DNA from: a virus | Reading direction: 5' to 3' (one strand) | IMG/VR virus record: IMGVR_UViG_3300009507_000012 | Coordinates: 27,745-91,744 of that record | DNA length: 64,000 bases | Shown: one piece after another, positions 1-64,000 of the stretch | How the letters are laid out: every line of letters begins with the position of its first letter | Numbering within the stretch: the stretch's first letter is position 1 | Made by a program: the position numbers and the translations under genes | The notes under the pieces: generated by a model | The model's input: the letters and a program-made list of their open reading frames with translations, nothing else | What the model was told of the DNA's origin: nothing | Databases searched by the model: none

Positions 1-1189
1 TTATTTTGTCTAATTCTATTTTACTAAAACCATAAATTGCTTTTAAAATTGCCTTACTACCTCTTTTCATAGTAAGAAGTCCTCTAAGTTTAGAACTCTT
101 TAATGCTTCATTAAGTTCTAAAGATTCGTTAACGAACTCACTAAAACTTTCGTATATTTTTGATTCTTTCATTTCTTTTGCCTTTGTTTTTAAGTCTTTT
201 AATTCATCTTTAACTTTACTGCCTTTAGCATATCTTTCAATACCCCAGTTAAATGCTGCGGTAAATAGCTTATCGAATGGGAGTTTTGAGAATTTTCTAC
301 CGAAGGTTGATTGATCTAACCAGTCTGAAAATGTATTAGCCATTTCTTTAGAAAGTTTAATACCTTCAACTGAATTAGTTTCTCCATTTACTACTGATTT
401 TAATAGCTTTTTTGCACTTACTCTAGCTTCAGTAACTGCTGATTCTAAAATATCAGAAGAATCAAATTCATATTCTTCTAACTTATTTATTAGTTCTTTG
501 TCATTCTTAGCCTCGAAGTCATAATCATGCTCTCCACTAACAACTACATAATATCCTCTACCTTTTTTATAAATCTCAGCATTAGAACCTTGTCCATCTG
601 ATGTAGATCCTATATGATCTTTTGAGTCATATGTTCCTTCAGTAACTGCAGATTCTAAAATATCAAATATGTGGAAACCTCCACCTGTCATTTTATCTGA
701 CCATTCAACGTGTTTAAGTTCTACTTCTGGATGAACCTTCTTAATAGAATCAATTACCTTTTCTGGGCTAATTTTATAACCGTACTTAATTTGAATTCTT
801 TTCTTGTTAAGTTTAGTAATTTTTGGCTTAGTATTACCTGTGTAGTCTATTGCTAATTGATATGTAACGTCTGATTTATTTAAACCTTCATCTACTGATT
901 CTGTAACAAGATTATTTAATATCTTTCTACCATAACCTGAAAGGCTTACGCCGTCTTCTTCTATTTTAAAAAATCTTTTATTACCTCTTGTCCATTTTGA
1001 TGGAGCAGAAGAATGTTGTCCAACTATTTCGTTAAATTCATCAACTGTAATTTTACCGTCTTTTAATGCTTCAATAATTGCATTTCTAACTTTAGCTGAA
1101 CCTCCTACAGTTTTAGCAGGGTAATTTTCAGTATATCTTCTTTTAAGCGTTATATTTCTTTCGTTTAAAAAGTCTTCGAATGTTGCCAT
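1..1189 (-). CDS. Putative capsid-targeted internal head protein (partial, C-terminus beyond window)
   Basis: The frame is open from the ATG at 1189 to the left edge with no stop (about 396 codons visible), so the gene is cut by the window. It starts MATFEDFLNER. This matches the T4 internal-protein signal (IPIII begins MKTYQEFIAEA) and includes an L-x-E site where the T4 prohead protease would cut. The segment DILESAVTE occurs twice inside (around 445-480 and 640-670), and a second FSEFVNE motif lies near 130-160. I do not recognise an enzyme domain. A late-promoter-like motif lies 28 bp upstream. I infer an internal head protein processed at several sites; a structural role of another kind is possible. 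Confidence 0.7.
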   Translation of the reverse strand, partial: MATFEDFLNERNITLKRRYTENYPAKTVGGSAKVRNAIIEALKDGKITVDEFNEIVGQHSSAPSKWTRGNKRFFKIEEDGVSLSGYGRKILNNLVTESVDEGLNKSDVTYQLAIDYTGNTKPKITKLNKKRIQIKYGYKISPEKVIDSIKKVHPEVELKHVEWSDKMTGGGFHIFDILESAVTEGTYDSKDHIGSTSDGQGSNAEIYKKGRGYYVVVSGEHDYDFEAKNDKELINKLEEYEFDSSDILESAVTEARVSAKKLLKSVVNGETNSVEGIKLSKEMANTFSDWLDQSTFGRKFSKLPFDKLFTAAFNWGIERYAKGSKVKDELKDLKTKAKEMKESKIYESFSEFVNESLELNEALKSSKLRGLLTMKRGSKAILKAIYGFSKIELDKI

Positions 1190-1216
1190 TATTTTTATTT
1201 ATTTTTATCTATTTTA

Positions 1217-1225
1217 TTATATATC
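1217..1225 (-). promoter_or_regulatory. Late-promoter-like motif GATATATAA
   Basis: On the minus strand this reads GATATATAA. It overlaps the TGA stop of the preceding gene and lies 28 bp before the ATG at 1189. The same 9-mer precedes at least six other phage starts at 20-38 bp, which suggests a phage-specific -10-type element comparable to the T4 late promoter TATAAATA. Confidence 0.6.
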
Positions 1226-2234
1226 AAATTTTTACTTTAACTTTAATCGTATTTTGAGTGACTTGTGCTATTTTTAATTCTTTAGCATTACTAGGTAATT
1301 GTTCCTTATAATAAATACCTTGCACTTTTTTCTTACCAGATTTTCCAGTAGTTCTAATAAATACAAACTTTTCTTCAATATCTCCAAATCCTTCCGCTAC
1401 TTCTTTTTCTATTTTCTTAAAGGTTTTTACATTTGTATTAACGTCTTGGCTTAAAATCTTATTAATTTCTGAAACTGTTTTTGCGTCACCGATATTACCT
1501 ATTACATTCCCTTGAAACTTTACAATTATTTCACCTTTTGCACCTTGTTTAAGTTTAAAATCTTTGTCGGCTGCTGCTGGTATTGTGTCTAAGTCTTTAA
1601 AATATTTGAGCAATGTAGTATATTCTCCTTTTGCTGCACTTTTTTCTGCAGTTTGACCTGCTGTTGTAGTAGGGTCTAATTCAGTAATACCATCTCTAAC
1701 TGCTAAATATAAATTTCTAATATCTGTAATAGCCTGTGCTCTGATTGCAGCATGTCTTGCTCCTGTTCTCCACCCTGTTAAAAAACCATCCGTTGTTCTT
1801 GTTACTTCTTTTAGTTCTGCTATTCCAGCATTTAAAAATTTACCAGTTTTTGGATCGAATAAGTTTAAGTCTACGTCTGCACTACCTCCGCCTATTGTTA
1901 AGTTTTCAACAAGATACGCCATTAATATTTCACCTGATCCAATGCCTGTTCTTTTTAAATTAAATAATGTATTTGTTGAATCGATATCTTCACTCATTAA
2001 TTGAAAAACTTCTTGCATTGTAGAATCATCTATTTTTGTTAAAGTTAATCTCTTTGAAAAGGGGGATTTTCCTTTAAAATAATCTTTGTTAATAAGATCA
2101 AACATTTCTTGCTTTGCCTTTAAATTATTTAATTGACCTAGTGATTGATATTTGCCTACACTTGCTTCTAGTAAAAGATCTTCTCTTTTAGCTACTTTAT
2201 TCATTAATATTTGAAAATCTGTTCTTATACTCAT
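1224..2234 (-). CDS. Unknown head-region protein, possible PD-(D/E)XK nuclease fold
   Basis: This 336-aa protein lies in the head-associated block, one base downstream of the ligase/NMNAT fusion gene. Around residues 99-145 it has an early GSGE, then ADVDL, then AELKEV. This spacing resembles the E...D...ExK core of PD-(D/E)XK nucleases, followed by a helical segment rich in Arg and Ala. Near the N-terminus LLLEAS is a possible L-x-E prohead protease site. The C-terminal third is Lys-rich. The nuclease reading is an inference from spacing only; otherwise it is an unrecognised phage protein, probably made late together with its neighbours. Confidence 0.6.
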   Translation of the reverse strand: MSIRTDFQILMNKVAKREDLLLEASVGKYQSLGQLNNLKAKQEMFDLINKDYFKGKSPFSKRLTLTKIDDSTMQEVFQLMSEDIDSTNTLFNLKRTGIGSGEILMAYLVENLTIGGGSADVDLNLFDPKTGKFLNAGIAELKEVTRTTDGFLTGWRTGARHAAIRAQAITDIRNLYLAVRDGITELDPTTTAGQTAEKSAAKGEYTTLLKYFKDLDTIPAAADKDFKLKQGAKGEIIVKFQGNVIGNIGDAKTVSEINKILSQDVNTNVKTFKKIEKEVAEGFGDIEEKFVFIRTTGKSGKKKVQGIYYKEQLPSNAKELKIAQVTQNTIKVKVKI

Positions 2235-2235
2235 C

Positions 2236-4074
2236 TTATTTGCCTTTAAATTCTGAAAATGTTAAAACCTGTTCTTGTAGTTCAACGCTTTCTTCCATTG
2301 TTTGTTTTAATAACTTATACATTTTGTACATAGACTTAGGAGTCATGGACTTATATGTCTTTTCGTCTCCATCTAATAAAGCGTTTCTTACCTTTGTTGC
2401 ACTAATGTTATCGTCTGTCCTTGGAATTTCTTCTAATCTGAAGCTATCTTCAACTCCTAATTCTCCTCTATATTTTGGGTTATTAACTTGATAGCCATAG
2501 GTTTTCATTCTATCACTACCTGTTCCCCATAATACAGGTTCATACTTAGGTCTCATAGCATTAAACATTTTGTCAATTGCTGCGGTATCTATAACGTACA
2601 CTGTCTCAATAGGATATTCCTTCATCACTTGTTTTATCATATTAACCTGCATTGTTTCATCAAAAGGTCTTTTAAAACTATCTTCTTTCTTTTTCTTTTT
2701 AGCTTTAACTAAAAATATAACCGTTGGAAGTCCATTTTGTTTATGTAAATGTTCAACTACTTTAACATGTCCTAAAGTAAATGGCTGAAACCTACCAACA
2801 AACATATTAACTTCTTTAGCTCCTCTTTCAGGATGGTTTACTTTTAAACCTTCGTTAATTGGATTTGTTTGTCCCTTAAGTGTATCGTTAATTTTAAAAG
2901 TTTTAAAATCCATTACACCATCTTCCTCTACTTTTTCGTAAATTCTTGCCTCAATCTTTTCTATAATACCATTTAAACTATTAAATGTATCTCCTGCTAA
3001 AACTCCATTTTCTTTCTGTCTCTTCTTTCTAAAAGTGCCTAACGTTATTTTTAATAATTCTGCAACTTCTCTTGATTCATTAACAAGTCTAATAGTTTCT
3101 TGGTTTGTTATCATTTTTGGGTTTAAATCAAATGATTCATTGTTTGCAAATTCAGCGCTATCAAAATTCATACCAATAAAACTTGCGCCATTGTCTTTTA
3201 TAAATGAATTAAAACCTGCTGTCATTAATTCTAAATATCTCTCATCAACTTCTTTACTTTCAAGTTGTATTTCACTAAAATCAAACGCATTAAAATATTC
3301 AATAAGTTTTACTACAGTAATTTGATACGCATCTGAACTCTTTCTCTCTTCTTGTTCTTTAATTTCTTTTAATGGACTCTGTAGTTTAAAGTTTTTTAAT
3401 GATTTGCCCTCTACGAAACTTACAACTAATCCATCAATGTCTTTATGAATATCATTGTTTAACATTGACTTATGAATTGACTCGTTAAATGTTGTAAATG
3501 CTCTATAAGAAAAACCAAAATCTTGTAATTCTATTTTTGCTTGCTCTCCTTGTAAACTTAGTATATTAACTAACTTTTCTTTTTGGTGATCGGAAAGGAT
3601 ACCTTCATAAACAACCTCAGGAGATTGAACTTCTAAAAGATTAGCCCATTTTTCTAAAATCTTAGGATCTCTAATTACTTTTTTAATCTGGGTTCTGTCT
3701 TCATTTAATACTTGAATATGTGTTAATATAAGACTATTTTTTGGAAGTGTATCATATTCAATGTCTACTGTCTTTTCACTAACCATATAATCAAATCCAA
3801 ATTTCCAATCACTTGGCATCTGTTGAATAGTCTCATCTAATATTGCATCAAAATGGCCTATGCCTTTTTCATAATAAGCGACAATTGTTCTATCTATTTT
3901 ATTAAGTGGCTGTTTATTTCCTGATTTATAAAATTCTAAAAGTCTATCTTCTCTTCTTACATGTAAGCTACTTGCTTGAATCTTTTCAGTAACTAAACAT
4001 TTTTGTGTTAAAAGATTATTAAAATCCTCTTTTTCAACTGACTCATAATATGTTCTTAAATCTTGTAATGCCAT
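2236..4074 (-). CDS. Ligase-fold domain fused to NMN adenylyltransferase-like domain
   Basis: The protein has 612 residues. The N-terminal part (about 20-235) resembles RNA ligases of the T4 Rnl2 type: EKIQASS at 30-36 at the place of motif I (candidate Lys31), a GFDY...IEYDTLP segment at the place of motif III, and DGLVV followed by NFKLQSP at the places of motifs IV and V. Motif I has Ala where Gly is usual, so activity is uncertain. The C-terminal domain (about 422-575) is a nucleotidyltransferase of the cytidylyltransferase/NMNAT type, with GRFQPFTLGH at 427-436 and NISATKVR near 556-563. The protein ends LTFSEFKGK, resembling the capsid-targeting motif but at the wrong end. It could serve NAD synthesis or nucleic-acid end repair; the fusion is not one I know by name. 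Confidence 0.75.
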   Translation of the reverse strand: MALQDLRTYYESVEKEDFNNLLTQKCLVTEKIQASSLHVRREDRLLEFYKSGNKQPLNKIDRTIVAYYEKGIGHFDAILDETIQQMPSDWKFGFDYMVSEKTVDIEYDTLPKNSLILTHIQVLNEDRTQIKKVIRDPKILEKWANLLEVQSPEVVYEGILSDHQKEKLVNILSLQGEQAKIELQDFGFSYRAFTTFNESIHKSMLNNDIHKDIDGLVVSFVEGKSLKNFKLQSPLKEIKEQEERKSSDAYQITVVKLIEYFNAFDFSEIQLESKEVDERYLELMTAGFNSFIKDNGASFIGMNFDSAEFANNESFDLNPKMITNQETIRLVNESREVAELLKITLGTFRKKRQKENGVLAGDTFNSLNGIIEKIEARIYEKVEEDGVMDFKTFKINDTLKGQTNPINEGLKVNHPERGAKEVNMFVGRFQPFTLGHVKVVEHLHKQNGLPTVIFLVKAKKKKKEDSFKRPFDETMQVNMIKQVMKEYPIETVYVIDTAAIDKMFNAMRPKYEPVLWGTGSDRMKTYGYQVNNPKYRGELGVEDSFRLEEIPRTDDNISATKVRNALLDGDEKTYKSMTPKSMYKMYKLLKQTMEESVELQEQVLTFSEFKGK

Positions 4075-4085
4075 TTTTTATAATT

Positions 4086-4538
4086 TTATGATACTTTCTT
4101 TAACTCGTTAAATACTATATTGTGCTCTTGTAAATATACATCAGTATTAACATAAAGTTCTCCTAACATCTTTTCATTATCAGGATCAGTTACATCAGTT
4201 ATTGTTAATAAAGTAATGTTTACCTTTTCACCTGCTCTACCTGCCCAACCTAATTGAGTATCATTTAACCAATACTGTGAATTACCAAATCTATAAGTCG
4301 GCAAGTCTGGTTTATTACCATTTGGCTGAACTGTAAACGCTTGGTAGTGTACAAACATTTTGTTACCTTTCCATGTTTGAATTCTACGTTCAGCGTCTTT
4401 AACTGTCTTTGATGTTCTAGGCATTAAACTTTTAAAAAGCTTCATATCTACTTTATCTCTATTAGACAATACTTCTGGTTTGAAATTGTCCATACTTGAT
4501 TCGTTTAAGAATTCTTCAAATAGTTTTATCTTTTTCAT
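4086..4538 (-). CDS. Putative capsid-targeted internal protein
   Basis: I chose the internal ATG (150 aa, MKKIKLFEEFLNESS) over the upstream ATG at 4556, because the N-terminus then matches the capsid-targeting pattern F-x-x-F-L-x-E seen in several genes here, and because the upstream start would overlap the preceding gene. The L-N-E site would be cut by a T4-type prohead protease. The rest (RRIQTWKGNKMFVHYQ, then a WLNDTQLGWAGRAGE stretch and a beta-rich C-terminus) matches no family I recognise. It lies 8 bp downstream of the ligase-like gene and 12 bp upstream of the fusion gene, so probably in one late transcript. Confidence 0.7.
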   Translation of the reverse strand: MKKIKLFEEFLNESSMDNFKPEVLSNRDKVDMKLFKSLMPRTSKTVKDAERRIQTWKGNKMFVHYQAFTVQPNGNKPDLPTYRFGNSQYWLNDTQLGWAGRAGEKVNITLLTITDVTDPDNEKMLGELYVNTDVYLQEHNIVFNELKKVS

Positions 4539-4545
4539 AATATAT

Positions 4546-5811
4546 TTATCTTCCATATTTTATTATACCCATAAGTTGATTGATCGCAGCAAATGTACCT
4601 GTAAGTTTCATAATCTTACCTTTGTATTTAAACACTATTCCCTCAGTTGGTACAATACCTTCAATACCTCCAATACTTTCTAATCTTTCTAATTCTGCTT
4701 CTATCTTAGCGACTTGTTTTAAATCACCATTAAGTTTAACATTAGCAGCTGCTTTTCTAATCTTATCGTGTAGGTTTTTCTTTTCTAAATCAGGATTTGC
4801 AGCAACAAAATTACTTGCATTTAATAATACATCTTTTCCTAACTCTAAAAATAAGTTTTCAAATGGTAAAATATTTTGCTTATACTTTTTACCTTTTATC
4901 TTGTCAAACTCTTTAATTTTTTTCATTTGTTCAGGAGTAGCAATCTTTTTCATAGCAACCATATTCATAGTTTGCTTGTCATTGTATGCCCATCTTAAAA
5001 ATAAACCTTCCTTTAAATCACTTGAAATATCTGCAAAATCTTTTTCAATTTCTCTTCTCCACCATGCTTCATGATACATTTTAACCTCGTCACCGTCTGA
5101 TAAATTAAATACATCTCTTAAATCATTTAATTTACTGTGATAATAACTTTGTCTCTTTTCAAAATCTATGTTTTTCTGAAGTTTAAGTATTTGTGGAGGA
5201 ATAATTGTAAATGTCTTTTGTACATCTGCCTCTATACCTTTAAGAAGTCTTGCAAGTTTTGCACCTGTTTGTTGTGACATATTAACTATATTACCTTTGC
5301 CATCAGTTTCTGCCATGCCGTGAAATTGAATAACATCTCTGTCATAATTAATCACATTAGGGTTCTTAGAATAAATTAACTCCATATTAAGAAAGTTTTG
5401 TCCATTGTTAAATTCTTGGTGATCGCTTAAACTTAATAATGCAGCTTCTAAATCTGTTGCAGCATAGATAAAAGTATCTTCTACTAGTTTTGATGCATGG
5501 CCCGTGAACATTTTAATAACTCCATCTAAAGATACTGGAGCTTGTAGTTGCCCTTTATTTCTTGAGAAAAGAACTTGACCATCTCTTACTGTAACAAAGA
5601 AATTTTGACCGTCTGTTTTTTCAGTAGGACCTTCTTCAAAATGTATTTCACCTTGTAATGAATTTGTAACAATAGTTTTAAAATCTTGGAAAGTTAAATC
5701 ATTATAATCAAAGGGGTGAGGCATGTGACCTGCAGCTCCTCCTTCTAAAATCAAATTACCCTCTACTATCTGAGCCTTTTCGACTAGAAATTGTTCGTAA
5801 GTTAATAACAT
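4546..5811 (-). CDS. ATP-dependent ligase-like nucleotidyltransferase with capsid-targeting N-terminus
   Basis: The 421-aa product begins MLLTYEQFLVEKAQIVEG, a close match to the T4 capsid-targeting sequence, with candidate cleavage sites LVE, IVE and ILE in the first 23 residues. The body has the covalent nucleotidyltransferase core of RNA/DNA ligases: motif I EKTDGQNF with candidate Lys65, a motif III-like FLNMELIY near 140, and motif IV/V-like TEGIVFKYKGKIMKL near the C-terminus. A helical insert of about 150 residues separates motifs III and IV. The gene sits between an acidic head protein and another capsid-targeted protein. I infer a ligase-family enzyme carried inside the head; substrate unknown (RNA, DNA or protein AMPylation). 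Confidence 0.75.
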   Translation of the reverse strand: MLLTYEQFLVEKAQIVEGNLILEGGAAGHMPHPFDYNDLTFQDFKTIVTNSLQGEIHFEEGPTEKTDGQNFFVTVRDGQVLFSRNKGQLQAPVSLDGVIKMFTGHASKLVEDTFIYAATDLEAALLSLSDHQEFNNGQNFLNMELIYSKNPNVINYDRDVIQFHGMAETDGKGNIVNMSQQTGAKLARLLKGIEADVQKTFTIIPPQILKLQKNIDFEKRQSYYHSKLNDLRDVFNLSDGDEVKMYHEAWWRREIEKDFADISSDLKEGLFLRWAYNDKQTMNMVAMKKIATPEQMKKIKEFDKIKGKKYKQNILPFENLFLELGKDVLLNASNFVAANPDLEKKNLHDKIRKAAANVKLNGDLKQVAKIEAELERLESIGGIEGIVPTEGIVFKYKGKIMKLTGTFAAINQLMGIIKYGR

Positions 5812-5826
5812 GTCTATATTTTATTT

Positions 5827-6330
5827 TTATCCTAAAGATGACTGTAACATTCCTACAGCAGTTCCATAGTCTCCATCAGCTTTCTTTAACATTCCTTCAG
5901 CAGCTTCTTTAGCTTTAGCCTCGTCAAAATCATCACCAAATGCTTTTTTATACATTGTCATAGCCATTTCCATAAAATCTTCATCAGACTTAACTTCAGC
6001 TTCTTCAACTTTAGATTCTTCTACTTTGTAAGTTTCTCCACCTACTTTAAATTCTTCTTTATCTTCTTCTTTTGCTTTTTTAACAGCTGCTCCGAATGCA
6101 TTACCTTCAGTTTCTACCTCATCAGTTTCACCAACTAATTTACTAAAAAATTCAGTTCTTTGTTCTTCAGCTATTTCAGCAACAGTAGTTACTTCATATT
6201 CAGCTAATAGATCAGTAAATCTCTGAGCTTCAGATGTTCTCTTTGTAGACGCTTCTTCTTTTATCTTAGTGTCTATTGCTGCTTTTCTAGTTTCAGAAAA
6301 TGTAGCAAATGATTGAATTTGTGTTTCCAT
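5827..6330 (-). CDS. Acidic scaffold-like head protein
   Basis: This 167-aa, Glu/Lys-rich, mostly helical protein begins METQIQSFATFSE, a weaker form of the capsid-targeting motif without L-x-E. The middle is a charged, low-complexity segment with many Glu (about residues 70-120). The C-terminus (MYKKAFGDDFDEAKAKEAAEGM) looks like a compact helical bundle. Composition and position at the head of the block resemble T4 prohead core proteins, but no specific homologue is recognised. A GATATATAA motif lies 33 bp upstream, so this is probably the first gene of the 1-6330 late unit. Confidence 0.65.
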   Translation of the reverse strand: METQIQSFATFSETRKAAIDTKIKEEASTKRTSEAQRFTDLLAEYEVTTVAEIAEEQRTEFFSKLVGETDEVETEGNAFGAAVKKAKEEDKEEFKVGGETYKVEESKVEEAEVKSDEDFMEMAMTMYKKAFGDDFDEAKAKEAAEGMLKKADGDYGTAVGMLQSSLG

Positions 6331-6362
6331 TTTTATTATGTTTTTTTATTACTATATTATAA

Positions 6363-6371
6363 TTATATATC
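6363..6371 (-). promoter_or_regulatory. Late-promoter-like motif GATATATAA
   Basis: The minus-strand 9-mer lies 33 bp upstream of the ATG at 6330, in the short gap after uvsW. It would start the head-protein unit that runs to the left edge. Confidence 0.6.
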
Positions 6372-6381
6372 ACCTTAAATA

Positions 6382-7881
6382 TCACTCAAATTGAAATTTC
6401 TTTACACTGTACTCAAACTGTTGTTCTTTGTATATTGATTGTCTTGCTTTAGAGTGTTTCATTAAATAATTACTCCATTCTGTAGTGGCCAAATCATCTA
6501 CAAAGTCTATAATAAGAACACTACTTTTAGAGTGATGTTGTCTTAATCCTCTACCAATTGATTGTCTAATAATAACCTCAGACTTAAAACTTTCTGTAAA
6601 AAAGATATTGTGAATTTTTTTAATTGATATACCTGTAGAGAATGTACCATAACTTGCAACGATTGCAACCTCATCTCCAGCTTCCATCTTTTTCTTATAC
6701 TCTTCTCTAATATCTTTGTCTGTGCCGCCATCTACATAATAGACTGCTTTATTACTTTCTTGTCTAAGTTTTTCATAAACCTTTTTTCCATGTTCAATCC
6801 TATGAAAAAGTACAAGGCTGTTTCTTGGTATTTTACCAATAACCTTACATATGAAATTTAGCCTTGGCTCTGAATTAATTATGTAGTTTTGTTCTAATTG
6901 AAATAAGTCCTTGTTTTCATATCTGTTTTGGGCCATTTCTGTAAAGGCATTCTTAGCACTTTCAGGTGCATAATCCATTTCAATTACTTTAACCTTACAA
7001 TTTGCTATATACCCCTCTTGTTGTAAGAAACTAGCACTCACCTCACTAATTAGTGGACCTGTATAAGCCATCAATGTTAAACGATCTAATGTGCCGTCTT
7101 TAGGAATTGTACCTGAAAGACCATATCTATATTCTGCATTTACACATTTCTGTAAGATTGTTTTAATAGATTGGCTTTTCATTTTGTGGCACTCATCAAT
7201 TATAACCGCATCGAACTGGTCAAAGTATTCTTGTTTCTTTTTTACAAGAGATTGATATGTGCCTATTACTACATTCCTACCATCTCTAATCTTTTTACCA
7301 CTAAATATTTGTTGAATTTTTATGTTGACTCTATTTGCATAATTATAGTCTGAAAAATCTTCAGTTGCTTGAACAACCAATGAAACATTAGGTACAATGA
7401 ATAAAATCTTCTTTGCCTTTTCTTGTTCTAATAAATAAGCAACTGTAAGGAAACTAATTAATGTCTTTCCTGCAGACGTAGCAAGTTCACTAAGACACTT
7501 TCTAAACTTAAGGATATTATACGCAGCTTCTATTTGATAGTCCCTAGGAGTTATCTCTGAACCTTCAAAGAAGGCCAAAGCCCACTTCTCAAAATAAGAT
7601 GCTGTAACATTCTTATCAAACAGCTCTTTAACGCCATTGATATTAAGTTCAAATCTATATTCTTTACAAACATTATAAACATATCTCCATAAACCTGCCG
7701 GAATCCACTTATTATCTTTAAAATATGAAATGTACCCATCCCATATTCCTTTTTTTACTAGAGGATTAAATCTCCAGCTGTCGATTCTTTTAGTTAGTGA
7801 TATGTTTAGTTGTTCAAGTTCAAGCTCAGATGCTTCATCAACTCTTAAATATTGTTTATTCTCTGTGAGAGTAAGCTCCAT
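6382..7881 (-). CDS. uvsW: UvsW-type DNA helicase
   Basis: This 499-aa SF2 helicase matches T4 UvsW in size and motif layout. In T4, UvsW unwinds branched DNA and R-loops and turns replication from origin-dependent to recombination-dependent. Walker A is ATSAGKT at 134-140, the DEAD-type box is IIDECH at 226-231, motif III is LSGTIP, and motif VI is QSIGRGLRQ in the second RecA domain. An N-terminal accessory domain of about 110 residues precedes the helicase core, as in UvsW. The uvsY-like gene lies directly upstream, the same pairing as in T4. High confidence. Confidence 0.93.
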   Translation of the reverse strand: MELTLTENKQYLRVDEASELELEQLNISLTKRIDSWRFNPLVKKGIWDGYISYFKDNKWIPAGLWRYVYNVCKEYRFELNINGVKELFDKNVTASYFEKWALAFFEGSEITPRDYQIEAAYNILKFRKCLSELATSAGKTLISFLTVAYLLEQEKAKKILFIVPNVSLVVQATEDFSDYNYANRVNIKIQQIFSGKKIRDGRNVVIGTYQSLVKKKQEYFDQFDAVIIDECHKMKSQSIKTILQKCVNAEYRYGLSGTIPKDGTLDRLTLMAYTGPLISEVSASFLQQEGYIANCKVKVIEMDYAPESAKNAFTEMAQNRYENKDLFQLEQNYIINSEPRLNFICKVIGKIPRNSLVLFHRIEHGKKVYEKLRQESNKAVYYVDGGTDKDIREEYKKKMEAGDEVAIVASYGTFSTGISIKKIHNIFFTESFKSEVIIRQSIGRGLRQHHSKSSVLIIDFVDDLATTEWSNYLMKHSKARQSIYKEQQFEYSVKKFQFE

Positions 7882-7897
7882 TCATTCAACATAATTT

Positions 7898-8341
7898 TTA
7901 AACGAGATCTTTAATTGCAAGTCTATTACGTACTGCAAATCCCATATTATCGAGAGTCTTTATTGATTCTCTATAAAATTCAACTTGATTTTCTAACTGA
8001 GATAAAATCATTTTATCATCTGCTAATTCAGCTTCTAAAAATTGTGCTTTTATTTTATCAGTTAATTTATAATCATAGTTGTAATATCTTATCCAAGCCT
8101 CTTTCCATTTAATGTCAACTTGTTTTTTCTGCTCTTTTGTTTTAAGCTGTACATACATTAGCTGTTCCACCATTAATTGTCTTGTATGTAAAATATCACC
8201 GATAACAATTTCCATTCCACTTAATGTCTTAATACCATGTGCAAGTGCAGTTATCTTTTTAGTCCATCTTTCTCTCTGTACTCCTAACTTTTCATCTAAC
8301 TTTAATATCTTACTTGCCTTTGTGTCTTTTTGTTGTTCCAT
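7898..8341 (-). CDS. uvsY: UvsY-like recombination mediator
   Basis: The 147-aa, largely helical product is close in length to T4 UvsY (137 aa), which loads UvsX recombinase on gp32-coated single strands. The C-terminal segment (LENQVEFYRESIKTLDNMGF) resembles the UvsY C-terminus, where a helix with an aromatic pair precedes a GFAI motif; here it is GFAVRNRL. Position next to uvsW agrees with T4 gene order. Sequence similarity is weak by eye, so the call rests on length, C-terminal pattern and context together. The start overlaps the stop of the small gene upstream. Confidence 0.72.
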   Translation of the reverse strand: MEQQKDTKASKILKLDEKLGVQRERWTKKITALAHGIKTLSGMEIVIGDILHTRQLMVEQLMYVQLKTKEQKKQVDIKWKEAWIRYYNYDYKLTDKIKAQFLEAELADDKMILSQLENQVEFYRESIKTLDNMGFAVRNRLAIKDLV

Positions 8342-8547
8342 TAAAATAGTCCTTTCTTATTACTTTTACTTTTTATAAACGTCGATGTAGTCAATTTCTT
8401 TTTAAATTTAGGCTGACTCATCTTAATACCTTTACCTTCAAAATCTTCTTTGTTAAATTTAAAATCTAACATTTTCTTTAAATTTTTAAACCTGTTTTTA
8501 TCTCTATAAAACTTGTCTAATTCCTCATCCATATCTATGTCAAACAT
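8341..8547 (-). CDS. Small basic protein of unknown function
   Basis: The 68-aa product starts with an acidic segment (MFDIDMDEELDKF) and is then strongly Lys-rich. It overlaps the primase gene upstream by 8 bases and shares a base with the uvsY-like gene downstream, so it is translated as part of the replication unit. I recognise no family. Its position between primase and uvsY suggests a replication accessory factor, by context only. Confidence 0.6.
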   Translation of the reverse strand: MFDIDMDEELDKFYRDKNRFKNLKKMLDFKFNKEDFEGKGIKMSQPKFKKKLTTSTFIKSKSNKKGLF

Positions 8548-9622
8548 ATCTCATATCAAGTTTATCGTTAGTAAAATAATCGTCTAACTCTGACAGAGAT
8601 ATTTTTATTTTTTCATTATAACAAACCTTTACAAGGTCGTTTAAATCTTTTATAGTATATTTATCCATTTTTTTATCCTTTAGATATTTAGTCCACATAA
8701 ATACCTTTTTACCTGATTTAAGTTTTTCAATGGATTTTTTAAGGCCGGCTTCATCATTATCTAACATATATCGACTACTATCAATATAGTCTAATTTAGT
8801 AGTATCTCTTCCAACTGTACATAATGCAATTGAGTTTCTCATAAACATTGCATCTAATGGGCCTTCGAATATTGTAACTGGGTTTTGGAAATTAACCTTT
8901 AATGCTCCAAACAATGTAGATACGTTATTAAATTGATGGCGAGTTTCTTCATCCATTTCAAATGGCTTATTTAATAAGGCTTCATGTATTTTACTCAAAT
9001 CATAAGTTAAATATCTTGAACCTTTTCCTTGCATTCTTCTACATTGTGCACCTATTATTTTATCGTCAATTGATTTGTTTAATATCCAAAGCCTTTTATC
9101 TTTAGGATTAAATAAAAAGCTATCTAATTTTTTATGTAGGAGTCTTTCCTTTAATTTAAACCATATCCAATCTCCGATTTGAATTGGCTTTGCACCAGTT
9201 GCTTTTGAAAAGGCTTCTACACTTATTGATAGTTCTAATATTTTTTCATATACGAATGGTGTAAACTTTTCAGAGGTGTCTATTGTATTTTTTCTACTTT
9301 TAACATAGTCAATCAATGTTATAGCATCCATTTTATCTGGCATTTGAATACCGAAGTCTTTTAAAAAATAATAGATATTTGTGTGATATTCACAATTAAA
9401 ACAATGATACTGTAATGTGCTCCAAAATAAGTTACCTCTTTTTGCAGAATCATCTCTGCTTGAATCACCACAATAGGGACATGCCAGATTTAATCTATCT
9501 GACATATCCTTTATCATGTGCTTAGAGTGGTTAGAATGAGATTTTACTACTATTTCTTTTACTAGTACTTTAATCTTTTCCTTTAATTCTAATGTTAATT
9601 CTGTATTAGAGTTCGAGATCAT
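8540..9622 (-). CDS. 61: DNA primase (T4 gp61 type)
   Basis: The 360-aa protein has an N-terminal zinc-binding domain with CPYC (48-51) and CFNC (74-77), followed by a central catalytic part and a Toprim-type core with IFEGPLDAMF and later MLDNDEAG. This is the layout of T4 gp61, which makes RNA primers with the gp41 helicase. The start codon lies 17 bases inside the gp32 gene, which suggests translational coupling. The gp41 helicase is not in the window. Confidence 0.9.
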   Translation of the reverse strand: MISNSNTELTLELKEKIKVLVKEIVVKSHSNHSKHMIKDMSDRLNLACPYCGDSSRDDSAKRGNLFWSTLQYHCFNCEYHTNIYYFLKDFGIQMPDKMDAITLIDYVKSRKNTIDTSEKFTPFVYEKILELSISVEAFSKATGAKPIQIGDWIWFKLKERLLHKKLDSFLFNPKDKRLWILNKSIDDKIIGAQCRRMQGKGSRYLTYDLSKIHEALLNKPFEMDEETRHQFNNVSTLFGALKVNFQNPVTIFEGPLDAMFMRNSIALCTVGRDTTKLDYIDSSRYMLDNDEAGLKKSIEKLKSGKKVFMWTKYLKDKKMDKYTIKDLNDLVKVCYNEKIKISLSELDDYFTNDKLDMRYV

Positions 9623-10532
9623 TCAAAAAAGATTCTAAATCATCACCGCCTGCTGGAGTAGCTTCCTTTTCAGCTTTAGGAGTTGAAGTAGCCTTTTCAG
9701 CTTTAGGAGTTGAAGCAGCTTTTTCAGCTTTAGGTACCGGAGTGCTTGCTTCAAACTGATTAGTTACAGCATCTATTGCTTCACCAGGGTTTAAATACAT
9801 TTTAAGAACGCTATTTACGAAATTTCTTGTGTCTTCGTCCCATGGTCTGTATTCAAACTGCTTCATTGAAGGGGCTCCTTCTAATTCAGCTTTAATAGCA
9901 TCCATATCTTCTTTAGTTCTTTCTGCTGCTTTACCTTTAACAGTGACCGCAGATGTTGAAGATGAGAATTTAGAAGTGTCGTAGTTATTATAATCGTTTT
10001 GTCTTGTAATTACTAATTCAAAGTTTTTACCTTCAAATAAATCAAATACTTGAGTTGGCTCACCAAAATTAGGCTTTAATTCCGCATCGATTTTTTCTTT
10101 GATTTTGTAACCGAATTTAAATATTTTATAAGTACCTTCTAATTCAGGTTGTTGAGGGTCTTTGATAATTTTTACAAGAGCTACATAAGATTCTCTTCTT
10201 TTTAATTTATCAGACGCTTTTCTATCAACTGCGCTTTCTGATTTTCTTAATCTAAAAAATGCATCAGAAACTGGACAGTGTTCACCAATTGTAGTTGGAG
10301 AATCAATCAACTTAGAATCGCCGTTTGGACCTGTTAGCCAGTTTACGTATTTTTTAATTAATGAATTTCTTGGGTTTTCAATATTAGGAACGAATCTAAT
10401 TAATGCTTTATACGTTCCGTCTTTGCCGTCATCGGCAGAAGGCTTATACATCATGTTTCCAGTTGTATTTACCTCTTGTTCATGTGTGTTGATGTCTTCG
10501 ACACCAATGCTAAAAATGTTAAAATCTTCCAT
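9606..10532 (-). CDS. 32: Single-stranded DNA-binding protein gp32
   Basis: The 308-aa product has the layout of T4 gp32: a short basic N-terminal segment, an OB-fold core, and an acidic tail ending DDLESFLNDLEL that would contact partner proteins. A linker near 265-290 holds three copies of a TPKAEKA-like unit. The T4 protein binds zinc through one His and three Cys; here only His85-Cys86 are seen at that place and no further Cys follows, so the zinc site is probably lost. An AT-rich promoter-like stretch, a micro-ORF and a palindrome lie upstream. It is followed by overlapping primase. Confidence 0.9.
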   Translation of the reverse strand: MEDFNIFSIGVEDINTHEQEVNTTGNMMYKPSADDGKDGTYKALIRFVPNIENPRNSLIKKYVNWLTGPNGDSKLIDSPTTIGEHCPVSDAFFRLRKSESAVDRKASDKLKRRESYVALVKIIKDPQQPELEGTYKIFKFGYKIKEKIDAELKPNFGEPTQVFDLFEGKNFELVITRQNDYNNYDTSKFSSSTSAVTVKGKAAERTKEDMDAIKAELEGAPSMKQFEYRPWDEDTRNFVNSVLKMYLNPGEAIDAVTNQFEASTPVPKAEKAASTPKAEKATSTPKAEKEATPAGGDDLESFLNDLEL

Positions 10533-10590
10533 AACTTTAATTTACTTTTAATCTTTAATTTACTTTAATTTACCGTTTATACTTTAAACT

Positions 10591-10610
10591 TATAATATTA
10601 TATAGTCAAC
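10591..10610 (-). promoter_or_regulatory. Possible gp32 promoter
   Basis: The minus strand reads GTTGACTATATAATATTATA, ending 59 bp before the gp32 start. It has a TATAAT-like core and an internal TATAATATTATA palindrome. The leader between it and the ATG is a run of AAATTAAAGT-like repeats without hairpins, which could serve as an unstructured gp32 binding site for autoregulation as known in T4. This is inference. Confidence 0.4.
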
Positions 10611-10611
10611 T

Positions 10612-10743
10612 TTAAAATAGTTTCATAATATGAACCTTGTTTGCGCGTCTAACCGACTTAGTTTGTGCTATTGCACCTATGTTTGCTTCAGACAGGGTCC
10701 GATAATTAGTGTTCAAATATGAACTTAGTTTATCGTTTTCCAT
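10612..10743 (-). CDS. 43-aa micro-ORF upstream of gp32
   Basis: An ATG-to-TAA frame of 43 codons fills most of the long gap before gp32. The peptide has a polar N-terminus (MENDKLSSYLNTNYR) and a basic second half with SVRRANK. Its local base composition is more balanced than the flanking spacer, as expected for coding sequence. The ATG lies only 9 bp from a GATATATAA motif, so the message would be nearly leaderless if that motif is used. I recognise no family; it could be a small DNA-binding or leader peptide. Confidence 0.45.
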   Translation of the reverse strand: MENDKLSSYLNTNYRTLSEANIGAIAQTKSVRRANKVHIMKLF

Positions 10744-10751
10744 ATACAATA

Positions 10752-10760
10752 TTATATATC
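10752..10760 (-). promoter_or_regulatory. GATATATAA motif next to a palindrome
   Basis: The minus-strand 9-mer abuts an 11-bp perfect inverted repeat at 10761-10785, on its upstream side. Use as a promoter would place the start almost at the micro-ORF ATG. Confidence 0.45.
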
Positions 10761-10785
10761 TTTAGTTGAAATAGTTTCAACTAAA
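10761..10785. promoter_or_regulatory. Perfect palindrome, possible operator or terminator stem
   Basis: TTTAGTTGAAA, three bases TAG, then TTTCAACTAAA form a perfect 11-bp inverted repeat. No U-tract follows on the minus strand, so a simple terminator is unlikely there. Its position directly upstream of a promoter-like 9-mer and of the gp32 leader fits an operator. From 10786 to 10869 only T/A runs and a weak inverted repeat are seen. Confidence 0.55.
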
Positions 10786-10869
10786 TAGGCTAAAAAACTT
10801 TTTTTAATTTTTTTTTATATTTTCTGAAACAAAAGAGAGAACGGGCTATATAACTTAAGTATTTAAGCC

Positions 10870-11526
10870 TCAGGGAAGATTAGGTTCTAAGGTTCTCATT
10901 AAGGAGTTTAAGTAGAAAGCGTCTACAAGGTCATCAAAGGGCTTTGGGATAGATTTACCGAATTCAACGGTTTTAGCGAACTTCCAGAATTTTGTCTCCT
11001 CGAGAAATTTTTCACCAGTAGAGTTATTTATAAAGACATCCCATAAAGCAAGCTTATTCATATTACCTTTACCTGCATGTTTTTTAATTGTTGAAGGAGC
11101 TATTGTTAAAATATCTTCAGGCTTAAAGTATTTGAGAAGTTTAATCTTAAGAATAGATGCAGCCGCTGCCATGTCAATAATATTATTAGTTCCAGCAGAA
11201 CTACCATAAGATACTCCTTCAAATGCTATCTTAAATGAGTCTTCTTTATCTATATGTTTTGTAATTAGTTCGATAATATCATTTGACATAATATCATAAC
11301 GTTTAATCTTAGCAAGTTCAATACTAGAATAATCAACATGTGTTTCCCAATCTGGTTGAAAAACAAGAGTAACACCCTCCATTAAAGCTAAGTCTTCTTG
11401 TGTCTTAATAGCCTTTTTTGTACCGGATCTTTTTAAATAAGAAATAAAATGATATTGATTAGTATTGTCATTAAATAAACAAATACCTGGAGAGTTTAAA
11501 GAAAAATCAATTGTGATAAAATTCAT
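10870..11526 (-). CDS. RuvC-like Holliday junction resolvase
   Basis: The 218-aa protein fits the RuvC branch of the RNase H-like fold. The first strand carries IDFSLNSPG with Asp7, Glu103 lies in AFEGVSYG, and the C-terminal helix has PFDDLVDAF with Asp198/199 and Asp202. A PSTIKKHAGKGNMNK segment matches the RuvC stretch before the last catalytic pair. T4 itself uses the unrelated endonuclease VII (gp49) for resolving branched DNA before packaging; this protein may fill that role here. An RNase H-fold nuclease of other specificity cannot be excluded. Confidence 0.8.
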   Translation of the reverse strand: MNFITIDFSLNSPGICLFNDNTNQYHFISYLKRSGTKKAIKTQEDLALMEGVTLVFQPDWETHVDYSSIELAKIKRYDIMSNDIIELITKHIDKEDSFKIAFEGVSYGSSAGTNNIIDMAAAASILKIKLLKYFKPEDILTIAPSTIKKHAGKGNMNKLALWDVFINNSTGEKFLEETKFWKFAKTVEFGKSIPKPFDDLVDAFYLNSLMRTLEPNLP

Positions 11527-11532
11527 TATATA

Positions 11533-11895
11533 TTATTTACCTAGTGAAGCACCTATTGCAGTACCAACAAGTCGTGAAGTTAATAAATCATATAAAATAC
11601 CCTTTTGAACTCCTAATACCTTGGCTATCATTTTGCCCATAGATTTTCCTAAAGCAAAACCAGCTAACCCTCCGATAATAGACCCAAAAAGACCTTCATT
11701 AGTCATTTCATTATTAAATCTATTAATATCTAGATTTCCATCTTCATCTCTATATTCGTTTAAAAAAGAATCAACCGCTTGATCTACTTTTTCTTCTAAT
11801 TCAAGAGTCCATTCCTGTTGAAGCCCTTCAGTTAAAAGCTCTAATTCATTTTCTGTAACTTTGTTTTCTTCTAAATATTCTATAAATGTTTTCAT
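11533..11895 (-). CDS. Capsid-targeted glycine-zipper protein
   Basis: This 120-aa protein begins MKTFIEYLEENK, very close to the T4 IPIII start, with candidate cuts after LEE and LTE (residues 10 and 23). An acidic helical segment follows. The C-terminal half (about 69-120) is a hydrophobic, Gly-rich stretch with G-x-x-x-G spacing (GSIIGGLAGFALGKSMGKM and later VGTAIGASLGK), typical of membrane-active glycine zippers. I infer an internal head protein released at infection that may insert into or cross the host membrane. No enzyme domain is present. It sits between the RuvC-like gene and tail genes. Confidence 0.75.
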   Translation of the reverse strand: MKTFIEYLEENKVTENELELLTEGLQQEWTLELEEKVDQAVDSFLNEYRDEDGNLDINRFNNEMTNEGLFGSIIGGLAGFALGKSMGKMIAKVLGVQKGILYDLLTSRLVGTAIGASLGK

Positions 11896-11898
11896 AAG

Positions 11899-11907
11899 TT
11901 ATATATC
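11899..11907 (-). promoter_or_regulatory. GATATATAA motif directly before a start
   Basis: The 9-mer lies only 4 bp before the ATG at 11895, closer than the 20-38 bp seen elsewhere. It would give a leaderless message, or it is chance in an AT-rich start region. Confidence 0.3.
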
Positions 11908-11909
11908 TT

Positions 11910-12461
11910 TTAATCTATGTCCATTTTAATTTCAAATCTATTATAGTAAATGTTTAAATCAAATGTGCTAAATTCAGAAATGTTTTCAGCCATGTTTAAT
12001 GTTAATTCACTTATTTGATTTAATATAGGTTGTCCAAATGTAATACTAGCTATTCCTAATCCTTCTGCATCTAAGACTCTAAGTTTTAAATCATCTAAAT
12101 GTTTTTGTTTAGTAGTAGGTGCATAATAATGCAATAAAATGTCATTCATCATCCAATAGTTAATATAACCATCCATTAACTGCATTGTAACTGTAAATTG
12201 TCTAGTAATAGTATTTTGTATTGGAATTTTTCCTCTAAAATAACGAGTAGTTCCATCATTATCTTGTTGTGATACTGGATCAAATGTAGTTCCTGGTAAA
12301 TTGATTCCTTGAATACCATAATTAATAAAATCAATAGGCTCTTCAAAAAGATTTCCTGGTATTTTATTTAAATAAGGTTTATACTTTTCTACGATTTCTT
12401 TAGGTATAAAATTCTTATTAAATCTAAAATCAAATAAATTATTTCTACTATTTAAAATCAT
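11910..12461 (-). CDS. Tail-tube-fold protein (gp19-like)
   Basis: The 183-aa product has features of phage tube proteins: a GINLPGTTF segment (compare the LPAG loop of T4 gp19), a central FTVTMQLMDGYINYW strand-helix segment, and a C-terminal strand pair ending TFDLNIYYNRFEI like the FEVTL...Y ending of gp19. It overlaps the preceding structural gene by 4 bases. No sheath gene is next to it, unlike the usual gp18-gp19 pair, so it may be a tube-like baseplate or fibre-linked protein rather than the main tube. Confidence 0.55.
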   Translation of the reverse strand: MILNSRNNLFDFRFNKNFIPKEIVEKYKPYLNKIPGNLFEEPIDFINYGIQGINLPGTTFDPVSQQDNDGTTRYFRGKIPIQNTITRQFTVTMQLMDGYINYWMMNDILLHYYAPTTKQKHLDDLKLRVLDAEGLGIASITFGQPILNQISELTLNMAENISEFSTFDLNIYYNRFEIKMDID

Positions 12462-14458
12462 ACTATTGTATATTTACCTTTAAACACCATAGTTTCAGTA
12501 CTTCCGTTATCGATTGAAATATAATATTTTTTATCTTTTAGACCACCTTTACCTTGTAATTTACTAGCATTTGCTTTATCTATCTTAAATAGGACTTCTC
12601 CATTGCTTAAATCAACATCTTTAAAACTTGTAACATTGTTAAAATAAATGCCATCTGAAAAATTAAGTTTTATATTTTTTAAATTAGTAAAAGATATTGC
12701 CTTTCTTTCACCATTGTCGATTTTAGAAATACTAAATTTAACATACATATCAAATGGTGATATTTCTAAACCAGTTTCATTATTAATAGAACTTATTTGT
12801 CCATCATCAATTGTTACGTTTCCTACATTCACCACAACATTTAATCTCTCAATAAAGGCAGGTGCATATTTTACTTGAGCTTTAGGTAAACTAGAATTAA
12901 TTACTTGTGCAACATTCCTTGAAGCTTGTAAATCCGGAAGAGTATTATATACTCTAGTTAAATTAGCACTTGATGCTATATTTACTTGCATCATTCTCTT
13001 ACCATATTTAGGTGCGTTGTTACCGATTAAACTTCCTCTCTTTACAATTTGAGTATTATCTGTTTGATTGTAAATTCTCATAGTCACATCAATCATAAAA
13101 CTTGCAGCGTTATTTGCATTTTGTATAATTGGTCTAAATTGAATTGGCTCTTCAAAATCTTGAGTTTGCGTAATTGAGGTTGAATATGTTTCAATATAAC
13201 TTGTGCCTATTTGTTCATTTACTATAATATCATAAATAACGCTAATGTCATCTGAGCTTGTCGCTATTCTATTTATTATATAGGACTCAAAGTCTGCTGC
13301 ACTATTATCTTTCTCTCCATATATTTTAAAGTAGTCTCCATCGGTTGCCTCTTCTACAACTACTGTAAAATCTTGGAATTCATCTTCTTTAGCAATTGTG
13401 AAATTAGTTTCGTCTCCTGTGTAAATGTAGTCAGTCCCATTAGTATCTTCTAAAACATCAACTAATTTTAAAGAAACTTCATAATTTGAAGTAGGGTCTA
13501 AGTCACTAGAGCCAGAACCATTGTCATAAAATAAATTGTTAAAATCTACAAACTGATCTTTTAATGTTGGTAGTTTAACTTCTATAAAATTACTATAAAG
13601 AGTTTCACTTAATATAAAGGGTCTTGGATTTTTAATTTCAAAACTTGAAGTATTTAAATAAACTATTTGAGTTAAAAAGTTTTGAACTCCTGATGTTCTA
13701 TTAGTTTTTACTTCGAATAAAAAACCCTCATAACCTCTTGCTGCAAAACTAAAACCACTTCTTAAATGAAGTCTAACTTTATCATATTTTATTTTAGTAA
13801 TATTATTTGTAGCATTTGTTTGACTTGCTAATAATTCAGTAGAATCAGTACCTGTCCATTCTACACTATCTATAAATCCTTCAGTACTATCTAAAAGAGC
13901 ATATTTATTTTCATTAACATTTACAGCATGGTATCTTTCGATACTTCCCGAACCAGTTATGATACTATTACCAGTTTCTTCATCCGGTGTAGCAAATAAT
14001 GGGTTTGCAACATTTCCAACTGTAACTTTGCCACCTATGAAATTAGTTAAAGAATATTCAAAATTTCCTGTATTTGCTGGAATGTATGTGAATATGTTTC
14101 CACTTAATCCACTAGCATTATTCGTTCCAGTAATTGCAAAGTTAGCAGCAATAGTAAGAGCACTTAAATTAAATTTATATGTTTTTCCAACTTCTAATAA
14201 CAGAGTTCTTGCAGCAAATCCTTCAATTGATATATAAGCTCCATCTTCAGTAACATCGAAATTCACAACATCACTGCCTAGTTCATTTATAAGATGTCTA
14301 GTTAATGCAGGATTTGATTCATCGGTACTTAGTATTTTCATCTCACTGCCGTTATCATCAACGTCTATCTCATAAGGAGCAGTATCTGCTTGATCGTGAT
14401 AGATAAACTCTAAAAGTATATCATTATCTATTTTGTAATATCTTGAACTTTCTGCCAT
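12458..14458 (-). CDS. Large virion structural protein, beta-rich
   Basis: The 666-aa protein is rich in Asn, Thr, Ser and Ile, with alternating strand patterns and few Cys, as in tail fibre and baseplate-outer proteins. It starts MAESSRYYKIDNDILLEF, which looks like a short docking segment. No catalytic motif is seen. Its place between the fibre cluster and the tube-like gene, with a 4-base overlap to the latter, supports a tail role. I cannot match it to a named T4 protein; gp8-like or a fibre-attachment protein are options. Confidence 0.6.
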   Translation of the reverse strand: MAESSRYYKIDNDILLEFIYHDQADTAPYEIDVDDNGSEMKILSTDESNPALTRHLINELGSDVVNFDVTEDGAYISIEGFAARTLLLEVGKTYKFNLSALTIAANFAITGTNNASGLSGNIFTYIPANTGNFEYSLTNFIGGKVTVGNVANPLFATPDEETGNSIITGSGSIERYHAVNVNENKYALLDSTEGFIDSVEWTGTDSTELLASQTNATNNITKIKYDKVRLHLRSGFSFAARGYEGFLFEVKTNRTSGVQNFLTQIVYLNTSSFEIKNPRPFILSETLYSNFIEVKLPTLKDQFVDFNNLFYDNGSGSSDLDPTSNYEVSLKLVDVLEDTNGTDYIYTGDETNFTIAKEDEFQDFTVVVEEATDGDYFKIYGEKDNSAADFESYIINRIATSSDDISVIYDIIVNEQIGTSYIETYSTSITQTQDFEEPIQFRPIIQNANNAASFMIDVTMRIYNQTDNTQIVKRGSLIGNNAPKYGKRMMQVNIASSANLTRVYNTLPDLQASRNVAQVINSSLPKAQVKYAPAFIERLNVVVNVGNVTIDDGQISSINNETGLEISPFDMYVKFSISKIDNGERKAISFTNLKNIKLNFSDGIYFNNVTSFKDVDLSNGEVLFKIDKANASKLQGKGGLKDKKYYISIDNGSTETMVFKGKYTIV

Positions 14459-14461
14459 AAT

Positions 14462-15259
14462 TTATTTATCTCTTTTAAAATTGAACAACTTTGGAGTATA
14501 TGTTAAAAATAAACCAAGTTGAGGTCCATGATAAACTCTATTGTCTTTTGTAAAAGTTAAGCCATAGCCAACTCCTAGACCTAATTTAACTCTACTTTTA
14601 TATTCTTCCTTTGCTTTATTTATCTCATCTTCAATGAGACTAATTCCTTCAATACTATTAAATGTTAAGCCCGGATATTTTGTAGCAATATTAATTTTTT
14701 TAATGCCATCAATTTCCTCAACACTTGAGTATAGTTTAATTCCTTGTTCATAACTAAAACTATTTAATGCACCTGTTAATTTATTATCCTTTTCGAACAG
14801 ACTAATCTTACTATTCCATTTTCTCCAATTGCCATCTCCATAAACGGTAGAATCATTAAAATATAAAACTGAATCACTTTCTATAAAAGCGTAAACTGTA
14901 TCAACTTCTTTAATGTTAATTTCTGCACTTAACAATTGATTTACCTTTTTAAGTTTTTTAATATCTCCTAGTGCATTTTCGTATTTTGCATATAAGTCAT
15001 TTGCGTCATTTGTTAATTCTTCTGCAGTAAACTCATATGCTGTAATTTCGCTAACTAAGAAGTCATTTTCATTTTTATAATATTTTATACTATCTTGGCT
15101 AGCGATAATATTTTGACCCGCTCTTTCTACTTTAACCTCTAAGCCTTTATTAATAGCCTTTATTTTAGAAGTCCTATTACATTGATGCATTAATAAAATA
15201 ATAAGCAATAAAATAGTTGCTATAAAATGAATTGGCTTTATTTCTAAACTTTTAAACAT
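14462..15259 (-). CDS. Membrane-anchored coiled-coil protein, possible spanin
   Basis: The 265-aa product has one N-terminal membrane segment (FIATILLLIILLMHQ, about 12-27) next to Cys28. A long helical, coiled-coil-like region (about 30-115) follows, then a beta-rich part, and a C-terminus with LGLGVGYGLTF and GPQLGLFLTYTP, which alternates like an outer-membrane strand pair. An inner-membrane anchor, periplasmic span and outer-membrane-like end together fit a one-protein spanin for lysis. No endolysin or holin is next to it, so a host-envelope or tail-related role remains possible. Confidence 0.5.
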   Translation of the reverse strand: MFKSLEIKPIHFIATILLLIILLMHQCNRTSKIKAINKGLEVKVERAGQNIIASQDSIKYYKNENDFLVSEITAYEFTAEELTNDANDLYAKYENALGDIKKLKKVNQLLSAEINIKEVDTVYAFIESDSVLYFNDSTVYGDGNWRKWNSKISLFEKDNKLTGALNSFSYEQGIKLYSSVEEIDGIKKINIATKYPGLTFNSIEGISLIEDEINKAKEEYKSRVKLGLGVGYGLTFTKDNRVYHGPQLGLFLTYTPKLFNFKRDK

Positions 15260-15278
15260 TTATTTTTTATTTTATTAA

Positions 15279-17264
15279 TTATCCATTACCTATACCATCA
15301 TTATTGATAACAGTACTACCTTGATATTCTCTATTGTATGAATTCCAAATAGTAGGCATGGTAAATGAAAATGAAATGTCAATACTTTGATCCGATGTCG
15401 TTGAAGCATTTCTACTTAAATCTTTAGGAGACAATGGTATAGGAGTTATAGGATTTTGACCATTTACTGTTCTTACACCATTTTTATAAAAATGAATAGT
15501 ATTAGAATTAGGATAAATTACTCCTACAAATCCAAAATAAACATCAACAGATGTACCTGGGCCTACCGCTAGGTTTAGATCACTACCGAATTGTGTAGAG
15601 ATAGCAATATTTGCATATACAGGAGAAGTTCCACTATTTAAATATGGAAAAGTTTCATCAAATCTTAATACAAAATAATTATTATTAAAGCTACCATTAA
15701 TATCATATAGTGCCCATAAGGTATGAGATCTACACGTAAACCTTCCATTTACACTAATTGAATTTCCAATTTTTACATACGATACAACGCTACTACTTCC
15801 ACCAGAACCTAGAGGCAATGAGTCAAATGTGCTACCAGTGGGTTCACTGCTTAGAGTTCCACTTGCTGCATCTGATCTTTTATTTGCAGTAATAGGATCT
15901 ACTAAATTATCTTCAAAGAAATAATCGCTAAGAGTTCTTTTATCGTCAGTTGATCCATTATTCGGAGCAGGATGAAAGCCTGCAGCTGCAGAGCCTATAG
16001 CAGGCCCACCAGTTGCTGCTGCACCTCCTTTAAATCTAATACCATCGCCTGAACTTACTTCAGTAGGATCAATAGCCCCATCAGTATCGCCATCATGGTC
16101 TCCATCACTATCACTAAAAAATAATGATTTGTCAGCTGTAATTAATTCCTTTTCTATTTTAAGTTTAGATGCAGATTGTACTTGTAGATCATTAAAACCA
16201 GAAGCACTAGATACGTTAATTACGTTAGTATTCGCCGTTGTAATATTAGTCGCATTTGAAACATCAATATCTAATACAGGTGAATTAATATCAACATTAG
16301 TTGTCGCATTTATTCGAAAAATAGGAGTATTTAATCTTATTAAGCTTTTCGCCGCCAAATAAATAGAATCCGTACCGGCAGTATTTCCAATTAAAACATC
16401 ATTATCATTTAAAGCCTTAATATTAATTTCTCCATCATTTGCTGTGATAGCAATATCTACATTGTCTCCACCTCCATTTGCTATTATATTAACCGCAGAA
16501 GCATCTAAGTTTAAATCCTCATTAGAATTTATATCAATGTTACCGTCTCCCGATGTGTTGTCAATTAATATGTCTCCATCCTGACCATCGATCGTCACTC
16601 CTTGATTTCCTTCTATCTGTATTGCAGATCCATTAGACAATATTTCAATAGCTCCACTTCCTTCAAAATTTAAAGTAGAACCTAATAATTTAATATTATT
16701 TCCAGGGTTTATTGTCATATTAACAGTTTCCCCTTGAACAGCAGCAGCGCTTCCTACTATTTTTAAAGTAGTACCAGTACCGTTAGAATATTCACTTCTA
16801 ATATTGTAAATTGCAGCATTACTATTATCTACCTTTAGCTCAATATGGTTTGGAGCATCATCTGTCTTTAACAACATACTTAATAATGCAGTTGGAGAAT
16901 ATGAAGGAGCAGTAGAGACACTTGTGTCGTCTCCTAATATAATTCTAGAAGTAAGAGCTGCACTAGGTATAGTTCCAGGCTCATTAAAAGGTCTCAATAC
17001 TCTAAAATCTGTTCCGGATGAATTAACATCACTGTCCCATATATTTAAAGAAACACCTTGTTCTCCTTTTTGTCCACCATCACCTTTATCACCTTTATCA
17101 CCTTCGTCTCCTTTTTGTCCTACGTTTCCGGTAGTTCCTTGAACTCCTTTAGGACCAATTGGCCCTCCACCATTTGCTAAAACTTGATCAAAGTTGTAAT
17201 TTGTCTTTTCAACCTTGATATTATTTGAGTCAGCATCGAATAATTCTTTTATATTTATTGCCAT
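15279..17264 (-). CDS. Tail fibre/adhesin with collagen-like and beta-solenoid regions
   Basis: The 661-aa protein has an N-terminal docking segment (about 1-33), a collagen-like stretch of twelve G-X-Y triplets (34-70), then a central region of repeated short strands with Asn/Asp turns (IDINSNEDLNLDASAVNI type, about 190-370) that suggests a trimeric beta-solenoid, and a C-terminal globular part (about 430-661). This is a typical phage fibre plan. It lies directly downstream of the giant TSP3-containing gene. The C-terminal domain probably determines binding or trimer closure; no chaperone or autoprotease motif was seen. Confidence 0.75.
   Translation of the reverse strand: MAINIKELFDADSNNIKVEKTNYNFDQVLANGGGPIGPKGVQGTTGNVGQKGDEGDKGDKGDGGQKGEQGVSLNIWDSDVNSSGTDFRVLRPFNEPGTIPSAALTSRIILGDDTSVSTAPSYSPTALLSMLLKTDDAPNHIELKVDNSNAAIYNIRSEYSNGTGTTLKIVGSAAAVQGETVNMTINPGNNIKLLGSTLNFEGSGAIEILSNGSAIQIEGNQGVTIDGQDGDILIDNTSGDGNIDINSNEDLNLDASAVNIIANGGGDNVDIAITANDGEINIKALNDNDVLIGNTAGTDSIYLAAKSLIRLNTPIFRINATTNVDINSPVLDIDVSNATNITTANTNVINVSSASGFNDLQVQSASKLKIEKELITADKSLFFSDSDGDHDGDTDGAIDPTEVSSGDGIRFKGGAAATGGPAIGSAAAGFHPAPNNGSTDDKRTLSDYFFEDNLVDPITANKRSDAASGTLSSEPTGSTFDSLPLGSGGSSSVVSYVKIGNSISVNGRFTCRSHTLWALYDINGSFNNNYFVLRFDETFPYLNSGTSPVYANIAISTQFGSDLNLAVGPGTSVDVYFGFVGVIYPNSNTIHFYKNGVRTVNGQNPITPIPLSPKDLSRNASTTSDQSIDISFSFTMPTIWNSYNREYQGSTVINNDGIGNG
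17055..17165 (-). repeat. Collagen-like G-X-Y repeat coding region
   Basis: Twelve consecutive Gly-X-Y triplets (GPI, GPK, GVQ ... GQK, GEQ) are encoded, rich in GDK and GQK units. Such stretches form triple helices in phage fibres. Confidence 0.85.
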
Positions 17265-17265
17265 T

Positions 17266-20200
17266 TTATGACTTTATTTTTATTAAAGGTCTAATCTTAT
17301 AAGAGTAGCCTATTCTTTTATTATATATTAATCTAAAATTGAGAGGGTTTACAGGGTCTAATTTATAAGTAAAATTACCATCTGAGATATATCCATTTAC
17401 ATTTAAATTAGAGGGATCAGAAATAATATCAATTGTAGTTATTTGTTTTTTCCCTTCATATACCGCTAATCTAATAGAATCTATTGAAAATGCAGGTATT
17501 ATATTTTCAGCAACATATCCATTAATATCATCACTTAACGTGTCAATTCTACCAAAACTATTTTCAACCTCTACTAACCTGTTCATTGTATAACTTAAAC
17601 CTAAACTACTTAGTTTTTTAACAACGGCCTCCCTCATATAAAAATCCATTATTACTTCTCTCTCAGTTTCTATATAATTAATATCATTTTGAGACTCACC
17701 TAATAATTTAATATTGTTTAATTCCTCAATAGTCTCATACCTTCCATGTGTAAAATCAAATACTTCATATTCTTTATTTAATTTTATAGCGCTCGAACTC
17801 ATATAGCTTTTTTCTTCAACAATATTTTTAGTTCCTGGAATATATTGAATTCCTCCCCTGCTAGTTGATCTAACGTAGTAAGTATCTTCCCATCTTGACA
17901 TAAAAACATTTTTGTTTTTCTTTTCAATAGCAATTTCATTTATTAAATTATATTTAGGTAATAAATCATCTGATTCTGAAAGTTTTATAACTCCACTAGT
18001 GTCTATGTCATTTACTTTATGGAAAAAATGATTTTTAATAGTTCCCCATTGGCTATCATGTAAAGGTGATTTAACTTCACCTATGTTAAATAATACCCCA
18101 CACCCGTTTAGTTTTTTATATAATTCTATTGCAAGTTTATTTTCATTAGTATTACCAATGTTATAATTATAAACATATCCAATTGGAGTTCTATATACAT
18201 CACTCCAGTCATATCCGTCACCCGGTTCAATTTTATGCATAGAAAAAGGTTCACTAAATGTAATAATAGGTTTAGTATTTACGGTATATTTTCCATTTTG
18301 TCTAGTTAAAAGAGCAAAATATTCGTTTCTAGATTCTATACTATATCCAATAGATTCATTTGTTAATCCAAACGCTTTAGGTTTATTAATGTCTATTTCA
18401 GGATATAAGTTAGAAGTTTTAACTATTTCAACACCGTCTTGCATTTCTAAAGAAAATGTATTTTCAACAATACTTCCATCGGCATTAACTGTTAAATATT
18501 CAGCATTGTTAGTAGTATTTAAAATATTTGCAACATTTCCAGCAGATAATAAATTTAATAAAGATGAATGTGCAAAAATACCTCCACCTCTATATGAATA
18601 GCTTGCAGACTTATATTGATTTAATGTATAAAATTGAGTAGGTTGAGGAACACCATTTATTGTCATTTCCCCAGTAACTGAAATTTTATTATCATTTATT
18701 ACATTGTCTATGTTTAGTTCATATGTTATTCCAGCAACTTCAACTTCTAAAATACCATAAGAACCAGTTATAGGATCTTTAAGTATTTGTGAAGTAAATG
18801 AAGGAACACTACCACTGCTGTGAGTAATTCCATCTATTACAGTGCTTTGACCTTGACTTAAATTAACTGAACTTAAATCTAATGCACCTGAAACTATACT
18901 ATTTGAATAGTTATAAAGATCTTGTAACTTATGATCTAGTTCATATAATAATTTTCTATTTAAACATCTAAAGTTATCATCTGATAAATTTAAATCTAAA
19001 ATTAAAACAACAAATTTAAATTTTTTATTTTGAATTATTCTAAGTTTTAATTCATTTGGAGAATTTACATCAAAGGATGTTTTTAAAACGGTTGAAAATC
19101 TATAACCATTAAATTCACTATTTTTAATAAATTCTTTAGTTATGTTATTTTCAATTTTTTTTCTAGTTTTAGGTATAAATCTAATACCTTTAAATATTGT
19201 TGAGGCAAATGATTCACCTCCTCCATCTTCTATTATTGTATACTTTTTAAAAGTTCTAGATTTTCCAAATGAAGTTTGAGCAAATGTTTCATCAGAACCA
19301 ACCATTGCCCCAGTCCCTACAAAATATGTTTTAAAATAATCAAAATTTATATCTTTAAAATGATCTAAACTAAATTCAATATTGGGTGAAGGTTTTAAAT
19401 AACTAAAAGTATTATCGACATCAAAATACTCTAAGTATGTAGGGTATTCGTCTATATAGAACCATTCGTGTGTCATTTTAGTTTCGTCTCTATCTAAACT
19501 TTCTAGAGAAGCAGCAAAATTAGTTTCACCAAATGCTTCATTTAAATTTAGAAAGTATGGGTTTTCTCTAACATTTAAGCTATCCTTTAGAGACCATTTA
19601 TTAATATATGGAACTACTCTGGAGATTGTAGCAAATTCCGTTGTATTATTTTCTTGTAGTCTTTCAAATTCACTAGATATTCTAGTCATTGTGTTTCCTT
19701 CAGGTAAACTGTTTTCATCTTCTAATATGTTTATTAAATTAGAAAAATAAGTATTAGAATCTTCCTTTAACCTTTCAACATCAGCATATGCATCTAAAGG
19801 CATTTCTCCATTAGGCCCAGTAGGTTCATCAATTGCATTTGAAAATGGGTAAAGTATGTCATCTTCTAAATCTAATTCTTTTAAATCAGAATTAGATTCA
19901 TCATAAAAATCAAAATCCATATCATGAATATCATATGCACTAAACATTCCCCATTCAATTTTAAAGTCTTTATAAACATTAACAATATTTTCTATACCAT
20001 TGTTTTTATCTTTAAGAATTACTCTTTTAAAATTAGAATTTATCTCTCTTGGATCATCTACTATGTCTAATACTTCATTAAATCTATTTTCAATATCTAA
20101 TAAATATTCACCTATACTGATTTCATCTTCATCATCTTCATTAATATAAATTGAAGAATTTACATTACTTCCTCCTTTTAAATACCAAACTTCATTATTT

Positions 20201-23001
20201 AATAAAAAGTTAGAAGTTATGTTTTTATTAGAGGATTCCTCATTTATTTCTATGAAATTAGAAGAAGATAAATTTTTAACAAAAATTCCTAATTCTCTAT
20301 TATAACCGTCAACGTCTGAATAAATTATAATTTCATTTTCTAAAACAATAGAACTAAATAAAGTATAATTATTAATTAGTGAACTTATTGAATCTGCAAC
20401 ATTCTTTAAAGTACCTTGATTTGAGAATCTATTATTTTCAAATCTACCTTTATCAACGTTGTTATCGGCTATAAATGTATTTTCTACAACATTAATATGA
20501 GTGTATGTTTTTTTAACATCTAATATTGTTAAGTTGTTATTTAAACAAAAAATACTATGGTTTTCTTCAAAATTATATTGCTTTTCTACAAGTTCTATAA
20601 AGTATTTATTGCCACGTTGAATTAAAGAAGGTTCATACTTTTCAAAAGTATTACCTACACTGATAGGCCAATTGTTTACTAAATCTAGAAGAGTGTCATA
20701 TTCAGTTGCGCCTGAAGGTCTTGTATAACCAAATCCAGTATTATCATTTAATGTTACTGACCCTGTATTTTCATTAACTACAACCTTTATTGTGAATCTT
20801 TGTTTTTTTAATTTTAAAAGTCTAAACTCATCTCCATTTAATGGGTTATCTATTATTTTAATTTTAATAAAATCAGAAGCTGCGCTTGTATTAACAATAA
20901 CCTCTATGTTTTTATTAGTCTTTTTAATTCCTGTAAATAAACTATAATCAGTATTATTAGTATCTGCTCTTAATTCATAACTTTTACGATTCCAATATAC
21001 TCCATTTTTAATATTATGATAATTTGAAAAACTTTTAATCCAACCTAACATTGGCATATTTTGATAAAACACCGTATGAGGTAACATATAAGTTCCGGAA
21101 CCAACATCGCTTAAATCCATTTCACTGATTAGTGTGTCTTTTTTAAATGTAAATAAATCGTTTTTAATATTATCAACAGATCCTCCTCCTAATTTATGTT
21201 CATCTACATAAATTCCAAAATACCTGTTTATAGAAAACTCTTCAGCTTCTTCATCATCAAATAAAAATTCTAAATTAACTAAGTTTGCACATGCTAAATT
21301 ATTTCTAGAAAAACCTTCAGTTATAAAATCATTATATTCTATAATAGGTTTATCTGTTTTAATAGTATCTTTATAGTGAAATTCTCCTTTACTAGTGAAG
21401 CCGCCTTTTTCTAAATCTATACCATTATAAAAAGTTTGTTCATCTTTATTAAATGAAACAGTTAATGGAGAGTCTGGAAAACTATCATCATTTACATAAT
21501 TTCTAATATATTTACCTATAGCAGAGTCATTAGAAAGATCAATTGTCTTTATTAATGTTGCATTTTTAAGCATTTCATTAATTCTATCTAAATTTTCAGA
21601 ATTAGAATAATTCTTTGTGTTTATCGGATCTTTAACCCTATAGATTAAAAACTTAGAAGGTACTTTTTTATCTAGCCAAATTGGAGCTAACATTGCAAAT
21701 TCACTATCATATAGTTTATTATAATTTATAGAAGTACCATAATTATAAGTTTCTTCTAATTGTTTTTCATAACTATCTAATACTGAAAAATCTGAATTAT
21801 CTCTTTTTACTTTATAAACTAAATCATTTGGTGTAGAATCTTTATTCCAAAATTTAGCAACATCATATGAATATGATCCAGTTTCTTTAACTAAATATTT
21901 TTTATAATTAGAAGCAGCAAGTTGATCAGTCGCATTAAAACTTTCTAAATACATTTGATCATTTTCAACTATTAACTTTATATTAGTACTTATTTTAGGA
22001 TTTGTTCTAAGTAATGGTTTTGAAATGTTGTCATATCTTCCATTATTTTCTATATCTGTTCTAATTTTAAAAGGAGTTAAACTACTATAAGGATCGCTTC
22101 CATCAGACGTTCCATTTAAGTTTTCTAAAGATTCAGCTACCTGTTGTATTAAATTAGGATTAATTTGTGCTACTTGTTGATTAGGATCTGTTGGAAAATC
22201 ATCTGCATTATCACCTACACCATCTCCATCAGAATCTAAAGTTTCAGTTGAATCATTTGGAAATGCATCAGCGTTATTACCTACGCCGTCTCCATCAGAA
22301 TCTAAAGTTTCAGTTGAATCATTTGGAAATGCATCAGTGTTATCTCCTACACCGTCTCCATCTGAATCTAAAGTTTCAGTTGAATCATTTGGAAATGCAT
22401 CAGCGTTATCTCCTACACCATCTCCATCTGAATCAGTGTCTTCGTTAGGATCTGTTGGAAATGTATCAGTGTTATCTCCTACACCATCTCCATCAGAATC
22501 TAAAGTTTCAGTTGAATCATTTGGAAATGCATCGGTGTTATCTCCTACACCGTCCCCGTCAGTATCAGTATCTTCGTTAGGATCTGTTGGAAAGTCATCA
22601 GCGTTATCACCTACACCGTCCCCATCGGTATCAGTATCTTCGCTAGGATCTGTTGGAAAGTCATCAGCATTATCACCTACACCATCTTCATCTGAATCTG
22701 TGTCTTCGTTAGGATCTGTTGGAAAGTCATCAGCGTTATCACCTACACCATCCCCATCTGTATCAGCAGTTTCAGTTGGATCGTTTGGAAAAGCATCTTT
22801 ATTATCAGCTACTCCATCCCCATCAGTGTCTCCACCACTATCTCCACCGTCTCCAGAACCTGAGTCAGTGTCATCTCCACCATCTCCTATTGGGGTTCCA
22901 CCGTCACCCGAATCAGTGTCGTTAAAATCAGTTGGGCCGTCTCCAGAACCTGAGTCAGTGTCATCTCCACCTAATATTGGGTCATCTCCACCTTCAAACA
23001 T
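17266..23001 (-). CDS. Giant virion protein with N-terminal thrombospondin type 3 repeats
   Basis: At 1911 residues this is the largest gene here. Residues 1-57 are Gly/Asp-rich with DDTDSGSGDG twice. Residues 58-277 hold ten 22-residue TSP3-like repeats of the form DxDGDGVGDNxDxFPxD, each with the calcium-binding Asp ladder. The remaining 1600 residues are Asn/Ser/Ile-rich with no enzyme motif I can see. A GATATATAA motif lies 38 bp upstream. TSP3 repeats are common in Bacteroidota outer-membrane proteins, so the N-terminus may come from the host. I infer a calcium-stiffened tail or baseplate adhesin. Confidence 0.75.
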   Translation of the reverse strand: MFEGGDDPILGGDDTDSGSGDGPTDFNDTDSGDGGTPIGDGGDDTDSGSGDGGDSGGDTDGDGVADNKDAFPNDPTETADTDGDGVGDNADDFPTDPNEDTDSDEDGVGDNADDFPTDPSEDTDTDGDGVGDNADDFPTDPNEDTDTDGDGVGDNTDAFPNDSTETLDSDGDGVGDNTDTFPTDPNEDTDSDGDGVGDNADAFPNDSTETLDSDGDGVGDNTDAFPNDSTETLDSDGDGVGNNADAFPNDSTETLDSDGDGVGDNADDFPTDPNQQVAQINPNLIQQVAESLENLNGTSDGSDPYSSLTPFKIRTDIENNGRYDNISKPLLRTNPKISTNIKLIVENDQMYLESFNATDQLAASNYKKYLVKETGSYSYDVAKFWNKDSTPNDLVYKVKRDNSDFSVLDSYEKQLEETYNYGTSINYNKLYDSEFAMLAPIWLDKKVPSKFLIYRVKDPINTKNYSNSENLDRINEMLKNATLIKTIDLSNDSAIGKYIRNYVNDDSFPDSPLTVSFNKDEQTFYNGIDLEKGGFTSKGEFHYKDTIKTDKPIIEYNDFITEGFSRNNLACANLVNLEFLFDDEEAEEFSINRYFGIYVDEHKLGGGSVDNIKNDLFTFKKDTLISEMDLSDVGSGTYMLPHTVFYQNMPMLGWIKSFSNYHNIKNGVYWNRKSYELRADTNNTDYSLFTGIKKTNKNIEVIVNTSAASDFIKIKIIDNPLNGDEFRLLKLKKQRFTIKVVVNENTGSVTLNDNTGFGYTRPSGATEYDTLLDLVNNWPISVGNTFEKYEPSLIQRGNKYFIELVEKQYNFEENHSIFCLNNNLTILDVKKTYTHINVVENTFIADNNVDKGRFENNRFSNQGTLKNVADSISSLINNYTLFSSIVLENEIIIYSDVDGYNRELGIFVKNLSSSNFIEINEESSNKNITSNFLLNNEVWYLKGGSNVNSSIYINEDDEDEISIGEYLLDIENRFNEVLDIVDDPREINSNFKRVILKDKNNGIENIVNVYKDFKIEWGMFSAYDIHDMDFDFYDESNSDLKELDLEDDILYPFSNAIDEPTGPNGEMPLDAYADVERLKEDSNTYFSNLINILEDENSLPEGNTMTRISSEFERLQENNTTEFATISRVVPYINKWSLKDSLNVRENPYFLNLNEAFGETNFAASLESLDRDETKMTHEWFYIDEYPTYLEYFDVDNTFSYLKPSPNIEFSLDHFKDINFDYFKTYFVGTGAMVGSDETFAQTSFGKSRTFKKYTIIEDGGGESFASTIFKGIRFIPKTRKKIENNITKEFIKNSEFNGYRFSTVLKTSFDVNSPNELKLRIIQNKKFKFVVLILDLNLSDDNFRCLNRKLLYELDHKLQDLYNYSNSIVSGALDLSSVNLSQGQSTVIDGITHSSGSVPSFTSQILKDPITGSYGILEVEVAGITYELNIDNVINDNKISVTGEMTINGVPQPTQFYTLNQYKSASYSYRGGGIFAHSSLLNLLSAGNVANILNTTNNAEYLTVNADGSIVENTFSLEMQDGVEIVKTSNLYPEIDINKPKAFGLTNESIGYSIESRNEYFALLTRQNGKYTVNTKPIITFSEPFSMHKIEPGDGYDWSDVYRTPIGYVYNYNIGNTNENKLAIELYKKLNGCGVLFNIGEVKSPLHDSQWGTIKNHFFHKVNDIDTSGVIKLSESDDLLPKYNLINEIAIEKKNKNVFMSRWEDTYYVRSTSRGGIQYIPGTKNIVEEKSYMSSSAIKLNKEYEVFDFTHGRYETIEELNNIKLLGESQNDINYIETEREVIMDFYMREAVVKKLSSLGLSYTMNRLVEVENSFGRIDTLSDDINGYVAENIIPAFSIDSIRLAVYEGKKQITTIDIISDPSNLNVNGYISDGNFTYKLDPVNPLNFRLIYNKRIGYSYKIRPLIKIKS
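22171..22830 (-). repeat. Ten 66-bp tandem repeats encoding TSP3 calcium-binding units
   Basis: Ten units of 22 codons, with DSDGDGVGDN and FPND/FPTD as the fixed parts and either STETL or PNEDT as linker, lie end to end. Unit similarity at DNA level is high, so copy number may vary by recombination. Confidence 0.9.
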
Positions 23002-23038
23002 ATTTGTGTTTTTATTTTTAGTTTAATATTACTTAAGA

Positions 23039-23047
23039 TTATATATC
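23039..23047 (-). promoter_or_regulatory. Late-promoter-like motif GATATATAA
   Basis: The minus-strand 9-mer lies 38 bp upstream of the giant adhesin start at 23001, in a 59-bp gap after the preceding gene. Confidence 0.6.
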
Positions 23048-23060
23048 TCTATTAGTTTTA

Positions 23061-26000
23061 TTAACTAACTGCTTTAGTAAGAGTAACTGTTTTAGTATTG
23101 TTTAAGTTATATCCTTGTGGCTTATATTTAGCAAACACTTCTAAATCAAAAGAAAATTGATTTTCATTAGAATCAAATATATCTAAACCAATTGTTTTAG
23201 AATATGTTAAATTAGAAACAGGATTTGTATTCTTACCTGCAACCCTACCAGTTGAAGTATCAACTCCTCCACTTGCAGTAACTCCAAAATAATCAGTCAT
23301 TCTATATTGGAAAACAAGATCAACTGTAATGTTAGGGGATTTTGCAACTTGGGAATTAACCTGCTTACTATCTACTTTACCTATTGTCTTTTTTCCAAAT
23401 TTATTATCTCCATCAACTACTAAACTTCCGATTCTAGCAGGTGACATAAATAAATATGCTCCACAAGATTTACCTCCTAATAAAAATTGATCATTATCAC
23501 TAAACGACATTTTCATAGTTCTCTGATAAAATTGACTGTTATCGTACCTGTAAGGTGTCTGTAGATTAGAATAATTATCATCAGTTGATAATGTTGCAAA
23601 TTGAGAGATGTTGTTCCAGGTAGCCTGATAGGTTGTACCTGTAAATACAGTAGGGTGATCAACATGTACATAAATAGAGTCATCATAATCTCCACTTGTT
23701 AAACTTGATAATTGAATTACCTCAGCGTTTACACCTTTCCATATGAAGTCATTTGTTGAAGTACCGTCAGTACCTGTAGCAGCCTTTCCAAAATATTCAA
23801 ATCTATTAGTACCGTTTGTCAAACTAGTATCATCTCCTGTTAAATAATCTAGAGGCAATGTTGAATATAATGGATTTTCACCAGTAACATCCATATATCT
23901 ACCATATATAAATTGACCTTTACGCTGTGCAGATTGCATAGCAGCTTTATTGTTAAATATTTCAGCGTTAGCTTCTATAGTAGTCATATTCTGATATTGA
24001 ATAGGAACTAAATCATATTTTCCTTCAACTGTGTAATATGTATCGTTTTCAATTCTTGAAGCAAGAGCAGGTGTACCTGTGCTATAATCATGCGTACCCA
24101 TTTCAAAAGTAACTTCGTCTCCCGAAGAAGAAGATGGATAAACTGCATCATTTCTATTTCCTATTATTCTTGCAGCTAATTCTAAGTCAGTTGCTTTACT
24201 ATTTTCTAATAATAATTTAAAAGTCTTAGTTACAATTGTTCCTTTCTTAATATTTAAGTCAGCTACCTCATCTACATAATATCCTGCAAATAATTTAGTA
24301 GTAGTGTTTGCCTCAACCTGAGTTGTTCTACCTTCCTCATCTACTATAGTTACTAATAATTCACCTTCTGCATTTTCTAATTGTTCTTTAAGACTATCTA
24401 TTTCCTTTTGAAGATCTATTAATTTATCTAATAAACTAATTGGAGTTTGTTCAGAAGATAAAAAACCTGAAGCGATATTACCAGCTCCATGTGTAAAATA
24501 TTTTTCATTTGCAATAAAACTATCAGCAATATGTGTGTAAACTCCTTTAGAATCTAATTCCTCAACGAGTTTTACATAAGTAGTTTCTTTGCTATTTTCC
24601 TCAACAAGATTAATTACATCAGAGGTATCTAACATGCCTTGTGGAAATTCTATTAATATAGGTTCACTCCAATCTGAAGTTACAGGAGTTGATGGAAAAC
24701 CAGCTTCTGAATATGCCTTTATTCTAATTTCAATATTTTCACCTAAATTAATAGGAAGATCTAACTGATTAAAATTAACTTCTTGTCCATCTTCTATACT
24801 TTCAGTTGTCCAAATATATTTACCCGTAGTCACATCCTTTAATCTCTTTCTAGTTGGAGTATCTAGTTGATTCCAGTTAGAAAAACTTGCAGTTGTAGTT
24901 TTATTATCTTGTGTAAATGGTATTTGTTCAATGTTACTTGTTTTACCACTTGCAGAAACATATCTATATTGAATACTAAATTTAACAATTTCTTGTGGAA
25001 GTGTATCTGCATTTGTTTTTGCTTCAGGCACTTTCCAAAAACCTCTAACTCTAAATTTAGGCTTAATATCTTTTACATTCTGATCTGTGCTAATACTTTG
25101 GATTTGATTAACAACTGAAGAATATAATTTAGCTTCACTACTTCTTTTTTCAATAAGAGTGTTTAGAGTATTTTTATCTTTATTTTTTTGTATTTGTGAA
25201 CTATATTTCTTAGTGGCAATTTCACTTCTCTTACTAGAAATAGTGTCATCTAATTTCTTTAAATTTTCACTAACTGTTATTTTATCAGTGTTTAATTTTT
25301 TAATATTATCTAATGCGTCATTTTCAGTTAAGTGTGTATTAACCTGTACGACTTGAAAATTATCTACATTTAATTCAACTGGATCTGGTATAATACCAAC
25401 GTTTGCAGGTGGAATAAAGTCTTCTTTTAAGGCTTTAATAAATTGACCAAAGTCAGAAACACTATCTCTATAGAAAGCAGATAATGTTTGAGTTCCTCCA
25501 GCTTCGTTTTCAATTGTTAAATCATTAGAATAAAAACCAACGCCAGGTGACCAGTTTTCTGCAATAATTTTAGAATCAGGATCAATTGCTTTAAAGAATA
25601 CAACTTGTCTCTCATCAAATCCTACATTAATACTTAAATCTACTTTATTTTCTAAAGATTTATAAATCCTAAGTTGGCTAGTTCCAATTTTAATACTGTC
25701 AAATCCTTCAATTAATCTTAGTTCAATTTGACTAGTACCGTTATATACATTTTCAATTCTATATCTTGTATTATTGTTGCCGCTATTTACAAGTAGCTCA
25801 TCACCAACTGATAAAAATTCAGTATCATTTAAAGATTTATCTCCATCAGTATAAGTTAATTTATTTAAAGTATATAGTTTAACTGTTTTTATAACTGGAG
25901 TTCCGTCTACTACAAATTCTCTTTCTGCATTTTCAACTGCTAATGCATCAAAATCACCATAGTATTGAGTTGATTTAAAAGGAAGGTCTCTAACCTGTTC

Positions 26001-26609
26001 ATCAATTGTTGCATTTGCCCCACTACTTATTAAGTCTTCTACAAATGTTTGATAATTAATCTCATCAACATTATTATAGGTGTCATCAAAATAAGCTGCA
26101 GCAAATTCATCGTTTGCTTGAAAAATATATCTTTTTACTAAAACTCTTTCAGTATCTACTGCAATTTGATTACTAACATCAAATTTAACAGTTAACAATG
26201 GATTTAAATAATCTTCAAAAAAGTCATTATCCGTAGTTACGAATTGTGTAGGTAATGCAATTGAAGTTAAATCACTTGCAGGAGTTTTAAGTTTTCTTGC
26301 AATAATCTTTTTAAAGCTACCGTCAGGCATTTGCACAGTTGCATCTGCGGTTCCAACGCCACTCAATGCTTTAATATTATTTTCTAATCTTTTTATTTCT
26401 CTATCAATAAACCCAAACGAAGGTATTTGATAAGTTTTAATTGTAGTTACGCCATCATCGTCTGGCGTACCGAATAAGTCTACTGAAACTGTAATAGCAT
26501 CCTTTTCGCTAGTCATTGCCTCGTTAATGCGTTCAAAAGTCTCTAACGCATTGGCATTCATCTGTGTGAATTGCTTAATTATTCCTGAAAATGAGTTTTG
26601 TGTGTCCAT
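23061..26609 (-). CDS. Large tail/baseplate structural protein
   Basis: The 1182-aa product starts with a helical, baseplate-like segment. Around residues 430-500 it has a Lys/Glu-rich coiled coil (KKLDDTISSKRSEIATKK). A fibronectin-like beta segment follows near 520-650 (VKFSIQYRYVSASGKTSN then ENIEIRIKAYSEAG, with a SDWSEPILI edge). A second short coiled coil lies near 740, and the C-terminal third is beta-rich. No catalytic residues were recognised. It sits between the 642-aa structural gene and the giant adhesin. I infer a long peripheral baseplate or fibre-anchoring protein. Confidence 0.6.
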   Translation of the reverse strand: MDTQNSFSGIIKQFTQMNANALETFERINEAMTSEKDAITVSVDLFGTPDDDGVTTIKTYQIPSFGFIDREIKRLENNIKALSGVGTADATVQMPDGSFKKIIARKLKTPASDLTSIALPTQFVTTDNDFFEDYLNPLLTVKFDVSNQIAVDTERVLVKRYIFQANDEFAAAYFDDTYNNVDEINYQTFVEDLISSGANATIDEQVRDLPFKSTQYYGDFDALAVENAEREFVVDGTPVIKTVKLYTLNKLTYTDGDKSLNDTEFLSVGDELLVNSGNNNTRYRIENVYNGTSQIELRLIEGFDSIKIGTSQLRIYKSLENKVDLSINVGFDERQVVFFKAIDPDSKIIAENWSPGVGFYSNDLTIENEAGGTQTLSAFYRDSVSDFGQFIKALKEDFIPPANVGIIPDPVELNVDNFQVVQVNTHLTENDALDNIKKLNTDKITVSENLKKLDDTISSKRSEIATKKYSSQIQKNKDKNTLNTLIEKRSSEAKLYSSVVNQIQSISTDQNVKDIKPKFRVRGFWKVPEAKTNADTLPQEIVKFSIQYRYVSASGKTSNIEQIPFTQDNKTTTASFSNWNQLDTPTRKRLKDVTTGKYIWTTESIEDGQEVNFNQLDLPINLGENIEIRIKAYSEAGFPSTPVTSDWSEPILIEFPQGMLDTSDVINLVEENSKETTYVKLVEELDSKGVYTHIADSFIANEKYFTHGAGNIASGFLSSEQTPISLLDKLIDLQKEIDSLKEQLENAEGELLVTIVDEEGRTTQVEANTTTKLFAGYYVDEVADLNIKKGTIVTKTFKLLLENSKATDLELAARIIGNRNDAVYPSSSSGDEVTFEMGTHDYSTGTPALASRIENDTYYTVEGKYDLVPIQYQNMTTIEANAEIFNNKAAMQSAQRKGQFIYGRYMDVTGENPLYSTLPLDYLTGDDTSLTNGTNRFEYFGKAATGTDGTSTNDFIWKGVNAEVIQLSSLTSGDYDDSIYVHVDHPTVFTGTTYQATWNNISQFATLSTDDNYSNLQTPYRYDNSQFYQRTMKMSFSDNDQFLLGGKSCGAYLFMSPARIGSLVVDGDNKFGKKTIGKVDSKQVNSQVAKSPNITVDLVFQYRMTDYFGVTASGGVDTSTGRVAGKNTNPVSNLTYSKTIGLDIFDSNENQFSFDLEVFAKYKPQGYNLNNTKTVTLTKAVS

Positions 26610-26612
26610 CTA

Positions 26613-28541
26613 TTATCTTATAACATCTATTTCAAATTCAAACATCGCAGCATTTATACAAATTATTTCGAAATATGGATTGTTTCCAACTTGTGTGTTT
26701 GATATACTTCCAATTAGTTTATCATATCCAGCTTTCCAATTAGTATAAACGTTAATGTTATTCCCGCTTAAATTTAAGTTTTCAAAAACAATCTTATAAC
26801 TTTGGCCATCTTTCCAATTTATAAGTTTGTCATCTATGTATATATTAATATTATTATCAGCACCCTGGTCTAATGTTTTACCAACAAGTCTAAGTTGATT
26901 TGAGAATTCTTTAAGTCTTGCCCAGATACCAAAACCTGTTGCATTTGATGGGTTAAACTGATTAGTATCTGTAATTTCATTATAAACACTTAATGTATTT
27001 TCGTTCCATAAGAATGGCTTTCCAAATACATATGTTTTTAAATCGTTTTTAATTTTAATTTTATTAGGAACTGTTTTGTCAACCAATATACCAGGTCCAT
27101 TAAATAAAATGTCAGTATTATATTGTACTTCAGATGGAATTGTACCATCAATAAGTTGATTAATTCTGCCATTGGCGCTTGTAATTAATTCTAATAAACT
27201 GTTGCTATCTGCAAGGTTTGCACTTGCATTTTGAAAATCTGTTTCTAATGAACTTATTCTGCTTAGCATTTCAGCACTTGAATCCATCGACATTACTAAG
27301 TTTTCTAGGTCATCAACTCTGCCTTTAATTCTAGTATATCTTGCATTCGCATCTGATAATAATTTGGCAGCATTCTCTAGGGCACTTGTCGTATCCATAA
27401 ATAAATCCATTGAGAATGTTGTAAAGTCATTAATGTTAACTTCAACACCAACATTATCAAGAGATGAATTAAATTTAATATTTAATTTAAGACCAAATGC
27501 ATTTCCATTTAAGCCAGTAATTTCATTTGGCTTATATTTAATAAGTTCAGGAATATAAGAACTGTTTGCTGCACCAGGATTATCTTGAGGATTATCCAAT
27601 ATTAATATGCCATAGAGATTAGTTTCTCTATTTGCAGATACTGAATCACTATATAAATCATAATAAACAAGAACTGCATTAAACCTAAAGTCTCCTCCTT
27701 GCTTAGCATAATCTTGTAAACTATTTATGTCTGAATTATTAGCAACTGCATTATAATTAGCAATGTTCCAATCAATTCCAAAATTAGAAGTAGTATTAGA
27801 ATCAACGTCGTAATAAGGAGTTACGCCCGCAACATCCACTAAAGTTTCTAAATCCATATTAGGATCAGGGTGTGTTTGGCTTGCTCTACCACTAATTTCA
27901 GCTTCCGTGTAAGTCTTGTTACCAGAGGCATTATAAAGAGAATTGTTAAATAATACTGCTGGAGTATATCCTACGCTTGAGGGAACATTAATATATACCT
28001 CGTGGTATGCATTACCTTTATATTGTATATCATTACCTACATCGATACTGCCTAAATACTTAACTACTCTATCATAGTCAGTTCCAGTGCCAGCGGCGTT
28101 AGGCTCTTCAGTATAAAAGCCAGGATTTACAGACTCATTAGAATCAGCGGTTTTAAATCTAATTGCGCCTATATTATTTAGCCATTTAAAAAATATTTTT
28201 TCTGCATCTGAACCATATAACGTGCTATCAAAATCATCATCTTGTAAAAGTTCTTCTTCTAAGTTAAGTGCATAATTTTGGAAAGTGTTAGCAAAATCGT
28301 GACCAGCATCTCCTTTTAAAACATATGATAGACCAGAATAATCTAGCATATTTGTAAAGTCCATTGTATTTTTACCGGAAACTGCAGTTTCAAAATTAGG
28401 AATATCTAAAAGAGCATATTTACTAAACTCAAATTTAATATCTGGGTTATTGAAAGCTCTTGTCAAATCTCTAGTCCCACTCGCAAAAGCGTACATTGTT
28501 CCTCCTTGGATTTGAGGTATTCTAACTAATGATGTAGCCAT
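26613..28541 (-). CDS. Virion structural protein, unknown
   Basis: The 642-aa product begins MATSLVRIPQIQGGTMYAFA. The first part is mixed alpha/beta. A helical coiled-coil-like stretch (NAAKLLSDANARYTRIKGR and later SRISSLETDFQNA, about 385-450) follows, and a C-terminal beta domain of about 160 residues ends the protein. This resembles trimeric baseplate or short fibre proteins with a coiled-coil neck and a C-terminal head. It lies in the wedge-fibre cluster with 3-17 bp spacing to its neighbours. No named T4 equivalent is clear. Confidence 0.58.
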   Translation of the reverse strand: MATSLVRIPQIQGGTMYAFASGTRDLTRAFNNPDIKFEFSKYALLDIPNFETAVSGKNTMDFTNMLDYSGLSYVLKGDAGHDFANTFQNYALNLEEELLQDDDFDSTLYGSDAEKIFFKWLNNIGAIRFKTADSNESVNPGFYTEEPNAAGTGTDYDRVVKYLGSIDVGNDIQYKGNAYHEVYINVPSSVGYTPAVLFNNSLYNASGNKTYTEAEISGRASQTHPDPNMDLETLVDVAGVTPYYDVDSNTTSNFGIDWNIANYNAVANNSDINSLQDYAKQGGDFRFNAVLVYYDLYSDSVSANRETNLYGILILDNPQDNPGAANSSYIPELIKYKPNEITGLNGNAFGLKLNIKFNSSLDNVGVEVNINDFTTFSMDLFMDTTSALENAAKLLSDANARYTRIKGRVDDLENLVMSMDSSAEMLSRISSLETDFQNASANLADSNSLLELITSANGRINQLIDGTIPSEVQYNTDILFNGPGILVDKTVPNKIKIKNDLKTYVFGKPFLWNENTLSVYNEITDTNQFNPSNATGFGIWARLKEFSNQLRLVGKTLDQGADNNINIYIDDKLINWKDGQSYKIVFENLNLSGNNINVYTNWKAGYDKLIGSISNTQVGNNPYFEIICINAAMFEFEIDVIR

Positions 28542-28558
28542 TTATTCTTATAATTTTT

Positions 28559-29107
28559 TTACGCAATCGTTGTTCCATAAGAACCAATGATATACCATGA
28601 TGTACCATCTGATCTTAAAGTAAGTGTTCCATTTTGCACTATTGCAATACTTGCTGCACCTGCAACATTAGTAGCTTCAATATCACCAGCCGATGTTGCA
28701 ATTAATGTAATTTCTTTACCTACTACAGTACTTGTTGATAAAACCAGTGGAGTAGCTCCATCTGCTGTATCAACAAAATAAGTAGAACTAAAAAGATTAA
28801 CAGGAAGTGATGTAAGTCCTGCTGAAGATGTTCCATTAATTCCATCCTTTGTAATACCTGCACTAATATTAACTTCATTACTAAACGTACTAGCAACTCC
28901 AAAGGTAGCTGAACTAGCATTTACTGCTGTTCCTCCATCAATTGCAATTTGACTAGTCGAAATAGTAACCCCTGAAAGAGTTAAAGCTGTTGGGTCTAAA
29001 TATCCCTTTAAGCTTGTTATTTCATCTTCAATTGAAGTAAAGTTATCATTAAGTGTAATTCTTGATGATGAAAGCGAATCTGTTCCTAAAATTTCTGTAA
29101 CCGCCAT
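28559..29107 (-). CDS. Small fibre-like protein
   Basis: This 182-aa protein is very rich in Thr, Ser, Ala and Gly and poor in charged residues. It starts MAVTEILGTDSLSSSRITLNDNF, a segment type often seen at the N-termini of phage fibre and head-decoration proteins. The C-terminal part (LTLRSDGTSWYIIGSYG) resembles the short closing domain of many phage fibres, where TLRSDGTxWYIIG is common. I infer a short fibre or fibre tip on the baseplate. Confidence 0.6.
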   Translation of the reverse strand: MAVTEILGTDSLSSSRITLNDNFTSIEDEITSLKGYLDPTALTLSGVTISTSQIAIDGGTAVNASSATFGVASTFSNEVNISAGITKDGINGTSSAGLTSLPVNLFSSTYFVDTADGATPLVLSTSTVVGKEITLIATSAGDIEATNVAGAASIAIVQNGTLTLRSDGTSWYIIGSYGTTIA

Positions 29108-29121
29108 TTTATTTTATTTTT

Positions 29122-31869
29122 TTATTTTACTATTATCATGTTTCTAATGGTTTTATTTCTATTACCATTTGTATCTTCGATTTCAGCCGAAATTTTATAG
29201 TTTCCAGCTTCCTTAAAGATATATGTCATCCACATATTATCATAATATATATCATGTTCTTCTTGGCTACTATCTTTATATATTCTCCAAACTGGCTTTT
29301 TAATACCAGGCATTTGCGTTTTATCTAAAGCAAACGTAACATGGGTTGATCTTTCTACCTCTGCACTTCCGTTAATAATTCTTACAGTATCAAATGTAGG
29401 ATTGTACCTAACATATTTTGTTTTACCATAAATTGTTCCATTAGTTAATGTCACCTCTTCAAAATCATATTTAAAAGAATAATCTTTTCCAACACATAAT
29501 AAGAATTTAAATATGTCATTAGTATCATCATTATCAGTATCTTCAAATACTGGGTTATAATTAAACTTACTAATAATAGAATCTGTAGATGCATTTAATT
29601 CATCAGCAATTGCTTGCCAACCTAGAAGATCTGAGTTATTAGTAGGAGTTGCAGCAACTAAAGTGTGAGTTCCTGTTTCAATTAAATGAGTAGTAGGGTT
29701 TTTATGTGCAATAGTTAAAACACTGCCTTGTTGAATTGTATTTATTTTAAAACTTGCCGTCAAATCAGCACCAATTCTAGTAGCGTCCCACCAGTTATAT
29801 TTTCCATCTACCCATCTGACTGGATCCATTTCATTCCAAACATAAGGTCCAGTAGTTTCGCTATAACCCGTTAAATTAACAGGATCTGTGTCTACATATC
29901 TTTCAACCGTACTAAAAACTTTACCTTGACTTTCGTCGTGTACATAATTAGCTCTATCCATGGTTAAGTATAAAGACTGGAAACTATCTTCAACCTTTTG
30001 TAAATTTTCAGTTGGCAATTCCCAATAACCTCCTGTTTTATTCCAATCAGTTTTCCAATCTTTCCATCTATTATCTTCTTTCCATTGATAAATTCCATAT
30101 ATTTCAAGCGGCTTTACCTTAACGTTAAAGAAGTCTGACTCTTTTCTAAAACTCATAATTCCTTGAAGGTCATACATTCTTAGCTCTACGCTATAGTCTC
30201 CTTCAAAGGGTACAATTATTGGAAACCTTAAATATCCAGGATGGAATGTGCCATCTGTTTCATAATAACCAATACTGCCTCTAAAACTTTGTGAATATCC
30301 TTTAGGTCCAGTAACTACCCATTCTAATTCATAAACATGCTGCTTCCACCAGTTATCCCAAGTAACTGTTGAATCTAACGCATCAAACCATGTAAAGTTT
30401 GCAAATTCCCATTCTTGTGGAAGTGAAGTACATTCTAAGATTATTGGACAGCCTACAGGAATTGAGTGCTCTCCATCTGTGTCATTGTTAAAAGTTTCCT
30501 TTTTATTTATATAGTAGTTATTGTAAAATGTTTCAAAATCTGATAATAAAGTTTCATATTCAGTTTCGTTAAGATTTCCAAAACCATCTAGTGGAATAGG
30601 TTCAAAATTTACATTGTCAATTAAAATATTATTATTTGATACCAATGCATAATCTTCAACGTAAAGTTGTTTACCTTCCGGATAAACCTTAAATTCAACA
30701 TCTTTACCTTCATTGAATGAAACAATAGGTTGTTGATTATTCCAAACGTTTAAATTCTTTTGATCAAAATAACTTCCCTCACCTACAATATCTACAATTT
30801 TTGCTTGAAGTGGAAGGTATTCTTTTTGTAGTTTATTCTTAAGACCGTATAATTTTATTAAAATCTCTTCCGGCGTAAAATCAAATACCTCATCGACATT
30901 AGGAATGTCCCAATAATCAAATGATCCATTAGGTTCGTTTAATTTATAAACCAATGAAAATCTGCTTGTTTTTTTCATTGTAGTAGAAGGCAAATTAAAT
31001 TGCTTTCTTTTCTTATAACTAAATCCAGCATTTTTATCTGGAACTGAAACTGCTTTTAGTTTTCCAAAGCTATCGCTATCTTGATTTATATTTAGCCAAT
31101 ATTCTTTAAGTGTAATATTATTATAGCCGAAAAAATCAATTGCATTTAATACAGCTTTATAAGTTCCAATAAATGGTTTAATATTGTGTAATTCTAAAAG
31201 TAGCTCTCTTCTTTTTTGATTCATGAGTCTCCAGTCGATTCCCATTTCATTAATATCATGCTCTTTAAAAATTATAAAATCACCATCATCAAGAGTAGCA
31301 CCCATATTTTGTAATAGGTCATGCATTCTTTCATCTTCTCCAACAGTTTCACCATATATTATTATTTCAGCAACTTCATGTCCATCACTGTCATCTGTAA
31401 TTAATAAAGTTCTTTGATGTCTTTGTTCAGCCTTAGATGAAAGTGCAATGTTAGCCTGTATTGCATCATTTGTAAAATCATTTACAGTTTTTAAACCTGC
31501 AATTACTGAAACAACATCTGTATGATCTAATACTTGAATATTTAGTCCATTTAGGTTTTGTATTTTTACAGTATTGTTTTCTAAAATTGTACCATATATA
31601 AAAATATCTTTACTAATATACCTATCATCTTTCCAACTAAATTTAAAATTACTACCATTACTATCTACAGAAACAGGTCTACCATATACTATTTGGCCAT
31701 TAGTATCTACAAGCTCCTCCAATATAAATAAGTTTAAAGTTTCATAAAGGCCAACCGATACCTCAGGTAAATAAACTACCCCGCTCCACTTTTCGTTTGT
31801 AGAATCATAGTTAAGGTTTAATTCATTCTCAACTCCATTAAAAAATCTTAAATATGAATACTTTGACAT
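29122..31869 (-). CDS. 7: Baseplate wedge protein, gp7-like
   Basis: The 915-aa protein is near T4 gp7 in size (1032 aa) and lies directly after the gp6-like gene and a small gene, as gp7 follows gp6 in T4. Around residues 215-250 it has RRELLLELHNIKPFIGTYKA followed by VLNAIDFFGY, a pattern like tail protein I, which joins wedge to fibre. The N-terminal 130 residues and the C-terminal half are beta-rich with Trp-rich patches (YQWKEDNRWKDWKTDWNK), and the end looks like an immunoglobulin-like domain (WMTYIFKEAGNYKISAEIED). gp7 holds the wedge together around gp6. Confidence 0.68.
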   Translation of the reverse strand: MSKYSYLRFFNGVENELNLNYDSTNEKWSGVVYLPEVSVGLYETLNLFILEELVDTNGQIVYGRPVSVDSNGSNFKFSWKDDRYISKDIFIYGTILENNTVKIQNLNGLNIQVLDHTDVVSVIAGLKTVNDFTNDAIQANIALSSKAEQRHQRTLLITDDSDGHEVAEIIIYGETVGEDERMHDLLQNMGATLDDGDFIIFKEHDINEMGIDWRLMNQKRRELLLELHNIKPFIGTYKAVLNAIDFFGYNNITLKEYWLNINQDSDSFGKLKAVSVPDKNAGFSYKKRKQFNLPSTTMKKTSRFSLVYKLNEPNGSFDYWDIPNVDEVFDFTPEEILIKLYGLKNKLQKEYLPLQAKIVDIVGEGSYFDQKNLNVWNNQQPIVSFNEGKDVEFKVYPEGKQLYVEDYALVSNNNILIDNVNFEPIPLDGFGNLNETEYETLLSDFETFYNNYYINKKETFNNDTDGEHSIPVGCPIILECTSLPQEWEFANFTWFDALDSTVTWDNWWKQHVYELEWVVTGPKGYSQSFRGSIGYYETDGTFHPGYLRFPIIVPFEGDYSVELRMYDLQGIMSFRKESDFFNVKVKPLEIYGIYQWKEDNRWKDWKTDWNKTGGYWELPTENLQKVEDSFQSLYLTMDRANYVHDESQGKVFSTVERYVDTDPVNLTGYSETTGPYVWNEMDPVRWVDGKYNWWDATRIGADLTASFKINTIQQGSVLTIAHKNPTTHLIETGTHTLVAATPTNNSDLLGWQAIADELNASTDSIISKFNYNPVFEDTDNDDTNDIFKFLLCVGKDYSFKYDFEEVTLTNGTIYGKTKYVRYNPTFDTVRIINGSAEVERSTHVTFALDKTQMPGIKKPVWRIYKDSSQEEHDIYYDNMWMTYIFKEAGNYKISAEIEDTNGNRNKTIRNMIIVK

Positions 31870-32138
31870 TATCTTATATTTTTATCATCTTTATTTGCTG
31901 TGTAATTTTTCCAATTTTTCATTACACGAATTTGTTTAATAGTATTGTAATAATAGTCAGTACAAAACCTAACAAAATCAAGAATAGTTTGATTTCTCAT
32001 AATATGCCTAGAAACCCTATTGGTTATTAAGTCATTTTTATAATCATAGCCTAAATACTTTTTATCATCTTTGGCAGACTTTTTTATGTCATAGATCTTT
32101 TCTCTTTTATATCTGTATAAGTCGTCGTATAGTCCCAT
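31869..32138 (-). CDS. Small basic protein in the wedge operon
   Basis: The 89-aa, Lys/Tyr-rich helical protein shares its start base with the gp6-like stop and its stop base with the gp7-like start, so it is tightly coupled to both. It is too short for gp53 and shows no motif I know. By context it is a wedge-assembly or minor baseplate protein. Confidence 0.6.
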   Translation of the reverse strand: MGLYDDLYRYKREKIYDIKKSAKDDKKYLGYDYKNDLITNRVSRHIMRNQTILDFVRFCTDYYYNTIKQIRVMKNWKNYTANKDDKNIR

Positions 32139-33991
32139 TATAAATCGCTTCTATTTCCTGCTTGTACTCTACTATAAATAGTTCTTGGCACAGGTGGGTT
32201 ATCAAAGTATAAAGACATTGAAGCCATTTCTCCAATCGATGGCTCATCTTTTACTAGTTCTCCATCTCTATCTTCCCAGCCTCCTCTAAATATTGCAACT
32301 TCTTGCTTGTCTAAAATAATATCACCATATCTGTCAAGTCCTATTTTATTATACCAGTCTTCTATTTGCTTATCTCCAGTAACTGGTATTAATAAGTCAG
32401 GATTTTCTAATACTATCTTCTTAATTTCTTCAGTTCTCTTAAAAAATACAAGTCTTTTTTGATCTCCATCTGCTCCTTCTAATTCCGGAGTTGATGGCGT
32501 TACAGTAACTTCAGTATAATTATAAAATCCATCCTTTCTTGCTTGCTCCTCAATACTTGATACAAATTGTACATTTACCGCATCTACACCTTCGATACCT
32601 TCTATGATTGCAATAATATCACTCTTAGGTAGTTTATCTCTTCGTACAATTTTTATTAGATAATTTGAGATAGCCGCTCTAATGTCATTGAAAATATCTT
32701 GTTGCTTAAATCCTTCAAACCATCTAATAGAAATATCCATTCTATATTTAACAGCTTCCGGCTCTACAAATATTGCTTCACTTGTAACCATTTGCTGCCC
32801 ACTATCTTCAATTACGCCAAGCATTCTATCAGTTTCGTCTTTTCCAAAGAAAAACTCGCTTTCGTCAACTGAAAAATAATCTGTCCCTTTTAATAATCTT
32901 TTCTCTAAATCTGGAATTGCAAAAATATAAATAACATTGTCATCATCTAAATAACCATCGTTCGTAGTATTATATGCATCTAAATAACTAAACTGCGCAT
33001 ACCTACTTAAGAAATATTCATATGCATCTGGATTTGCAAGTACAAAACTCTTGCTTGCCAGCGGTGCCATTAACTTCGTAAATTCAGTACTCTCAGGATC
33101 TGCTCCCATAAAAGGAGAAGTTGAAGTCTCCATTTCTAATAATTCGTTTAGGTCATGTGTATCTCCGGTTGAGTCCTTACCTTCACCTAACCATTTAAAT
33201 GTAAGATCTCCTGCTTGGTTAAGATTTCCTGCTGCTCCATCACATTTAATATATTCTATTTCGATAGTAGCTCCACTTGGTGGAATTATACCAAAGTTAC
33301 CAGTTCCGAAATAAACATCTATTCCTCCACTAATTCCAGTCTTTACTAAACAACCTTTATCAGTGGCTAACATTTCGTATAATGAATTAAACTTTGTCCA
33401 TTGTTCTCCATTAACACTTACCTTTACTAAAGCGTGGTCAGTCGTTCCTTTAGATTGAATATTAAAGCTTTGCATACTTTCACCTGTACTTGTTAAGGTT
33501 TGAGACTCTAATTTACCTTGTATGATATTTGCTCTAACCCAATCGTTACTACTCTTTGGTAATAAGAACTCATCTTTATCAGTTCTTAAAAAATAAATTA
33601 AACCATTGTTATCATATTGAATTTCAGTATTTGGCTCAATTATTAAATTACTTCCAGCAACATCATCAGTCACGCCTGGCTTCCATCTAAAACGAATTTC
33701 TCCAGTTGCCGCGAAACCTCTAGTAGCATCATGCCCTGCAAGTCTTGCAAGTCCGTGAATAGATTCAGGCTGTTGAGCTGTATAAATATTCTGCTCTACG
33801 GTAGAGTCCTCTATATAGAACATGAGCATCTCATTCATTTCAGCCATTACCTCAAGTATTTGAGAAAACGGTGAAGCTGTTGTAAAATAATTACCAGCCT
33901 TTTTATAGACTCTACTTAAATATGATCTAGAGTCTTCTACTATATTTCCAGCAGTTACTCTAGCCTTATCTAAAAATTTAAAATCTGCCAT
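32138..33991 (-). CDS. 6: Baseplate wedge protein gp6 (baseplate J family)
   Basis: The 617-aa protein matches gp6/baseplate J in size and layout: N-terminal helical segment (SPFSQILEVMAEMNEML), PESIHGLARLAGHDATRGFA near 75-95, the beta domain with IEYIKCDGAAGNLNQAGDL, and a C-terminal part with IRAAISNYLIKIVRRDKLPK and SDIIAIIEGIEGVDAV, typical of the J family. In T4, gp6 forms the iris-like ring of the baseplate that drives sheath contraction. The gene lies 11 bp after the gp25-like gene, the conserved 25-6-7 order. Confidence 0.88.
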   Translation of the reverse strand: MADFKFLDKARVTAGNIVEDSRSYLSRVYKKAGNYFTTASPFSQILEVMAEMNEMLMFYIEDSTVEQNIYTAQQPESIHGLARLAGHDATRGFAATGEIRFRWKPGVTDDVAGSNLIIEPNTEIQYDNNGLIYFLRTDKDEFLLPKSSNDWVRANIIQGKLESQTLTSTGESMQSFNIQSKGTTDHALVKVSVNGEQWTKFNSLYEMLATDKGCLVKTGISGGIDVYFGTGNFGIIPPSGATIEIEYIKCDGAAGNLNQAGDLTFKWLGEGKDSTGDTHDLNELLEMETSTSPFMGADPESTEFTKLMAPLASKSFVLANPDAYEYFLSRYAQFSYLDAYNTTNDGYLDDDNVIYIFAIPDLEKRLLKGTDYFSVDESEFFFGKDETDRMLGVIEDSGQQMVTSEAIFVEPEAVKYRMDISIRWFEGFKQQDIFNDIRAAISNYLIKIVRRDKLPKSDIIAIIEGIEGVDAVNVQFVSSIEEQARKDGFYNYTEVTVTPSTPELEGADGDQKRLVFFKRTEEIKKIVLENPDLLIPVTGDKQIEDWYNKIGLDRYGDIILDKQEVAIFRGGWEDRDGELVKDEPSIGEMASMSLYFDNPPVPRTIYSRVQAGNRSDL

Positions 33992-34002
33992 TCTTTAATC
34001 TT

Positions 34003-34359
34003 TTAATTTACATAAACTCCAATCAAATACTTAGAGTCTACTGTTATATTTATTTGAGCAATATCTCTTACTTCACCTCTTGTAAAATTAATATCTACTT
34101 TAGTTTTATACTTGCCTGCATTTGGACAATATTCTTCTATTTGATCTTCTATTGCTCTTTTTACTTCAAATTCATTAAATTGAAAGTCATATATTAATTT
34201 TTCTAAATCAGCGCCGAATCTACTATTTCCCAATACATCTCCAGTATTTGTAAAAAGAATAGTTTCGATTTGAATTAAAAGTTGACTTAATTCATTCTCA
34301 ACATCTACGCTTTTTGGGTCATAGTTAGGATCGCCTAATGTTTTAATATATAGTTCCAT
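34003..34359 (-). CDS. 25: Baseplate wedge protein gp25
   Basis: The 118-aa protein fits the gp25/lysozyme-like wedge family in size and in its core pattern: GDVLGNSRFGADLEKLIYDF, then a helix with VKRAIEDQIEEYCP and a strand-rich end (VRDIAQINITVDSKY). In contractile injection systems gp25 joins the sheath initiator to gp6. It is directly upstream of the gp6-like gene in the conserved order. Confidence 0.87.
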   Translation of the reverse strand: MELYIKTLGDPNYDPKSVDVENELSQLLIQIETILFTNTGDVLGNSRFGADLEKLIYDFQFNEFEVKRAIEDQIEEYCPNAGKYKTKVDINFTRGEVRDIAQINITVDSKYLIGVYVN

Positions 34360-34378
34360 TAATTATTTATCCGTTTTT

Positions 34379-35224
34379 TTATGAGTGAAACATCCAGTCT
34401 ACTCCTTCATCTCCTTTAATTTCTTCAAGTACTTTTTCCATTTCCTCATCACCCATACCTTTAATGCCATCATAATCAATTTCAACACCACCTGGTAAAG
34501 AGAATTTAAAGACTCCTAATTTAGCACCAACCGCTTGTTTTACTTTAGCCGCGACATATCTAAAAAATATCTCATCATTATACAGTGCACAATTTTCTAT
34601 ACTTTCATAACATTCAATAATCACATCTCCCTTAGGTGTATCTCCCATAAATTTAAGCTGACCTGTTAGTTGTGAATAGTGAAAACTTAAAGGGTTTTCT
34701 AGGATTTGACGAGCCATATCAAAATAACTTTGATTAATTACATAATATTGAAGTTCTTCTGCAGATTCTGCTGCTCCCGTTCCTGCAAATGAATTACTAA
34801 AAAACATTTTTTCAATATTAAAATCTGCTCCACCTGCAAATCTTAAATCTAATCCACTTCCACCTGTATTCCAACCAGAAGCAAGGTCATACACTCCATA
34901 TATTGAAAAGACTTCACCAGCACCTGATGTTGCATTTTCCTTTGGAAAGTTTAAAGTTCTAGTTGTCTTAAAACTTTGACTACTAAAAACTCCATTAGGT
35001 ACATGAAAATAGTTTTCTCTAAGACTATATTCATAATTTTTTCTGAACCATTTTACTGCTCTTTTTATAATGTTTATTATTTCAGCTTGTGGCAAATTAA
35101 GAGGTACCATACATGCTCCTGTTATTTCTGAACCAATTTCATTTAAGAATTCAGTTAAACAATCAGTGCCATAGTCTCTACCTTGACTTAAATCTATATT
35201 ATCGCCGCTTCTAATATCACTCAT
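34379..35224 (-). CDS. Virion protein, possible neck/tail-connection protein
   Basis: The 281-aa product has an N-terminal helical part (LTEFLNEIGSEITG, then IINIIKRAVKWFRKNYEYS), a middle Gly-rich beta region, and a C-terminal helical part (FFRYVAAKVKQAVGAKLG). The pattern of an N-terminal helix pair followed by a phage-specific beta domain occurs in structural proteins of large T4-like marine phages. A gp13-like neck role is possible but unproven. It lies next to gp25, which favours a tail or neck position. Confidence 0.5.
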   Translation of the reverse strand: MSDIRSGDNIDLSQGRDYGTDCLTEFLNEIGSEITGACMVPLNLPQAEIINIIKRAVKWFRKNYEYSLRENYFHVPNGVFSSQSFKTTRTLNFPKENATSGAGEVFSIYGVYDLASGWNTGGSGLDLRFAGGADFNIEKMFFSNSFAGTGAAESAEELQYYVINQSYFDMARQILENPLSFHYSQLTGQLKFMGDTPKGDVIIECYESIENCALYNDEIFFRYVAAKVKQAVGAKLGVFKFSLPGGVEIDYDGIKGMGDEEMEKVLEEIKGDEGVDWMFHS

Positions 35225-35810
35225 TTTTAATTAATTTTTTTAATTTATCTATATTACCGTTTTTAGTAAACAAAATATCTTTATTATTTTCTATCCACGT
35301 TTTATCTTTATTCCACCACTGTAAGTCTAATAAAAACGCAATATCTTCTTTACTAAATCTATACTTTAAATGTTTTCCTGGATTCCCTCCAATAATAGAA
35401 TAAGGTTCTACATCCTTTGTTACTACCGCATCTGCTGCTATTACAGCACCGTCTCCTATTTTAACTCCGGAAAGTATTTTAGCGTCCATGCTTATTAAAA
35501 CATCATTACCTATTTCTATGTTTCCTTTAGAAACGTTACTAGGTCCACAATAGTGATATCCGGATATGTTATTTGCATGATCTACTGATAATAAAAACTT
35601 AACACCTAAAGAAACTGAAACATACTTACCAAATACTAGTTTTGTATCTGGAAAACTTTTCATCCAATAAACTTTAGAAGCAATAGATGTATCTCCATTA
35701 TTAAGAGAAGTAATACTAACTAGCCATGGATCTGAATATTCTACAGGACTATTAGTCTTATTGTTTTTTCTAAAATTATTATTATCTTCCTTTATGTTAC
35801 ATATTATCAT
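35217..35810 (-). CDS. Hexapeptide-repeat acyltransferase (xenobiotic/CatB-like)
   Basis: The 197-aa protein has left-handed beta-helix repeats (IEIGNDVLISMDAKIL, VKIGDGAVIAADAVV) and the family's C-terminal IIGGNPGKHLKYRFS. His78 of VDHANN is a plausible catalytic base. Length and motifs fit the CatB/Vat branch of acetyl-CoA-dependent O-acetyltransferases, which also includes sugar O-acetyltransferases. It sits inside the tail cluster, 1 bp from the amidoligase-like gene. In a phage the likely targets are sugars or surface polymers rather than antibiotics. Its N-terminal 30 residues are low-complexity Asn/Lys and the true start could be downstream. Confidence 0.82.
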   Translation of the reverse strand: MIICNIKEDNNNFRKNNKTNSPVEYSDPWLVSITSLNNGDTSIASKVYWMKSFPDTKLVFGKYVSVSLGVKFLLSVDHANNISGYHYCGPSNVSKGNIEIGNDVLISMDAKILSGVKIGDGAVIAADAVVTKDVEPYSIIGGNPGKHLKYRFSKEDIAFLLDLQWWNKDKTWIENNKDILFTKNGNIDKLKKLIKNE

Positions 35811-35811
35811 C

Positions 35812-37125
35812 TTAGTTAATTTTTTTACTTGTTATTATTTCAGTACCGTCAAATTCTGCTTCTCTACCTATTTGACCATGTCTAAATATTCCTCCAATCA
35901 TTTTACCTTTAAATACAGAATCCCACTGAAACACGTAACTATTTTTAACTTCGCATGTTTTGTTAACATAACATGATTCTACTTTACTACCCTCGACAGA
36001 GGTGCCTTGGTATAAATTACACCTTAATAGGGTAGCATTGCTAACTTGACTTCTAAAAATATCACAAAAACTTAATGAACCTGCAAGTTCACAGTCAACA
36101 AAATCATAATTACTTAATCCAAAACAATATGGCAATTTACCACCACTTACTTGCACCCTACTAACATCGCTATCATAATTAATGTCTCCTTCTTTTAATC
36201 CACCGTGACTAATTAATCTAACAACTTCCATTAATATCTTCGGCCAATACATGTCAATTATTTTTTCATTATCTTTTAAATCAACATATAAATTAATTTC
36301 AGGATAATAGTCTTTTAACTTTCTCCAATCTTTTAATATTTCAGTAAACTTGTGATTCCTATTAAGAATTTTTTTAAGTTCTATATAATTTAAATCAGTA
36401 TATTTAGCTTGATTAGCAATTGACCAAAGTTGTAGTAGAAAACGATCTAGTAAATATAAAATATTAGTAGTTTTCTTTTCATAGTCTTTACCACCAATAT
36501 ATCTAAATTCTAAATAACCTTGTTGTAATTTTTCAAAGTTAACTCCATAGTATTTTTCTTTAGCAAAATGAAAAACATGCGAATTAATGTTTTGACCTTC
36601 ATAATAATTATAGTCAATTTTAGGCATTATCCATTTTACAGACTTTGCATACACACTATCTTTTCTATTTGGAAATAGTTTGTAAACCTCAGTTTCATTA
36701 AATCCTAAAACAAATTTAAGAGAATCCATTTTAGAAATAAGGTTACTTTTACCAGTCTTTTTAGGATCAAAACTTAAGTTTAAGTGAATTGAACTTTTTT
36801 CAGTAGTATATCCATTTTCTTGAATCCAGCCTAACGCTTTAATTATTATATTTCTTGCAACGTTATATGGAATAGGACCAGTAATAAGTTCTATAAGACC
36901 TTTACCCCCGCTCATATCTGGCTCAATTTTAAATTCTTTATCAGTTGGCACAAAGTCACTATGTGCTTTATCCTCTAGTCTAATCTTTTTACCTAATAAT
37001 TGAGCAAGCTCCTTTTGAGTATCTTCAAGACTCTTATCGGAATAAAATTCAAACTCTATTCCGACAAGAGAATCTTGTAAAATATCTTCTTTACCTTTAT
37101 GTTTTGTAATTTGATATGTTAGCAT
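35812..37125 (-). CDS. Amidoligase-like (glutamine synthetase-fold) protein with repeat tail
   Basis: The first about 290 residues resemble the putative amidoligase family: GIEFE at 22-26, then EPDMSGGKGLIELITGP at 68-84, and SSIHLNLSF at 111-119, matching the family's E-x-E, D-x-S...E and H-x-x metal/ATP positions. Such enzymes join carboxylates and amines with ATP. The C-terminal part (about 325-437) has short strand repeats with Cys and Asn turns (YDFVDCELAGSLSFCDIF), like a pentapeptide or right-handed solenoid. A GATATATAA motif lies 24 bp upstream; the acyltransferase follows at once. A paired modification role is inferred. Confidence 0.68.
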   Translation of the reverse strand: MLTYQITKHKGKEDILQDSLVGIEFEFYSDKSLEDTQKELAQLLGKKIRLEDKAHSDFVPTDKEFKIEPDMSGGKGLIELITGPIPYNVARNIIIKALGWIQENGYTTEKSSIHLNLSFDPKKTGKSNLISKMDSLKFVLGFNETEVYKLFPNRKDSVYAKSVKWIMPKIDYNYYEGQNINSHVFHFAKEKYYGVNFEKLQQGYLEFRYIGGKDYEKKTTNILYLLDRFLLQLWSIANQAKYTDLNYIELKKILNRNHKFTEILKDWRKLKDYYPEINLYVDLKDNEKIIDMYWPKILMEVVRLISHGGLKEGDINYDSDVSRVQVSGGKLPYCFGLSNYDFVDCELAGSLSFCDIFRSQVSNATLLRCNLYQGTSVEGSKVESCYVNKTCEVKNSYVFQWDSVFKGKMIGGIFRHGQIGREAEFDGTEIITSKKIN

Positions 37126-37148
37126 GCAATATAAAATAAATTATTTAT

Positions 37149-37157
37149 TTATATATC
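37149..37157 (-). promoter_or_regulatory. Late-promoter-like motif GATATATAA
   Basis: The minus-strand 9-mer, followed by ATAAATAA, lies 24 bp upstream of the amidoligase-like start at 37125. Confidence 0.6.
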
Positions 37158-37177
37158 ACATTTATTTATTACCTAAA

Positions 37178-38377
37178 TTATTCCTTAGGCAATTTTAAGA
37201 ATATCTTCTTAGTATCTTCTTCTATTTTAGTAATTAAAACGTTGATAGTTTGTTTTGGCTTGTATTTTTTAATATTATCCTCGCCAATTTCACTAACATG
37301 TAATAGTCCAACTACACCTTCTTCTAACTCTACGAATAAACCATAATCTTTACAAGTTTTTACAGTAGCCTCAACCTCAGAAGGTACTTTAAATTTCTTA
37401 TTAATTTCTAACCATGGATTTAATTCGACATCGTCTCTTTGAGTCAAGGTTATTTTAGTATCAGATACAATATCTTTTACTTTAAACTTAATCTCTTCAC
37501 CTGGTTCGATTTCTCTATTTTTATGTCTAGCCAATGTATCTCCATCTAAGTCATTGACATGAATCATACCAGTTAAACATTGTGAGAATTCACAGAAAAC
37601 TCCATATTTAGCAGAACCTGTAACGCTTCCAGTAATATATTCACCTGCAGTTTCTTTTAATTTTTCAATAGCACCTGGAATTAATGTTTTAAGATATGCT
37701 CTATGAGAAACTACCATTATTTTTCTTTCTTTAGAAAAACTAACTGGCACAACATAGATTTCTTGTCCTACTATGCTTTCAAAATCATGTAATTTATTAA
37801 TGCCTGCAAGACTACCTGGCATAAAACACTCTATGCCTTTAACATTAACCATATAGCCAGCAGCAGACAACATTCTATTAACTGTACCAACCCATGCCGT
37901 ATCTTGTTCTTCAATAGCACTTAGCATTTCCTGGAAAGTAGCCTGTTTAGTTCCTTCACTAACACTGCCCATTATAGGTTGCCTATCATCTTCCATTAAT
38001 GATGTAATAATAACGCTAACCTCATCTCCAGATTGCATACCTTTAAACTCATCATCTTCTTTTTCTAAATTAACGTAAACAAGCTGCCTGTAGCCAATGT
38101 CAATACTTGCAGTCATGTCTGCAACTGCAAACACTTTACCATTATAAGCAGATCCATATTTAATATGAGTAATAATGTCATTTTCTTCAATGTGACCTAT
38201 GAGCTTATTATACATTTCCTGAGCATATGGCTCTCTACTATATACTTTATGCTTATCGTTTACTACTTTTATGTGTGGGTTTGGGGTTCTTAAAACTTTT
38301 GGACACGTTGACTCATATCCATCCCAGTCGAAATTGCCATCTTTATCAAAAAAGTCAGCATTTTGTTTTTCTATCAT
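37178..38377 (-). CDS. Ribosomal protein S1-like protein with four S1/OB domains
   Basis: The 399-aa protein is built of four S1-type OB folds, at about 55-125, 138-212, 232-302 and 318-399. The last two are canonical (GSVTGSAKYGVFCEF...GMIHVNDL and ATVKTCKDYGLFVEL...GLLHVSEI). Bacterial S1 has six such domains; domains 1-2 of S1 bind the ribosome and the others bind mRNA. It has its own GATATATAA motif 32 bp upstream and lies among tail genes. It may recruit phage late mRNA to host ribosomes or act as an RNA chaperone. Binding to the ribosome itself is inference. Confidence 0.85.
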   Translation of the reverse strand: MIEKQNADFFDKDGNFDWDGYESTCPKVLRTPNPHIKVVNDKHKVYSREPYAQEMYNKLIGHIEENDIITHIKYGSAYNGKVFAVADMTASIDIGYRQLVYVNLEKEDDEFKGMQSGDEVSVIITSLMEDDRQPIMGSVSEGTKQATFQEMLSAIEEQDTAWVGTVNRMLSAAGYMVNVKGIECFMPGSLAGINKLHDFESIVGQEIYVVPVSFSKERKIMVVSHRAYLKTLIPGAIEKLKETAGEYITGSVTGSAKYGVFCEFSQCLTGMIHVNDLDGDTLARHKNREIEPGEEIKFKVKDIVSDTKITLTQRDDVELNPWLEINKKFKVPSEVEATVKTCKDYGLFVELEEGVVGLLHVSEIGEDNIKKYKPKQTINVLITKIEEDTKKIFLKLPKE

Positions 38378-38408
38378 TTTTTATTTTTTAAAGGTTAAAT
38401 CTTATGAA

Positions 38409-38417
38409 TTATATATC
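38409..38417 (-). promoter_or_regulatory. Late-promoter-like motif GATATATAA
   Basis: The minus-strand 9-mer lies 32 bp upstream of the S1-like start at 38377 and 4 bp after the stop of the preceding gene. Confidence 0.6.
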
Positions 38418-38420
38418 TAA

Positions 38421-38906
38421 TTAACTTATTGTAACATTTGCTGGAGGAATAGGAGTTCCTGTAATTGTAGGAATTGGAGAAGAACTAGGAACCGGTATAA
38501 GAACAGAAGTTGTAGGAACAGTTATTGTTACATCAGCTAATTTAATCTGATCATTGATTTCTTTAGCTAGCCCGCCCATTACATCTTTGTTTAGCCAATC
38601 TACTACGTTTTTAGAAATTTCACTAGCCATTTCTTTAGAAAATTGTCTCCACATTTTCTTTTTAATTTTATCTACATCTTCTCCAGGAGCTGGCCTATTT
38701 GCTTTCATCCATTCCTCTAAATTCTTTTGGGCATTATAAATTCCGCCAGGCGGTGTAACAAGCTCTTCATCTTTATAATCAGTTGTTATAAAGTCGTCTC
38801 TTCTTACATTTGTTAAGTCTCCGCCTGCAAGTCTGTCTTGTAAATCCTTCTCCTTTAATTTAATTAAAGCTCTTAGTCTTATTTCAAAATCTAAATCTAT
38901 TAACAT
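38421..38906 (-). CDS. Unknown baseplate-operon protein with Pro/Thr-rich tail
   Basis: The 161-aa protein has a helical, charged body (FEIRLRALIKLKEKDLQDRL; MWRQFSKEMASEISKNVVDW) and a C-terminal 35-residue tail rich in Pro, Thr, Val and Ser without charges (TSVLIPVPSSSPIPTITG). It follows the gp5-like gene by 1 bp. The tail may be a flexible linker or a strand that docks on the spike. I recognise no family. Confidence 0.6.
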   Translation of the reverse strand: MLIDLDFEIRLRALIKLKEKDLQDRLAGGDLTNVRRDDFITTDYKDEELVTPPGGIYNAQKNLEEWMKANRPAPGEDVDKIKKKMWRQFSKEMASEISKNVVDWLNKDVMGGLAKEINDQIKLADVTITVPTTSVLIPVPSSSPIPTITGTPIPPANVTIS

Positions 38907-38907
38907 T

Positions 38908-39630
38908 TTATTCTGTTTTAGTTATCTTACTTAATTCTGTTCCTGTTAATGGTACCATAGGAGGAGTCGTAGGTAGTCCTAAATTTCCAGTGTGAGTATG
39001 TGTGTTAAATAAAGCTTGAAAAGTATTTCCTTTAATTACTTGTTCAAGTGCAAGTTCACCAAGCTCAACTGCTGGGCTATTAACATGTACCTTTTTACCT
39101 TTGACCTCAACGTCTCCATCTGTAAATACTTCAACCTTACCTTCTTGATCAGTATGAATGTGTATTTCACCCGTTTGTTTTACATTTATAAAAGGCTCTG
39201 TTTTAATTCCATCACCCATTGAAACTATTAAACCTTCATTCGGTTCATAATAGATTCTAAATTTATTATCAACATCATATACAATTGATTGTGCTTTAAC
39301 AGCTTCCTCAGCTCCTATTGCTTCTAATATTTCTGTTTTAAATGTATTTCTATCGTTGCTGTTAATTGTATAAGTATATTCAGGATGGTAAATATCTCCA
39401 TTATCAAATCTGACCGAAACAATATCTCCTAATTTTGGAGTAGAATAACTGCCTATCATGTTACTATTAGAAGATGTTGCCCATGGAATAGATTCAGTTG
39501 GTATTTTATCAAACTTACCATATACCATCACTCGACATCTACCTTCAATTAAAGGATCAGCTGTATCAACAACCTTTCCCAACCAATGAGTATCCCTTAA
39601 ATTATCTTTATATAATTCTTCAGCCTTCAT
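38908..39630 (-). CDS. 5: Baseplate central spike, gp5-like without lysozyme domain
   Basis: The 240-aa protein has an N-terminal OB fold as in T4 gp5/gpV (DTHWLGKVVDTADPLIEGRC, then SVRFDNGDIYHPEY) followed by a short beta-helix with regular strands (GEIHIHTDQEGKVEVFTDGD, then VEVKGKKVHVNSPAVELG) and a tip segment THTHTGNLG with the H-x-H pattern that binds iron at the apex of such spikes. The lysozyme domain found in the middle of T4 gp5 is absent, so peptidoglycan cutting must come from elsewhere or is not needed. It is next to the hub genes. Confidence 0.84.
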   Translation of the reverse strand: MKAEELYKDNLRDTHWLGKVVDTADPLIEGRCRVMVYGKFDKIPTESIPWATSSNSNMIGSYSTPKLGDIVSVRFDNGDIYHPEYTYTINSNDRNTFKTEILEAIGAEEAVKAQSIVYDVDNKFRIYYEPNEGLIVSMGDGIKTEPFINVKQTGEIHIHTDQEGKVEVFTDGDVEVKGKKVHVNSPAVELGELALEQVIKGNTFQALFNTHTHTGNLGLPTTPPMVPLTGTELSKITKTE

Positions 39631-39645
39631 ATATTATATATTCCT

Positions 39646-39792
39646 TTAATCCTTAGACCACCTTAATAGAGTTTCTTCGATTTCTACTCTATAGTTTAAA
39701 TAAAATTGAATGTCTTCTGGTGAATCCATAACTTTTCCACATACAATGCTTCTTGCAAATGCTCCAATTTTTAATTGTAGTTTTTCTTCCAT
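39646..39792 (-). CDS. 48-aa hub-region protein
   Basis: A short ATG-to-TAA frame (MEEKLQLKIGAFARSIVCGK...) fills the gap between the spike gene and the tube-cap-like gene. The sequence is helical and charged. It starts 8 bp after the upstream gene's stop and ends 15 bp before the spike start, the spacing of genuine genes here. The size and place fit a minor hub chaperone such as T4 gp26 or gp51, by context only. Confidence 0.55.
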   Translation of the reverse strand: MEEKLQLKIGAFARSIVCGKVMDSPEDIQFYLNYRVEIEETLLRWSKD

Positions 39793-39800
39793 TCTTATTT

Positions 39801-41105
39801 TTAATCGTAAATATTACTGCTATCTAGTGGACTCTCAGGTGGAGGTATATTAATAGCATTTGTACTTGTTAATGGTTGTTCTTCTGAAGTATCTTCGTAA
39901 ATTTTAGTAGACTCTAATGCAACTTCTTTAGGTGGGCTTACTGGATTAATATTATCGCCAATAGGCCTTCCGACGTTTTCGGGCTCTCTACTTGGATCTT
40001 CACCTTTTACCAATGGTCCAAGCGCGTTAATAGAACCTGCACTCATAACATCTTGCATTTTAGACAAGGTGTTTGCTCCATATACATTTCCTAATAATAA
40101 TTTATTTTTAAAATTTTCAACTGCTCTTTTAACAACTGCTGTTCCAGCGGTCACGGCTTGATTTCCAATAGCAGTTGCAGCTGCCATTCCTGCATTCGCT
40201 AGATCGTTCATTATTTGATTATCAAATGGGCTAAGAGGGTCTGGATCTTGGTGATTAAATGCGGTTAAATACTCTACCTCAGACACTTTACTTGTTTCAT
40301 ATGTAAATTTCAATTTATGTTGCACTTGATTACCTAATTCGCTATTAGTTATTTCACTAAACATTTCAGAACCGTTATCATAACTAAACATGCACTTTCC
40401 TAAATTAGTTATAAACCTAGGACCTAAGCCCTTTGACTTCCAATCAAGTTGATCTGAATTAAGTCTATCTTCTATTTTACCTAAAACATCTCCTCCTTTT
40501 TGAGCTAAAAGCATTTTTCTTCCGGCTCCACTTAGTGATTTAAACTTAGCAATATCCTTTGCAGCGCCCATCGCCTGTTCTCCAAACTTTTCTAAACTAC
40601 TAGCACTTCCAACAAATGGTACGATGTTTCTTATTTCTTGAACATGTACATATACATTAAAATAACATAAATTATCGGGTAAGACTTTTACATATCTATC
40701 AGTATCTAATACAATTGATTGATACATATTAAAAATACCAGCCATTGTAAAGTCTAAAGTTTCTAAACAGCCTATTTCTATCTGAGCTCCTTGTTTAAAT
40801 ACTAAAGCATCGTCCAATTTACCATAGTCATACGCATCTTGTAAACCTGTAATTGATTGAAAAAACCAAGGCATTTCTTGATTTATTCTTTTTAAATATT
40901 TTGTAAATTTTTCAAGCTGCTCTGCTCTCTTATCATCTCCATAAACGTCTTTTAAAAAAGTAGCAGCTTCTCCATTAAATAAAGGGGACCCTGGGCCATA
41001 CCAATCAAATAATAAAAAGAAACTAAGAAAGGTTGGATCTCCATATGCATGTGCACTTCTACCTTTAGATTTTACAAATTTGTTTCTATTTCCTAGTAAG
41101 CCCAT
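39801..41105 (-). CDS. Tube-fold baseplate protein (gp48/gp54-like)
   Basis: The 434-aa protein starts with an aromatic segment (DPTFLSFFLLFDWYGPGSP). A tube-like core follows, with LETLDFTMAGIFNMYQ, a long strand pair (DNLCYFNVYVHVQEIRNI) and FITNLGKCMFSYDNG. The C-terminal third is Pro/Ser/Thr-rich and likely flexible. Position between hub and spike genes, size, and tube-like pattern fit the proteins that start the tail tube on the hub in T4 (gp54, gp48). Which of the two it replaces cannot be told. Confidence 0.6.
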   Translation of the reverse strand: MGLLGNRNKFVKSKGRSAHAYGDPTFLSFFLLFDWYGPGSPLFNGEAATFLKDVYGDDKRAEQLEKFTKYLKRINQEMPWFFQSITGLQDAYDYGKLDDALVFKQGAQIEIGCLETLDFTMAGIFNMYQSIVLDTDRYVKVLPDNLCYFNVYVHVQEIRNIVPFVGSASSLEKFGEQAMGAAKDIAKFKSLSGAGRKMLLAQKGGDVLGKIEDRLNSDQLDWKSKGLGPRFITNLGKCMFSYDNGSEMFSEITNSELGNQVQHKLKFTYETSKVSEVEYLTAFNHQDPDPLSPFDNQIMNDLANAGMAAATAIGNQAVTAGTAVVKRAVENFKNKLLLGNVYGANTLSKMQDVMSAGSINALGPLVKGEDPSREPENVGRPIGDNINPVSPPKEVALESTKIYEDTSEEQPLTSTNAINIPPPESPLDSSNIYD

Positions 41106-41108
41106 TTT

Positions 41109-42626
41109 TTATAAGTTATTTGCTCTTGTTGGCCATTCTCTTCTTAACAGCGTTAATCTTTGAGTTAGTGCTTGATTGCCTTCTGAGTATATATATTCTA
41201 TTCCACCAATAATATAATGGCCAGTTGTAAAATCATCTTGTCTGATAGGAGCTTCTTCCGATTCTCCTTCTAGTTTACTTTCAAATGCTTTGTCTTCTGT
41301 ATTACCACCTTTATTTTTTAAATGTTCTTCTTTTTTATCGATAGCGGCCGATTTCTTTTCTTCATACATGTACATCATTACTGGTATTTTTTGACATAAA
41401 TAAAGACTAGGATTAAAAGAATCTAATTCAACTATTAATTTTAATTTTTCAAGTTCTTGTAAATTTTGCCAATTATTTAATATAGAATACTTATGATTAA
41501 GGTGTACATTTCCTTCTAATGAATAGTCTTGCATTCTACCTACCCATTTATATTTAGAATGATTATCATATTCAGCCTCTCCTCTTCTACCCTTTAATGG
41601 TTCTTCAACGTCTCTAATATTTTTACTTGTAAAGGCTTCAACATCGAATTCTACTAAACGTTCAGCATCCCATGCAGTGGGTTCACTATCTTCCAATTCA
41701 TCCCACATTTGAAGTACTCTTCTATATCCATTTAATAATGATATTTTACTTGAATTATTTTTTAATGCAAATTGAGATATTTTAAGATTACTCTTATCAA
41801 ATTGTATATTATTAGTTAAAAATAATTTACTTTCCATATTATCATTATCTTCACTACCTGTATCCTGGCTATAACTTTTAGCTAGAGATGCAAAATTACT
41901 TTGCATACTCTCTATGCTTACGTTTTCAGAATTAAAAATCCTATTCATCTCTACAAAGTTTAGATTATAATATTGATCAATATAAAAGGTTTGAAAACTT
42001 TCTTCATTAATATAAGAAGAGTTTACAGTTTCTTTAATATAATCCAATGCAGTAATATAAGCCTGTAGTCTATTTTGAATATCGTCAGTATTATCAATGT
42101 TAGATGCTAATCCTAATTCTAAATCGGCTGCTATTTCCTCTAAATGACTTAAACTATTATTTTCAGAATATGCAACACAGTCTTCACTAAACAGCCCAGG
42201 TACTTTACATGTACCTTGAAAGGAGTATTGCATTTCACTCATCGGTATACCCTTTGGTGGTGAAGAAATAGATGTAATATTAAAATCCATATGAATACTT
42301 TTAAAAGTATCTGTGTTTTTAGAATTAATATAAACTGTAATAACATCACCATCTCTTGGAAACTGATCAATATCAAAAACACCTGCAGTATCTTTAACAG
42401 TGACAGAAACAGTTGGATATTTTTTATTGATTCCTGTACTTAATTTAAATGAAAGTAAATCTGACTCTTCAAATAGATAATCGTTAATCAATATTCTAGG
42501 CAAGTCTGTACCAAATGACTTAGAAGTTTTTTCACCATCACCAGATTCAGTACCTCCTGTAAGCTCAATATTAGTTGGTCTAATTTTAGGCTCTATTAAC
42601 GATAGTATATTATTATTTAACTCCAT
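41109..42626 (-). CDS. 27: Baseplate hub protein (gp27/gpD-like)
   Basis: The 505-aa product has features of late-control D/gp27 hub proteins: an N-terminal strand domain (PTVSVTVKDTAGVFDIDQFP, GDVITVYIN), a middle with ESFQTFYIDQYYNLNFVEMN, and a C-terminal domain with TGHYIIGGIEYIYSEGNQAL ending in a TLLRREWPTR strand. gp27 forms the trimeric torus that carries the gp5 spike and the tube. The LysM protein follows upstream and the tube-cap-like gene downstream, a typical hub order. Confidence 0.78.
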   Translation of the reverse strand: MELNNNILSLIEPKIRPTNIELTGGTESGDGEKTSKSFGTDLPRILINDYLFEESDLLSFKLSTGINKKYPTVSVTVKDTAGVFDIDQFPRDGDVITVYINSKNTDTFKSIHMDFNITSISSPPKGIPMSEMQYSFQGTCKVPGLFSEDCVAYSENNSLSHLEEIAADLELGLASNIDNTDDIQNRLQAYITALDYIKETVNSSYINEESFQTFYIDQYYNLNFVEMNRIFNSENVSIESMQSNFASLAKSYSQDTGSEDNDNMESKLFLTNNIQFDKSNLKISQFALKNNSSKISLLNGYRRVLQMWDELEDSEPTAWDAERLVEFDVEAFTSKNIRDVEEPLKGRRGEAEYDNHSKYKWVGRMQDYSLEGNVHLNHKYSILNNWQNLQELEKLKLIVELDSFNPSLYLCQKIPVMMYMYEEKKSAAIDKKEEHLKNKGGNTEDKAFESKLEGESEEAPIRQDDFTTGHYIIGGIEYIYSEGNQALTQRLTLLRREWPTRANNL

Positions 42627-42643
42627 TATATTATTTATCTAAA

Positions 42644-43597
42644 TTATTTAGACTCGTATTTAGAAAAAGTAACAGTTTGAGTAGTTTCAGAAGAGCCGTC
42701 CGGTTTTACAATAGTTTTTGTAACAGTTTTTGTAACTTTATCACCTTCAATTTGTTCAGATTGAGTTACTGATTGATTTCCTACCTTGTTACCATCATCA
42801 TCTAATGCGTCTGACATATTGGCTGTGAAATTAGAAGAAGTATTTCCTCGGTTTCCTATTTCTTTTCCATCAAATGTAGTAGCTAACTTAGACGCCTTTT
42901 TAGAAATATTAGTAGAAATATTAGAAATATTAGAAATATTAGAAGATTTAATTCCACTATTTTCTAATTTTGCAATTTCAGCATCTGTTAATTCTTCATT
43001 AGCACCGCTTTTAATTTTTTTAGAAATTGAATCAGCTTCAGACTCATTAACTGAAACTTTCTTGGCTTTCTTCTTAGGTGCAGAAAATGAAGATTCTGGA
43101 GTAGATGCACCCATACCCATTTTAATTACATCTTCACCGTTTTCCTTTTTTAATTCAAAGTTTTTAAATCCAGACTTTAACATATTAGGTGGAAGTACTT
43201 CTTTAATATTATATTTCTTTTTAAGAAAATCAATTCTTCGTTTATCCTTTTTAGTAAGTTTTTTGCCTTCAATAAACTCTTGTCTAACTATATTACTTAT
43301 TGCAACTACTGGTCTTTCTAATTTTTTAATAGTAGATCCATCAATAGGTATCTTTAAAACGTCTCCTTCATTAATTGAAAAAGGATCAGATATTCCGTTA
43401 AATTTTAAAATATATTCAATATCAGTATTACTTCCATATCGTTCTTCGGCTATTAAATCTATTCTACCAATATCAGTGTCTTTGACAATGTACTCACTAA
43501 ATGGCACATTTTTTTTATCTTTAAACATAAATGTAGGCTGAGCTAAAATAAGCTTACCTCCTTCTACTATTTTATCTATAACCGTTTTAAAATTCAT
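42644..43597 (-). CDS. LysM-domain baseplate protein (gp53/gpX-like)
   Basis: The 317-aa protein has a LysM-like fold at about 35-95 (YIVKDTDIGRIDLIAEERYG, NTDIEYILKFNGI, INEGDVLKIP), as found in T4 gp53 and P2 gpX, which brace the hub-wedge contact. The C-terminal 200 residues are low-complexity and charged, with a small tandem NIS repeat near 220-235 (five GAAATATTA-like units at 42903-42945) and a Thr/Val-rich ending. Four-base-scale overlap with the tube-like gene upstream suggests coupling. Confidence 0.72.
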   Translation of the reverse strand: MNFKTVIDKIVEGGKLILAQPTFMFKDKKNVPFSEYIVKDTDIGRIDLIAEERYGSNTDIEYILKFNGISDPFSINEGDVLKIPIDGSTIKKLERPVVAISNIVRQEFIEGKKLTKKDKRRIDFLKKKYNIKEVLPPNMLKSGFKNFELKKENGEDVIKMGMGASTPESSFSAPKKKAKKVSVNESEADSISKKIKSGANEELTDAEIAKLENSGIKSSNISNISNISTNISKKASKLATTFDGKEIGNRGNTSSNFTANMSDALDDDGNKVGNQSVTQSEQIEGDKVTKTVTKTIVKPDGSSETTQTVTFSKYESK

Positions 43598-45321
43598 TAT
43601 CCATTCGCTATCTTTGCAGCCTTTCTTAAAAATTCTGCTTTACTTTTACCTTTAAAATCTTTATTACCATACGCACTAACGTCATATGAATCTTCTCCAA
43701 CGTCAAATACGCCTTGTTCAGGTAAATATAATCTACCTTTACCTGCATTAAACATTGATTCGATATCTGCTTTATCTCTTGGTCTATTAGGTTGTAATTC
43801 AACCACTACCTTTAATCTAGTAGGAAAGTCTTCATATCCAAGAGGTCCTTCAAATGAAAAGTCAGCCTTGGTACATCCTAAGTTTCCAATTACAGCAACT
43901 GGATTCAATGGATTACCAACTGTTAAGTGCCACTGTCCAGTAGATTCACCTGTTAAAAATGCTTGAGCAACTTGCCCTCCTTGTGGTCCACCAAAAAGTT
44001 CCATTAAACCTCCACCTACTACATTATTTAATATATTACTGTCTCCCATTTTTCCTAAATCTTCAGTAAGGGCTCCTATACCTTTACCTATATCTTGCAT
44101 TAGACTCCCTAAAAACCCTTTATAATCTCCTTTTTGTAATTTTTTAAGGTCACCTAATGAATTACCAACAATACCTCCACCTGTATATCTAGTAGCACCT
44201 CCCCAAAAAGGAGCGTTATTATAAGTTAAAACTAATAAATTTGATAAAACGTCTAAAAATGCAACTTTAGGAGAAGTATTAGGAATTCCTTTTAAATCAT
44301 AATTAAAAGTTAAACTAAAGCTTTGATTAAAGGTTAAACCGCTATCTCTAACTTGCATACTTTTTATAACATTAAGTGGAGCAAATGTGTGATTAGGATA
44401 TGTTTGTTTTAAAGGATCCCAATTACCACCTTGTTGTTTTCTTCTATAAGTAGTAGCTGCACTCTCTCCTTTTAAACCACCTTGAGTAGCTTGTGATGCA
44501 GGTAAACCATCTAAAAATCCTCCAACAAATCCTCTATCTCTGGGTTTACTGTTAATTTCTTGTATATTAGCCTCAGCTGATTTCCATTTAAAACCTACAC
44601 TAAATTTTAAAATATCTTTAAGATCATTTCCAATAGTAGGGCTCATCCATGTTATAGCTTGTGCCAAGGCAGGTTGAACATTATCGACAGGTTTTTTTTC
44701 TGTCATACTATATTTTTTAGGATCTATTATATTATCTTCAACTGGAAATGGAAACCTTCTTAATGTCAACATATAACTATTTGAAACTTTACCATAATGT
44801 TGGCAAAATATAAAATCCTTTTGATTATATCTAAAACTAGGAGATCCTTTAGTAAACGTTCTTTGAATAATATTATTAGCAGTTGGGTTAATAGCTAAAC
44901 CATCATTTCCTTTCCCACTTCCAACCATGGCTTTATTATAATCTGGATTTTCACCTTGCCCTCTATATTTAATAAGACTCCAATTATTAACTCTACTTAA
45001 AGGGGCATCTGACTCTACTTTTGATGTTTCACCTTCCTTTACATCATATACTACAGGTTGTTTAAGATTAGACTTAGGATAAAGTCCTTCCTTTTTAACA
45101 AGCACTGGATCAAAATCTGGATTTGAAGCTGAGAATAATAACTTTTTTATTTCTTCGTCTGTTGGGTTATTTGTAGCACCTTCTATTTTACCAGTATAAG
45201 GTCTTGCTTCCATGCCCTCAACTAAATTATCATATAAAAATTCACCAGAGTCTGATATTTTATTAAATGCATAATCTGCGGCGTTTTGTCCCTCTTCTAA
45301 AATATGGGTTAAAGTACTCAT
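43597..45321 (-). CDS. Tube-fold baseplate/tail protein
   Basis: The 574-aa protein has a charged N-terminal arm, a strand-rich core (YMLTLRRFPFPVEDNI; DSGLTFNQSFSLTFNYDLKG), a Gly-rich loop region (about 415-475), and a C-terminal PVAVIGNLGCTKADFSFEGP followed by TRLKVVVELQPNRPRDK, a pattern seen in tube-initiator or hub-linked proteins of T4-like phages. A GATATATAA motif lies 20 bp upstream, so it probably starts the hub transcription unit that runs down to the S1-like promoter. Confidence 0.6.
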   Translation of the reverse strand: MSTLTHILEEGQNAADYAFNKISDSGEFLYDNLVEGMEARPYTGKIEGATNNPTDEEIKKLLFSASNPDFDPVLVKKEGLYPKSNLKQPVVYDVKEGETSKVESDAPLSRVNNWSLIKYRGQGENPDYNKAMVGSGKGNDGLAINPTANNIIQRTFTKGSPSFRYNQKDFIFCQHYGKVSNSYMLTLRRFPFPVEDNIIDPKKYSMTEKKPVDNVQPALAQAITWMSPTIGNDLKDILKFSVGFKWKSAEANIQEINSKPRDRGFVGGFLDGLPASQATQGGLKGESAATTYRRKQQGGNWDPLKQTYPNHTFAPLNVIKSMQVRDSGLTFNQSFSLTFNYDLKGIPNTSPKVAFLDVLSNLLVLTYNNAPFWGGATRYTGGGIVGNSLGDLKKLQKGDYKGFLGSLMQDIGKGIGALTEDLGKMGDSNILNNVVGGGLMELFGGPQGGQVAQAFLTGESTGQWHLTVGNPLNPVAVIGNLGCTKADFSFEGPLGYEDFPTRLKVVVELQPNRPRDKADIESMFNAGKGRLYLPEQGVFDVGEDSYDVSAYGNKDFKGKSKAEFLRKAAKIANG

Positions 45322-45340
45322 TAAAAAGTATTATTTTTAT

Positions 45341-45349
45341 TTATATATC
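45341..45349 (-). promoter_or_regulatory. Late-promoter-like motif GATATATAA
   Basis: The minus-strand 9-mer, followed by ATAAAAATAA, lies 20 bp upstream of the hub-operon start at 45321. Confidence 0.6.
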
Positions 45350-45358
45350 ACTTAAAGT

Positions 45359-45952
45359 TTAGACGTGTTTGTCTAAATCTCTAATATCAGTGGATTCAAG
45401 AAAATCATTCCACCATTTATCTGATTGAGGTGATCGTTCACCAAAGAACTTTTTAAGTGCCCTCTTAAACATATCTTTAGTATGATAATAAAATCTACCA
45501 TATCTGTATTCTTTCCTTCTAGTCATCTCGTATAGCTCTCTCAGATTCTTTTGTATCATAAATGTTTGTATCTTATTAAAGAAGTCAACCTGTTCTTTTC
45601 TTGTTCTACAGCAATAAACACTATCAACTACAATTAAGTAGCCTTCCCAATTATCACCATTAAAAACTTTTTGTACAAACTCATCAGTTGTTTTATAACT
45701 TGTTCTTGTAAATTTCCATCTACTATCTTTACCATCAAAGTTTCGGATAGTTCGGCCTTTAAATAAATATCGTTTTAAGAACGCAATATCATCATACATT
45801 TTATCTACTTTAATTTGATACTGAGGATTATACTCATCAAATTTAGTATCATAAATCGTGCCTCTAACTGGAAATAAAATATTTGGATTTGTTGTTGAAT
45901 GTATTAGAGCATGGATTCTTTCACCTTTTGAAAATATCTTATGTCTTATCAT
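45359..45952 (-). CDS. Unknown basic protein
   Basis: The 197-aa product is rich in Lys, Arg, Tyr and Phe. It has an SH3-like strand start (HALIHSTTNPNILFPVRGTI) and a helical, basic C-terminal half (MFKRALKKFFGERSPQSDKW). Two adjacent Cys lie in VDSVYCCRTRKEQ. It overlaps the next gene upstream by 14 bases. A nucleic-acid or tail-assembly role is possible; no family recognised. Confidence 0.6.
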   Translation of the reverse strand: MIRHKIFSKGERIHALIHSTTNPNILFPVRGTIYDTKFDEYNPQYQIKVDKMYDDIAFLKRYLFKGRTIRNFDGKDSRWKFTRTSYKTTDEFVQKVFNGDNWEGYLIVVDSVYCCRTRKEQVDFFNKIQTFMIQKNLRELYEMTRRKEYRYGRFYYHTKDMFKRALKKFFGERSPQSDKWWNDFLESTDIRDLDKHV

Positions 45953-46388
45953 TATCTACAATTCTAACGTTATCGAATTTACTCAATACTTTAGGATCTA
46001 ATTTATCTTCTCTATTAATTACTACTAATTCAAACTCTACGCCGTCAGCTATTTCATTAATAAAGTTTTTAAAATTTAGTACATTTTCTTGATTTAAGTT
46101 TTTAAGAAGATATGTAACTTTTGCAGTTTGATCTTCTTCAACTTCTTCTTCTACTCTCCTATTTTTATTAACAAGATTTCGTATTAATTTTTGTATATGT
46201 AAAGCAACTAAAGTTTCAGATGGAGTATTTCCATAAGGATCACTCTTAGAAAGTCTATCTCCAATTTCATTATAAGAAATTATTTGGTTTTTAAACTTGT
46301 CATATTCTTCTGACTTTTTAGTTTCTCTTGCAAATCTATTAAAATCAGTTTTAGTTTTACACCATATACATTCTACCTTAAGATTCAT
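45939..46388 (-). CDS. Unknown protein with N-terminal Cys pair
   Basis: Taking the internal ATG (MNLKVECIWCKTKTDF, 149 aa) reduces the overlap with the preceding gene from 44 to 11 bases; a start at 46421 is also open. The N-terminus has a C-x-x-C that may be half a zinc ribbon with no second pair. The rest is helical and charged, with an Glu-rich centre. No family recognised. It belongs to a run of five small overlapping genes of the same kind. Confidence 0.55.
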   Translation of the reverse strand: MNLKVECIWCKTKTDFNRFARETKKSEEYDKFKNQIISYNEIGDRLSKSDPYGNTPSETLVALHIQKLIRNLVNKNRRVEEEVEEDQTAKVTYLLKNLNQENVLNFKNFINEIADGVEFELVVINREDKLDPKVLSKFDNVRIVDNDKT

Positions 46389-46716
46389 ATTTTTTAAGTT
46401 CTTTTTTATACTTCTCCACAAGTCTACCTGCTGCCATAATACTCGTCTCTAATTCCTTTTTAGTCATTAGTGACATGTCTTTTGGCTTCTTGTGAAGATT
46501 TATATTAAGTCTTTTCTGAGCATCTTTATTACCCATACTTAACCCAATATCTAAACAAAGATCTTTTAAAAATTTAATTCTATTTTCATAATCAGGATCT
46601 CCATCAAAGACATAAAGAGTTTTAGTGACATTAACTTCACCATTTCCATTGTAGTTGTCATCTTCTATAATTTTGACTACACCATTGTCTCCTATGTCTA
46701 ATACTACTGTAACCAT
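46378..46716 (-). CDS. Unknown small protein
   Basis: The 112-aa protein has an N-terminal strand-rich half (MVTVVLDIGDNGVVKIIEDD) and a C-terminal helical half (MTKKELETSIMAAGRLVEKYK). It shares its first base with the stop of the gene upstream. No function can be read from the sequence. Confidence 0.6.
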   Translation of the reverse strand: MVTVVLDIGDNGVVKIIEDDNYNGNGEVNVTKTLYVFDGDPDYENRIKFLKDLCLDIGLSMGNKDAQKRLNINLHKKPKDMSLMTKKELETSIMAAGRLVEKYKKELKKYES

Positions 46717-47081
46717 TACTTAGTCCTCTTAGCTTTTAAAGCTTCTGCTTCTTTAGTTAATCTTTTAGCATCTTTTTTATCTTGTTGATAATTCTCTTTA
46801 TCTTTAACTGCTTTAAGCATCCAAGCCTCTGCTAATTTTTCAATTTCTTTACCTTCCCAGCCTGCAACTTCAAGAGTCTTTTTATATTCAGCAAGTCTAT
46901 GTTCCATATCTTCATGATATTTTCTTTCATTAGCTTCAACCATTGCCTTATGTTTTTCCTTACCTTCTCTACTAAGTTGTTCTGTAATTTGATTTCTTAC
47001 CGGATCATTAAATTGTCTAGAGCTCTTGTTTTTAAGAATTCCCATAGACTTATATGCATTTCTTCTTTGTTGCCTATTCAT
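46716..47081 (-). CDS. Basic helical protein starting MNRQQRR
   Basis: The 121-aa product is almost wholly helical and highly charged. MNRQQRRNAYKS is an N-terminus found on many small phage proteins of unknown function. A Trp pair (EVAGWEGKEIEKLAEAWMLK) marks the middle. It may bind nucleic acid or serve in assembly; this is inference. It overlaps its upstream neighbour by 8 bases. Confidence 0.6.
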   Translation of the reverse strand: MNRQQRRNAYKSMGILKNKSSRQFNDPVRNQITEQLSREGKEKHKAMVEANERKYHEDMEHRLAEYKKTLEVAGWEGKEIEKLAEAWMLKAVKDKENYQQDKKDAKRLTKEAEALKAKRTK

Positions 47082-47697
47082 AGTATTGATTTTGAATAAA
47101 AGTTTCTACTTCTTTGTTTAATTGTTGTTCTAGATTATTTATCTGTTTTTTTACAAGCTTCACTAGACCTTCTTTTAATTCTTCTTCTTCCATGTCCATT
47201 TGTAAAGCTTTAAAAATAGTCTTTCCAGGTATATTAACACCTACGCTAATATCAAAATTAGTTTTATTCTTTTTACTAAGTTTTTCTAAAATACCAACTA
47301 CTATACTATCTTCTGGATCTTTAATATTACTGTCCACCTTTTTAGTTTCTGTAATTATTTCTATTGGTTTTTTAGGTTTATTTTCATACACCATAACACC
47401 CGGTCCTCTTTCCGTACCCGCTTGTGAAACTCCAGCAACTGGACTTAGTATTTTTGCAATACCTTCTGCATCTTCCATAGACGTTGTTTGACTTAAAAAT
47501 TCACCCACTAATTTTGGATTAATTCTACTCCCGTCTGTGAAGTATAACCATCCATCCTTAGTTTCTTTCTCAACTACTATTTTACCTATTCTTTCAGATT
47601 TTTGCCATACATAAATATTGGCAGTCTTTTCTTCTGACATATTCTTATTTTTTATATTATACTCCCTTTTACGAAAAAGTTTACGGAATAACGACAT
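47074..47697 (-). CDS. Unknown protein
   Basis: The 207-aa protein starts MSLFRKLFRKREY; an alternative start at 47640 (MSEEKTANIYVW) is preceded by the AT-rich stretch typical of starts here. A small strand domain (IGKIVVEKETKDGWLYFTDG) is followed by a linker and a helical C-terminus (EEELKEGLVKLVKKQINNLE). Unrecognised; probably in the same transcript as the small genes downstream. Confidence 0.58.
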   Translation of the reverse strand: MSLFRKLFRKREYNIKNKNMSEEKTANIYVWQKSERIGKIVVEKETKDGWLYFTDGSRINPKLVGEFLSQTTSMEDAEGIAKILSPVAGVSQAGTERGPGVMVYENKPKKPIEIITETKKVDSNIKDPEDSIVVGILEKLSKKNKTNFDISVGVNIPGKTIFKALQMDMEEEELKEGLVKLVKKQINNLEQQLNKEVETFIQNQYYE

Positions 47698-47717
47698 GTG
47701 TGTTTAAATTTAACGAC

Positions 47718-47906
47718 CTATTGTTTTATAGGTTTCTTTTTATTATAATGTTTGTATAGTATTTCATTAATGATTTTAGTACTTTCCGCTGAACCCTGTA
47801 GAGTGTCATATTTTTTATATCTTTTAAAAATAGTAACTTCTCCTTGTTCTGCTATCATTTTTCTTAATACATCTGGTTCTGGTAGGATTGTTCTTATATA
47901 CGTCAT
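47718..47906 (-). CDS. Small unknown protein coupled to helicase
   Basis: The 62-aa basic product (MTYIRTILPEPDVLRKM...) starts inside the last four bases of the helicase gene (ATGA overlap). Coupling suggests shared regulation. No family recognised. Confidence 0.58.
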   Translation of the reverse strand: MTYIRTILPEPDVLRKMIAEQGEVTIFKRYKKYDTLQGSAESTKIINEILYKHYNKKKPIKQ

Positions 47907-49723
47907 TTTATTGTCTTAATTCTTTGTTTAAAATTATCTGGAAAGTATTCTAGTTTATTTATCAGATTTCCAAAGCAGGCATCTAAGATATATGTAACTG
48001 CCCAATCTTCTTTGTTTCTAATACTTCTACCTGCACCTTGTTGGATTGTTATTCCAGTTTTCCAATCATACCAACCTGGTGATTTCTTTATTTTAGCACT
48101 TGTCAATGGATCTCCTAATGAAGGATACGGTACTTTAAAAAATATTTGAAACCTACAAGTGTCATCTTTAAAATCTAAACCTTCAAGAATTGATGGACCC
48201 ATAATAACTCCATTCATTGTATTCTTAAATTTAACCAATGCTTCTTTCTTTTCGCTACTCTTATTATACTCAATAATCCTTCTAATGTTCGAGGTGTGTC
48301 CTTTAATATATTGACTAAATTCATAACTTCCCGTGTGAATAAGTCCTCTGTGCCCTTTATGTTTCTCTAAAATTTGATCTAACATCTTAATAGCTTCAGG
48401 TAAACTTTTATGTTTATGTTGCATTGACATCTTCCATCTATCAACAAATACAATTGGAGACTTTTCATATGTAAATCCATTAGATAGTCTGATAAATTTA
48501 GCATTGTCTATTCCCATTACTTTCATATAAGTTTTAGGTTCTCCGATAGTTGCTGACATAAATACTTTAAAGCCTGCTCTTTTGTGTAAATGCTTTTTAA
48601 TTAGATGTGCCTCACTCAAACACATTAATTTAATTTCACCATCATGTAGGTTTTGATTAAAAACCATAGACTCAATGCCTGTCGTTTCTATAATTTCTAA
48701 ATAGTCTTCAATTTTACAATGAGTATCTTTAAGCCCGTCAAGCTGTGAAAATGCCCGTTGCCATTTCTTTGGAAGACTTGAATTTACATCAATTCCAAAC
48801 TTTTGTTTTGCTCGCTGATTTAATTCTGCTCTACCTTTTAAAATGCTCCATAAAAATCCCTTTACCTTTGCTAGTTTAATGAGAAGTTTTTCCTTATTTT
48901 CTTCTATTAGAATTTCATCCATTAGATCTCCTATAAAACTTTTAGAAACTGCTGGGACTCTAACTCCTTCAGCCATCATGAAGTCAATCAAAGCGCCCGT
49001 TTTAAATAGGGAAAATTTTTTCAAAGAAGGAGAAAAATGTTGTTGAACAATTTCATCTATCTTGTGCGCCTCATCAAAGAAAACAAAGTCCCGTTTCTTA
49101 AAAGGAAAAAAATTATCATATGACTCTAGTATTTCATCATATCGTTCCGAGGACCCATCATTAATAAGGGTATTATGTCCTTCTTTCTCCATTTGTCTTA
49201 CAGCCATTCTATAATTAACATAATTTTGTTGTATTAACCAGAAACTATAATTTACAAGGGTAACTGGTGCATCGATCGCCTTTTTACGAGTGTTTAAATA
49301 GTCGCACATTCTGGCGCACTGTAGTCTTTCGGCTTGGCCATAAGAGTAGCCTCTCATCTTACATTCACCTAGGCTAAACGGCAGGCCATTCACTTCACAG
49401 TTGTAGTTGTCAATGCCTTGAATTGAGGGCCATCCTGTATTATACTGTGAGAAGTCATATTCGTATTGCTCTTGTAGTGTTTTATCCGATGTTACAATGT
49501 AGCCTTGATTGCCAAGTTCTTTGAGGATGTATGAGGACCACATTGCAATAATTGATTTACCAGTACCTGTTGGAGCATCTATAACAATTGTAGACTCAGG
49601 GTCTTCTATATATTGATTAACGATTGCTGTGATTGTTTCACGTTGATATTGTCTAAACTTAAAGTCTTTACCAAAAGTTTTTTCTTGTAAGGCTTGTTCT
49701 ATTATCTTATTTACTTGATCCAT
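47903..49723 (-). CDS. XPD/DinG-type helicase with Fe-S cluster motif
   Basis: The 606-aa SF2 helicase has Walker A APTGTGKS at 50-57, DEAH at 217-220 and a C-terminal QGAGRSIRN motif VI. Between motifs Ia and II lie four Cys (109, 121, 136, 140) spaced as in the XPD/DinG family, where they hold a 4Fe-4S cluster needed to split strands. These helicases unwind 5'-3' at forks, R-loops and lesions. The gene overlaps the dCMP deaminase gene by 17 bases. It is likely a second replication or repair helicase beside UvsW. Confidence 0.88.
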   Translation of the reverse strand: MDQVNKIIEQALQEKTFGKDFKFRQYQRETITAIVNQYIEDPESTIVIDAPTGTGKSIIAMWSSYILKELGNQGYIVTSDKTLQEQYEYDFSQYNTGWPSIQGIDNYNCEVNGLPFSLGECKMRGYSYGQAERLQCARMCDYLNTRKKAIDAPVTLVNYSFWLIQQNYVNYRMAVRQMEKEGHNTLINDGSSERYDEILESYDNFFPFKKRDFVFFDEAHKIDEIVQQHFSPSLKKFSLFKTGALIDFMMAEGVRVPAVSKSFIGDLMDEILIEENKEKLLIKLAKVKGFLWSILKGRAELNQRAKQKFGIDVNSSLPKKWQRAFSQLDGLKDTHCKIEDYLEIIETTGIESMVFNQNLHDGEIKLMCLSEAHLIKKHLHKRAGFKVFMSATIGEPKTYMKVMGIDNAKFIRLSNGFTYEKSPIVFVDRWKMSMQHKHKSLPEAIKMLDQILEKHKGHRGLIHTGSYEFSQYIKGHTSNIRRIIEYNKSSEKKEALVKFKNTMNGVIMGPSILEGLDFKDDTCRFQIFFKVPYPSLGDPLTSAKIKKSPGWYDWKTGITIQQGAGRSIRNKEDWAVTYILDACFGNLINKLEYFPDNFKQRIKTIK

Positions 49724-50141
49724 TCATGTGTATTGGTTCTATTCTTATTACTTCTATATTGGCTTGTTCTAATAGTTCTATACCTGACATATCCCTATAT
49801 GTTTCTGAATAATATACTCTTGATATACCAGATTGAATAATTATTTTTGAACAACTAAAACAGGGGGCTGTTGTAGTGTAGAGTTCCGCCCCGCCACTCC
49901 CCATCGTAGATTGGGCAACTTTAGTAATAGCATTAGATTCTGCATGTAACACTTCGGGTTTAGTAGTGTTATCTAATTCACAAGTGTTATTAAATCCTCT
50001 TGGCGTTCCATTATAGCCAAAACTTATTACTTGTTCATTCTTAACGAGAATACATCCAACTTGCCTTCTTTCAGCATAGCTTAATTTAGCAAATTGATAA
50101 GCAACTTGCATATATGTATATTCTATTGGTGTCTTTGGCAT
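49707..50141 (-). CDS. cd: Deoxycytidylate deaminase
   Basis: The 144-aa protein has the zinc deaminase signature HAE at 66-68 and PCFSC at 93-97, and the dCMP deaminase GYNGTPRGFNNTCE motif at 42-55. It converts dCMP to dUMP for dTTP synthesis, as T4 Cd does, and fits an AT-rich phage genome's need for dTTP. Thymidylate synthase is not in the window. The gene follows a strong terminator and overlaps the helicase gene. Confidence 0.92.
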   Translation of the reverse strand: MPKTPIEYTYMQVAYQFAKLSYAERRQVGCILVKNEQVISFGYNGTPRGFNNTCELDNTTKPEVLHAESNAITKVAQSTMGSGGAELYTTTAPCFSCSKIIIQSGISRVYYSETYRDMSGIELLEQANIEVIRIEPIHMNGSSK

Positions 50142-50159
50142 GTCTGTTTAGTTTGTATT

Positions 50160-50193
50160 AAAAAAGCCATCTTTATTATTATATAGATGGCTT
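50160..50193 (-). terminator. Rho-independent terminator
   Basis: On the minus strand AAGCCATCT, a 12-base AT loop and AGATGGCTT form a perfect 9-bp stem followed by a run of T. It ends the transcript of the 60-aa membrane protein gene and precedes the dCMP deaminase gene. Confidence 0.85.
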
Positions 50194-50224
50194 GATTAAA
50201 GTTTTTAAATTGTTAATAAATTTA

Positions 50225-50407
50225 TTAAGAATTAAGTTGTTGAGTCCCGCCCTCGATCTTAAGTCCTAATAAGAATTCTCTGACGGCGTAGCCATAAGCA
50301 ATACCGGCATAGAATTTATCTCCTTGAAATAGTAATAGGGTTGCTATTCCACCTGCAATTGCGGCTTTAAACCAAGACGCATTTACAATTCCTTTTATTT
50401 TATTCAT
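50225..50407 (-). CDS. Small membrane protein
   Basis: The 60-aa product has one or two hydrophobic segments (WFKAAIAGGIATLLLF and FYAGIAYGYAVREFLLG) with small residues and basic ends. It shares its first base with the stop of the Glu/Thr-rich gene and is closed by a terminator. A holin or envelope role is possible; nothing specific is seen. Confidence 0.6.
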   Translation of the reverse strand: MNKIKGIVNASWFKAAIAGGIATLLLFQGDKFYAGIAYGYAVREFLLGLKIEGGTQQLNS

Positions 50408-51000
50408 TAAGCTTCTGTTTTAGTAATGATTGAATTTTCTGGACCTTGAACTGGTTCGTTCTCAGATTCAGGTCTTTCATTCTCAGAAGTACCATATGCT
50501 TCACATGCTTCGTTACATTTTTTAGCATACGCTTCTTTTATAGAATTACATGCAGCTTCATATTGTTCTTTTGTACAATCTTCCTTTTCATACATTTCTT
50601 GAATAGCATTACATGCAGTTTCAGCAGCAAGTGTAGCCATTTCAGCCATGTATGTATCTTTTGTATGTTCTGCATAATCATCAGCCTCATATGCCATCGC
50701 TTCATTTTTACAAGCTTCTTTAATGTTCTTGTGCATTTCAGCAACTGTCATAGGTTCAGTTGGCTCAGCATCAACCTCTTCGGATTCTTCTGTAGCTTCC
50801 GTTTCTTCTTCCGTTTCTTCAGTATCAGTTGTTTCTTCAGAGTCAGTTGTTTCTTCAGAGTCAGTGTCTGTTGTTTCAGTATCTGTAACAGTAGTATCAG
50901 TATCTACAGTGGCAGTATCTGTTGTTGGAGCTTCAGCAGTGGCAGTATCTGTACCTCTTGTTGAAAACTCTTCGAATGATAATATTTGATTAGTATTCAT
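50407..51000 (-). CDS. Acidic Thr/Glu-repeat protein with targeting-like N-terminus
   Basis: The 197-aa protein starts MNTNQILSFEEFSTRG, which resembles the capsid-targeting motif but lacks L-x-E. Residues 17-85 are low-complexity TDT, TDSEE and TEE repeats. The C-terminal half is a helical domain with six Cys in the pattern ACKNEA, ETACNAIQEM, EDCTKEQYEAACNSI and KKCNEACEA, which may form disulfides. A GATATATAA motif lies 25 bp upstream, so it is a late gene. I infer an abundant internal head or scaffold-like protein; no family recognised. Confidence 0.65.
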   Translation of the reverse strand: MNTNQILSFEEFSTRGTDTATAEAPTTDTATVDTDTTVTDTETTDTDSEETTDSEETTDTEETEEETEATEESEEVDAEPTEPMTVAEMHKNIKEACKNEAMAYEADDYAEHTKDTYMAEMATLAAETACNAIQEMYEKEDCTKEQYEAACNSIKEAYAKKCNEACEAYGTSENERPESENEPVQGPENSIITKTEA

Positions 51001-51024
51001 TTTAAAGTATTTTTTTGTTATTAG

Positions 51025-51033
51025 TTATATATC
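51025..51033 (-). promoter_or_regulatory. Late-promoter-like motif GATATATAA
   Basis: The minus-strand 9-mer lies 25 bp upstream of the ATG at 51000, just after a terminator that ends the secreted-protein gene. Confidence 0.6.
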
Positions 51034-51060
51034 ATTATAATATATTAATCTTTTTGAAAA

Positions 51061-51087
51061 TAAAAAAGGCAGCCTAGGCCACCTTTT
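51061..51087 (-). terminator. Rho-independent terminator after secreted-protein gene
   Basis: On the minus strand AAGGTGGCC and GGCTGCCTT pair over 9 bp with two G-U wobbles, followed by TTTTTT. The wobbles pair only on the minus strand, so the signal is strand-specific. Confidence 0.8.
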
Positions 51088-51109
51088 CTGTTTAAATATT
51101 TAAATATGT

Positions 51110-51745
51110 CTAGAACATTGTTTGTTTGTACTTCTTTTCAATACTTCTATCATCATATAGATATATTAGAACTTGATTGTTAACCTCATCAGGATTTACA
51201 ATTTGTCCCATTAAATTATACACTGCAATTAATTTTTTATTAGTATTAGTATAATCTTCAATTCCAGTAGTATTGCCATTTGGATTTCCAGTACTAGGTG
51301 GAGTAACTATTGTAGTATTAAATGAAGGCATAAAGTTTAAATGCCATTCATTTGCATATCTATTTACAGTAAATGGAATAACACAGGTATCTCCATCTCT
51401 AAAAAATGAAAATAAAAATACTCCCCATTTTTGTACATGATGAGATGCATATTGATTAAAATAAATAACAGGAACTGAATCTCCACTTTCCCAGCTCATA
51501 TTAGTACTATCTAACCATGTTTTAAAATTATAATTAGATGTATCTAGTTGTGCAAATACACTATCAGGAAATGCTTTCCATCTAAACGAAGTTGCTCCTG
51601 ATATATTAATACTATCTAAGTTTGAATATAGTCTAAATCTTACATTACTTTGAGTCTGTCTAGTTATATTTAATACGTTGCAAATATCTTGTGCAGTTGT
51701 GGATAATGTAAATAATGTAAATATTGTTATTGCTATTTTTTTCAT
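51110..51745 (-). CDS. Secreted protein with T9SS-type C-terminal sorting domain
   Basis: The 211-aa product has a clear signal peptide (MKKIAITIFTLFTLSTTAQ, cut near residue 18-19) and a beta-rich body (NVRFRLYSNLDSINISGATS, FRWKAFPDSVF). After a Gly/Asn/Thr linker it ends KKLIAVYNLMGQIVNP...LIYLYDDRSIEKKY. This matches the C-terminal domain that directs Bacteroidota proteins through the type IX secretion system (pattern: LLGxxV...YIYDDGxxEKK). It lies behind a repeated promoter-like element and before a terminator, so it forms its own unit. I infer a host-surface or secreted effector; the body has no known domain. Confidence 0.72.
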   Translation of the reverse strand: MKKIAITIFTLFTLSTTAQDICNVLNITRQTQSNVRFRLYSNLDSINISGATSFRWKAFPDSVFAQLDTSNYNFKTWLDSTNMSWESGDSVPVIYFNQYASHHVQKWGVFLFSFFRDGDTCVIPFTVNRYANEWHLNFMPSFNTTIVTPPSTGNPNGNTTGIEDYTNTNKKLIAVYNLMGQIVNPDEVNNQVLIYLYDDRSIEKKYKQTMF

Positions 51746-51842
51746 GTTTTTTAAGTTTTAAATTATAATACTAATATAACTATAATCTTTGACCCGTGAA
51801 AACTTTTTAACACTTTTTTTCAAAAGTTATTAACAATTTTAA
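51746..51842 (-). repeat. Duplicated promoter-like cassette, copy 1
   Basis: This intergenic cassette shares a near-identical 33-bp start-side arm (with ATTATAATACTAATATAA), a 12-bp centre GACCCGTGAAAA and an identical 27-bp arm (with GTTATTAACAA) with 58371-58460. It fills the gap between the stop of the UV endonuclease gene and the ATG of the secreted-protein gene. The arm contains TTATTAACA, similar to a DnaA box. Likely a phage promoter class other than GATATATAA. Confidence 0.7.
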
Positions 51843-52793
51843 TTAAACAACCATGGTTTGTCCAGTTTGAGTCTCATAAAATTTTTTATGGGCTAAATCT
51901 TCTAAGTATTTAATTAATGCAAGTTCTTTAGCCTTAGCTTCTAATTCCACGTCTACACCATAACCAAATGTTGGAATAGTTTCATAAATATAATCAGCGT
52001 GTGCTCTATTCATAACTGAACTATCTTCATGTATTTGTTTACATGAACTATAGTGTGTACATTGCTTAGTTCCTTCTGGCCATGTTGATCTTGCAAGTTC
52101 AAATGCTTCTTTGACTGGCATTGGATCTTCATAGCACCAATGATGGTGATAATCAAACATGACTGGACATCCAATCACATCTGAAATTCCTTCTTTCAAA
52201 TCTTTTACACTGTATTGTGCTTTCTTGTCATCATTTTCTACAACAAGTCTACATCTTACGCTTTCATTTAGTGTTTTAAATATTTTACAGAACCTTTCCA
52301 TACTTTCTTTCTTGCCACCCATTGTTGTATTGACATGTATATTGATAGGTGCGTTAGGATTTCTTGGGAGACCCATGAGGTCCATGATTTCGCCATGTTG
52401 ATTTAATTCATGTATCGCAGAAGATACTACCCTAGGAGTCATGCTAGCCAATACGCAAAAATGACCAGGATGGAATGTAAGTCTTTGACCACCTTCAATA
52501 GCCATGTGACCTGCGCCTTGTAATAATATTTTAATTCTATTATATGTAGGAAGATCTTTTAAATCATATTCAGTGGACCATGGAAACATGCTTGAAGACA
52601 TACGATAAAGTTTAATGCCATTTTCATTATTCCATTTAATAATCTTACACATATCACTTACATTTAAGAGTGCAAGTTGACCTGCATATTCAATACCTCT
52701 TTCAGTAAAGGTTTTTTTAATCATTTTTCTGCCGACTTTAATATCTTGTTCGGCAAGTGTTTTGTTGATACAACAATATCCGTAATTTGTCAT
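51843..52793 (-). CDS. uvsE: UV damage endonuclease (UVDE family)
   Basis: The 316-aa protein has the UVDE TIM-barrel pattern: GYCCINKTL at the start, YRMSSSMFPW near 63-72, RLTFHPGHFCVL near 104-115, the metal-binding LVVENDDKK, and MFDYHHHWC. UVDE nicks DNA 5' to UV photoproducts and starts repair without photolyase. Size agrees with bacterial UvsE. It suits a phage of sunlit water; T4 uses the unrelated DenV. It overlaps the small membrane protein gene by 4 bases. Confidence 0.9.
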   Translation of the reverse strand: MTNYGYCCINKTLAEQDIKVGRKMIKKTFTERGIEYAGQLALLNVSDMCKIIKWNNENGIKLYRMSSSMFPWSTEYDLKDLPTYNRIKILLQGAGHMAIEGGQRLTFHPGHFCVLASMTPRVVSSAIHELNQHGEIMDLMGLPRNPNAPINIHVNTTMGGKKESMERFCKIFKTLNESVRCRLVVENDDKKAQYSVKDLKEGISDVIGCPVMFDYHHHWCYEDPMPVKEAFELARSTWPEGTKQCTHYSSCKQIHEDSSVMNRAHADYIYETIPTFGYGVDVELEAKAKELALIKYLEDLAHKKFYETQTGQTMVV

Positions 52794-53014
52794 TTTGTAT
52801 ATTCGTTAAAAATTTGTATTGCCACGTAAATAATACATATTGGCCATAATAGGGTAACTACGACCTTTGTAAAGTTATCCCATTTTTCAGTGTCTATTTC
52901 AGTGTCTATTAGGCTATAATCTATGTCACTCCTACCAATCCAATCATACATTAAATCTACTAATAAGTTAATTAAGATTCCGATTAGTAAATATATTGAG
53001 ATTGCTTGTAACAT
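52790..53014 (-). CDS. Small two-span membrane protein
   Basis: The 74-aa product has hydrophobic segments at about 3-20 (AISIYLLIGILINLLVDL) and 50-67 (VVVTLLWPICIIYVAIQIF) separated by an acidic loop. It overlaps the UV endonuclease start by 4 bases. Unknown function; membrane location is the only firm statement. Confidence 0.62.
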   Translation of the reverse strand: MLQAISIYLLIGILINLLVDLMYDWIGRSDIDYSLIDTEIDTEKWDNFTKVVVTLLWPICIIYVAIQIFNEYTK

Positions 53015-53030
53015 TTAATTTTATATGAAA

Positions 53031-53264
53031 TTATTGCAAATTGTTTATTTCTTCAAAGAATTCAATACTTTCAAACTCTTTTAATAAATACGGCATCTTT
53101 TTAGATTCGATCCATTTTTTCCGATTATGCTTCCAGCGATTCATCCAATCAATCGCAATTTCTAATTGGTGTCCTGTTTTACAACTTTGAATTACTCTTC
53201 TTACGAACTGTAACTCATTTAAAAGGTCATTAAGAATTACCTTCTCCTTCAATCTTTCTCTCAT
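53031..53264 (-). CDS. Small helical basic protein
   Basis: The 77-aa protein is helical, Lys/Arg/Trp-rich (IDWMNRWKHNRKKWIESKKM), and overlaps the next gene upstream by 35 bases; no later ATG removes this. No family recognised. Confidence 0.55.
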   Translation of the reverse strand: MRERLKEKVILNDLLNELQFVRRVIQSCKTGHQLEIAIDWMNRWKHNRKKWIESKKMPYLLKEFESIEFFEEINNLQ

Positions 53265-53550
53265 TACAGAATTTTTCTAGTTTTTCTTTTCTAATATCTA
53301 ATTGCTTAATAACATGATGTAAAGTAGAATCCATTGATTTTAGTTTTTTCATTTCCAATCCCTTTGGATTTCTATCGAGATGATCTTTTAATCTACGCTG
53401 TGCTTCTTCTAAAGAACAGTTTTTTCTAAATCTTACTTCAAGATTCTTTACATATTTCTTTTTATCTTCTTTTAGTTCATTTACTCTAATTTCCATTTCA
53501 TCAATGTGTCTAGTTTCATGACTAACGTAATTTAAATCTATTGGATGCAT
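53230..53550 (-). CDS. Small coiled-coil protein
   Basis: The 106-aa product is nearly all charged helix (EMEIRVNELKEDKKKYVKNL; EKLEKFCNERK), consistent with a coiled coil. It is in a run of small accessory genes of unknown role. No motif seen. Confidence 0.58.
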   Translation of the reverse strand: MHPIDLNYVSHETRHIDEMEIRVNELKEDKKKYVKNLEVRFRKNCSLEEAQRRLKDHLDRNPKGLEMKKLKSMDSTLHHVIKQLDIRKEKLEKFCNERKIEGEGNS

Positions 53551-53556
53551 ATTAAT

Positions 53557-53721
53557 TTATTTTTTTACTGTATTATATTTATTAATTTTATATTTATGTT
53601 GCCAAGTATCTATAAATGAACTGCCAACTCCAACCTCATCCATTACATAGCTATTATCTAATAGTGGTTTTCTTTTTTCTTCTAAGACATCATCTACTTT
53701 AACGTCTTTAAAAATTGTCAT
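53557..53721 (-). CDS. 54-aa unknown protein
   Basis: The ATG-to-TAA frame MTIFKDVKVDDVLEEKRKP... is 54 codons. Its start overlaps the end of the 25-codon frame upstream by 14 bases. The acidic start and basic end (WQHKYKINKYNTVKK) look like a small folded protein. It could also be the second half of a frameshifted gene with the frame upstream. Confidence 0.55.
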   Translation of the reverse strand: MTIFKDVKVDDVLEEKRKPLLDNSYVMDEVGVGSSFIDTWQHKYKINKYNTVKK

Positions 53722-53785
53722 ATATCTTTGCTGCTCTATCGCTTTTTCTCCAAACGACTACAACATCCGGTTTTGTTTCTCTCAT
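53708..53785 (-). CDS. 25-codon frame, possible upstream part of a frameshifted gene
   Basis: The frame MRETKPDVVVVWRKSDRA... starts in an ATGA overlap with the membrane protein gene and stops at TAA inside the start of the 54-aa frame. The stop is preceded by TTT and followed by AAA, giving TTT TAA A; a +1 slip would join both frames into one product of about 76 aa. It could also be a true micro-gene or an indel. Confidence 0.4.
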   Translation of the reverse strand: MRETKPDVVVVWRKSDRAAKIYDNF

Positions 53786-54126
53786 GTTTTCCAAAATAAT
53801 TGTATTAATAATACGCATAATGCTAACATTACACAAATAGTTGTCTTAAGATTCATACCTTCTCCCATAATAAAGTATGTAAATATAGAATACGTTACCA
53901 TACCTATTGAAAATCCTATAAATCTACCTGGCCAAATTTGACCATCATAATGTGCAGCAATATAACCTGTCCCCTTAATAAACATATATGCAATACCACT
54001 TCCTAGTAATGCAATAAGCCAAGTATTTTTCTTAAAGAATGGCCACAGAAACTGACCATTTGCTTGAAACCAAACTAGTGTTTGTGAAATTGTGTAAAGT
54101 AATATTCCTATTAAAAGGTTTTTCAA
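53782..54126 (-). CDS. Multi-span membrane protein
   Basis: The 114-aa product has about four hydrophobic segments (LLIGILLYTISQTLVWF; WLIALLGSGIAYMFI; FIGFSIGMVTYSIFTYFI; ICVMLALCVLLIQLF). It overlaps the RNase HII gene by 4 bases. It resembles a small transporter or holin in topology only; no family assigned. Confidence 0.62.
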   Translation of the reverse strand: MKNLLIGILLYTISQTLVWFQANGQFLWPFFKKNTWLIALLGSGIAYMFIKGTGYIAAHYDGQIWPGRFIGFSIGMVTYSIFTYFIMGEGMNLKTTICVMLALCVLLIQLFWKT

Positions 54127-54755
54127 AATAAACTTGCAGTTGATGTTAACATGTGACTTATAAAACTCATTCTATGATGTTCAGTTGCTCCATCCTGTTT
54201 AATTGCATTTCGATGTGCACTTGTTCCATAACCTTTATTGGAATTCCAACCATATTGTTCATGGCCTTCGTTTAATTTTTTCATAATTAAATCTCTACTT
54301 GTTTTTGCAAGTATAGAAGCTGCAGCAATTGACGTGTATTTATTATCACCTCCAACTACTGTTTCAAATGGAAGTCCATTCCAGCCATGGAATTGATCTC
54401 CATCTACAAGAATAAAATCAAATTGATCTCCTTTTATTTTAATTCCATCTAAACATTCTTTCATTCCAAATAATGTAGCTTTTAAAATATTTGTTTTTTC
54501 AATATAATCTACATCAACTGCTTTAATTGAATATGAAATTGCATTATCTAGTACCAATGCTCTCGCCTCTTTTCTTTGACCTTCGTTTAATAATTTAGAA
54601 TCTTTAATTAATGGATGTGTAAATCCTTTTGGCATTATAACACCTGCAACCACAACTGGTCCAGCCAATGCTCCTCTTCCCGCTTCATCTAATCCTACCT
54701 CAACAAGTTCTTTGTTCATGTAAGATTTTAAAATAATGTGTTTTGCTTTATTCAT
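54123..54755 (-). CDS. rnhB: Ribonuclease HII
   Basis: The 210-aa protein has the RNase HII active site: LDEAGRG (Asp23, Glu24), LVDGDQF with the third acidic residue, and ASILAKTSRD. The GYGTSAHRNAI segment is the family's conserved GYGT...H motif. It removes RNA primers and single ribonucleotides from DNA; T4 instead carries a FEN-type RNase H. An ATG at 54719 would also give a complete protein. Located next to PhoH and small genes. Confidence 0.93.
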   Translation of the reverse strand: MNKAKHIILKSYMNKELVEVGLDEAGRGALAGPVVVAGVIMPKGFTHPLIKDSKLLNEGQRKEARALVLDNAISYSIKAVDVDYIEKTNILKATLFGMKECLDGIKIKGDQFDFILVDGDQFHGWNGLPFETVVGGDNKYTSIAAASILAKTSRDLIMKKLNEGHEQYGWNSNKGYGTSAHRNAIKQDGATEHHRMSFISHMLTSTASLF

Positions 54756-54785
54756 ATATTATTATATGACGAAAATGAAAAAGGT

Positions 54786-55478
54786 TTATCTGCCTTCGTT
54801 ATCTCGCCATGCATCATACTTCTTAACGATTTCAATAAGTATTTTGGCTCTAACAATATCTTTTTCTGTGAAGACATGTTCATTGACACCTTTAGTAGTT
54901 TTAATTATTTCATAAAACTTTGGCATACTAACTTTATTTTTTTGAATGTCATATTGATTAATATCACCAGCTACAATTGATTTACTAGATTTACCCATTC
55001 TTGTTATGAATAGCATTAAACTTTTCATTTCAGCATTTTGCGCCTCATCAAGAATCATTAATGCATCATCATAAGTATCTCCTCTCATATATGCAAGTGG
55101 TTCAAATGTAATAAAATTCTTTTCAAACATAAGTTCAGTCATTTCTTTACCTATGATTTTTTCAATATTAGATTTATAAGATTTTAAATATGGTGAGATC
55201 TTTTCTTCTAATACACCTGGTAAGAATCCAAGTTTCTCGCTACTTTCAACCATTGGTCTACAAAGTACAAGTCTCTTAATTTGTTTTTCACTGAACATTT
55301 TAAGTCCAATATAACATGCTGTAAAGGTTTTTGAGGTTCCAGCAGGGCCGTGGCAAAATATAATTTGATTTTCATTAACTGTTCTTACATATTCTTGTTG
55401 TGATTGTCTAAGCTGTATTCGCTTTAGAGACTCTTGAATGTGTTTTTTTAACGAGTTTCCATTTTGTCTTTTTTGCAT
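54786..55478 (-). CDS. phoH: PhoH-like ATPase
   Basis: The 230-aa protein is a PhoH-family P-loop ATPase: Walker A GPAGTSKT at 44-51, LVLCRPMVESSEKLGFLPG after it, Walker B ALMILDEAQN, and the sensor-like IVAGDINQYD. PhoH-type genes are common in marine phages; a role in RNA metabolism is suspected, not proven. The gene precedes RNase HII at 30 bp. Confidence 0.92.
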   Translation of the reverse strand: MQKRQNGNSLKKHIQESLKRIQLRQSQQEYVRTVNENQIIFCHGPAGTSKTFTACYIGLKMFSEKQIKRLVLCRPMVESSEKLGFLPGVLEEKISPYLKSYKSNIEKIIGKEMTELMFEKNFITFEPLAYMRGDTYDDALMILDEAQNAEMKSLMLFITRMGKSSKSIVAGDINQYDIQKNKVSMPKFYEIIKTTKGVNEHVFTEKDIVRAKILIEIVKKYDAWRDNEGR

Positions 55479-55491
55479 TTATTAAATTATT

Positions 55492-55758
55492 TTAGTCACC
55501 TGCCATGATAACAAGTTCTTTAAGTTCTTTTAGATTTGTACACTTTTCATATTCCTCTTTTTCTTCAAAGTGTTTAATAAGCAAGTCAATGTATTTAGAA
55601 CGTTGACCAATACCGTGCGGTACCTCAACGCTCTGGCTTCCTTCTTTATATACAATGAATCTATTAACTGATTTAGTGTGGTTTTTACTCAACAGTTCAT
55701 ATGATTCTTCCATTAATTTGTCGTGATCCTCACTGGATAAATATCCTTCCATTGCCAT
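55492..55758 (-). CDS. Small protein with UVR-like C-terminal motif (paralogue 1)
   Basis: The 88-aa product ends with LLIKHFEEKEEYEKCTNLKE, the same pattern (aromatic-FE-x-x-E-E-aromatic-EKC...K) found at the ends of two other small proteins within 2.5 kb. The pattern resembles the UVR motif of UvrB/UvrC, a helical hairpin that mediates protein contacts. Its function is unknown. A variant of the phage promoter motif (GAATATATAA) lies about 12 bp upstream. Confidence 0.62.
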   Translation of the reverse strand: MAMEGYLSSEDHDKLMEESYELLSKNHTKSVNRFIVYKEGSQSVEVPHGIGQRSKYIDLLIKHFEEKEEYEKCTNLKELKELVIMAGD

Positions 55759-55834
55759 TTTACTTACTTTTATTTATATATTCCAACTACCTTTTATTGG
55801 CAGCCTTGTTTAATAAAAAAAATAGATTATATTA

Positions 55835-56026
55835 TTAGTCATTATTTTTATTCCCATACATTCTTTCAACGTATTGGGCATTCTTGACTTCCTCTCTACG
55901 GAGTACTGATTTTTTAGTATGGTGTCTCCTTGCACTAACTTTCTTAGATTGTTTAGTTTTAAACACCTTTCTTTTATATTGCTTTAACGCCTTTTCTATA
56001 TCTTTCTTTACATTTACTATGAGCAT
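55835..56026 (-). CDS. rpsU: Ribosomal protein bS21, Bacteroidota type
   Basis: The 63-aa basic protein follows bS21 throughout: MLIVNVKKDIEKALKQYKRK at the start, then KSVLRREEVKNAQYVERMY, which is the Bacteroidota form (KPSV-x-RRE-x-x-K-AQY). In Flavobacterium ribosomes bS21 helps to cover the 3' tail of 16S rRNA and so hides the anti-Shine-Dalgarno bases; a C-terminal Tyr takes part, and a Tyr is kept here (Tyr52). The phage copy may replace the host protein and retune initiation. It overlaps the upstream small gene by 10 bases. Confidence 0.87.
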   Translation of the reverse strand: MLIVNVKKDIEKALKQYKRKVFKTKQSKKVSARRHHTKKSVLRREEVKNAQYVERMYGNKNND

Positions 56027-56280
56027 ATCTTGTCTTTTATAGTTTTTACTTCTTTACACTTTTCAAATTCTTCAGTTAATTCAAACCAATTAATTAAAGA
56101 ATCTAAGGCTTTTAATTTTAAATCCTTTGGATAACCTCCATATATTGCATATGAGGTATCTTTTATTAAAGCATCATAAATCATTTCATAGACGTGACCA
56201 GGATTAATTGGTTTAGTTACTAACATATTTAGAAACATTTCAAAATCATTAAATTCGCCAAGTGGACTTTCGCCTATCAT
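56017..56280 (-). CDS. Small protein with UVR-like C-terminal motif (paralogue 2)
   Basis: The 87-aa protein ends SLINWFELTEEFEKCKEVKT IKDKI, the same tail as the proteins at 55492 and 57588. The first half (EFNDFEMFLNMLVTKPINPG) is helical and differs from the paralogues. It lies between dnaJ and the bS21 gene, overlapping both by a few bases. Function unknown. Confidence 0.62.
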   Translation of the reverse strand: MIGESPLGEFNDFEMFLNMLVTKPINPGHVYEMIYDALIKDTSYAIYGGYPKDLKLKALDSLINWFELTEEFEKCKEVKTIKDKICS

Positions 56281-57092
56281 TTTACTTTTATTTTTTTAAC
56301 ATATTCAATTTGTTCCTCTGTAAGTTTTGGCCATTTACCATTAATCCTACAAAGCAAACTTCCTCTGTTTGTTGTATTATATATCGGGAAACCTTTGTCA
56401 ACTATCCTCAGTACCCTGCCAGGATATGTGTTTTCTGGAATTTTAAGTAAGACTTTACCATCAGGCGTTTCAACTTCTCTTTTACAACCTATCATTATGT
56501 CCCACCAGTTGAGAGTTAATTCAGTCCAGATATCACTCCCTTGTAACACAAATCTAGAATCTTGTATAACAGATACATTTATGATAACATCCCCTCTAGG
56601 ACCATCAGGGTTATAGGGGTTAGTGCCTCCTTTGCCATTAATTCTAAATGTTTGACCAGTAAACATGCCAGGTTTAAAATTCATAGCGAGCCTTTGCCCA
56701 TTTACTGAGAATTCTTTACGACAACCATGAAAGGCTTCATTAAAACTAATAGTCATATTAACTCTAAAGTCTTGGCCTTTAGCCTGTCTTCTATTTCCAA
56801 ATATGTCATTAAACATATCTGCAAAGTCTCCACTGCCACCAAAGGGATTTCCACCATTGCCTCCAAAAGGATTCCTTCCACCAAATGGACTTCCCTTAGG
56901 ATCTCCAAATTGATCATAGTTTTGCTTCTTAGTTTTATCTCCTAAAACATCATAAGCTTCACTAACTTCCTTAAACTTTTCTGGATCGCCGTTTTTATCA
57001 GGATGATACTCCTTTGCTTTTTTACGGTATGCTTTCTTTATTTCAGAATCAGATGCCCCTTTATCTACGCCTAATACGTTGTAGTAGTTCAT
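56277..57092 (-). CDS. dnaJ: DnaJ-family co-chaperone (no zinc domain)
   Basis: The 271-aa protein has a full J domain (1-65) with His30-Pro31-Asp32, a Gly/Phe-rich linker (about 70-100, GGRNPFGGNGGNPFGG), and the C-terminal client-binding part (MTISFNEAFHGCRKEF, GDVIINVSV, LKIPENTYPGRVLRI). The CxxCxGxG zinc repeats are missing, so it resembles the CbpA type. It would stimulate host DnaK for phage assembly or replication. A second J-domain protein is on the plus strand at 62529 and an Hsp20 at 58461. Confidence 0.93.
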   Translation of the reverse strand: MNYYNVLGVDKGASDSEIKKAYRKKAKEYHPDKNGDPEKFKEVSEAYDVLGDKTKKQNYDQFGDPKGSPFGGRNPFGGNGGNPFGGSGDFADMFNDIFGNRRQAKGQDFRVNMTISFNEAFHGCRKEFSVNGQRLAMNFKPGMFTGQTFRINGKGGTNPYNPDGPRGDVIINVSVIQDSRFVLQGSDIWTELTLNWWDIMIGCKREVETPDGKVLLKIPENTYPGRVLRIVDKGFPIYNTTNRGSLLCRINGKWPKLTEEQIEYVKKIKVK

Positions 57093-57095
57093 CTC

Positions 57096-57317
57096 CTATG
57101 ATTGATCAAGTTTCTTATTAATAATCTCAGTAACTTGGCCTACTTTTCTTTTTTCTTGAATATCTTTTAATTCTAGAGTTGCCTTCTTTTCTTGCACCTT
57201 ATTAAACTTTTCATATTTTTTATTTTGTGCTTCAGTTAATACATTCCCTTTTTCAAGAGCATCTGCAATTCTCTTTAATTGTTTTAAAAGATCTTGTGTA
57301 AGTTTATTATTTTCCAT
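57096..57317 (-). CDS. Small coiled-coil protein
   Basis: The 73-aa helical, Lys/Glu-rich product (LLKQLKRIADALEKGNVLTE) is likely a coiled coil. It lies 3 bp before dnaJ and overlaps the upstream gene by 11 bases, so may be coupled to the chaperone gene. Unknown. Confidence 0.58.
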   Translation of the reverse strand: MENNKLTQDLLKQLKRIADALEKGNVLTEAQNKKYEKFNKVQEKKATLELKDIQEKRKVGQVTEIINKKLDQS

Positions 57318-57591
57318 ATTTGTTTTTTACTAGGTCTGACTTTCCGTTTTGAAAATCCTGGTAAGGCAAACTATTATCCTTTTCTCCTTCATGTGGACTA
57401 TCTATTTGTGGCCCATCTACCTTTATATTATCTTTATATGGATTTGTTTCACCTATTTTAGATTTAAAATAATTATCAAAGTCTTTTATAGTGCCTCTAA
57501 AGTTTCTAATATTATATAAATTAGAATCTTCACCTGTTGCATCACCAGTCCCTTGATGTTCAAATACTTTATATGTTTTTACGTATTTCAA
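57307..57591 (-). CDS. Small polar protein with targeting-like start
   Basis: The 94-aa protein begins MKYVKTYKVFEHQGTGD, which loosely recalls the capsid-targeting pattern (K-T-Y-x-x-F-E) but without L-x-E. The rest is polar and probably disordered (IDSPHEGEKDNSLPYQDFQN). It overlaps the paralogue-3 gene by 4 bases. Unknown function; capsid targeting is only a possibility. Confidence 0.55.
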   Translation of the reverse strand: MKYVKTYKVFEHQGTGDATGEDSNLYNIRNFRGTIKDFDNYFKSKIGETNPYKDNIKVDGPQIDSPHEGEKDNSLPYQDFQNGKSDLVKNKYGK

Positions 57592-57941
57592 AATTCAATA
57601 GTATTTATTTGATCTGAAAATAATTTAACATCATGACATTTTTCATAATCTTCTCTATCTTCAAAAAACTCAATCATAATATCAAGAGTTTGTTTTAGTC
57701 TATTTAAATTATCTTCACCATATTCAGCAATACCTTCAACGTCTACTCCTTGTTTTACAATGTTGTTATAGTTTTCCATAATTAATTGTTCTTCTCTAAC
57801 CCTTTTTAATTTTTCAATTAAATCTTTAAAATCAGCTTCGTTAAAATCATCTAAACTATTAAATGATTCACTACCTCTATGATTATTGTTTTCATCATCA
57901 AACAAATCATCATAATCCTCGTTGTCAAAATAATCTTTCAT
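57588..57941 (-). CDS. Protein with UVR-like C-terminal motif (paralogue 3)
   Basis: The 117-aa protein has an acidic, disordered N-terminus (MKDYFDNEDYDDLFDDENNN), a helical middle, and the tail MIEFFEDREDYEKCHDVKLF shared with the proteins at 55492 and 56017. The tail is the closest of the three to the UVR motif. Function unknown. Confidence 0.62.
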   Translation of the reverse strand: MKDYFDNEDYDDLFDDENNNHRGSESFNSLDDFNEADFKDLIEKLKRVREEQLIMENYNNIVKQGVDVEGIAEYGEDNLNRLKQTLDIMIEFFEDREDYEKCHDVKLFSDQINTIEF

Positions 57942-57955
57942 AATATTATATTTAT

Positions 57956-58189
57956 CTATTTAATTATGTAATGGTATAGCCATCCAGTATCTTCATCATC
58001 ATATTCTATTTCTTCAACAGTATATCTGTCTCCGACTGTTTTTTGTAAAGAATCTAAAGGTACTGCTCTCCAATATCCAAATCTAAGTATAATGCTACCA
58101 AACATTCCTTCAGTAGATGGGCCTACTTGAAAATCATCAGACCCATATTCTTTTTCTATCTTTTTTAATATTTTATAATCTATTCTCAT
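57956..58189 (-). CDS. Small unknown protein
   Basis: The 77-aa product has a helical start (MRIDYKILKKIEKEYGSDDF) and a strand-rich second half ending DDEDTGWLYHYIIK. No family recognised. It lies 14 bp before the paralogue-3 gene. Confidence 0.58.
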   Translation of the reverse strand: MRIDYKILKKIEKEYGSDDFQVGPSTEGMFGSIILRFGYWRAVPLDSLQKTVGDRYTVEEIEYDDEDTGWLYHYIIK

Positions 58190-58199
58190 ATTTTATTTA

Positions 58200-58370
58200 T
58201 TATCCTACCATCCATTCAACAAATACATCACATATCCAAACATTACCATTACCATATTTTTCTATTAATTCGAATGAAGTGGTATGAGCTAAGCCTTCGT
58301 CGTCTGTATTTAGATAGTCTATAATTTCACCATCTTTAAATAATTTTACTGTATATCTAGTCGTGTCCAT
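58200..58370 (-). CDS. 56-aa unknown protein behind duplicated promoter cassette
   Basis: An ATG-to-TAA frame of 56 codons (MDTTRYTVKLFKDGEIIDYL...) starts directly after the second copy of the duplicated cassette. The peptide alternates strands and ends VWICDVFVEWMVG. The same promoter-like cassette drives the T9SS-like secreted protein, so both are probably made at the same time. No family recognised. Confidence 0.65.
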   Translation of the reverse strand: MDTTRYTVKLFKDGEIIDYLNTDDEGLAHTTSFELIEKYGNGNVWICDVFVEWMVG

Positions 58371-58460
58371 TTTTTTAAGTTTTAATTATAATACTAATAT
58401 AAACAAAAAAAGCGACCCGTGAAAATCATGGACCGCTTTTTTTCAAAAGTTATTAACAAT
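58371..58460 (-). repeat. Duplicated promoter-like cassette, copy 2
   Basis: This copy has the same arms and centre as 51746-51842 but with a GC-rich hairpin inserted around the centre. It lies between the hsp20 stop and the 56-aa gene, so position relative to genes is the same in both copies. Confidence 0.7.
58404..58440 (-). terminator. Terminator hairpin inside the cassette
   Basis: On the minus strand AGCGGTCC and GGGTCGCT pair over 8 bp with two G-U wobbles, followed by seven T. It would end the hsp20 transcript before the 56-aa gene. Copy 1 of the cassette lacks this stem. Confidence 0.75.
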
Positions 58461-58811
58461 TTACTTAATCGTAATAGATTTAGATTCAGTTTTGCCGCCA
58501 AAGTCAATAATTAATAAACCATTTGTCATTTTTGCAGAAATGTTTTCTACATCAGTGCTGGTTGGTAAAACATAAGACTTTGAAAAAGATTTATAATATC
58601 TAGTTGATTTATCTTCATCAACCTCTGCTGAGACAGTTAATGTTAATCCATCTACTTCTATATTAATGTCTTTTTTAGAAAATCCTGGTAAAGCTAGTTC
58701 TAAGTTTTTTAAATCACCAGTACTAGCAAGGTTAGATCCATAAAAATCCGCTTTATGGAATACATCAAATACATTGTCAAATGTATCAAAAAATTTGTTT
58801 GTTAAAATCAT
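58461..58811 (-). CDS. Small heat shock protein (Hsp20/alpha-crystallin)
   Basis: The 116-aa protein holds an alpha-crystallin domain: LELALPGFSKKDINIEVDG, LTVSAEVDED, SFSKSYVLPTSTDVENISAK and NGLLIIDF, the family's typical strand order. It prevents aggregation of unfolded proteins; Hsp20 genes also occur in T4-like cyanophages. A sequence matching the sigma-54 promoter consensus lies 52 bp upstream. Confidence 0.92.
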   Translation of the reverse strand: MILTNKFFDTFDNVFDVFHKADFYGSNLASTGDLKNLELALPGFSKKDINIEVDGLTLTVSAEVDEDKSTRYYKSFSKSYVLPTSTDVENISAKMTNGLLIIDFGGKTESKSITIK

Positions 58812-58862
58812 TTTTTATTATTTAATTAATTTAGTGCAACATTAGCGTTACATTTATAATAC

Positions 58863-58878
58863 TGCAAAAATTATGCCA
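58863..58878 (-). promoter_or_regulatory. Sigma-54-like -24/-12 promoter before hsp20
   Basis: The minus strand reads TGGCATAATTTTTGCA, a full match to the consensus TGGCAYRNNNNTTGCW with correct spacing, in the gap upstream of hsp20. The GATATATAA motif is absent here. Chance cannot be excluded. Confidence 0.45.
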
Positions 58879-58932
58879 GAGTTGCTTTTTTGCAAATATT
58901 GTCATAAATGTAAAAATAGAAGTGACAGGGTG

Positions 58933-59670
58933 TCATATTGTTTGTTGATGGCTAAATTTTAATAGAACATTTATAGTGGCTCTAATATCCTCTTCACAAT
59001 AATCTTTTAACTCTTCCATCATTCCATTCCAATAGGCTCTAGCAATTCCACCATAATCTTCATTAGAAGATACATCGGCTTCTTTGGGGTTTGAAATTCC
59101 TAACATAAATGTTAAATGTTCTAGTGATACGCCAGCACCCCAACTTCCACATTTCCATATTTCAATAGTATCTAATAAACAGTTTTCCCACGGCTTCATA
59201 TCATGTAAATGAAATTTATTTGGAACCTTAATACCCATCACCATGCATTTTTTAAGAATGTAAGGCATATCAAATCTTTTAATATCATGACCTAGGATTT
59301 TAACATCTGGTATTTTATTAAATACAGCTCTCATAAATTCTATAAAATCCTCAACGTTCTTTCTTTCATCTGCACCATAGAATGATTTCTTTAAAAAGGT
59401 TGGATTGTCATCATCGTCAAATTTAACTTGACCTATTGAGATGCAAACTATTCTACCAAATTCAGGATATACTGCTGCATATTGCTTATAGATTTCACCA
59501 TCTGATTTATCTGCTAATTCAGCAAAATCTTTTCTACATACTGCTGCCTTTCTAGCCCAGAATTTCATTTCACCTGGGTGGTTAGCACAAAAATCTTCGT
59601 AATTTTCATAATGACTAGTCGTTTCAATATCTAAAACGAGAGTCTTCTTAAGTTCTGATATACTATACAT
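58933..59670 (-). CDS. PolB-type 3'-5' exonuclease (DEDD family)
   Basis: The 245-aa protein is a stand-alone exonuclease of the PolB-exonuclease type: LVLDIETT with Asp14/Glu16, ILGHDIKRFDMPYI as Exo II, and ELKDYCEEDIRATINVLL as Exo III. It lacks a polymerase domain. Proposed roles are proofreading in trans or processing of DNA/RNA ends. It precedes an intergenic region and follows the ATP-grasp gene by 17 bp. Confidence 0.88.
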   Translation of the reverse strand: MYSISELKKTLVLDIETTSHYENYEDFCANHPGEMKFWARKAAVCRKDFAELADKSDGEIYKQYAAVYPEFGRIVCISIGQVKFDDDDNPTFLKKSFYGADERKNVEDFIEFMRAVFNKIPDVKILGHDIKRFDMPYILKKCMVMGIKVPNKFHLHDMKPWENCLLDTIEIWKCGSWGAGVSLEHLTFMLGISNPKEADVSSNEDYGGIARAYWNGMMEELKDYCEEDIRATINVLLKFSHQQTI

Positions 59671-59687
59671 ATTAATTATATGTAAAA

Positions 59688-60716
59688 TTAAAGGATTGTT
59701 TCTTTACCGTCTATTATGTTTTGATAATTAATGCAGCATTTAGATTTTTTAATTTGGTCTGCATTTTCTTTAAGATTAACTTTGTAAATAGGCTTAATAT
59801 ATTCTTCGTTTAAATAAGTCTTAAATTCTTGTGGTAACTCTTCTCCATAAAAATCTTCATAAACTGCAACATAAGCTCTAGCCATTTTATCCGGTGCCAT
59901 ACCAGATGCTGAATTAATTTCTGCAATCCAGCAATCTCCATCTTTATCTATCATTAGGTCTAATGACCAAAGACCGAGTTTTAATTTTTCTCTAATAGTT
60001 TTACAAATTTCATTAGATCTATCCATAAAGTCTAATTTACGCATATCTTGATCAACATATGTAAATTCAGTTTGTTCATCTAAGTCTTTATCTTTAATTT
60101 CATTTTTACCCATTGAAACTCTTTCGTGAACTAAAATAGGAGTTTCATTCATTAATAATACTCTAAATTCTCTATCAATATCCTTTACCTCAGAGTAGTT
60201 TGCAAATTCCTCTTTACTTTTTTCTAAATCTTCATATTTATCAAATATTTCAATACCTAACCCTGAATGGCCATCATCTGGCTTTGCAATTACTGGAAAT
60301 TGTAAATCCTTTGCGTCTTTTCTTTTATAAACTGTTTTTGGAATAAAATCACAATCACTAAACATTTTATAAAATTTACTTTTTCTACCACTAACTAACA
60401 TAGGTGGAGGAGTGTTATACATAAGTTCTTCAGGTATTTTATATTTTTTTATAAAATCTAAACCACCTGGGGTATTACCTCCATAATATATGAGTGGAAG
60501 CTCTGTATTTACATCTAAATCTTTTTTAATATCTACCTTTCCATAGTATGTATTAAATAATTTTTCAAAACAATTAACGTTAATATCTCCATAAAGTTTT
60601 ATATTGTTATCCCCTGTAAGGCTTATTATATCTTCACCTGCTAATATAAAATTAACTTTCTTAAGATAATCTTCGTTAGACTTTTCGAATATAAATTGTT
60701 CAAATGTTTTAAGCAT
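59688..60716 (-). CDS. ATP-grasp ligase with capsid-targeting N-terminus
   Basis: The 342-aa product starts MLKTFEQFIFEKS, matching the T4 internal-protein signal with I-F-E as cut site. The body is an ATP-grasp enzyme: FPVIAKPDDGHSGLGIEIFD (ATP-binding lysine and Gly loop), LVHERVSMGKNE, LWSLDLMIDKDGDCWIAEIN with the metal-binding D and E-x-N. Such enzymes join carboxylates to amines or thiols via acyl-phosphates (RimK, glutathione and peptide ligases). Together with the adjacent glycosyltransferase and the amidoligase-like gene it may modify peptides, proteins or surface polymers. Substrate unknown. Confidence 0.8.
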   Translation of the reverse strand: MLKTFEQFIFEKSNEDYLKKVNFILAGEDIISLTGDNNIKLYGDINVNCFEKLFNTYYGKVDIKKDLDVNTELPLIYYGGNTPGGLDFIKKYKIPEELMYNTPPPMLVSGRKSKFYKMFSDCDFIPKTVYKRKDAKDLQFPVIAKPDDGHSGLGIEIFDKYEDLEKSKEEFANYSEVKDIDREFRVLLMNETPILVHERVSMGKNEIKDKDLDEQTEFTYVDQDMRKLDFMDRSNEICKTIREKLKLGLWSLDLMIDKDGDCWIAEINSASGMAPDKMARAYVAVYEDFYGEELPQEFKTYLNEEYIKPIYKVNLKENADQIKKSKCCINYQNIIDGKETIL

Positions 60717-60719
60717 AAA

Positions 60720-60728
60720 TTATATATC
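60720..60728 (-). promoter_or_regulatory. GATATATAA motif overlapping a stop codon
   Basis: The 9-mer contains the TAA stop of the glycosyltransferase gene and lies 4 bp before the ATP-grasp ATG. Close spacing makes promoter use uncertain. Confidence 0.3.
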
Positions 60729-61748
60729 TAAATTATTTATTAATTCTTTCCAATCAAATGATTTTATTAACCATGTTTGTTTTTTAGCAAAATCTTTACA
60801 TTGATTAATTGCCTTTTCCTTGAGAGGCTTATTTAAATTGTTTATTATTTTATAAAAACTATTCCACTTGTTTTCTTTATTTAATATAACACCGCTATTT
60901 ACAGTTTCATTTAACGCAGCAACATTTGTTGTTATTGGAAAAACACCTGCCATTTGCATTTCTAAAGCTGTAATACAATATGTCTCTTCATAGTCTGTTA
61001 AATATAACCAATACTCTGCACTTAACATTTCATTATGTAATTCAGTTGGATTTACATTACCTCTAAAATGTACACCTTTTAAATCTAGATTTATATTATT
61101 AAACTCTTCTATTGAATACGAGGGTGTGAACACGTGTAATTCAGCATGTTCTAGTAAACCCTTTATATGTTTCCAATTATTTAATAATTCATATAAGCCT
61201 CTCTCAGGTGCACTGCTCCATATAAATTTACCAGTTTGTTTTTTAATATGTTTTTTAAAATTATCAGTTTCTATTCCATTACCAATAACTTTTATTTTAT
61301 CATGGCTTATATTATATTTGCTTGCCCATTGATTTTTATGCCAATTTGTAAGGCAAACTATTTTATTTAAATCTTGACTATGTAAAAGTTCTTTATCATT
61401 ATTTAATTCCTCTCCATTCCACCATGAAAAATAATCAGTATTATGTACCCAGAATATTTTTTTACAATTATACTTTTCAAACTCTTTTAAAAAATGAATA
61501 TAACTAACTCCAATAATAACATCAAATTTATTAAACATTGTTTTATGAATTGTTTGAGTTGTAAGCCATTGGATACCATTAACAGTATCCTCAACAACCA
61601 TACCCCCTACCGTTACATTCCAACCAAAGTTTTTAAGATATTTTGCAAGATAAACACAACACTGTTCAGTGCCTCCTAATCCTTTTTCTTTTAAAGTGTT
61701 TGAGTTGTATGGTTCTTTTTGATAGCCTGTATAAATTAATACATTCAT
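60720..61748 (-). CDS. Glycosyltransferase, GT4-like (GT-B fold)
   Basis: The 342-aa protein has a GT-B layout: N-terminal GLGGTEQCCVYLAKYLKNFG (nucleotide-side loop), IFWVHNTDYFSWWNGEEL, KIVCLTNWHKNQ, KIKVIGNGIETDNF, then the C-terminal donor-binding part with SSAPERGLYELL and EETYCITALEMQMAGVFPIT, the E-x7-E-type motif of GT4. It transfers a sugar to an unknown acceptor; phage DNA, virion protein or host envelope are possible. It shares a base with the structural gene upstream and lies 3 bp from the ATP-grasp gene. Confidence 0.85.
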   Translation of the reverse strand: MNVLIYTGYQKEPYNSNTLKEKGLGGTEQCCVYLAKYLKNFGWNVTVGGMVVEDTVNGIQWLTTQTIHKTMFNKFDVIIGVSYIHFLKEFEKYNCKKIFWVHNTDYFSWWNGEELNNDKELLHSQDLNKIVCLTNWHKNQWASKYNISHDKIKVIGNGIETDNFKKHIKKQTGKFIWSSAPERGLYELLNNWKHIKGLLEHAELHVFTPSYSIEEFNNINLDLKGVHFRGNVNPTELHNEMLSAEYWLYLTDYEETYCITALEMQMAGVFPITTNVAALNETVNSGVILNKENKWNSFYKIINNLNKPLKEKAINQCKDFAKKQTWLIKSFDWKELINNLDI

Positions 61749-62467
61749 TAGCCCATTATTATTACCTTATAAGTATCTAAATCATCTACGGTAATTCTAA
61801 CAGTATTATTAGTATAGTTATCAATCCCTGCACTGTATAATGCTCCATTACTATCTAATAACTGTACCATAACATCCACATTATCGAAGTTATGAAAAAC
61901 TATTTTAACAGGATTATTAAAAACTACAGATTCTACGTGTTTTTTTGGTAAACTTAAATTAACGCTTTGTTGAAATGCTAAATTTCTACCTAGACTTGCA
62001 GCGTCGTTTGCTGCTATTTTTGCATCTTGATCTTCGAGTAAATCAATAATACTAGCTGAAGTAACTCCTCTAAAATAATAAACTAATTCACCAGAAGTAA
62101 ATGTATTACTATAACCGAAAGAATGTTGAACTGTTAGAATAAAGTAACCTTCGAAAGAAGAGTTAACTTCACTAGTTATTGATTGAATGGAATATATTGC
62201 TATATCTCCAGTTTCTTGATTTCTTATTACTAAATCGTTTAATTCTGTAATGTCTTCTAATTGAGAATAAGAATTACCTATTAATGAATCTTTTACATTA
62301 ACTTTAATTGTAGTTATGTTAGTGGCAGTTTGATTGTCTAGAGTGGCTTCCCCTTCACCTGGATTCCCACTAAAAGATGTTGTTCTTTTTAAGAGAATCG
62401 AGCTAAATTGCAAAGATCCTAAATCATGGTCTAAGCCAAGGACTTGCTTTTTCTTTATCCAACCCAT
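61748..62467 (-). CDS. Virion structural protein, probably tail fibre-related
   Basis: The 239-aa protein is strand-rich with many Asn, Thr and Ser. It has a short helical neck near 150-165 (LLEDQDAKIAANDAASLGRN) and a C-terminal domain (VVFNNPVKIVFHNFDNVDVM, YTNNTVRITVDDLDTYKVII) like those closing phage fibres. It starts MGWIKKKQVLGLDHDLGSLQ. The next gene upstream on this strand, beyond a plus-strand gene, is a coiled-coil fibre, so both may belong to one fibre assembly. No enzyme motif. Confidence 0.6.
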   Translation of the reverse strand: MGWIKKKQVLGLDHDLGSLQFSSILLKRTTSFSGNPGEGEATLDNQTATNITTIKVNVKDSLIGNSYSQLEDITELNDLVIRNQETGDIAIYSIQSITSEVNSSFEGYFILTVQHSFGYSNTFTSGELVYYFRGVTSASIIDLLEDQDAKIAANDAASLGRNLAFQQSVNLSLPKKHVESVVFNNPVKIVFHNFDNVDVMVQLLDSNGALYSAGIDNYTNNTVRITVDDLDTYKVIIMG

Positions 62468-62528
62468 TATTTTTATACGTAATTACTTTATTCTAGTTTA
62501 TGTATATATCTTAATAAATATATAACAG
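62468..62528. promoter_or_regulatory. Divergent promoter region
   Basis: The 61-bp gap separates a minus-strand and the only plus-strand gene, so it must hold both starts. It contains GATATATAC on the minus strand (62502-62510) and AATAAATATATAAC on the plus strand (62513-62526). Confidence 0.5.
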
Positions 62529-63110
62529 ATGGCAGCCGATAATATTAGATTCAGTAGAATACTCCGAAAATATGATTTTTTAATACAGGAATTAGAAGAT
62601 GTAAATGAAATGCATAGCGAAGCTAGTAGAGAATTCATGAGAGAAGTAATGATGGAAAAGAACGGAGGAGAAGAACCTGAACCTGTTATTAGTGAGCCAG
62701 AAGAAGAAGAAACTCCTGAAAAGGTGGAAATGACAAAAGAGTATAAAAAGCTATTTAGAAAAATAGTAATTCAAACACATCCTGATAAACAAGTAGAGGG
62801 CTTGCCTGACACTGAAAGGCTAAAACTTAAAGAAATATATGATTCAACAATTGAAGCATGGGATAAAGGAGATCAACCTACATTAATATCTAATGCTGTA
62901 AAACTAGACATAGATGTTAGTGAATTTGAAGAAGACTTTAAAGAAATAGAAGAAGCATGTGTAACCATAGAAGAAAGACTAGGTGAGATTCAAGCAACAA
63001 GTGCATGGTATTACAAGTATATTTTAAAAACAGAAGATGAAAAGAAAGACTTTATAAAAAAGTTTGTAGGTGTAATGGGTAATGATGAAAGCCCTAATTT
63101 AAAAGAATAA
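62529..63110 (+). CDS. J-domain protein, only plus-strand gene
   Basis: The 193-aa protein has a helical N-terminus (1-45), a Glu/Pro-rich linker (46-68), then a J-like segment MTKEYKKLFRKIVIQTHPDK with His84-Pro85-Asp86 and a following helix (LKLKEIYDSTIEAWDKGD). The HPD lies mid-protein, unlike DnaJ. The C-terminal third is helical and acidic. The HPD is the DnaK-stimulating element, so it may recruit host DnaK to a phage client. The opposite strand orientation, divergent promoter and own terminator make it a separate unit. Confidence 0.82.
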   Translation: MAADNIRFSRILRKYDFLIQELEDVNEMHSEASREFMREVMMEKNGGEEPEPVISEPEEEETPEKVEMTKEYKKLFRKIVIQTHPDKQVEGLPDTERLKLKEIYDSTIEAWDKGDQPTLISNAVKLDIDVSEFEEDFKEIEEACVTIEERLGEIQATSAWYYKYILKTEDEKKDFIKKFVGVMGNDESPNLKE

Positions 63111-63112
63111 AA

Positions 63113-63138
63113 AAGGGGACCGAAGTCCCCTTAATTTT
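63113..63138. terminator. Bidirectional terminator with UUCG loop on minus strand
   Basis: AAGGGGAC, CGAA and GTCCCCTT form a perfect 8-bp stem. On the minus strand the loop is TTCG and six T follow, a very stable terminator for the fibre gene. On the plus strand the T-run is broken, so termination there is weaker. Confidence 0.85.
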
Positions 63139-63153
63139 AGTTTATAGAAATTA

Positions 63154-64000
63154 TTATTTTCTAATATACTTAACAGTTAACGTATCATTTAACTCAATGT
63201 CAAATGGTAAGCTAATAGAATTACTATAATTTGATTCAGCATTAGGTATTTCAATACCATTAATAAATACCATCATAGTTCCAGCGACTAAAGTATCACC
63301 AGTTGGTATATTAAATGAGAATACATTTTGACCATCAAAAGCACTCATATCATTTCCAACTAAGCCTAACAATGCAACTTGATTAAAATCTGCAGATTCA
63401 ACTACAAAATCATTATCCGATACATAGTCTAAATCTAATTCATCAATTTGACTCTGTAAAACAGCATCACTTGATATTCTTAAAGATTCTTCAGTAGAAA
63501 TTGCAGAATCAATACTAATAACATCAGCATTTGTATCTTCTATTTCTTGTGAAATATCAGTTGAAAGTATAATTTCAATTGATTCAGCTCTAGATTGTTC
63601 AACATTGATTCTATTAGATAATACAACATCAACAGATGCTAATGTAGTATCACCAACAGATCTAGCCGCAGCTTCTGCTATAATAGCACCATTTAAGGTT
63701 GCCTCAGCAGCAGTAGCTCTAGCTTCTTCGTCGTCTACTAAATCCTTTAACTCTTCTATTTCAATAGATAAGTCAAGTGCAACTGCAGTTTCAAGAGAAG
63801 TAATGGATGCATCAGCATCTAATTCATTCTGATCAACGTCAGCTTGAACAGCAACAATAGCAGCGTTTAAAACAGCATCACCAGAAATTCTTGCAACTTC
63901 TTCAGCAGCGATAGCAGCATCAGCATCAGCTTCATTTTGATCAACGTCAGCTTGAACAGCAGCAATAGCAGCATCAGCATCAGCTTCATTTTGATCAACA
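63154..64000 (-). CDS. Coiled-coil tail fibre (partial, N-terminus beyond window)
   Basis: The frame is open from the right edge to the TAA at 63154 (282 codons visible), so the ATG at 63372 is internal and not the start. The visible part is a long Ala/Asp/Glu-rich coiled coil with an 18-residue repeat (VQADVDQNEADADAAIAA), then irregular helical segments (VEQSRAESIEIILSTDISQE), and a C-terminal beta domain of about 75 residues (NVFSFNIPTGDTLVAGTMMV, FINGIEIPNAE). This is the plan of a trimeric fibre stalk with a tip. It ends at a strong terminator. Confidence 0.75.
   Translation of the reverse strand, partial: VDQNEADADAAIAAVQADVDQNEADADAAIAAEEVARISGDAVLNAAIVAVQADVDQNELDADASITSLETAVALDLSIEIEELKDLVDDEEARATAAEATLNGAIIAEAAARSVGDTTLASVDVVLSNRINVEQSRAESIEIILSTDISQEIEDTNADVISIDSAISTEESLRISSDAVLQSQIDELDLDYVSDNDFVVESADFNQVALLGLVGNDMSAFDGQNVFSFNIPTGDTLVAGTMMVFINGIEIPNAESNYSNSISLPFDIELNDTLTVKYIRK
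63830..64000 (-). repeat. 54-bp tandem repeats coding for the coiled-coil stalk
   Basis: A 54-bp unit (18 codons) repeats with period 54 from 63911 to the edge; a related copy lies at 63830-63862, separated by a diverged unit. Confidence 0.8.

Follow-up and report, generated by a model that had tools for sequence, protein, structure and literature searches.

Why do otherwise unrelated proteins of one phage begin in the same way? The 64,000-nt stretch analysed here (the window; positions 27,745 to 91,744 of the 91.7-kb record IMGVR_UViG_3300009507_000012) encodes five proteins whose N-termini had been likened, in a preliminary description, to the capsid-targeting signal of T4. The comparison was sound at its T4 end. 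IPII and IPIII both start with MKTYQEFIAE, and in a T4 record mature IPII is annotated as starting right behind that E. T4 gp23 contains FGSFLTEA at residues 59-66, presumably its cut site.

The strict form of the tag, defined as [FY]xx[FY][LI]xE within the first 20 residues, was found on five of the 71 window ORFs, all on the minus strand and each where it had been described. Shuffling of residues 2-30 of the window ORFs gave on average 0.15 strict matches and never five or more in 5000 shuffles, and the rate within protein interiors predicts 0.37. The first carrier is the N-terminal part (1..1189; tag MATFEDFLNE, 1160-1189) of a 678-aa multi-domain protein, the gene of which leaves the window edge and continues to record position C1:26897. 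The second is a 150-aa protein (4086..4538; tag MKKIKLFEEFLNE, 4500-4538), whose start at 4538 is an in-frame ATG within an ORF that in its longest form starts at 4556. The others are a predicted 421-aa RNA-ligase-fold nucleotidyltransferase (4546..5811; tag MLLTYEQFLVE, 5779-5811), a 120-aa protein with a Gly-rich stretch (11533..11895; tag MKTFIEYLEE, 11866-11895), and a predicted 342-aa ATP-grasp enzyme (59688..60716; tag MLKTFEQFIFE, 60684-60716). The 120-aa protein had been called a glycine-zipper protein; the Gly-rich stretch is there, and the PF13488 match (21.5 bits) lies below the Pfam cut-off of 25. Its family carries the strict tag in five of seven records and MKTFVQHLEE in the remaining two. 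The suggested motif search beyond the window revealed four more strict-pattern proteins on the same record (C1:2481, 23593, 24086, and 24413).

The three weaker forms reported earlier are also present on the minus strand. They comprise METQIQSFATFSETRK on a 167-aa protein (5827..6330), where SFATF is followed by no adjacent LxE, MNTNQILSFEEFSTRG on a 197-aa protein with SFEEF (50407..51000), and MKYVKTYKVFEHQG, the weakest tag-like start, on a 94-aa protein (57307..57591) whose membership, judged from sequence only, is doubtful. The weak form at 51000 is a tag variant and not noise, because similar relatives carry the full tag, MAKLKTFEQYVSE in G002 and G005 and MKTLKSFNEFVLE in G004. In some weak-form proteins LxE is missing, and cleavage there would be impossible.

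The preliminary description was right that the tag is real and underestimated its extent, as the records of relatives encode 4 to 34 strict-pattern proteins each. Enrichment was seen in all nine clade and huge-phage records, the observed level being unmatched in 200 shuffles of each. A 256-kb relative had 25 strict-pattern proteins, and a 735-kb huge phage had 34 within 400 kb of its sequence, chance matches of about 1 to 3 still included in either count. Some strict matches look like chance, e.g., a gyrase-like fragment (LR756500, 165332) and the G001 ORFs 116425 and 123461. In seven records the tag density was 0.0049 per position in residues 1-10 and 0 to 0.0007 in bins past residue 20. At IMG/VR loci (80 of at least 118 stretches) the tag was carried by 96 of the 882 ORFs that had played no part in the search (shuffle mean 3.15), four of the 96 sitting in records already counted. 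By shuffle comparison, no excess of the strict pattern was present in phiKZ (scanned without its last 334 bases), T7, lambda, pT24, or PAU. A broader leucine-tolerant pattern, which strongly inflates chance counts, showed an excess in pT24 (17 versus 6.8 expected) and none in PAU (6 versus 7.4). T4 IPI, Alt, and gp24 (N-termini KEFTST, ITELFDE, and INELLRE) escape the strict pattern, so the strict counts are minimum estimates when leaders of every type are considered.

After removal of the tag, 142 tagged proteins fell into 91 groups with no between-group similarity (blastp, E 1e-4). An alignment of 89 of the 91 group representatives (two that cross locus ends were dropped) conserves MKxxKxFExFxNE and almost nothing downstream. 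In 54 of the 91 the tag E is followed by A, S, N, or G. The leader, with its [LI]xE protease site, is thus shared by otherwise unrelated proteins, as in T4, and its key residues are conserved while the flanking sequence drifts. Tagged genes may adjoin one another, 13 of 15 neighbouring ORFs being tagged in one array. Among 23 tags of two arrays the codon mismatch was 0.28, near the 0.32 expected for independent draws, which argues for selection on the tag at the protein level. In the model of an Acb1-like protein from relatives, residues 1-14 have pLDDT below 50 and the body is mostly above 90; the ligase model has a low-confidence helix at residues 5-11, followed by disorder at 18-28. T4 late-promoter-like sites resembling TATAAATA were not enriched upstream of tagged genes (31/85 versus 420/1206). 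Upstream ATATATA occurred at 24/76 versus 181/1114, which is suggestive only, since the motif was chosen after looking.

Trimming of such a leader calls for a gp21-type protease, and an S77 protease is indeed encoded on the 91.7-kb record, outside the window. It was found in all six relatives chosen via the ligase gene, in all 11 further tag-bearing contigs of at least 130 kb (every such contig in the list not already fetched; G011, G012, and G014 among them are probably one species), and in both contigs whose Acb1-like gene lacks the strict tag. Six further scanned records had been selected by their protease and were excluded as a test; the LR756501 match (24.1 bits) is below the Pfam cut-off. 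PF03420, the S77 protease family, had no match in phiKZ, T7, or lambda. The protease is present in pT24 and PAU, which lack the strict-tag excess, and therefore does not imply the strict tag form. In the phages studied here it carries a fused scaffold-like tail, in which the tag motif recurs 3 to 14 times as aromatic-x-x-aromatic-[IL]-A-E, with a spacing that is a multiple of seven residues and most often 14. The resemblance of tag and scaffold is not general, because T4 gp22 has no aromatic repeat and the LR756500 tail has only three spaced motif copies. In all seven G records, portal and protease flank a tagged protein, in the position that genes 67 and 68 occupy in T4.

The tagged set appears to include recognisable enzymes, two of them in the window. 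The earlier reading of the 5811 protein as a ligase-fold nucleotidyltransferase was borne out by motifs and fold. In 26 sequences K65, D67, G68, R84, E144, E390, G391, and K402 are invariant, in agreement with KxDG of ligase motif I and with the E and K motifs further on, and so are the tag residues F8 and E11. A second candidate protease site, ILE|GG, lies at residues 21-23. Foldseek ranks 1-23 for the ligase model were all RNA or DNA ligases, with weak E-values (0.015 to 0.39), and so were VIA-align rows 1-40, the best of which (Z 8.2, rmsd 4.5 over 169 residues) is borderline by that tool's own standard. A profile search against PDB sequences found no ligase. The neighbouring untagged 612-aa protein (2236..4074, minus strand) has a cytidylyltransferase-like C-terminal domain (PF01467, 4e-8, at 424-564), and its relative in LR756500 adjoins the ligase gene of that phage. 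By eye, the N-terminal part of the 612-aa protein resembles a ligase (KIQASS).

The ATP-grasp call for the 60716 protein also held, with Dala_Dala_lig_C at 24.7 bits against a cut-off of 24, the other ATP-grasp families listed being below theirs. Four of five members in the fetched whole records are tagged; the fifth, in LR756500, begins PYEEFKINDD, retaining the aromatic part without LxE. Of the IMG/VR relatives, L190 is tagged and L192 has SFEQWSITE at its apparent start. Outside the window, relatives encode a putative anti-CBASS protein resembling Acb1 (PF23474, 27.7 bits, cut-off 27), in which H60, T62, H135, and T137, forming two HxT motifs, are invariant in 46 sequences (46 of 59 candidate references used). 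Phmmer retrieved Acb1 at E 0.37 only, and the identity was settled by the fold search (Foldseek, 9q2y at 9.4e-6 and 7t27 at 2.5e-5, with other 2H enzymes close behind). It shares with Acb1 (PF23474; PDB 7t26/7t27, 9q2y) the 2H phosphoesterase fold and the two HxT motifs; unlike Acb1, 20 of 65 distinct relatives bear the strict head-packing tag. The T4 57B protein, which we take to be Acb1, has no strict tag. A PPK2 match was also obtained among the tagged proteins of relatives. In a Pfam scan of 50 chosen tagged proteins, 31 had no match at the E limit used. The group-representative scans covered 89, 89, and 73 representatives, the two sets of 89 being read for the first 25 families; one set used 73 of 76, three being dropped, and one set of relatives comprised the best 80 of 83.

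The preliminary description missed the multi-domain nature of the first of the five, at 1189. The 678-aa protein matched no Pfam domain at E 0.05. The domain after its tag recurs in relatives behind an N-terminal tag or an internal [LV]xE, the domain of the 150-aa protein corresponds to the C-terminal part of a 652-aa G001 protein, behind an internal MKKVKLFEEFLNE, and segments of the 167-aa protein (6330) recur in multi-domain proteins of relatives. Recurring domains often start right behind xE, at N-terminal and internal sites alike. Within 6 aa of [LIVMF]xE lay 54 of 77 domain starts (random mean 27.9, maximum 42 in 2000), counts that include related proteins and are not independent, and the 18 multi-domain proteins were hand-picked from group-comparison matches, not by a blind rule. 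The other 23 starts are away from any protease-type site. Some junctions depart from this pattern, e.g., those where GNAFGAA follows EFAAE in G006 and EVETE in this record. Putative tagged cargo "polyproteins", the 678-aa window protein included, in which domains tend to meet at protease-type sites, are described here for the first time.

Several known systems resemble parts of this picture. According to the text available from the cited reports, only the first 10 residues of T4 IPIII are needed for incorporation, the internal proteins co-purify with scaffold gp22 (PMC9026906), and T-even ip genes, at least 10 of which are reported, were already found by this signal (PMC12373910). The T-even IPI, IPII, and IPIII likewise combine a short leader ending in [LI]xE, an S77 protease, and unrelated cargo sharing only the leader, and such cargo blocks host restriction enzymes (PMC3012670, PMC12373910, PMC9026906, in the parts available). 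The phages studied here differ from them in their tandem arrays, recognisable enzymes, multi-domain cargo, the protease fused to a scaffold-like tail with copies of the tag motif, and the numbers reached in the 256-kb relative and the huge phage. T4 Alt, an injected ADP-ribosyltransferase, also travels in the head and modifies the host (PMC9026906, in part), but it is one enzyme, not a set, and its N-terminus has leucine/isoleucine where the tags have aromatics. P1 DarB, a large injected protein, also has an N-terminal signal, the first 30 residues of which suffice to send a reporter into the P1 head; in contrast, according to the available text of that report, the Dar N-termini share no consensus and P1 has no separate scaffold, and the leader exceeds nine residues and is not presented there as this motif (PMC9024508). 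SPN3US and phiKZ eject head proteins whose propeptides are removed by the prohead protease, but two N-terminal propeptides are of 20-24 residues and the other six of 111-254 (PMC5694885, PMC10052503, as far as excerpted), and phiKZ has neither a PF03420 match nor a strict-tag excess. Polyvalent proteins likewise carry several domains per polypeptide thought to enter the host with DNA, but their processing is proposed, in the text available, to be by a built-in metallopeptidase domain (PMC5512222), whereas in the present phages prohead-protease-type sites tend to mark the domain borders, and the domains exist as separate tagged genes as well. In the open-access text examined, the motif is nowhere described as a tag outside T-even phages. 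The T-even and P1 DarB leaders are known; the scale, enzymes, arrays, and polyproteins set the present phages apart.

The N-terminus F/Y-x-x-F-[LIV]-x-E is very probably a T4-type capsid-targeting sequence, trimmed by the S77 protease and borne by an open-ended set of injected cargo proteins. After its synthesis in the infected cell, a tagged protein would join the prohead scaffold core through a short helix resembling the repeat unit of the protease's scaffold-like tail. The protease would then cut behind the tag E, freeing the cargo in the head while the scaffold is degraded; DNA would fill the head, and the cargo would enter with it at the next infection. The tag being modular, a phage could load a new protein by gaining a leader of 10-13 residues, and part of the cargo may be multi-domain polyproteins cuttable by the same protease. 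Early host takeover and counter-defence are the likely jobs, with RNA repair as the candidate function of the ligase, protein or metabolite modification that of the ATP-grasp enzyme, and cyclic-nucleotide removal that of the Acb1-like protein of relatives. The cargo reading passed most sequence tests (unrelated carriers, retained key residues, the tail-repeat match); the lack of a strict-tag excess in pT24 and PAU and of a T4-like late-promoter signal counts against it.

An improbable variant keeps loading and trimming but has the proteins act in the prohead, in core building, DNA condensation, or size control, without injection. In T4, such leaders do bring the internal head proteins into the core, and IPIII may have a part in building the head (PMC5694885, PMC9026906, in the text available); the small tagged protein adjoining the protease at the place of T4 core genes 67/68 would suit such a role. 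However, the distance to the protease gene exceeds 30 kb for 104 of the 142 tagged genes and is at most 10 kb for only 12, 71 of the 91 groups are single-member and seven present in three or more records, and for some enzymes a structural role is not apparent, among them the Acb1-like protein, whose catalytic-type HxT motifs are invariant, and the PPK2 match.

It is a good deal less probable still that the shared N-terminus is another in-cell signal, such as a replication-compartment docking helix or a membrane or degradation signal, only superficially like the T4 leader. The match to a T4 leader with an annotated cut point and to the scaffold-like tail repeats, the small residue behind E in most cases, and the recurring domains that often begin behind xE all speak against this, although pT24 and PAU have S77 without the strict-tag excess and late-promoter-like sites are not enriched. 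Least credible of all is that the tag is a by-product of recent duplication and the arrays one paralogous family. The arrays are tandem and same-strand, and some true paralogues exist, e.g., the LRR proteins of LR756500, but the 91 groups showed no similarity beyond the tag at blastp E 1e-4, and where tag residues are identical their codons differ nearly as often as independent draws would, and on these grounds common ancestry of the arrays was rejected.

Besides the capsid-targeting reading, we slightly favour a broader proposal for large environmental phages, in which a 10-13-residue copy of the scaffold repeat would be a universal loading code. Dozens of proteins per virion would be injected. 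RNA-ligase-fold and ATP-grasp enzymes would be among them, joined in relatives by an anti-CBASS enzyme, a polyphosphate kinase, and a PNK 3'-phosphatase; some would be carried as polyproteins that the prohead protease divides into individual effectors within the capsid, and counter-defence would precede phage gene expression. The cargo-polyprotein idea is directly testable with purified protease. Scaffold mimicry would be a simple mechanism for a short leader to load any protein into the head, and such a leader could serve capsid-loading tools. Most proteins of uncultured and huge phages have no assigned function; if the capsid-targeting reading is true, the injected ones could be listed from sequence alone in many of these phages, and counter-defence, such as cyclic-nucleotide removal and RNA repair, would be delivered with the DNA and not made afterwards.

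The preliminary description had reported that five proteins of the window start with the leader of the T4 internal proteins, [FY]xx[FY][LI]xE (the strict tag). All five N-termini were read on the minus strand, with starts at 1189 (678-aa protein), 4538, 5811 (421-aa ligase), 11895, and 60716 (342-aa ATP-grasp protein). With gene starts set mechanically, 5 of the 71 window ORFs carried the pattern in their first 20 residues versus 0.15 in shuffled N-termini, and none of 5000 shuffles gave five or more. Extension of the motif search to the rest of the 91,744-base record (G000) added four proteins, giving 9 of 102 ORFs of at least 50 aa (shuffle mean 0.41). By sequence criteria, these proteins carry a T4-type capsid-targeting sequence; that the tag also works as one is the best reading and a highly probable one. 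We infer that the tagged proteins are packaged, cut, and injected.

Strict tags within the first 20 residues were also counted, each record against its shuffle mean (in brackets), in six ligase-locus records from IMG/VR, two huge phages, and pT24, PAU, P-SSM2, and T4; several IMG/VR records are fragments and LR756501 was covered for its first 400 kb only. The six relatives, G001 to G006, gave 15/256 (0.83), 25/338 (1.16), 16/233 (0.86), 8/156 (0.39), 8/109 (0.27), and 4/98 (0.32), respectively; G001 is, by its ligase, almost conspecific with G000, and G002 and G005 are close. The huge phages LR756500 and LR756501 gave 23/671 (3.10) and 34/547 (2.83), T4 4/266 (1.03), P-SSM2 5/317 (1.01), pT24 1/293 (0.86), and PAU 0/293 (0.82). 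With a 16-residue limit, the strict tag was found in 1/359 proteins of phiKZ, 0/47 of T7, and 0/74 of lambda. A broader pattern admitting leucine was in excess in pT24 (17 observed vs. 6.8 expected), T4 (17 vs. 6.5), and P-SSM2 (13 vs. 6.1), pointing to possible use of a leucine form in other phages; no excess was seen in PAU, phiKZ, T7, or lambda. The leucine form also stands at the N-termini of T4 Alt and gp24. The 54-aa product of T4 gene 61.1 (18966-19130), annotated as hypothetical, matches the full tag with its start MKTFKEFIKE; it could be an internal protein that has so far been overlooked.

After removal of the tag, the 142 tagged proteins of nine records fell into 91 groups, 71 of them single and 7 present in three or more records. 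Alignment of 89 group representatives kept MKxxKxFExFxNE and nearly nothing beyond it. In one array of G002, 13 of 15 neighbouring ORFs were tagged. A DNA form of the tag matched at least 118 stretches in IMG/VR. Of the 882 ORFs other than the search hits in the 80 loci analysed, 96 were tagged versus 3.15 expected, a count that keeps near-identical contigs and includes four ORFs from records already counted. Records and analysed loci pooled, 334 tagged cores formed 166 groups. Codons at identical tag residues differed nearly as often as independent draws (0.28 vs. 0.32). Selection acting at the protein level thus maintains the tag, which has become attached to many proteins without common origin. 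In the 462-kb LR756500, one tagged protein family occurs at 13446, 180972, 198758, 313382, and 331856, and one representative of it strongly matches leucine-rich repeats.

The ligase gene found 41 IMG/VR loci at 54 to 99% identity, 39 of them with the strict tag; the exceptions have leucine at the first aromatic position (L032) or a start past the tag region (L036). Across 26 ligases with identities as low as 34%, the second aromatic residue of the tag (F8) and E11 were invariant, and residues 13 and 15-19 were among the most variable. A second invariant glutamate, at [IV]xE|GG directly before the ligase domain, marks a possible second cut site. AlphaFold2 placed a short low-confidence helix at residues 5-11 and disorder at 18-28. 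The 421-aa protein shows the motifs of the ligase superfamily, and their key residues are invariant; its first 23 Foldseek matches, though weak, were all RNA or DNA ligases, and the best VIA-align match was a fungal tRNA ligase (Z 8.2, rmsd 4.5, 169 residues). The 612-aa protein at window positions 2236-4074 on the minus strand combines a cytidylyltransferase-like domain at its C-terminus (PF01467) with an N-terminal part that is ligase-like by eye; it lacks the N-terminal tag, yet its last residues read LTFSEFKGK.

The 342-aa protein belongs to the ATP-grasp group, with KPxxxHSGxG and ExN motifs conserved across six sequences. Tagged proteins of relatives and other phages include an Acb1-like enzyme, a Zeta-toxin/AAA_33 kinase, PPK2, a DUF2201 metallopeptidase/VWA protein, DeoC aldolase, a CTP_transf_like enzyme, an AAA ATPase, phage lysozyme, PNK3P, and a methyltransferase; 31 of 50 tagged proteins scanned singly had no Pfam match. 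Among the best 80 of 83 relatives of the Acb1-like family, the strict tag was present in 23 loci (20 of 65 distinct). In environmental phages, the starts in this family were of three types, the aromatic tag, a leucine leader such as MIKLKDLITE, or none, so the same enzyme occurs with and without a leader.

The 678-aa protein had no Pfam match, and its segments reappeared in relatives in changed order. The KRxYTE segment directly follows the N-terminal tag in G000, G001, G004 (FLNE|SKITL-KRQYTE), and G006, and lies deep within the protein in G002, G003, and G005, again just past xE|S (ELDE|S, EVNE|S, EVTE|S). The VYQMTG segment is a tagged gene of its own in G002 and an internal domain following ELNE in G003 and G004. 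Internal domains started within six residues of [LIVMF]xE in 54 of 77 cases versus 27.9 at random (23 did not), and [LIVM]xE[ASGN] density was 13.6 per 1000 residues in 18 multi-domain proteins versus 4.9 to 6.7 elsewhere; both figures overstate the strength, the 18 proteins being hand-chosen and related proteins counted together. Such multi-domain proteins would be cargo polyproteins cut in the head.

In T-even phages, according to the passages of the cited sources, the leader is the sole part shared by the internal proteins and the means by which they were found; these injected proteins act by blocking restriction enzymes (PMC3012670, PMC12373910). In SPN3US, the cited text describes maturation by a prohead protease, with propeptides that are mostly longer (PMC5694885, PMC10052503). 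Polyvalent proteins are the nearest precedent for injected multi-domain proteins (PMC5512222), and proteins that enter the host along with the DNA are treated at length for phiKZ-like phages in the part consulted of a 2026 jumbo-phage review (PMC13282480). The literature searched, as far as its text was available, held no account of the tag outside T-even phages, an absence that is no proof.

The cutting of tagged proteins had been proposed on the premise of a gp21-type protease, and the genome encodes one: a 628-aa protein (positions 547-2433 of the whole record, minus strand) matched Peptidase_S77 (PF03420, 42.8 bits, cut-off 27) and phrog_207 head maturation protease (1.8e-38). S77 was present in all six relatives picked by the ligase gene, in each of 11 further contigs bearing the tag, and in both contigs with an untagged Acb1-like gene; it was absent from phiKZ, T7, and lambda (0/3). 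Three contigs that look like one species (G011, G012, G014) have a second, 132-aa S77 match above the cut-off beside the large one; a second match in LR756500 and both matches in LR756501 lie below it. Among named phages, the nearest by protease have Prevotella, Tenacibaculum, Sphingomonas, and cyanobacteria as hosts, giving no more than a hint to the host of G000. Named phages that entered the S77 comparison by way of their protease cannot serve to test co-occurrence.

The protease gene follows those for the portal (phrog_213), a 169-aa protein with the tag-like start KLFEQYTKA, and a tagged 129-aa protein (MKLKTFNQFILE). The next protein, starting MANLINEAEIRATWSPI, is taken as the major capsid protein from its place and its likeness to T4 gp23 rather than from a database match. 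In the gene directly downstream of the capsid gene, G001 to G006 showed the tag-like starts FENWYSK, FESWYKS, KLFEEFSAGE, and ISEWLTE, hinting at further leader types.

The second half of the 628-aa protein repeats the tag motif (YSEYLAE, YTEHVAE, YTEHIAE, YSNYIAE). Counted by a pattern also permitting H at the second aromatic position, the tail has seven copies in G000 (five consecutive at 14-residue spacing), 7 to 8 in each of G001 to G005, and four in G006; the huge phages LR756500 and LR756501 have three and fourteen, respectively, the latter with twelve consecutive at the same spacing. T4 encodes its protease and scaffold in separate genes. From its place and the T4 gene order, we infer that the repeat-bearing half is a scaffold. 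The aromatic repeat was not seen in the T4 gp22 sequence when inspected. For T4, the cited part of PMC9026906 states that internal proteins purify together with gp22, the scaffold, and that a stretch of ten residues is enough for incorporation. Tagged cargo would bear a single copy of the unit from which the core is built, and one scaffold unit per tagged cargo protein suggests how these phages may load their heads.
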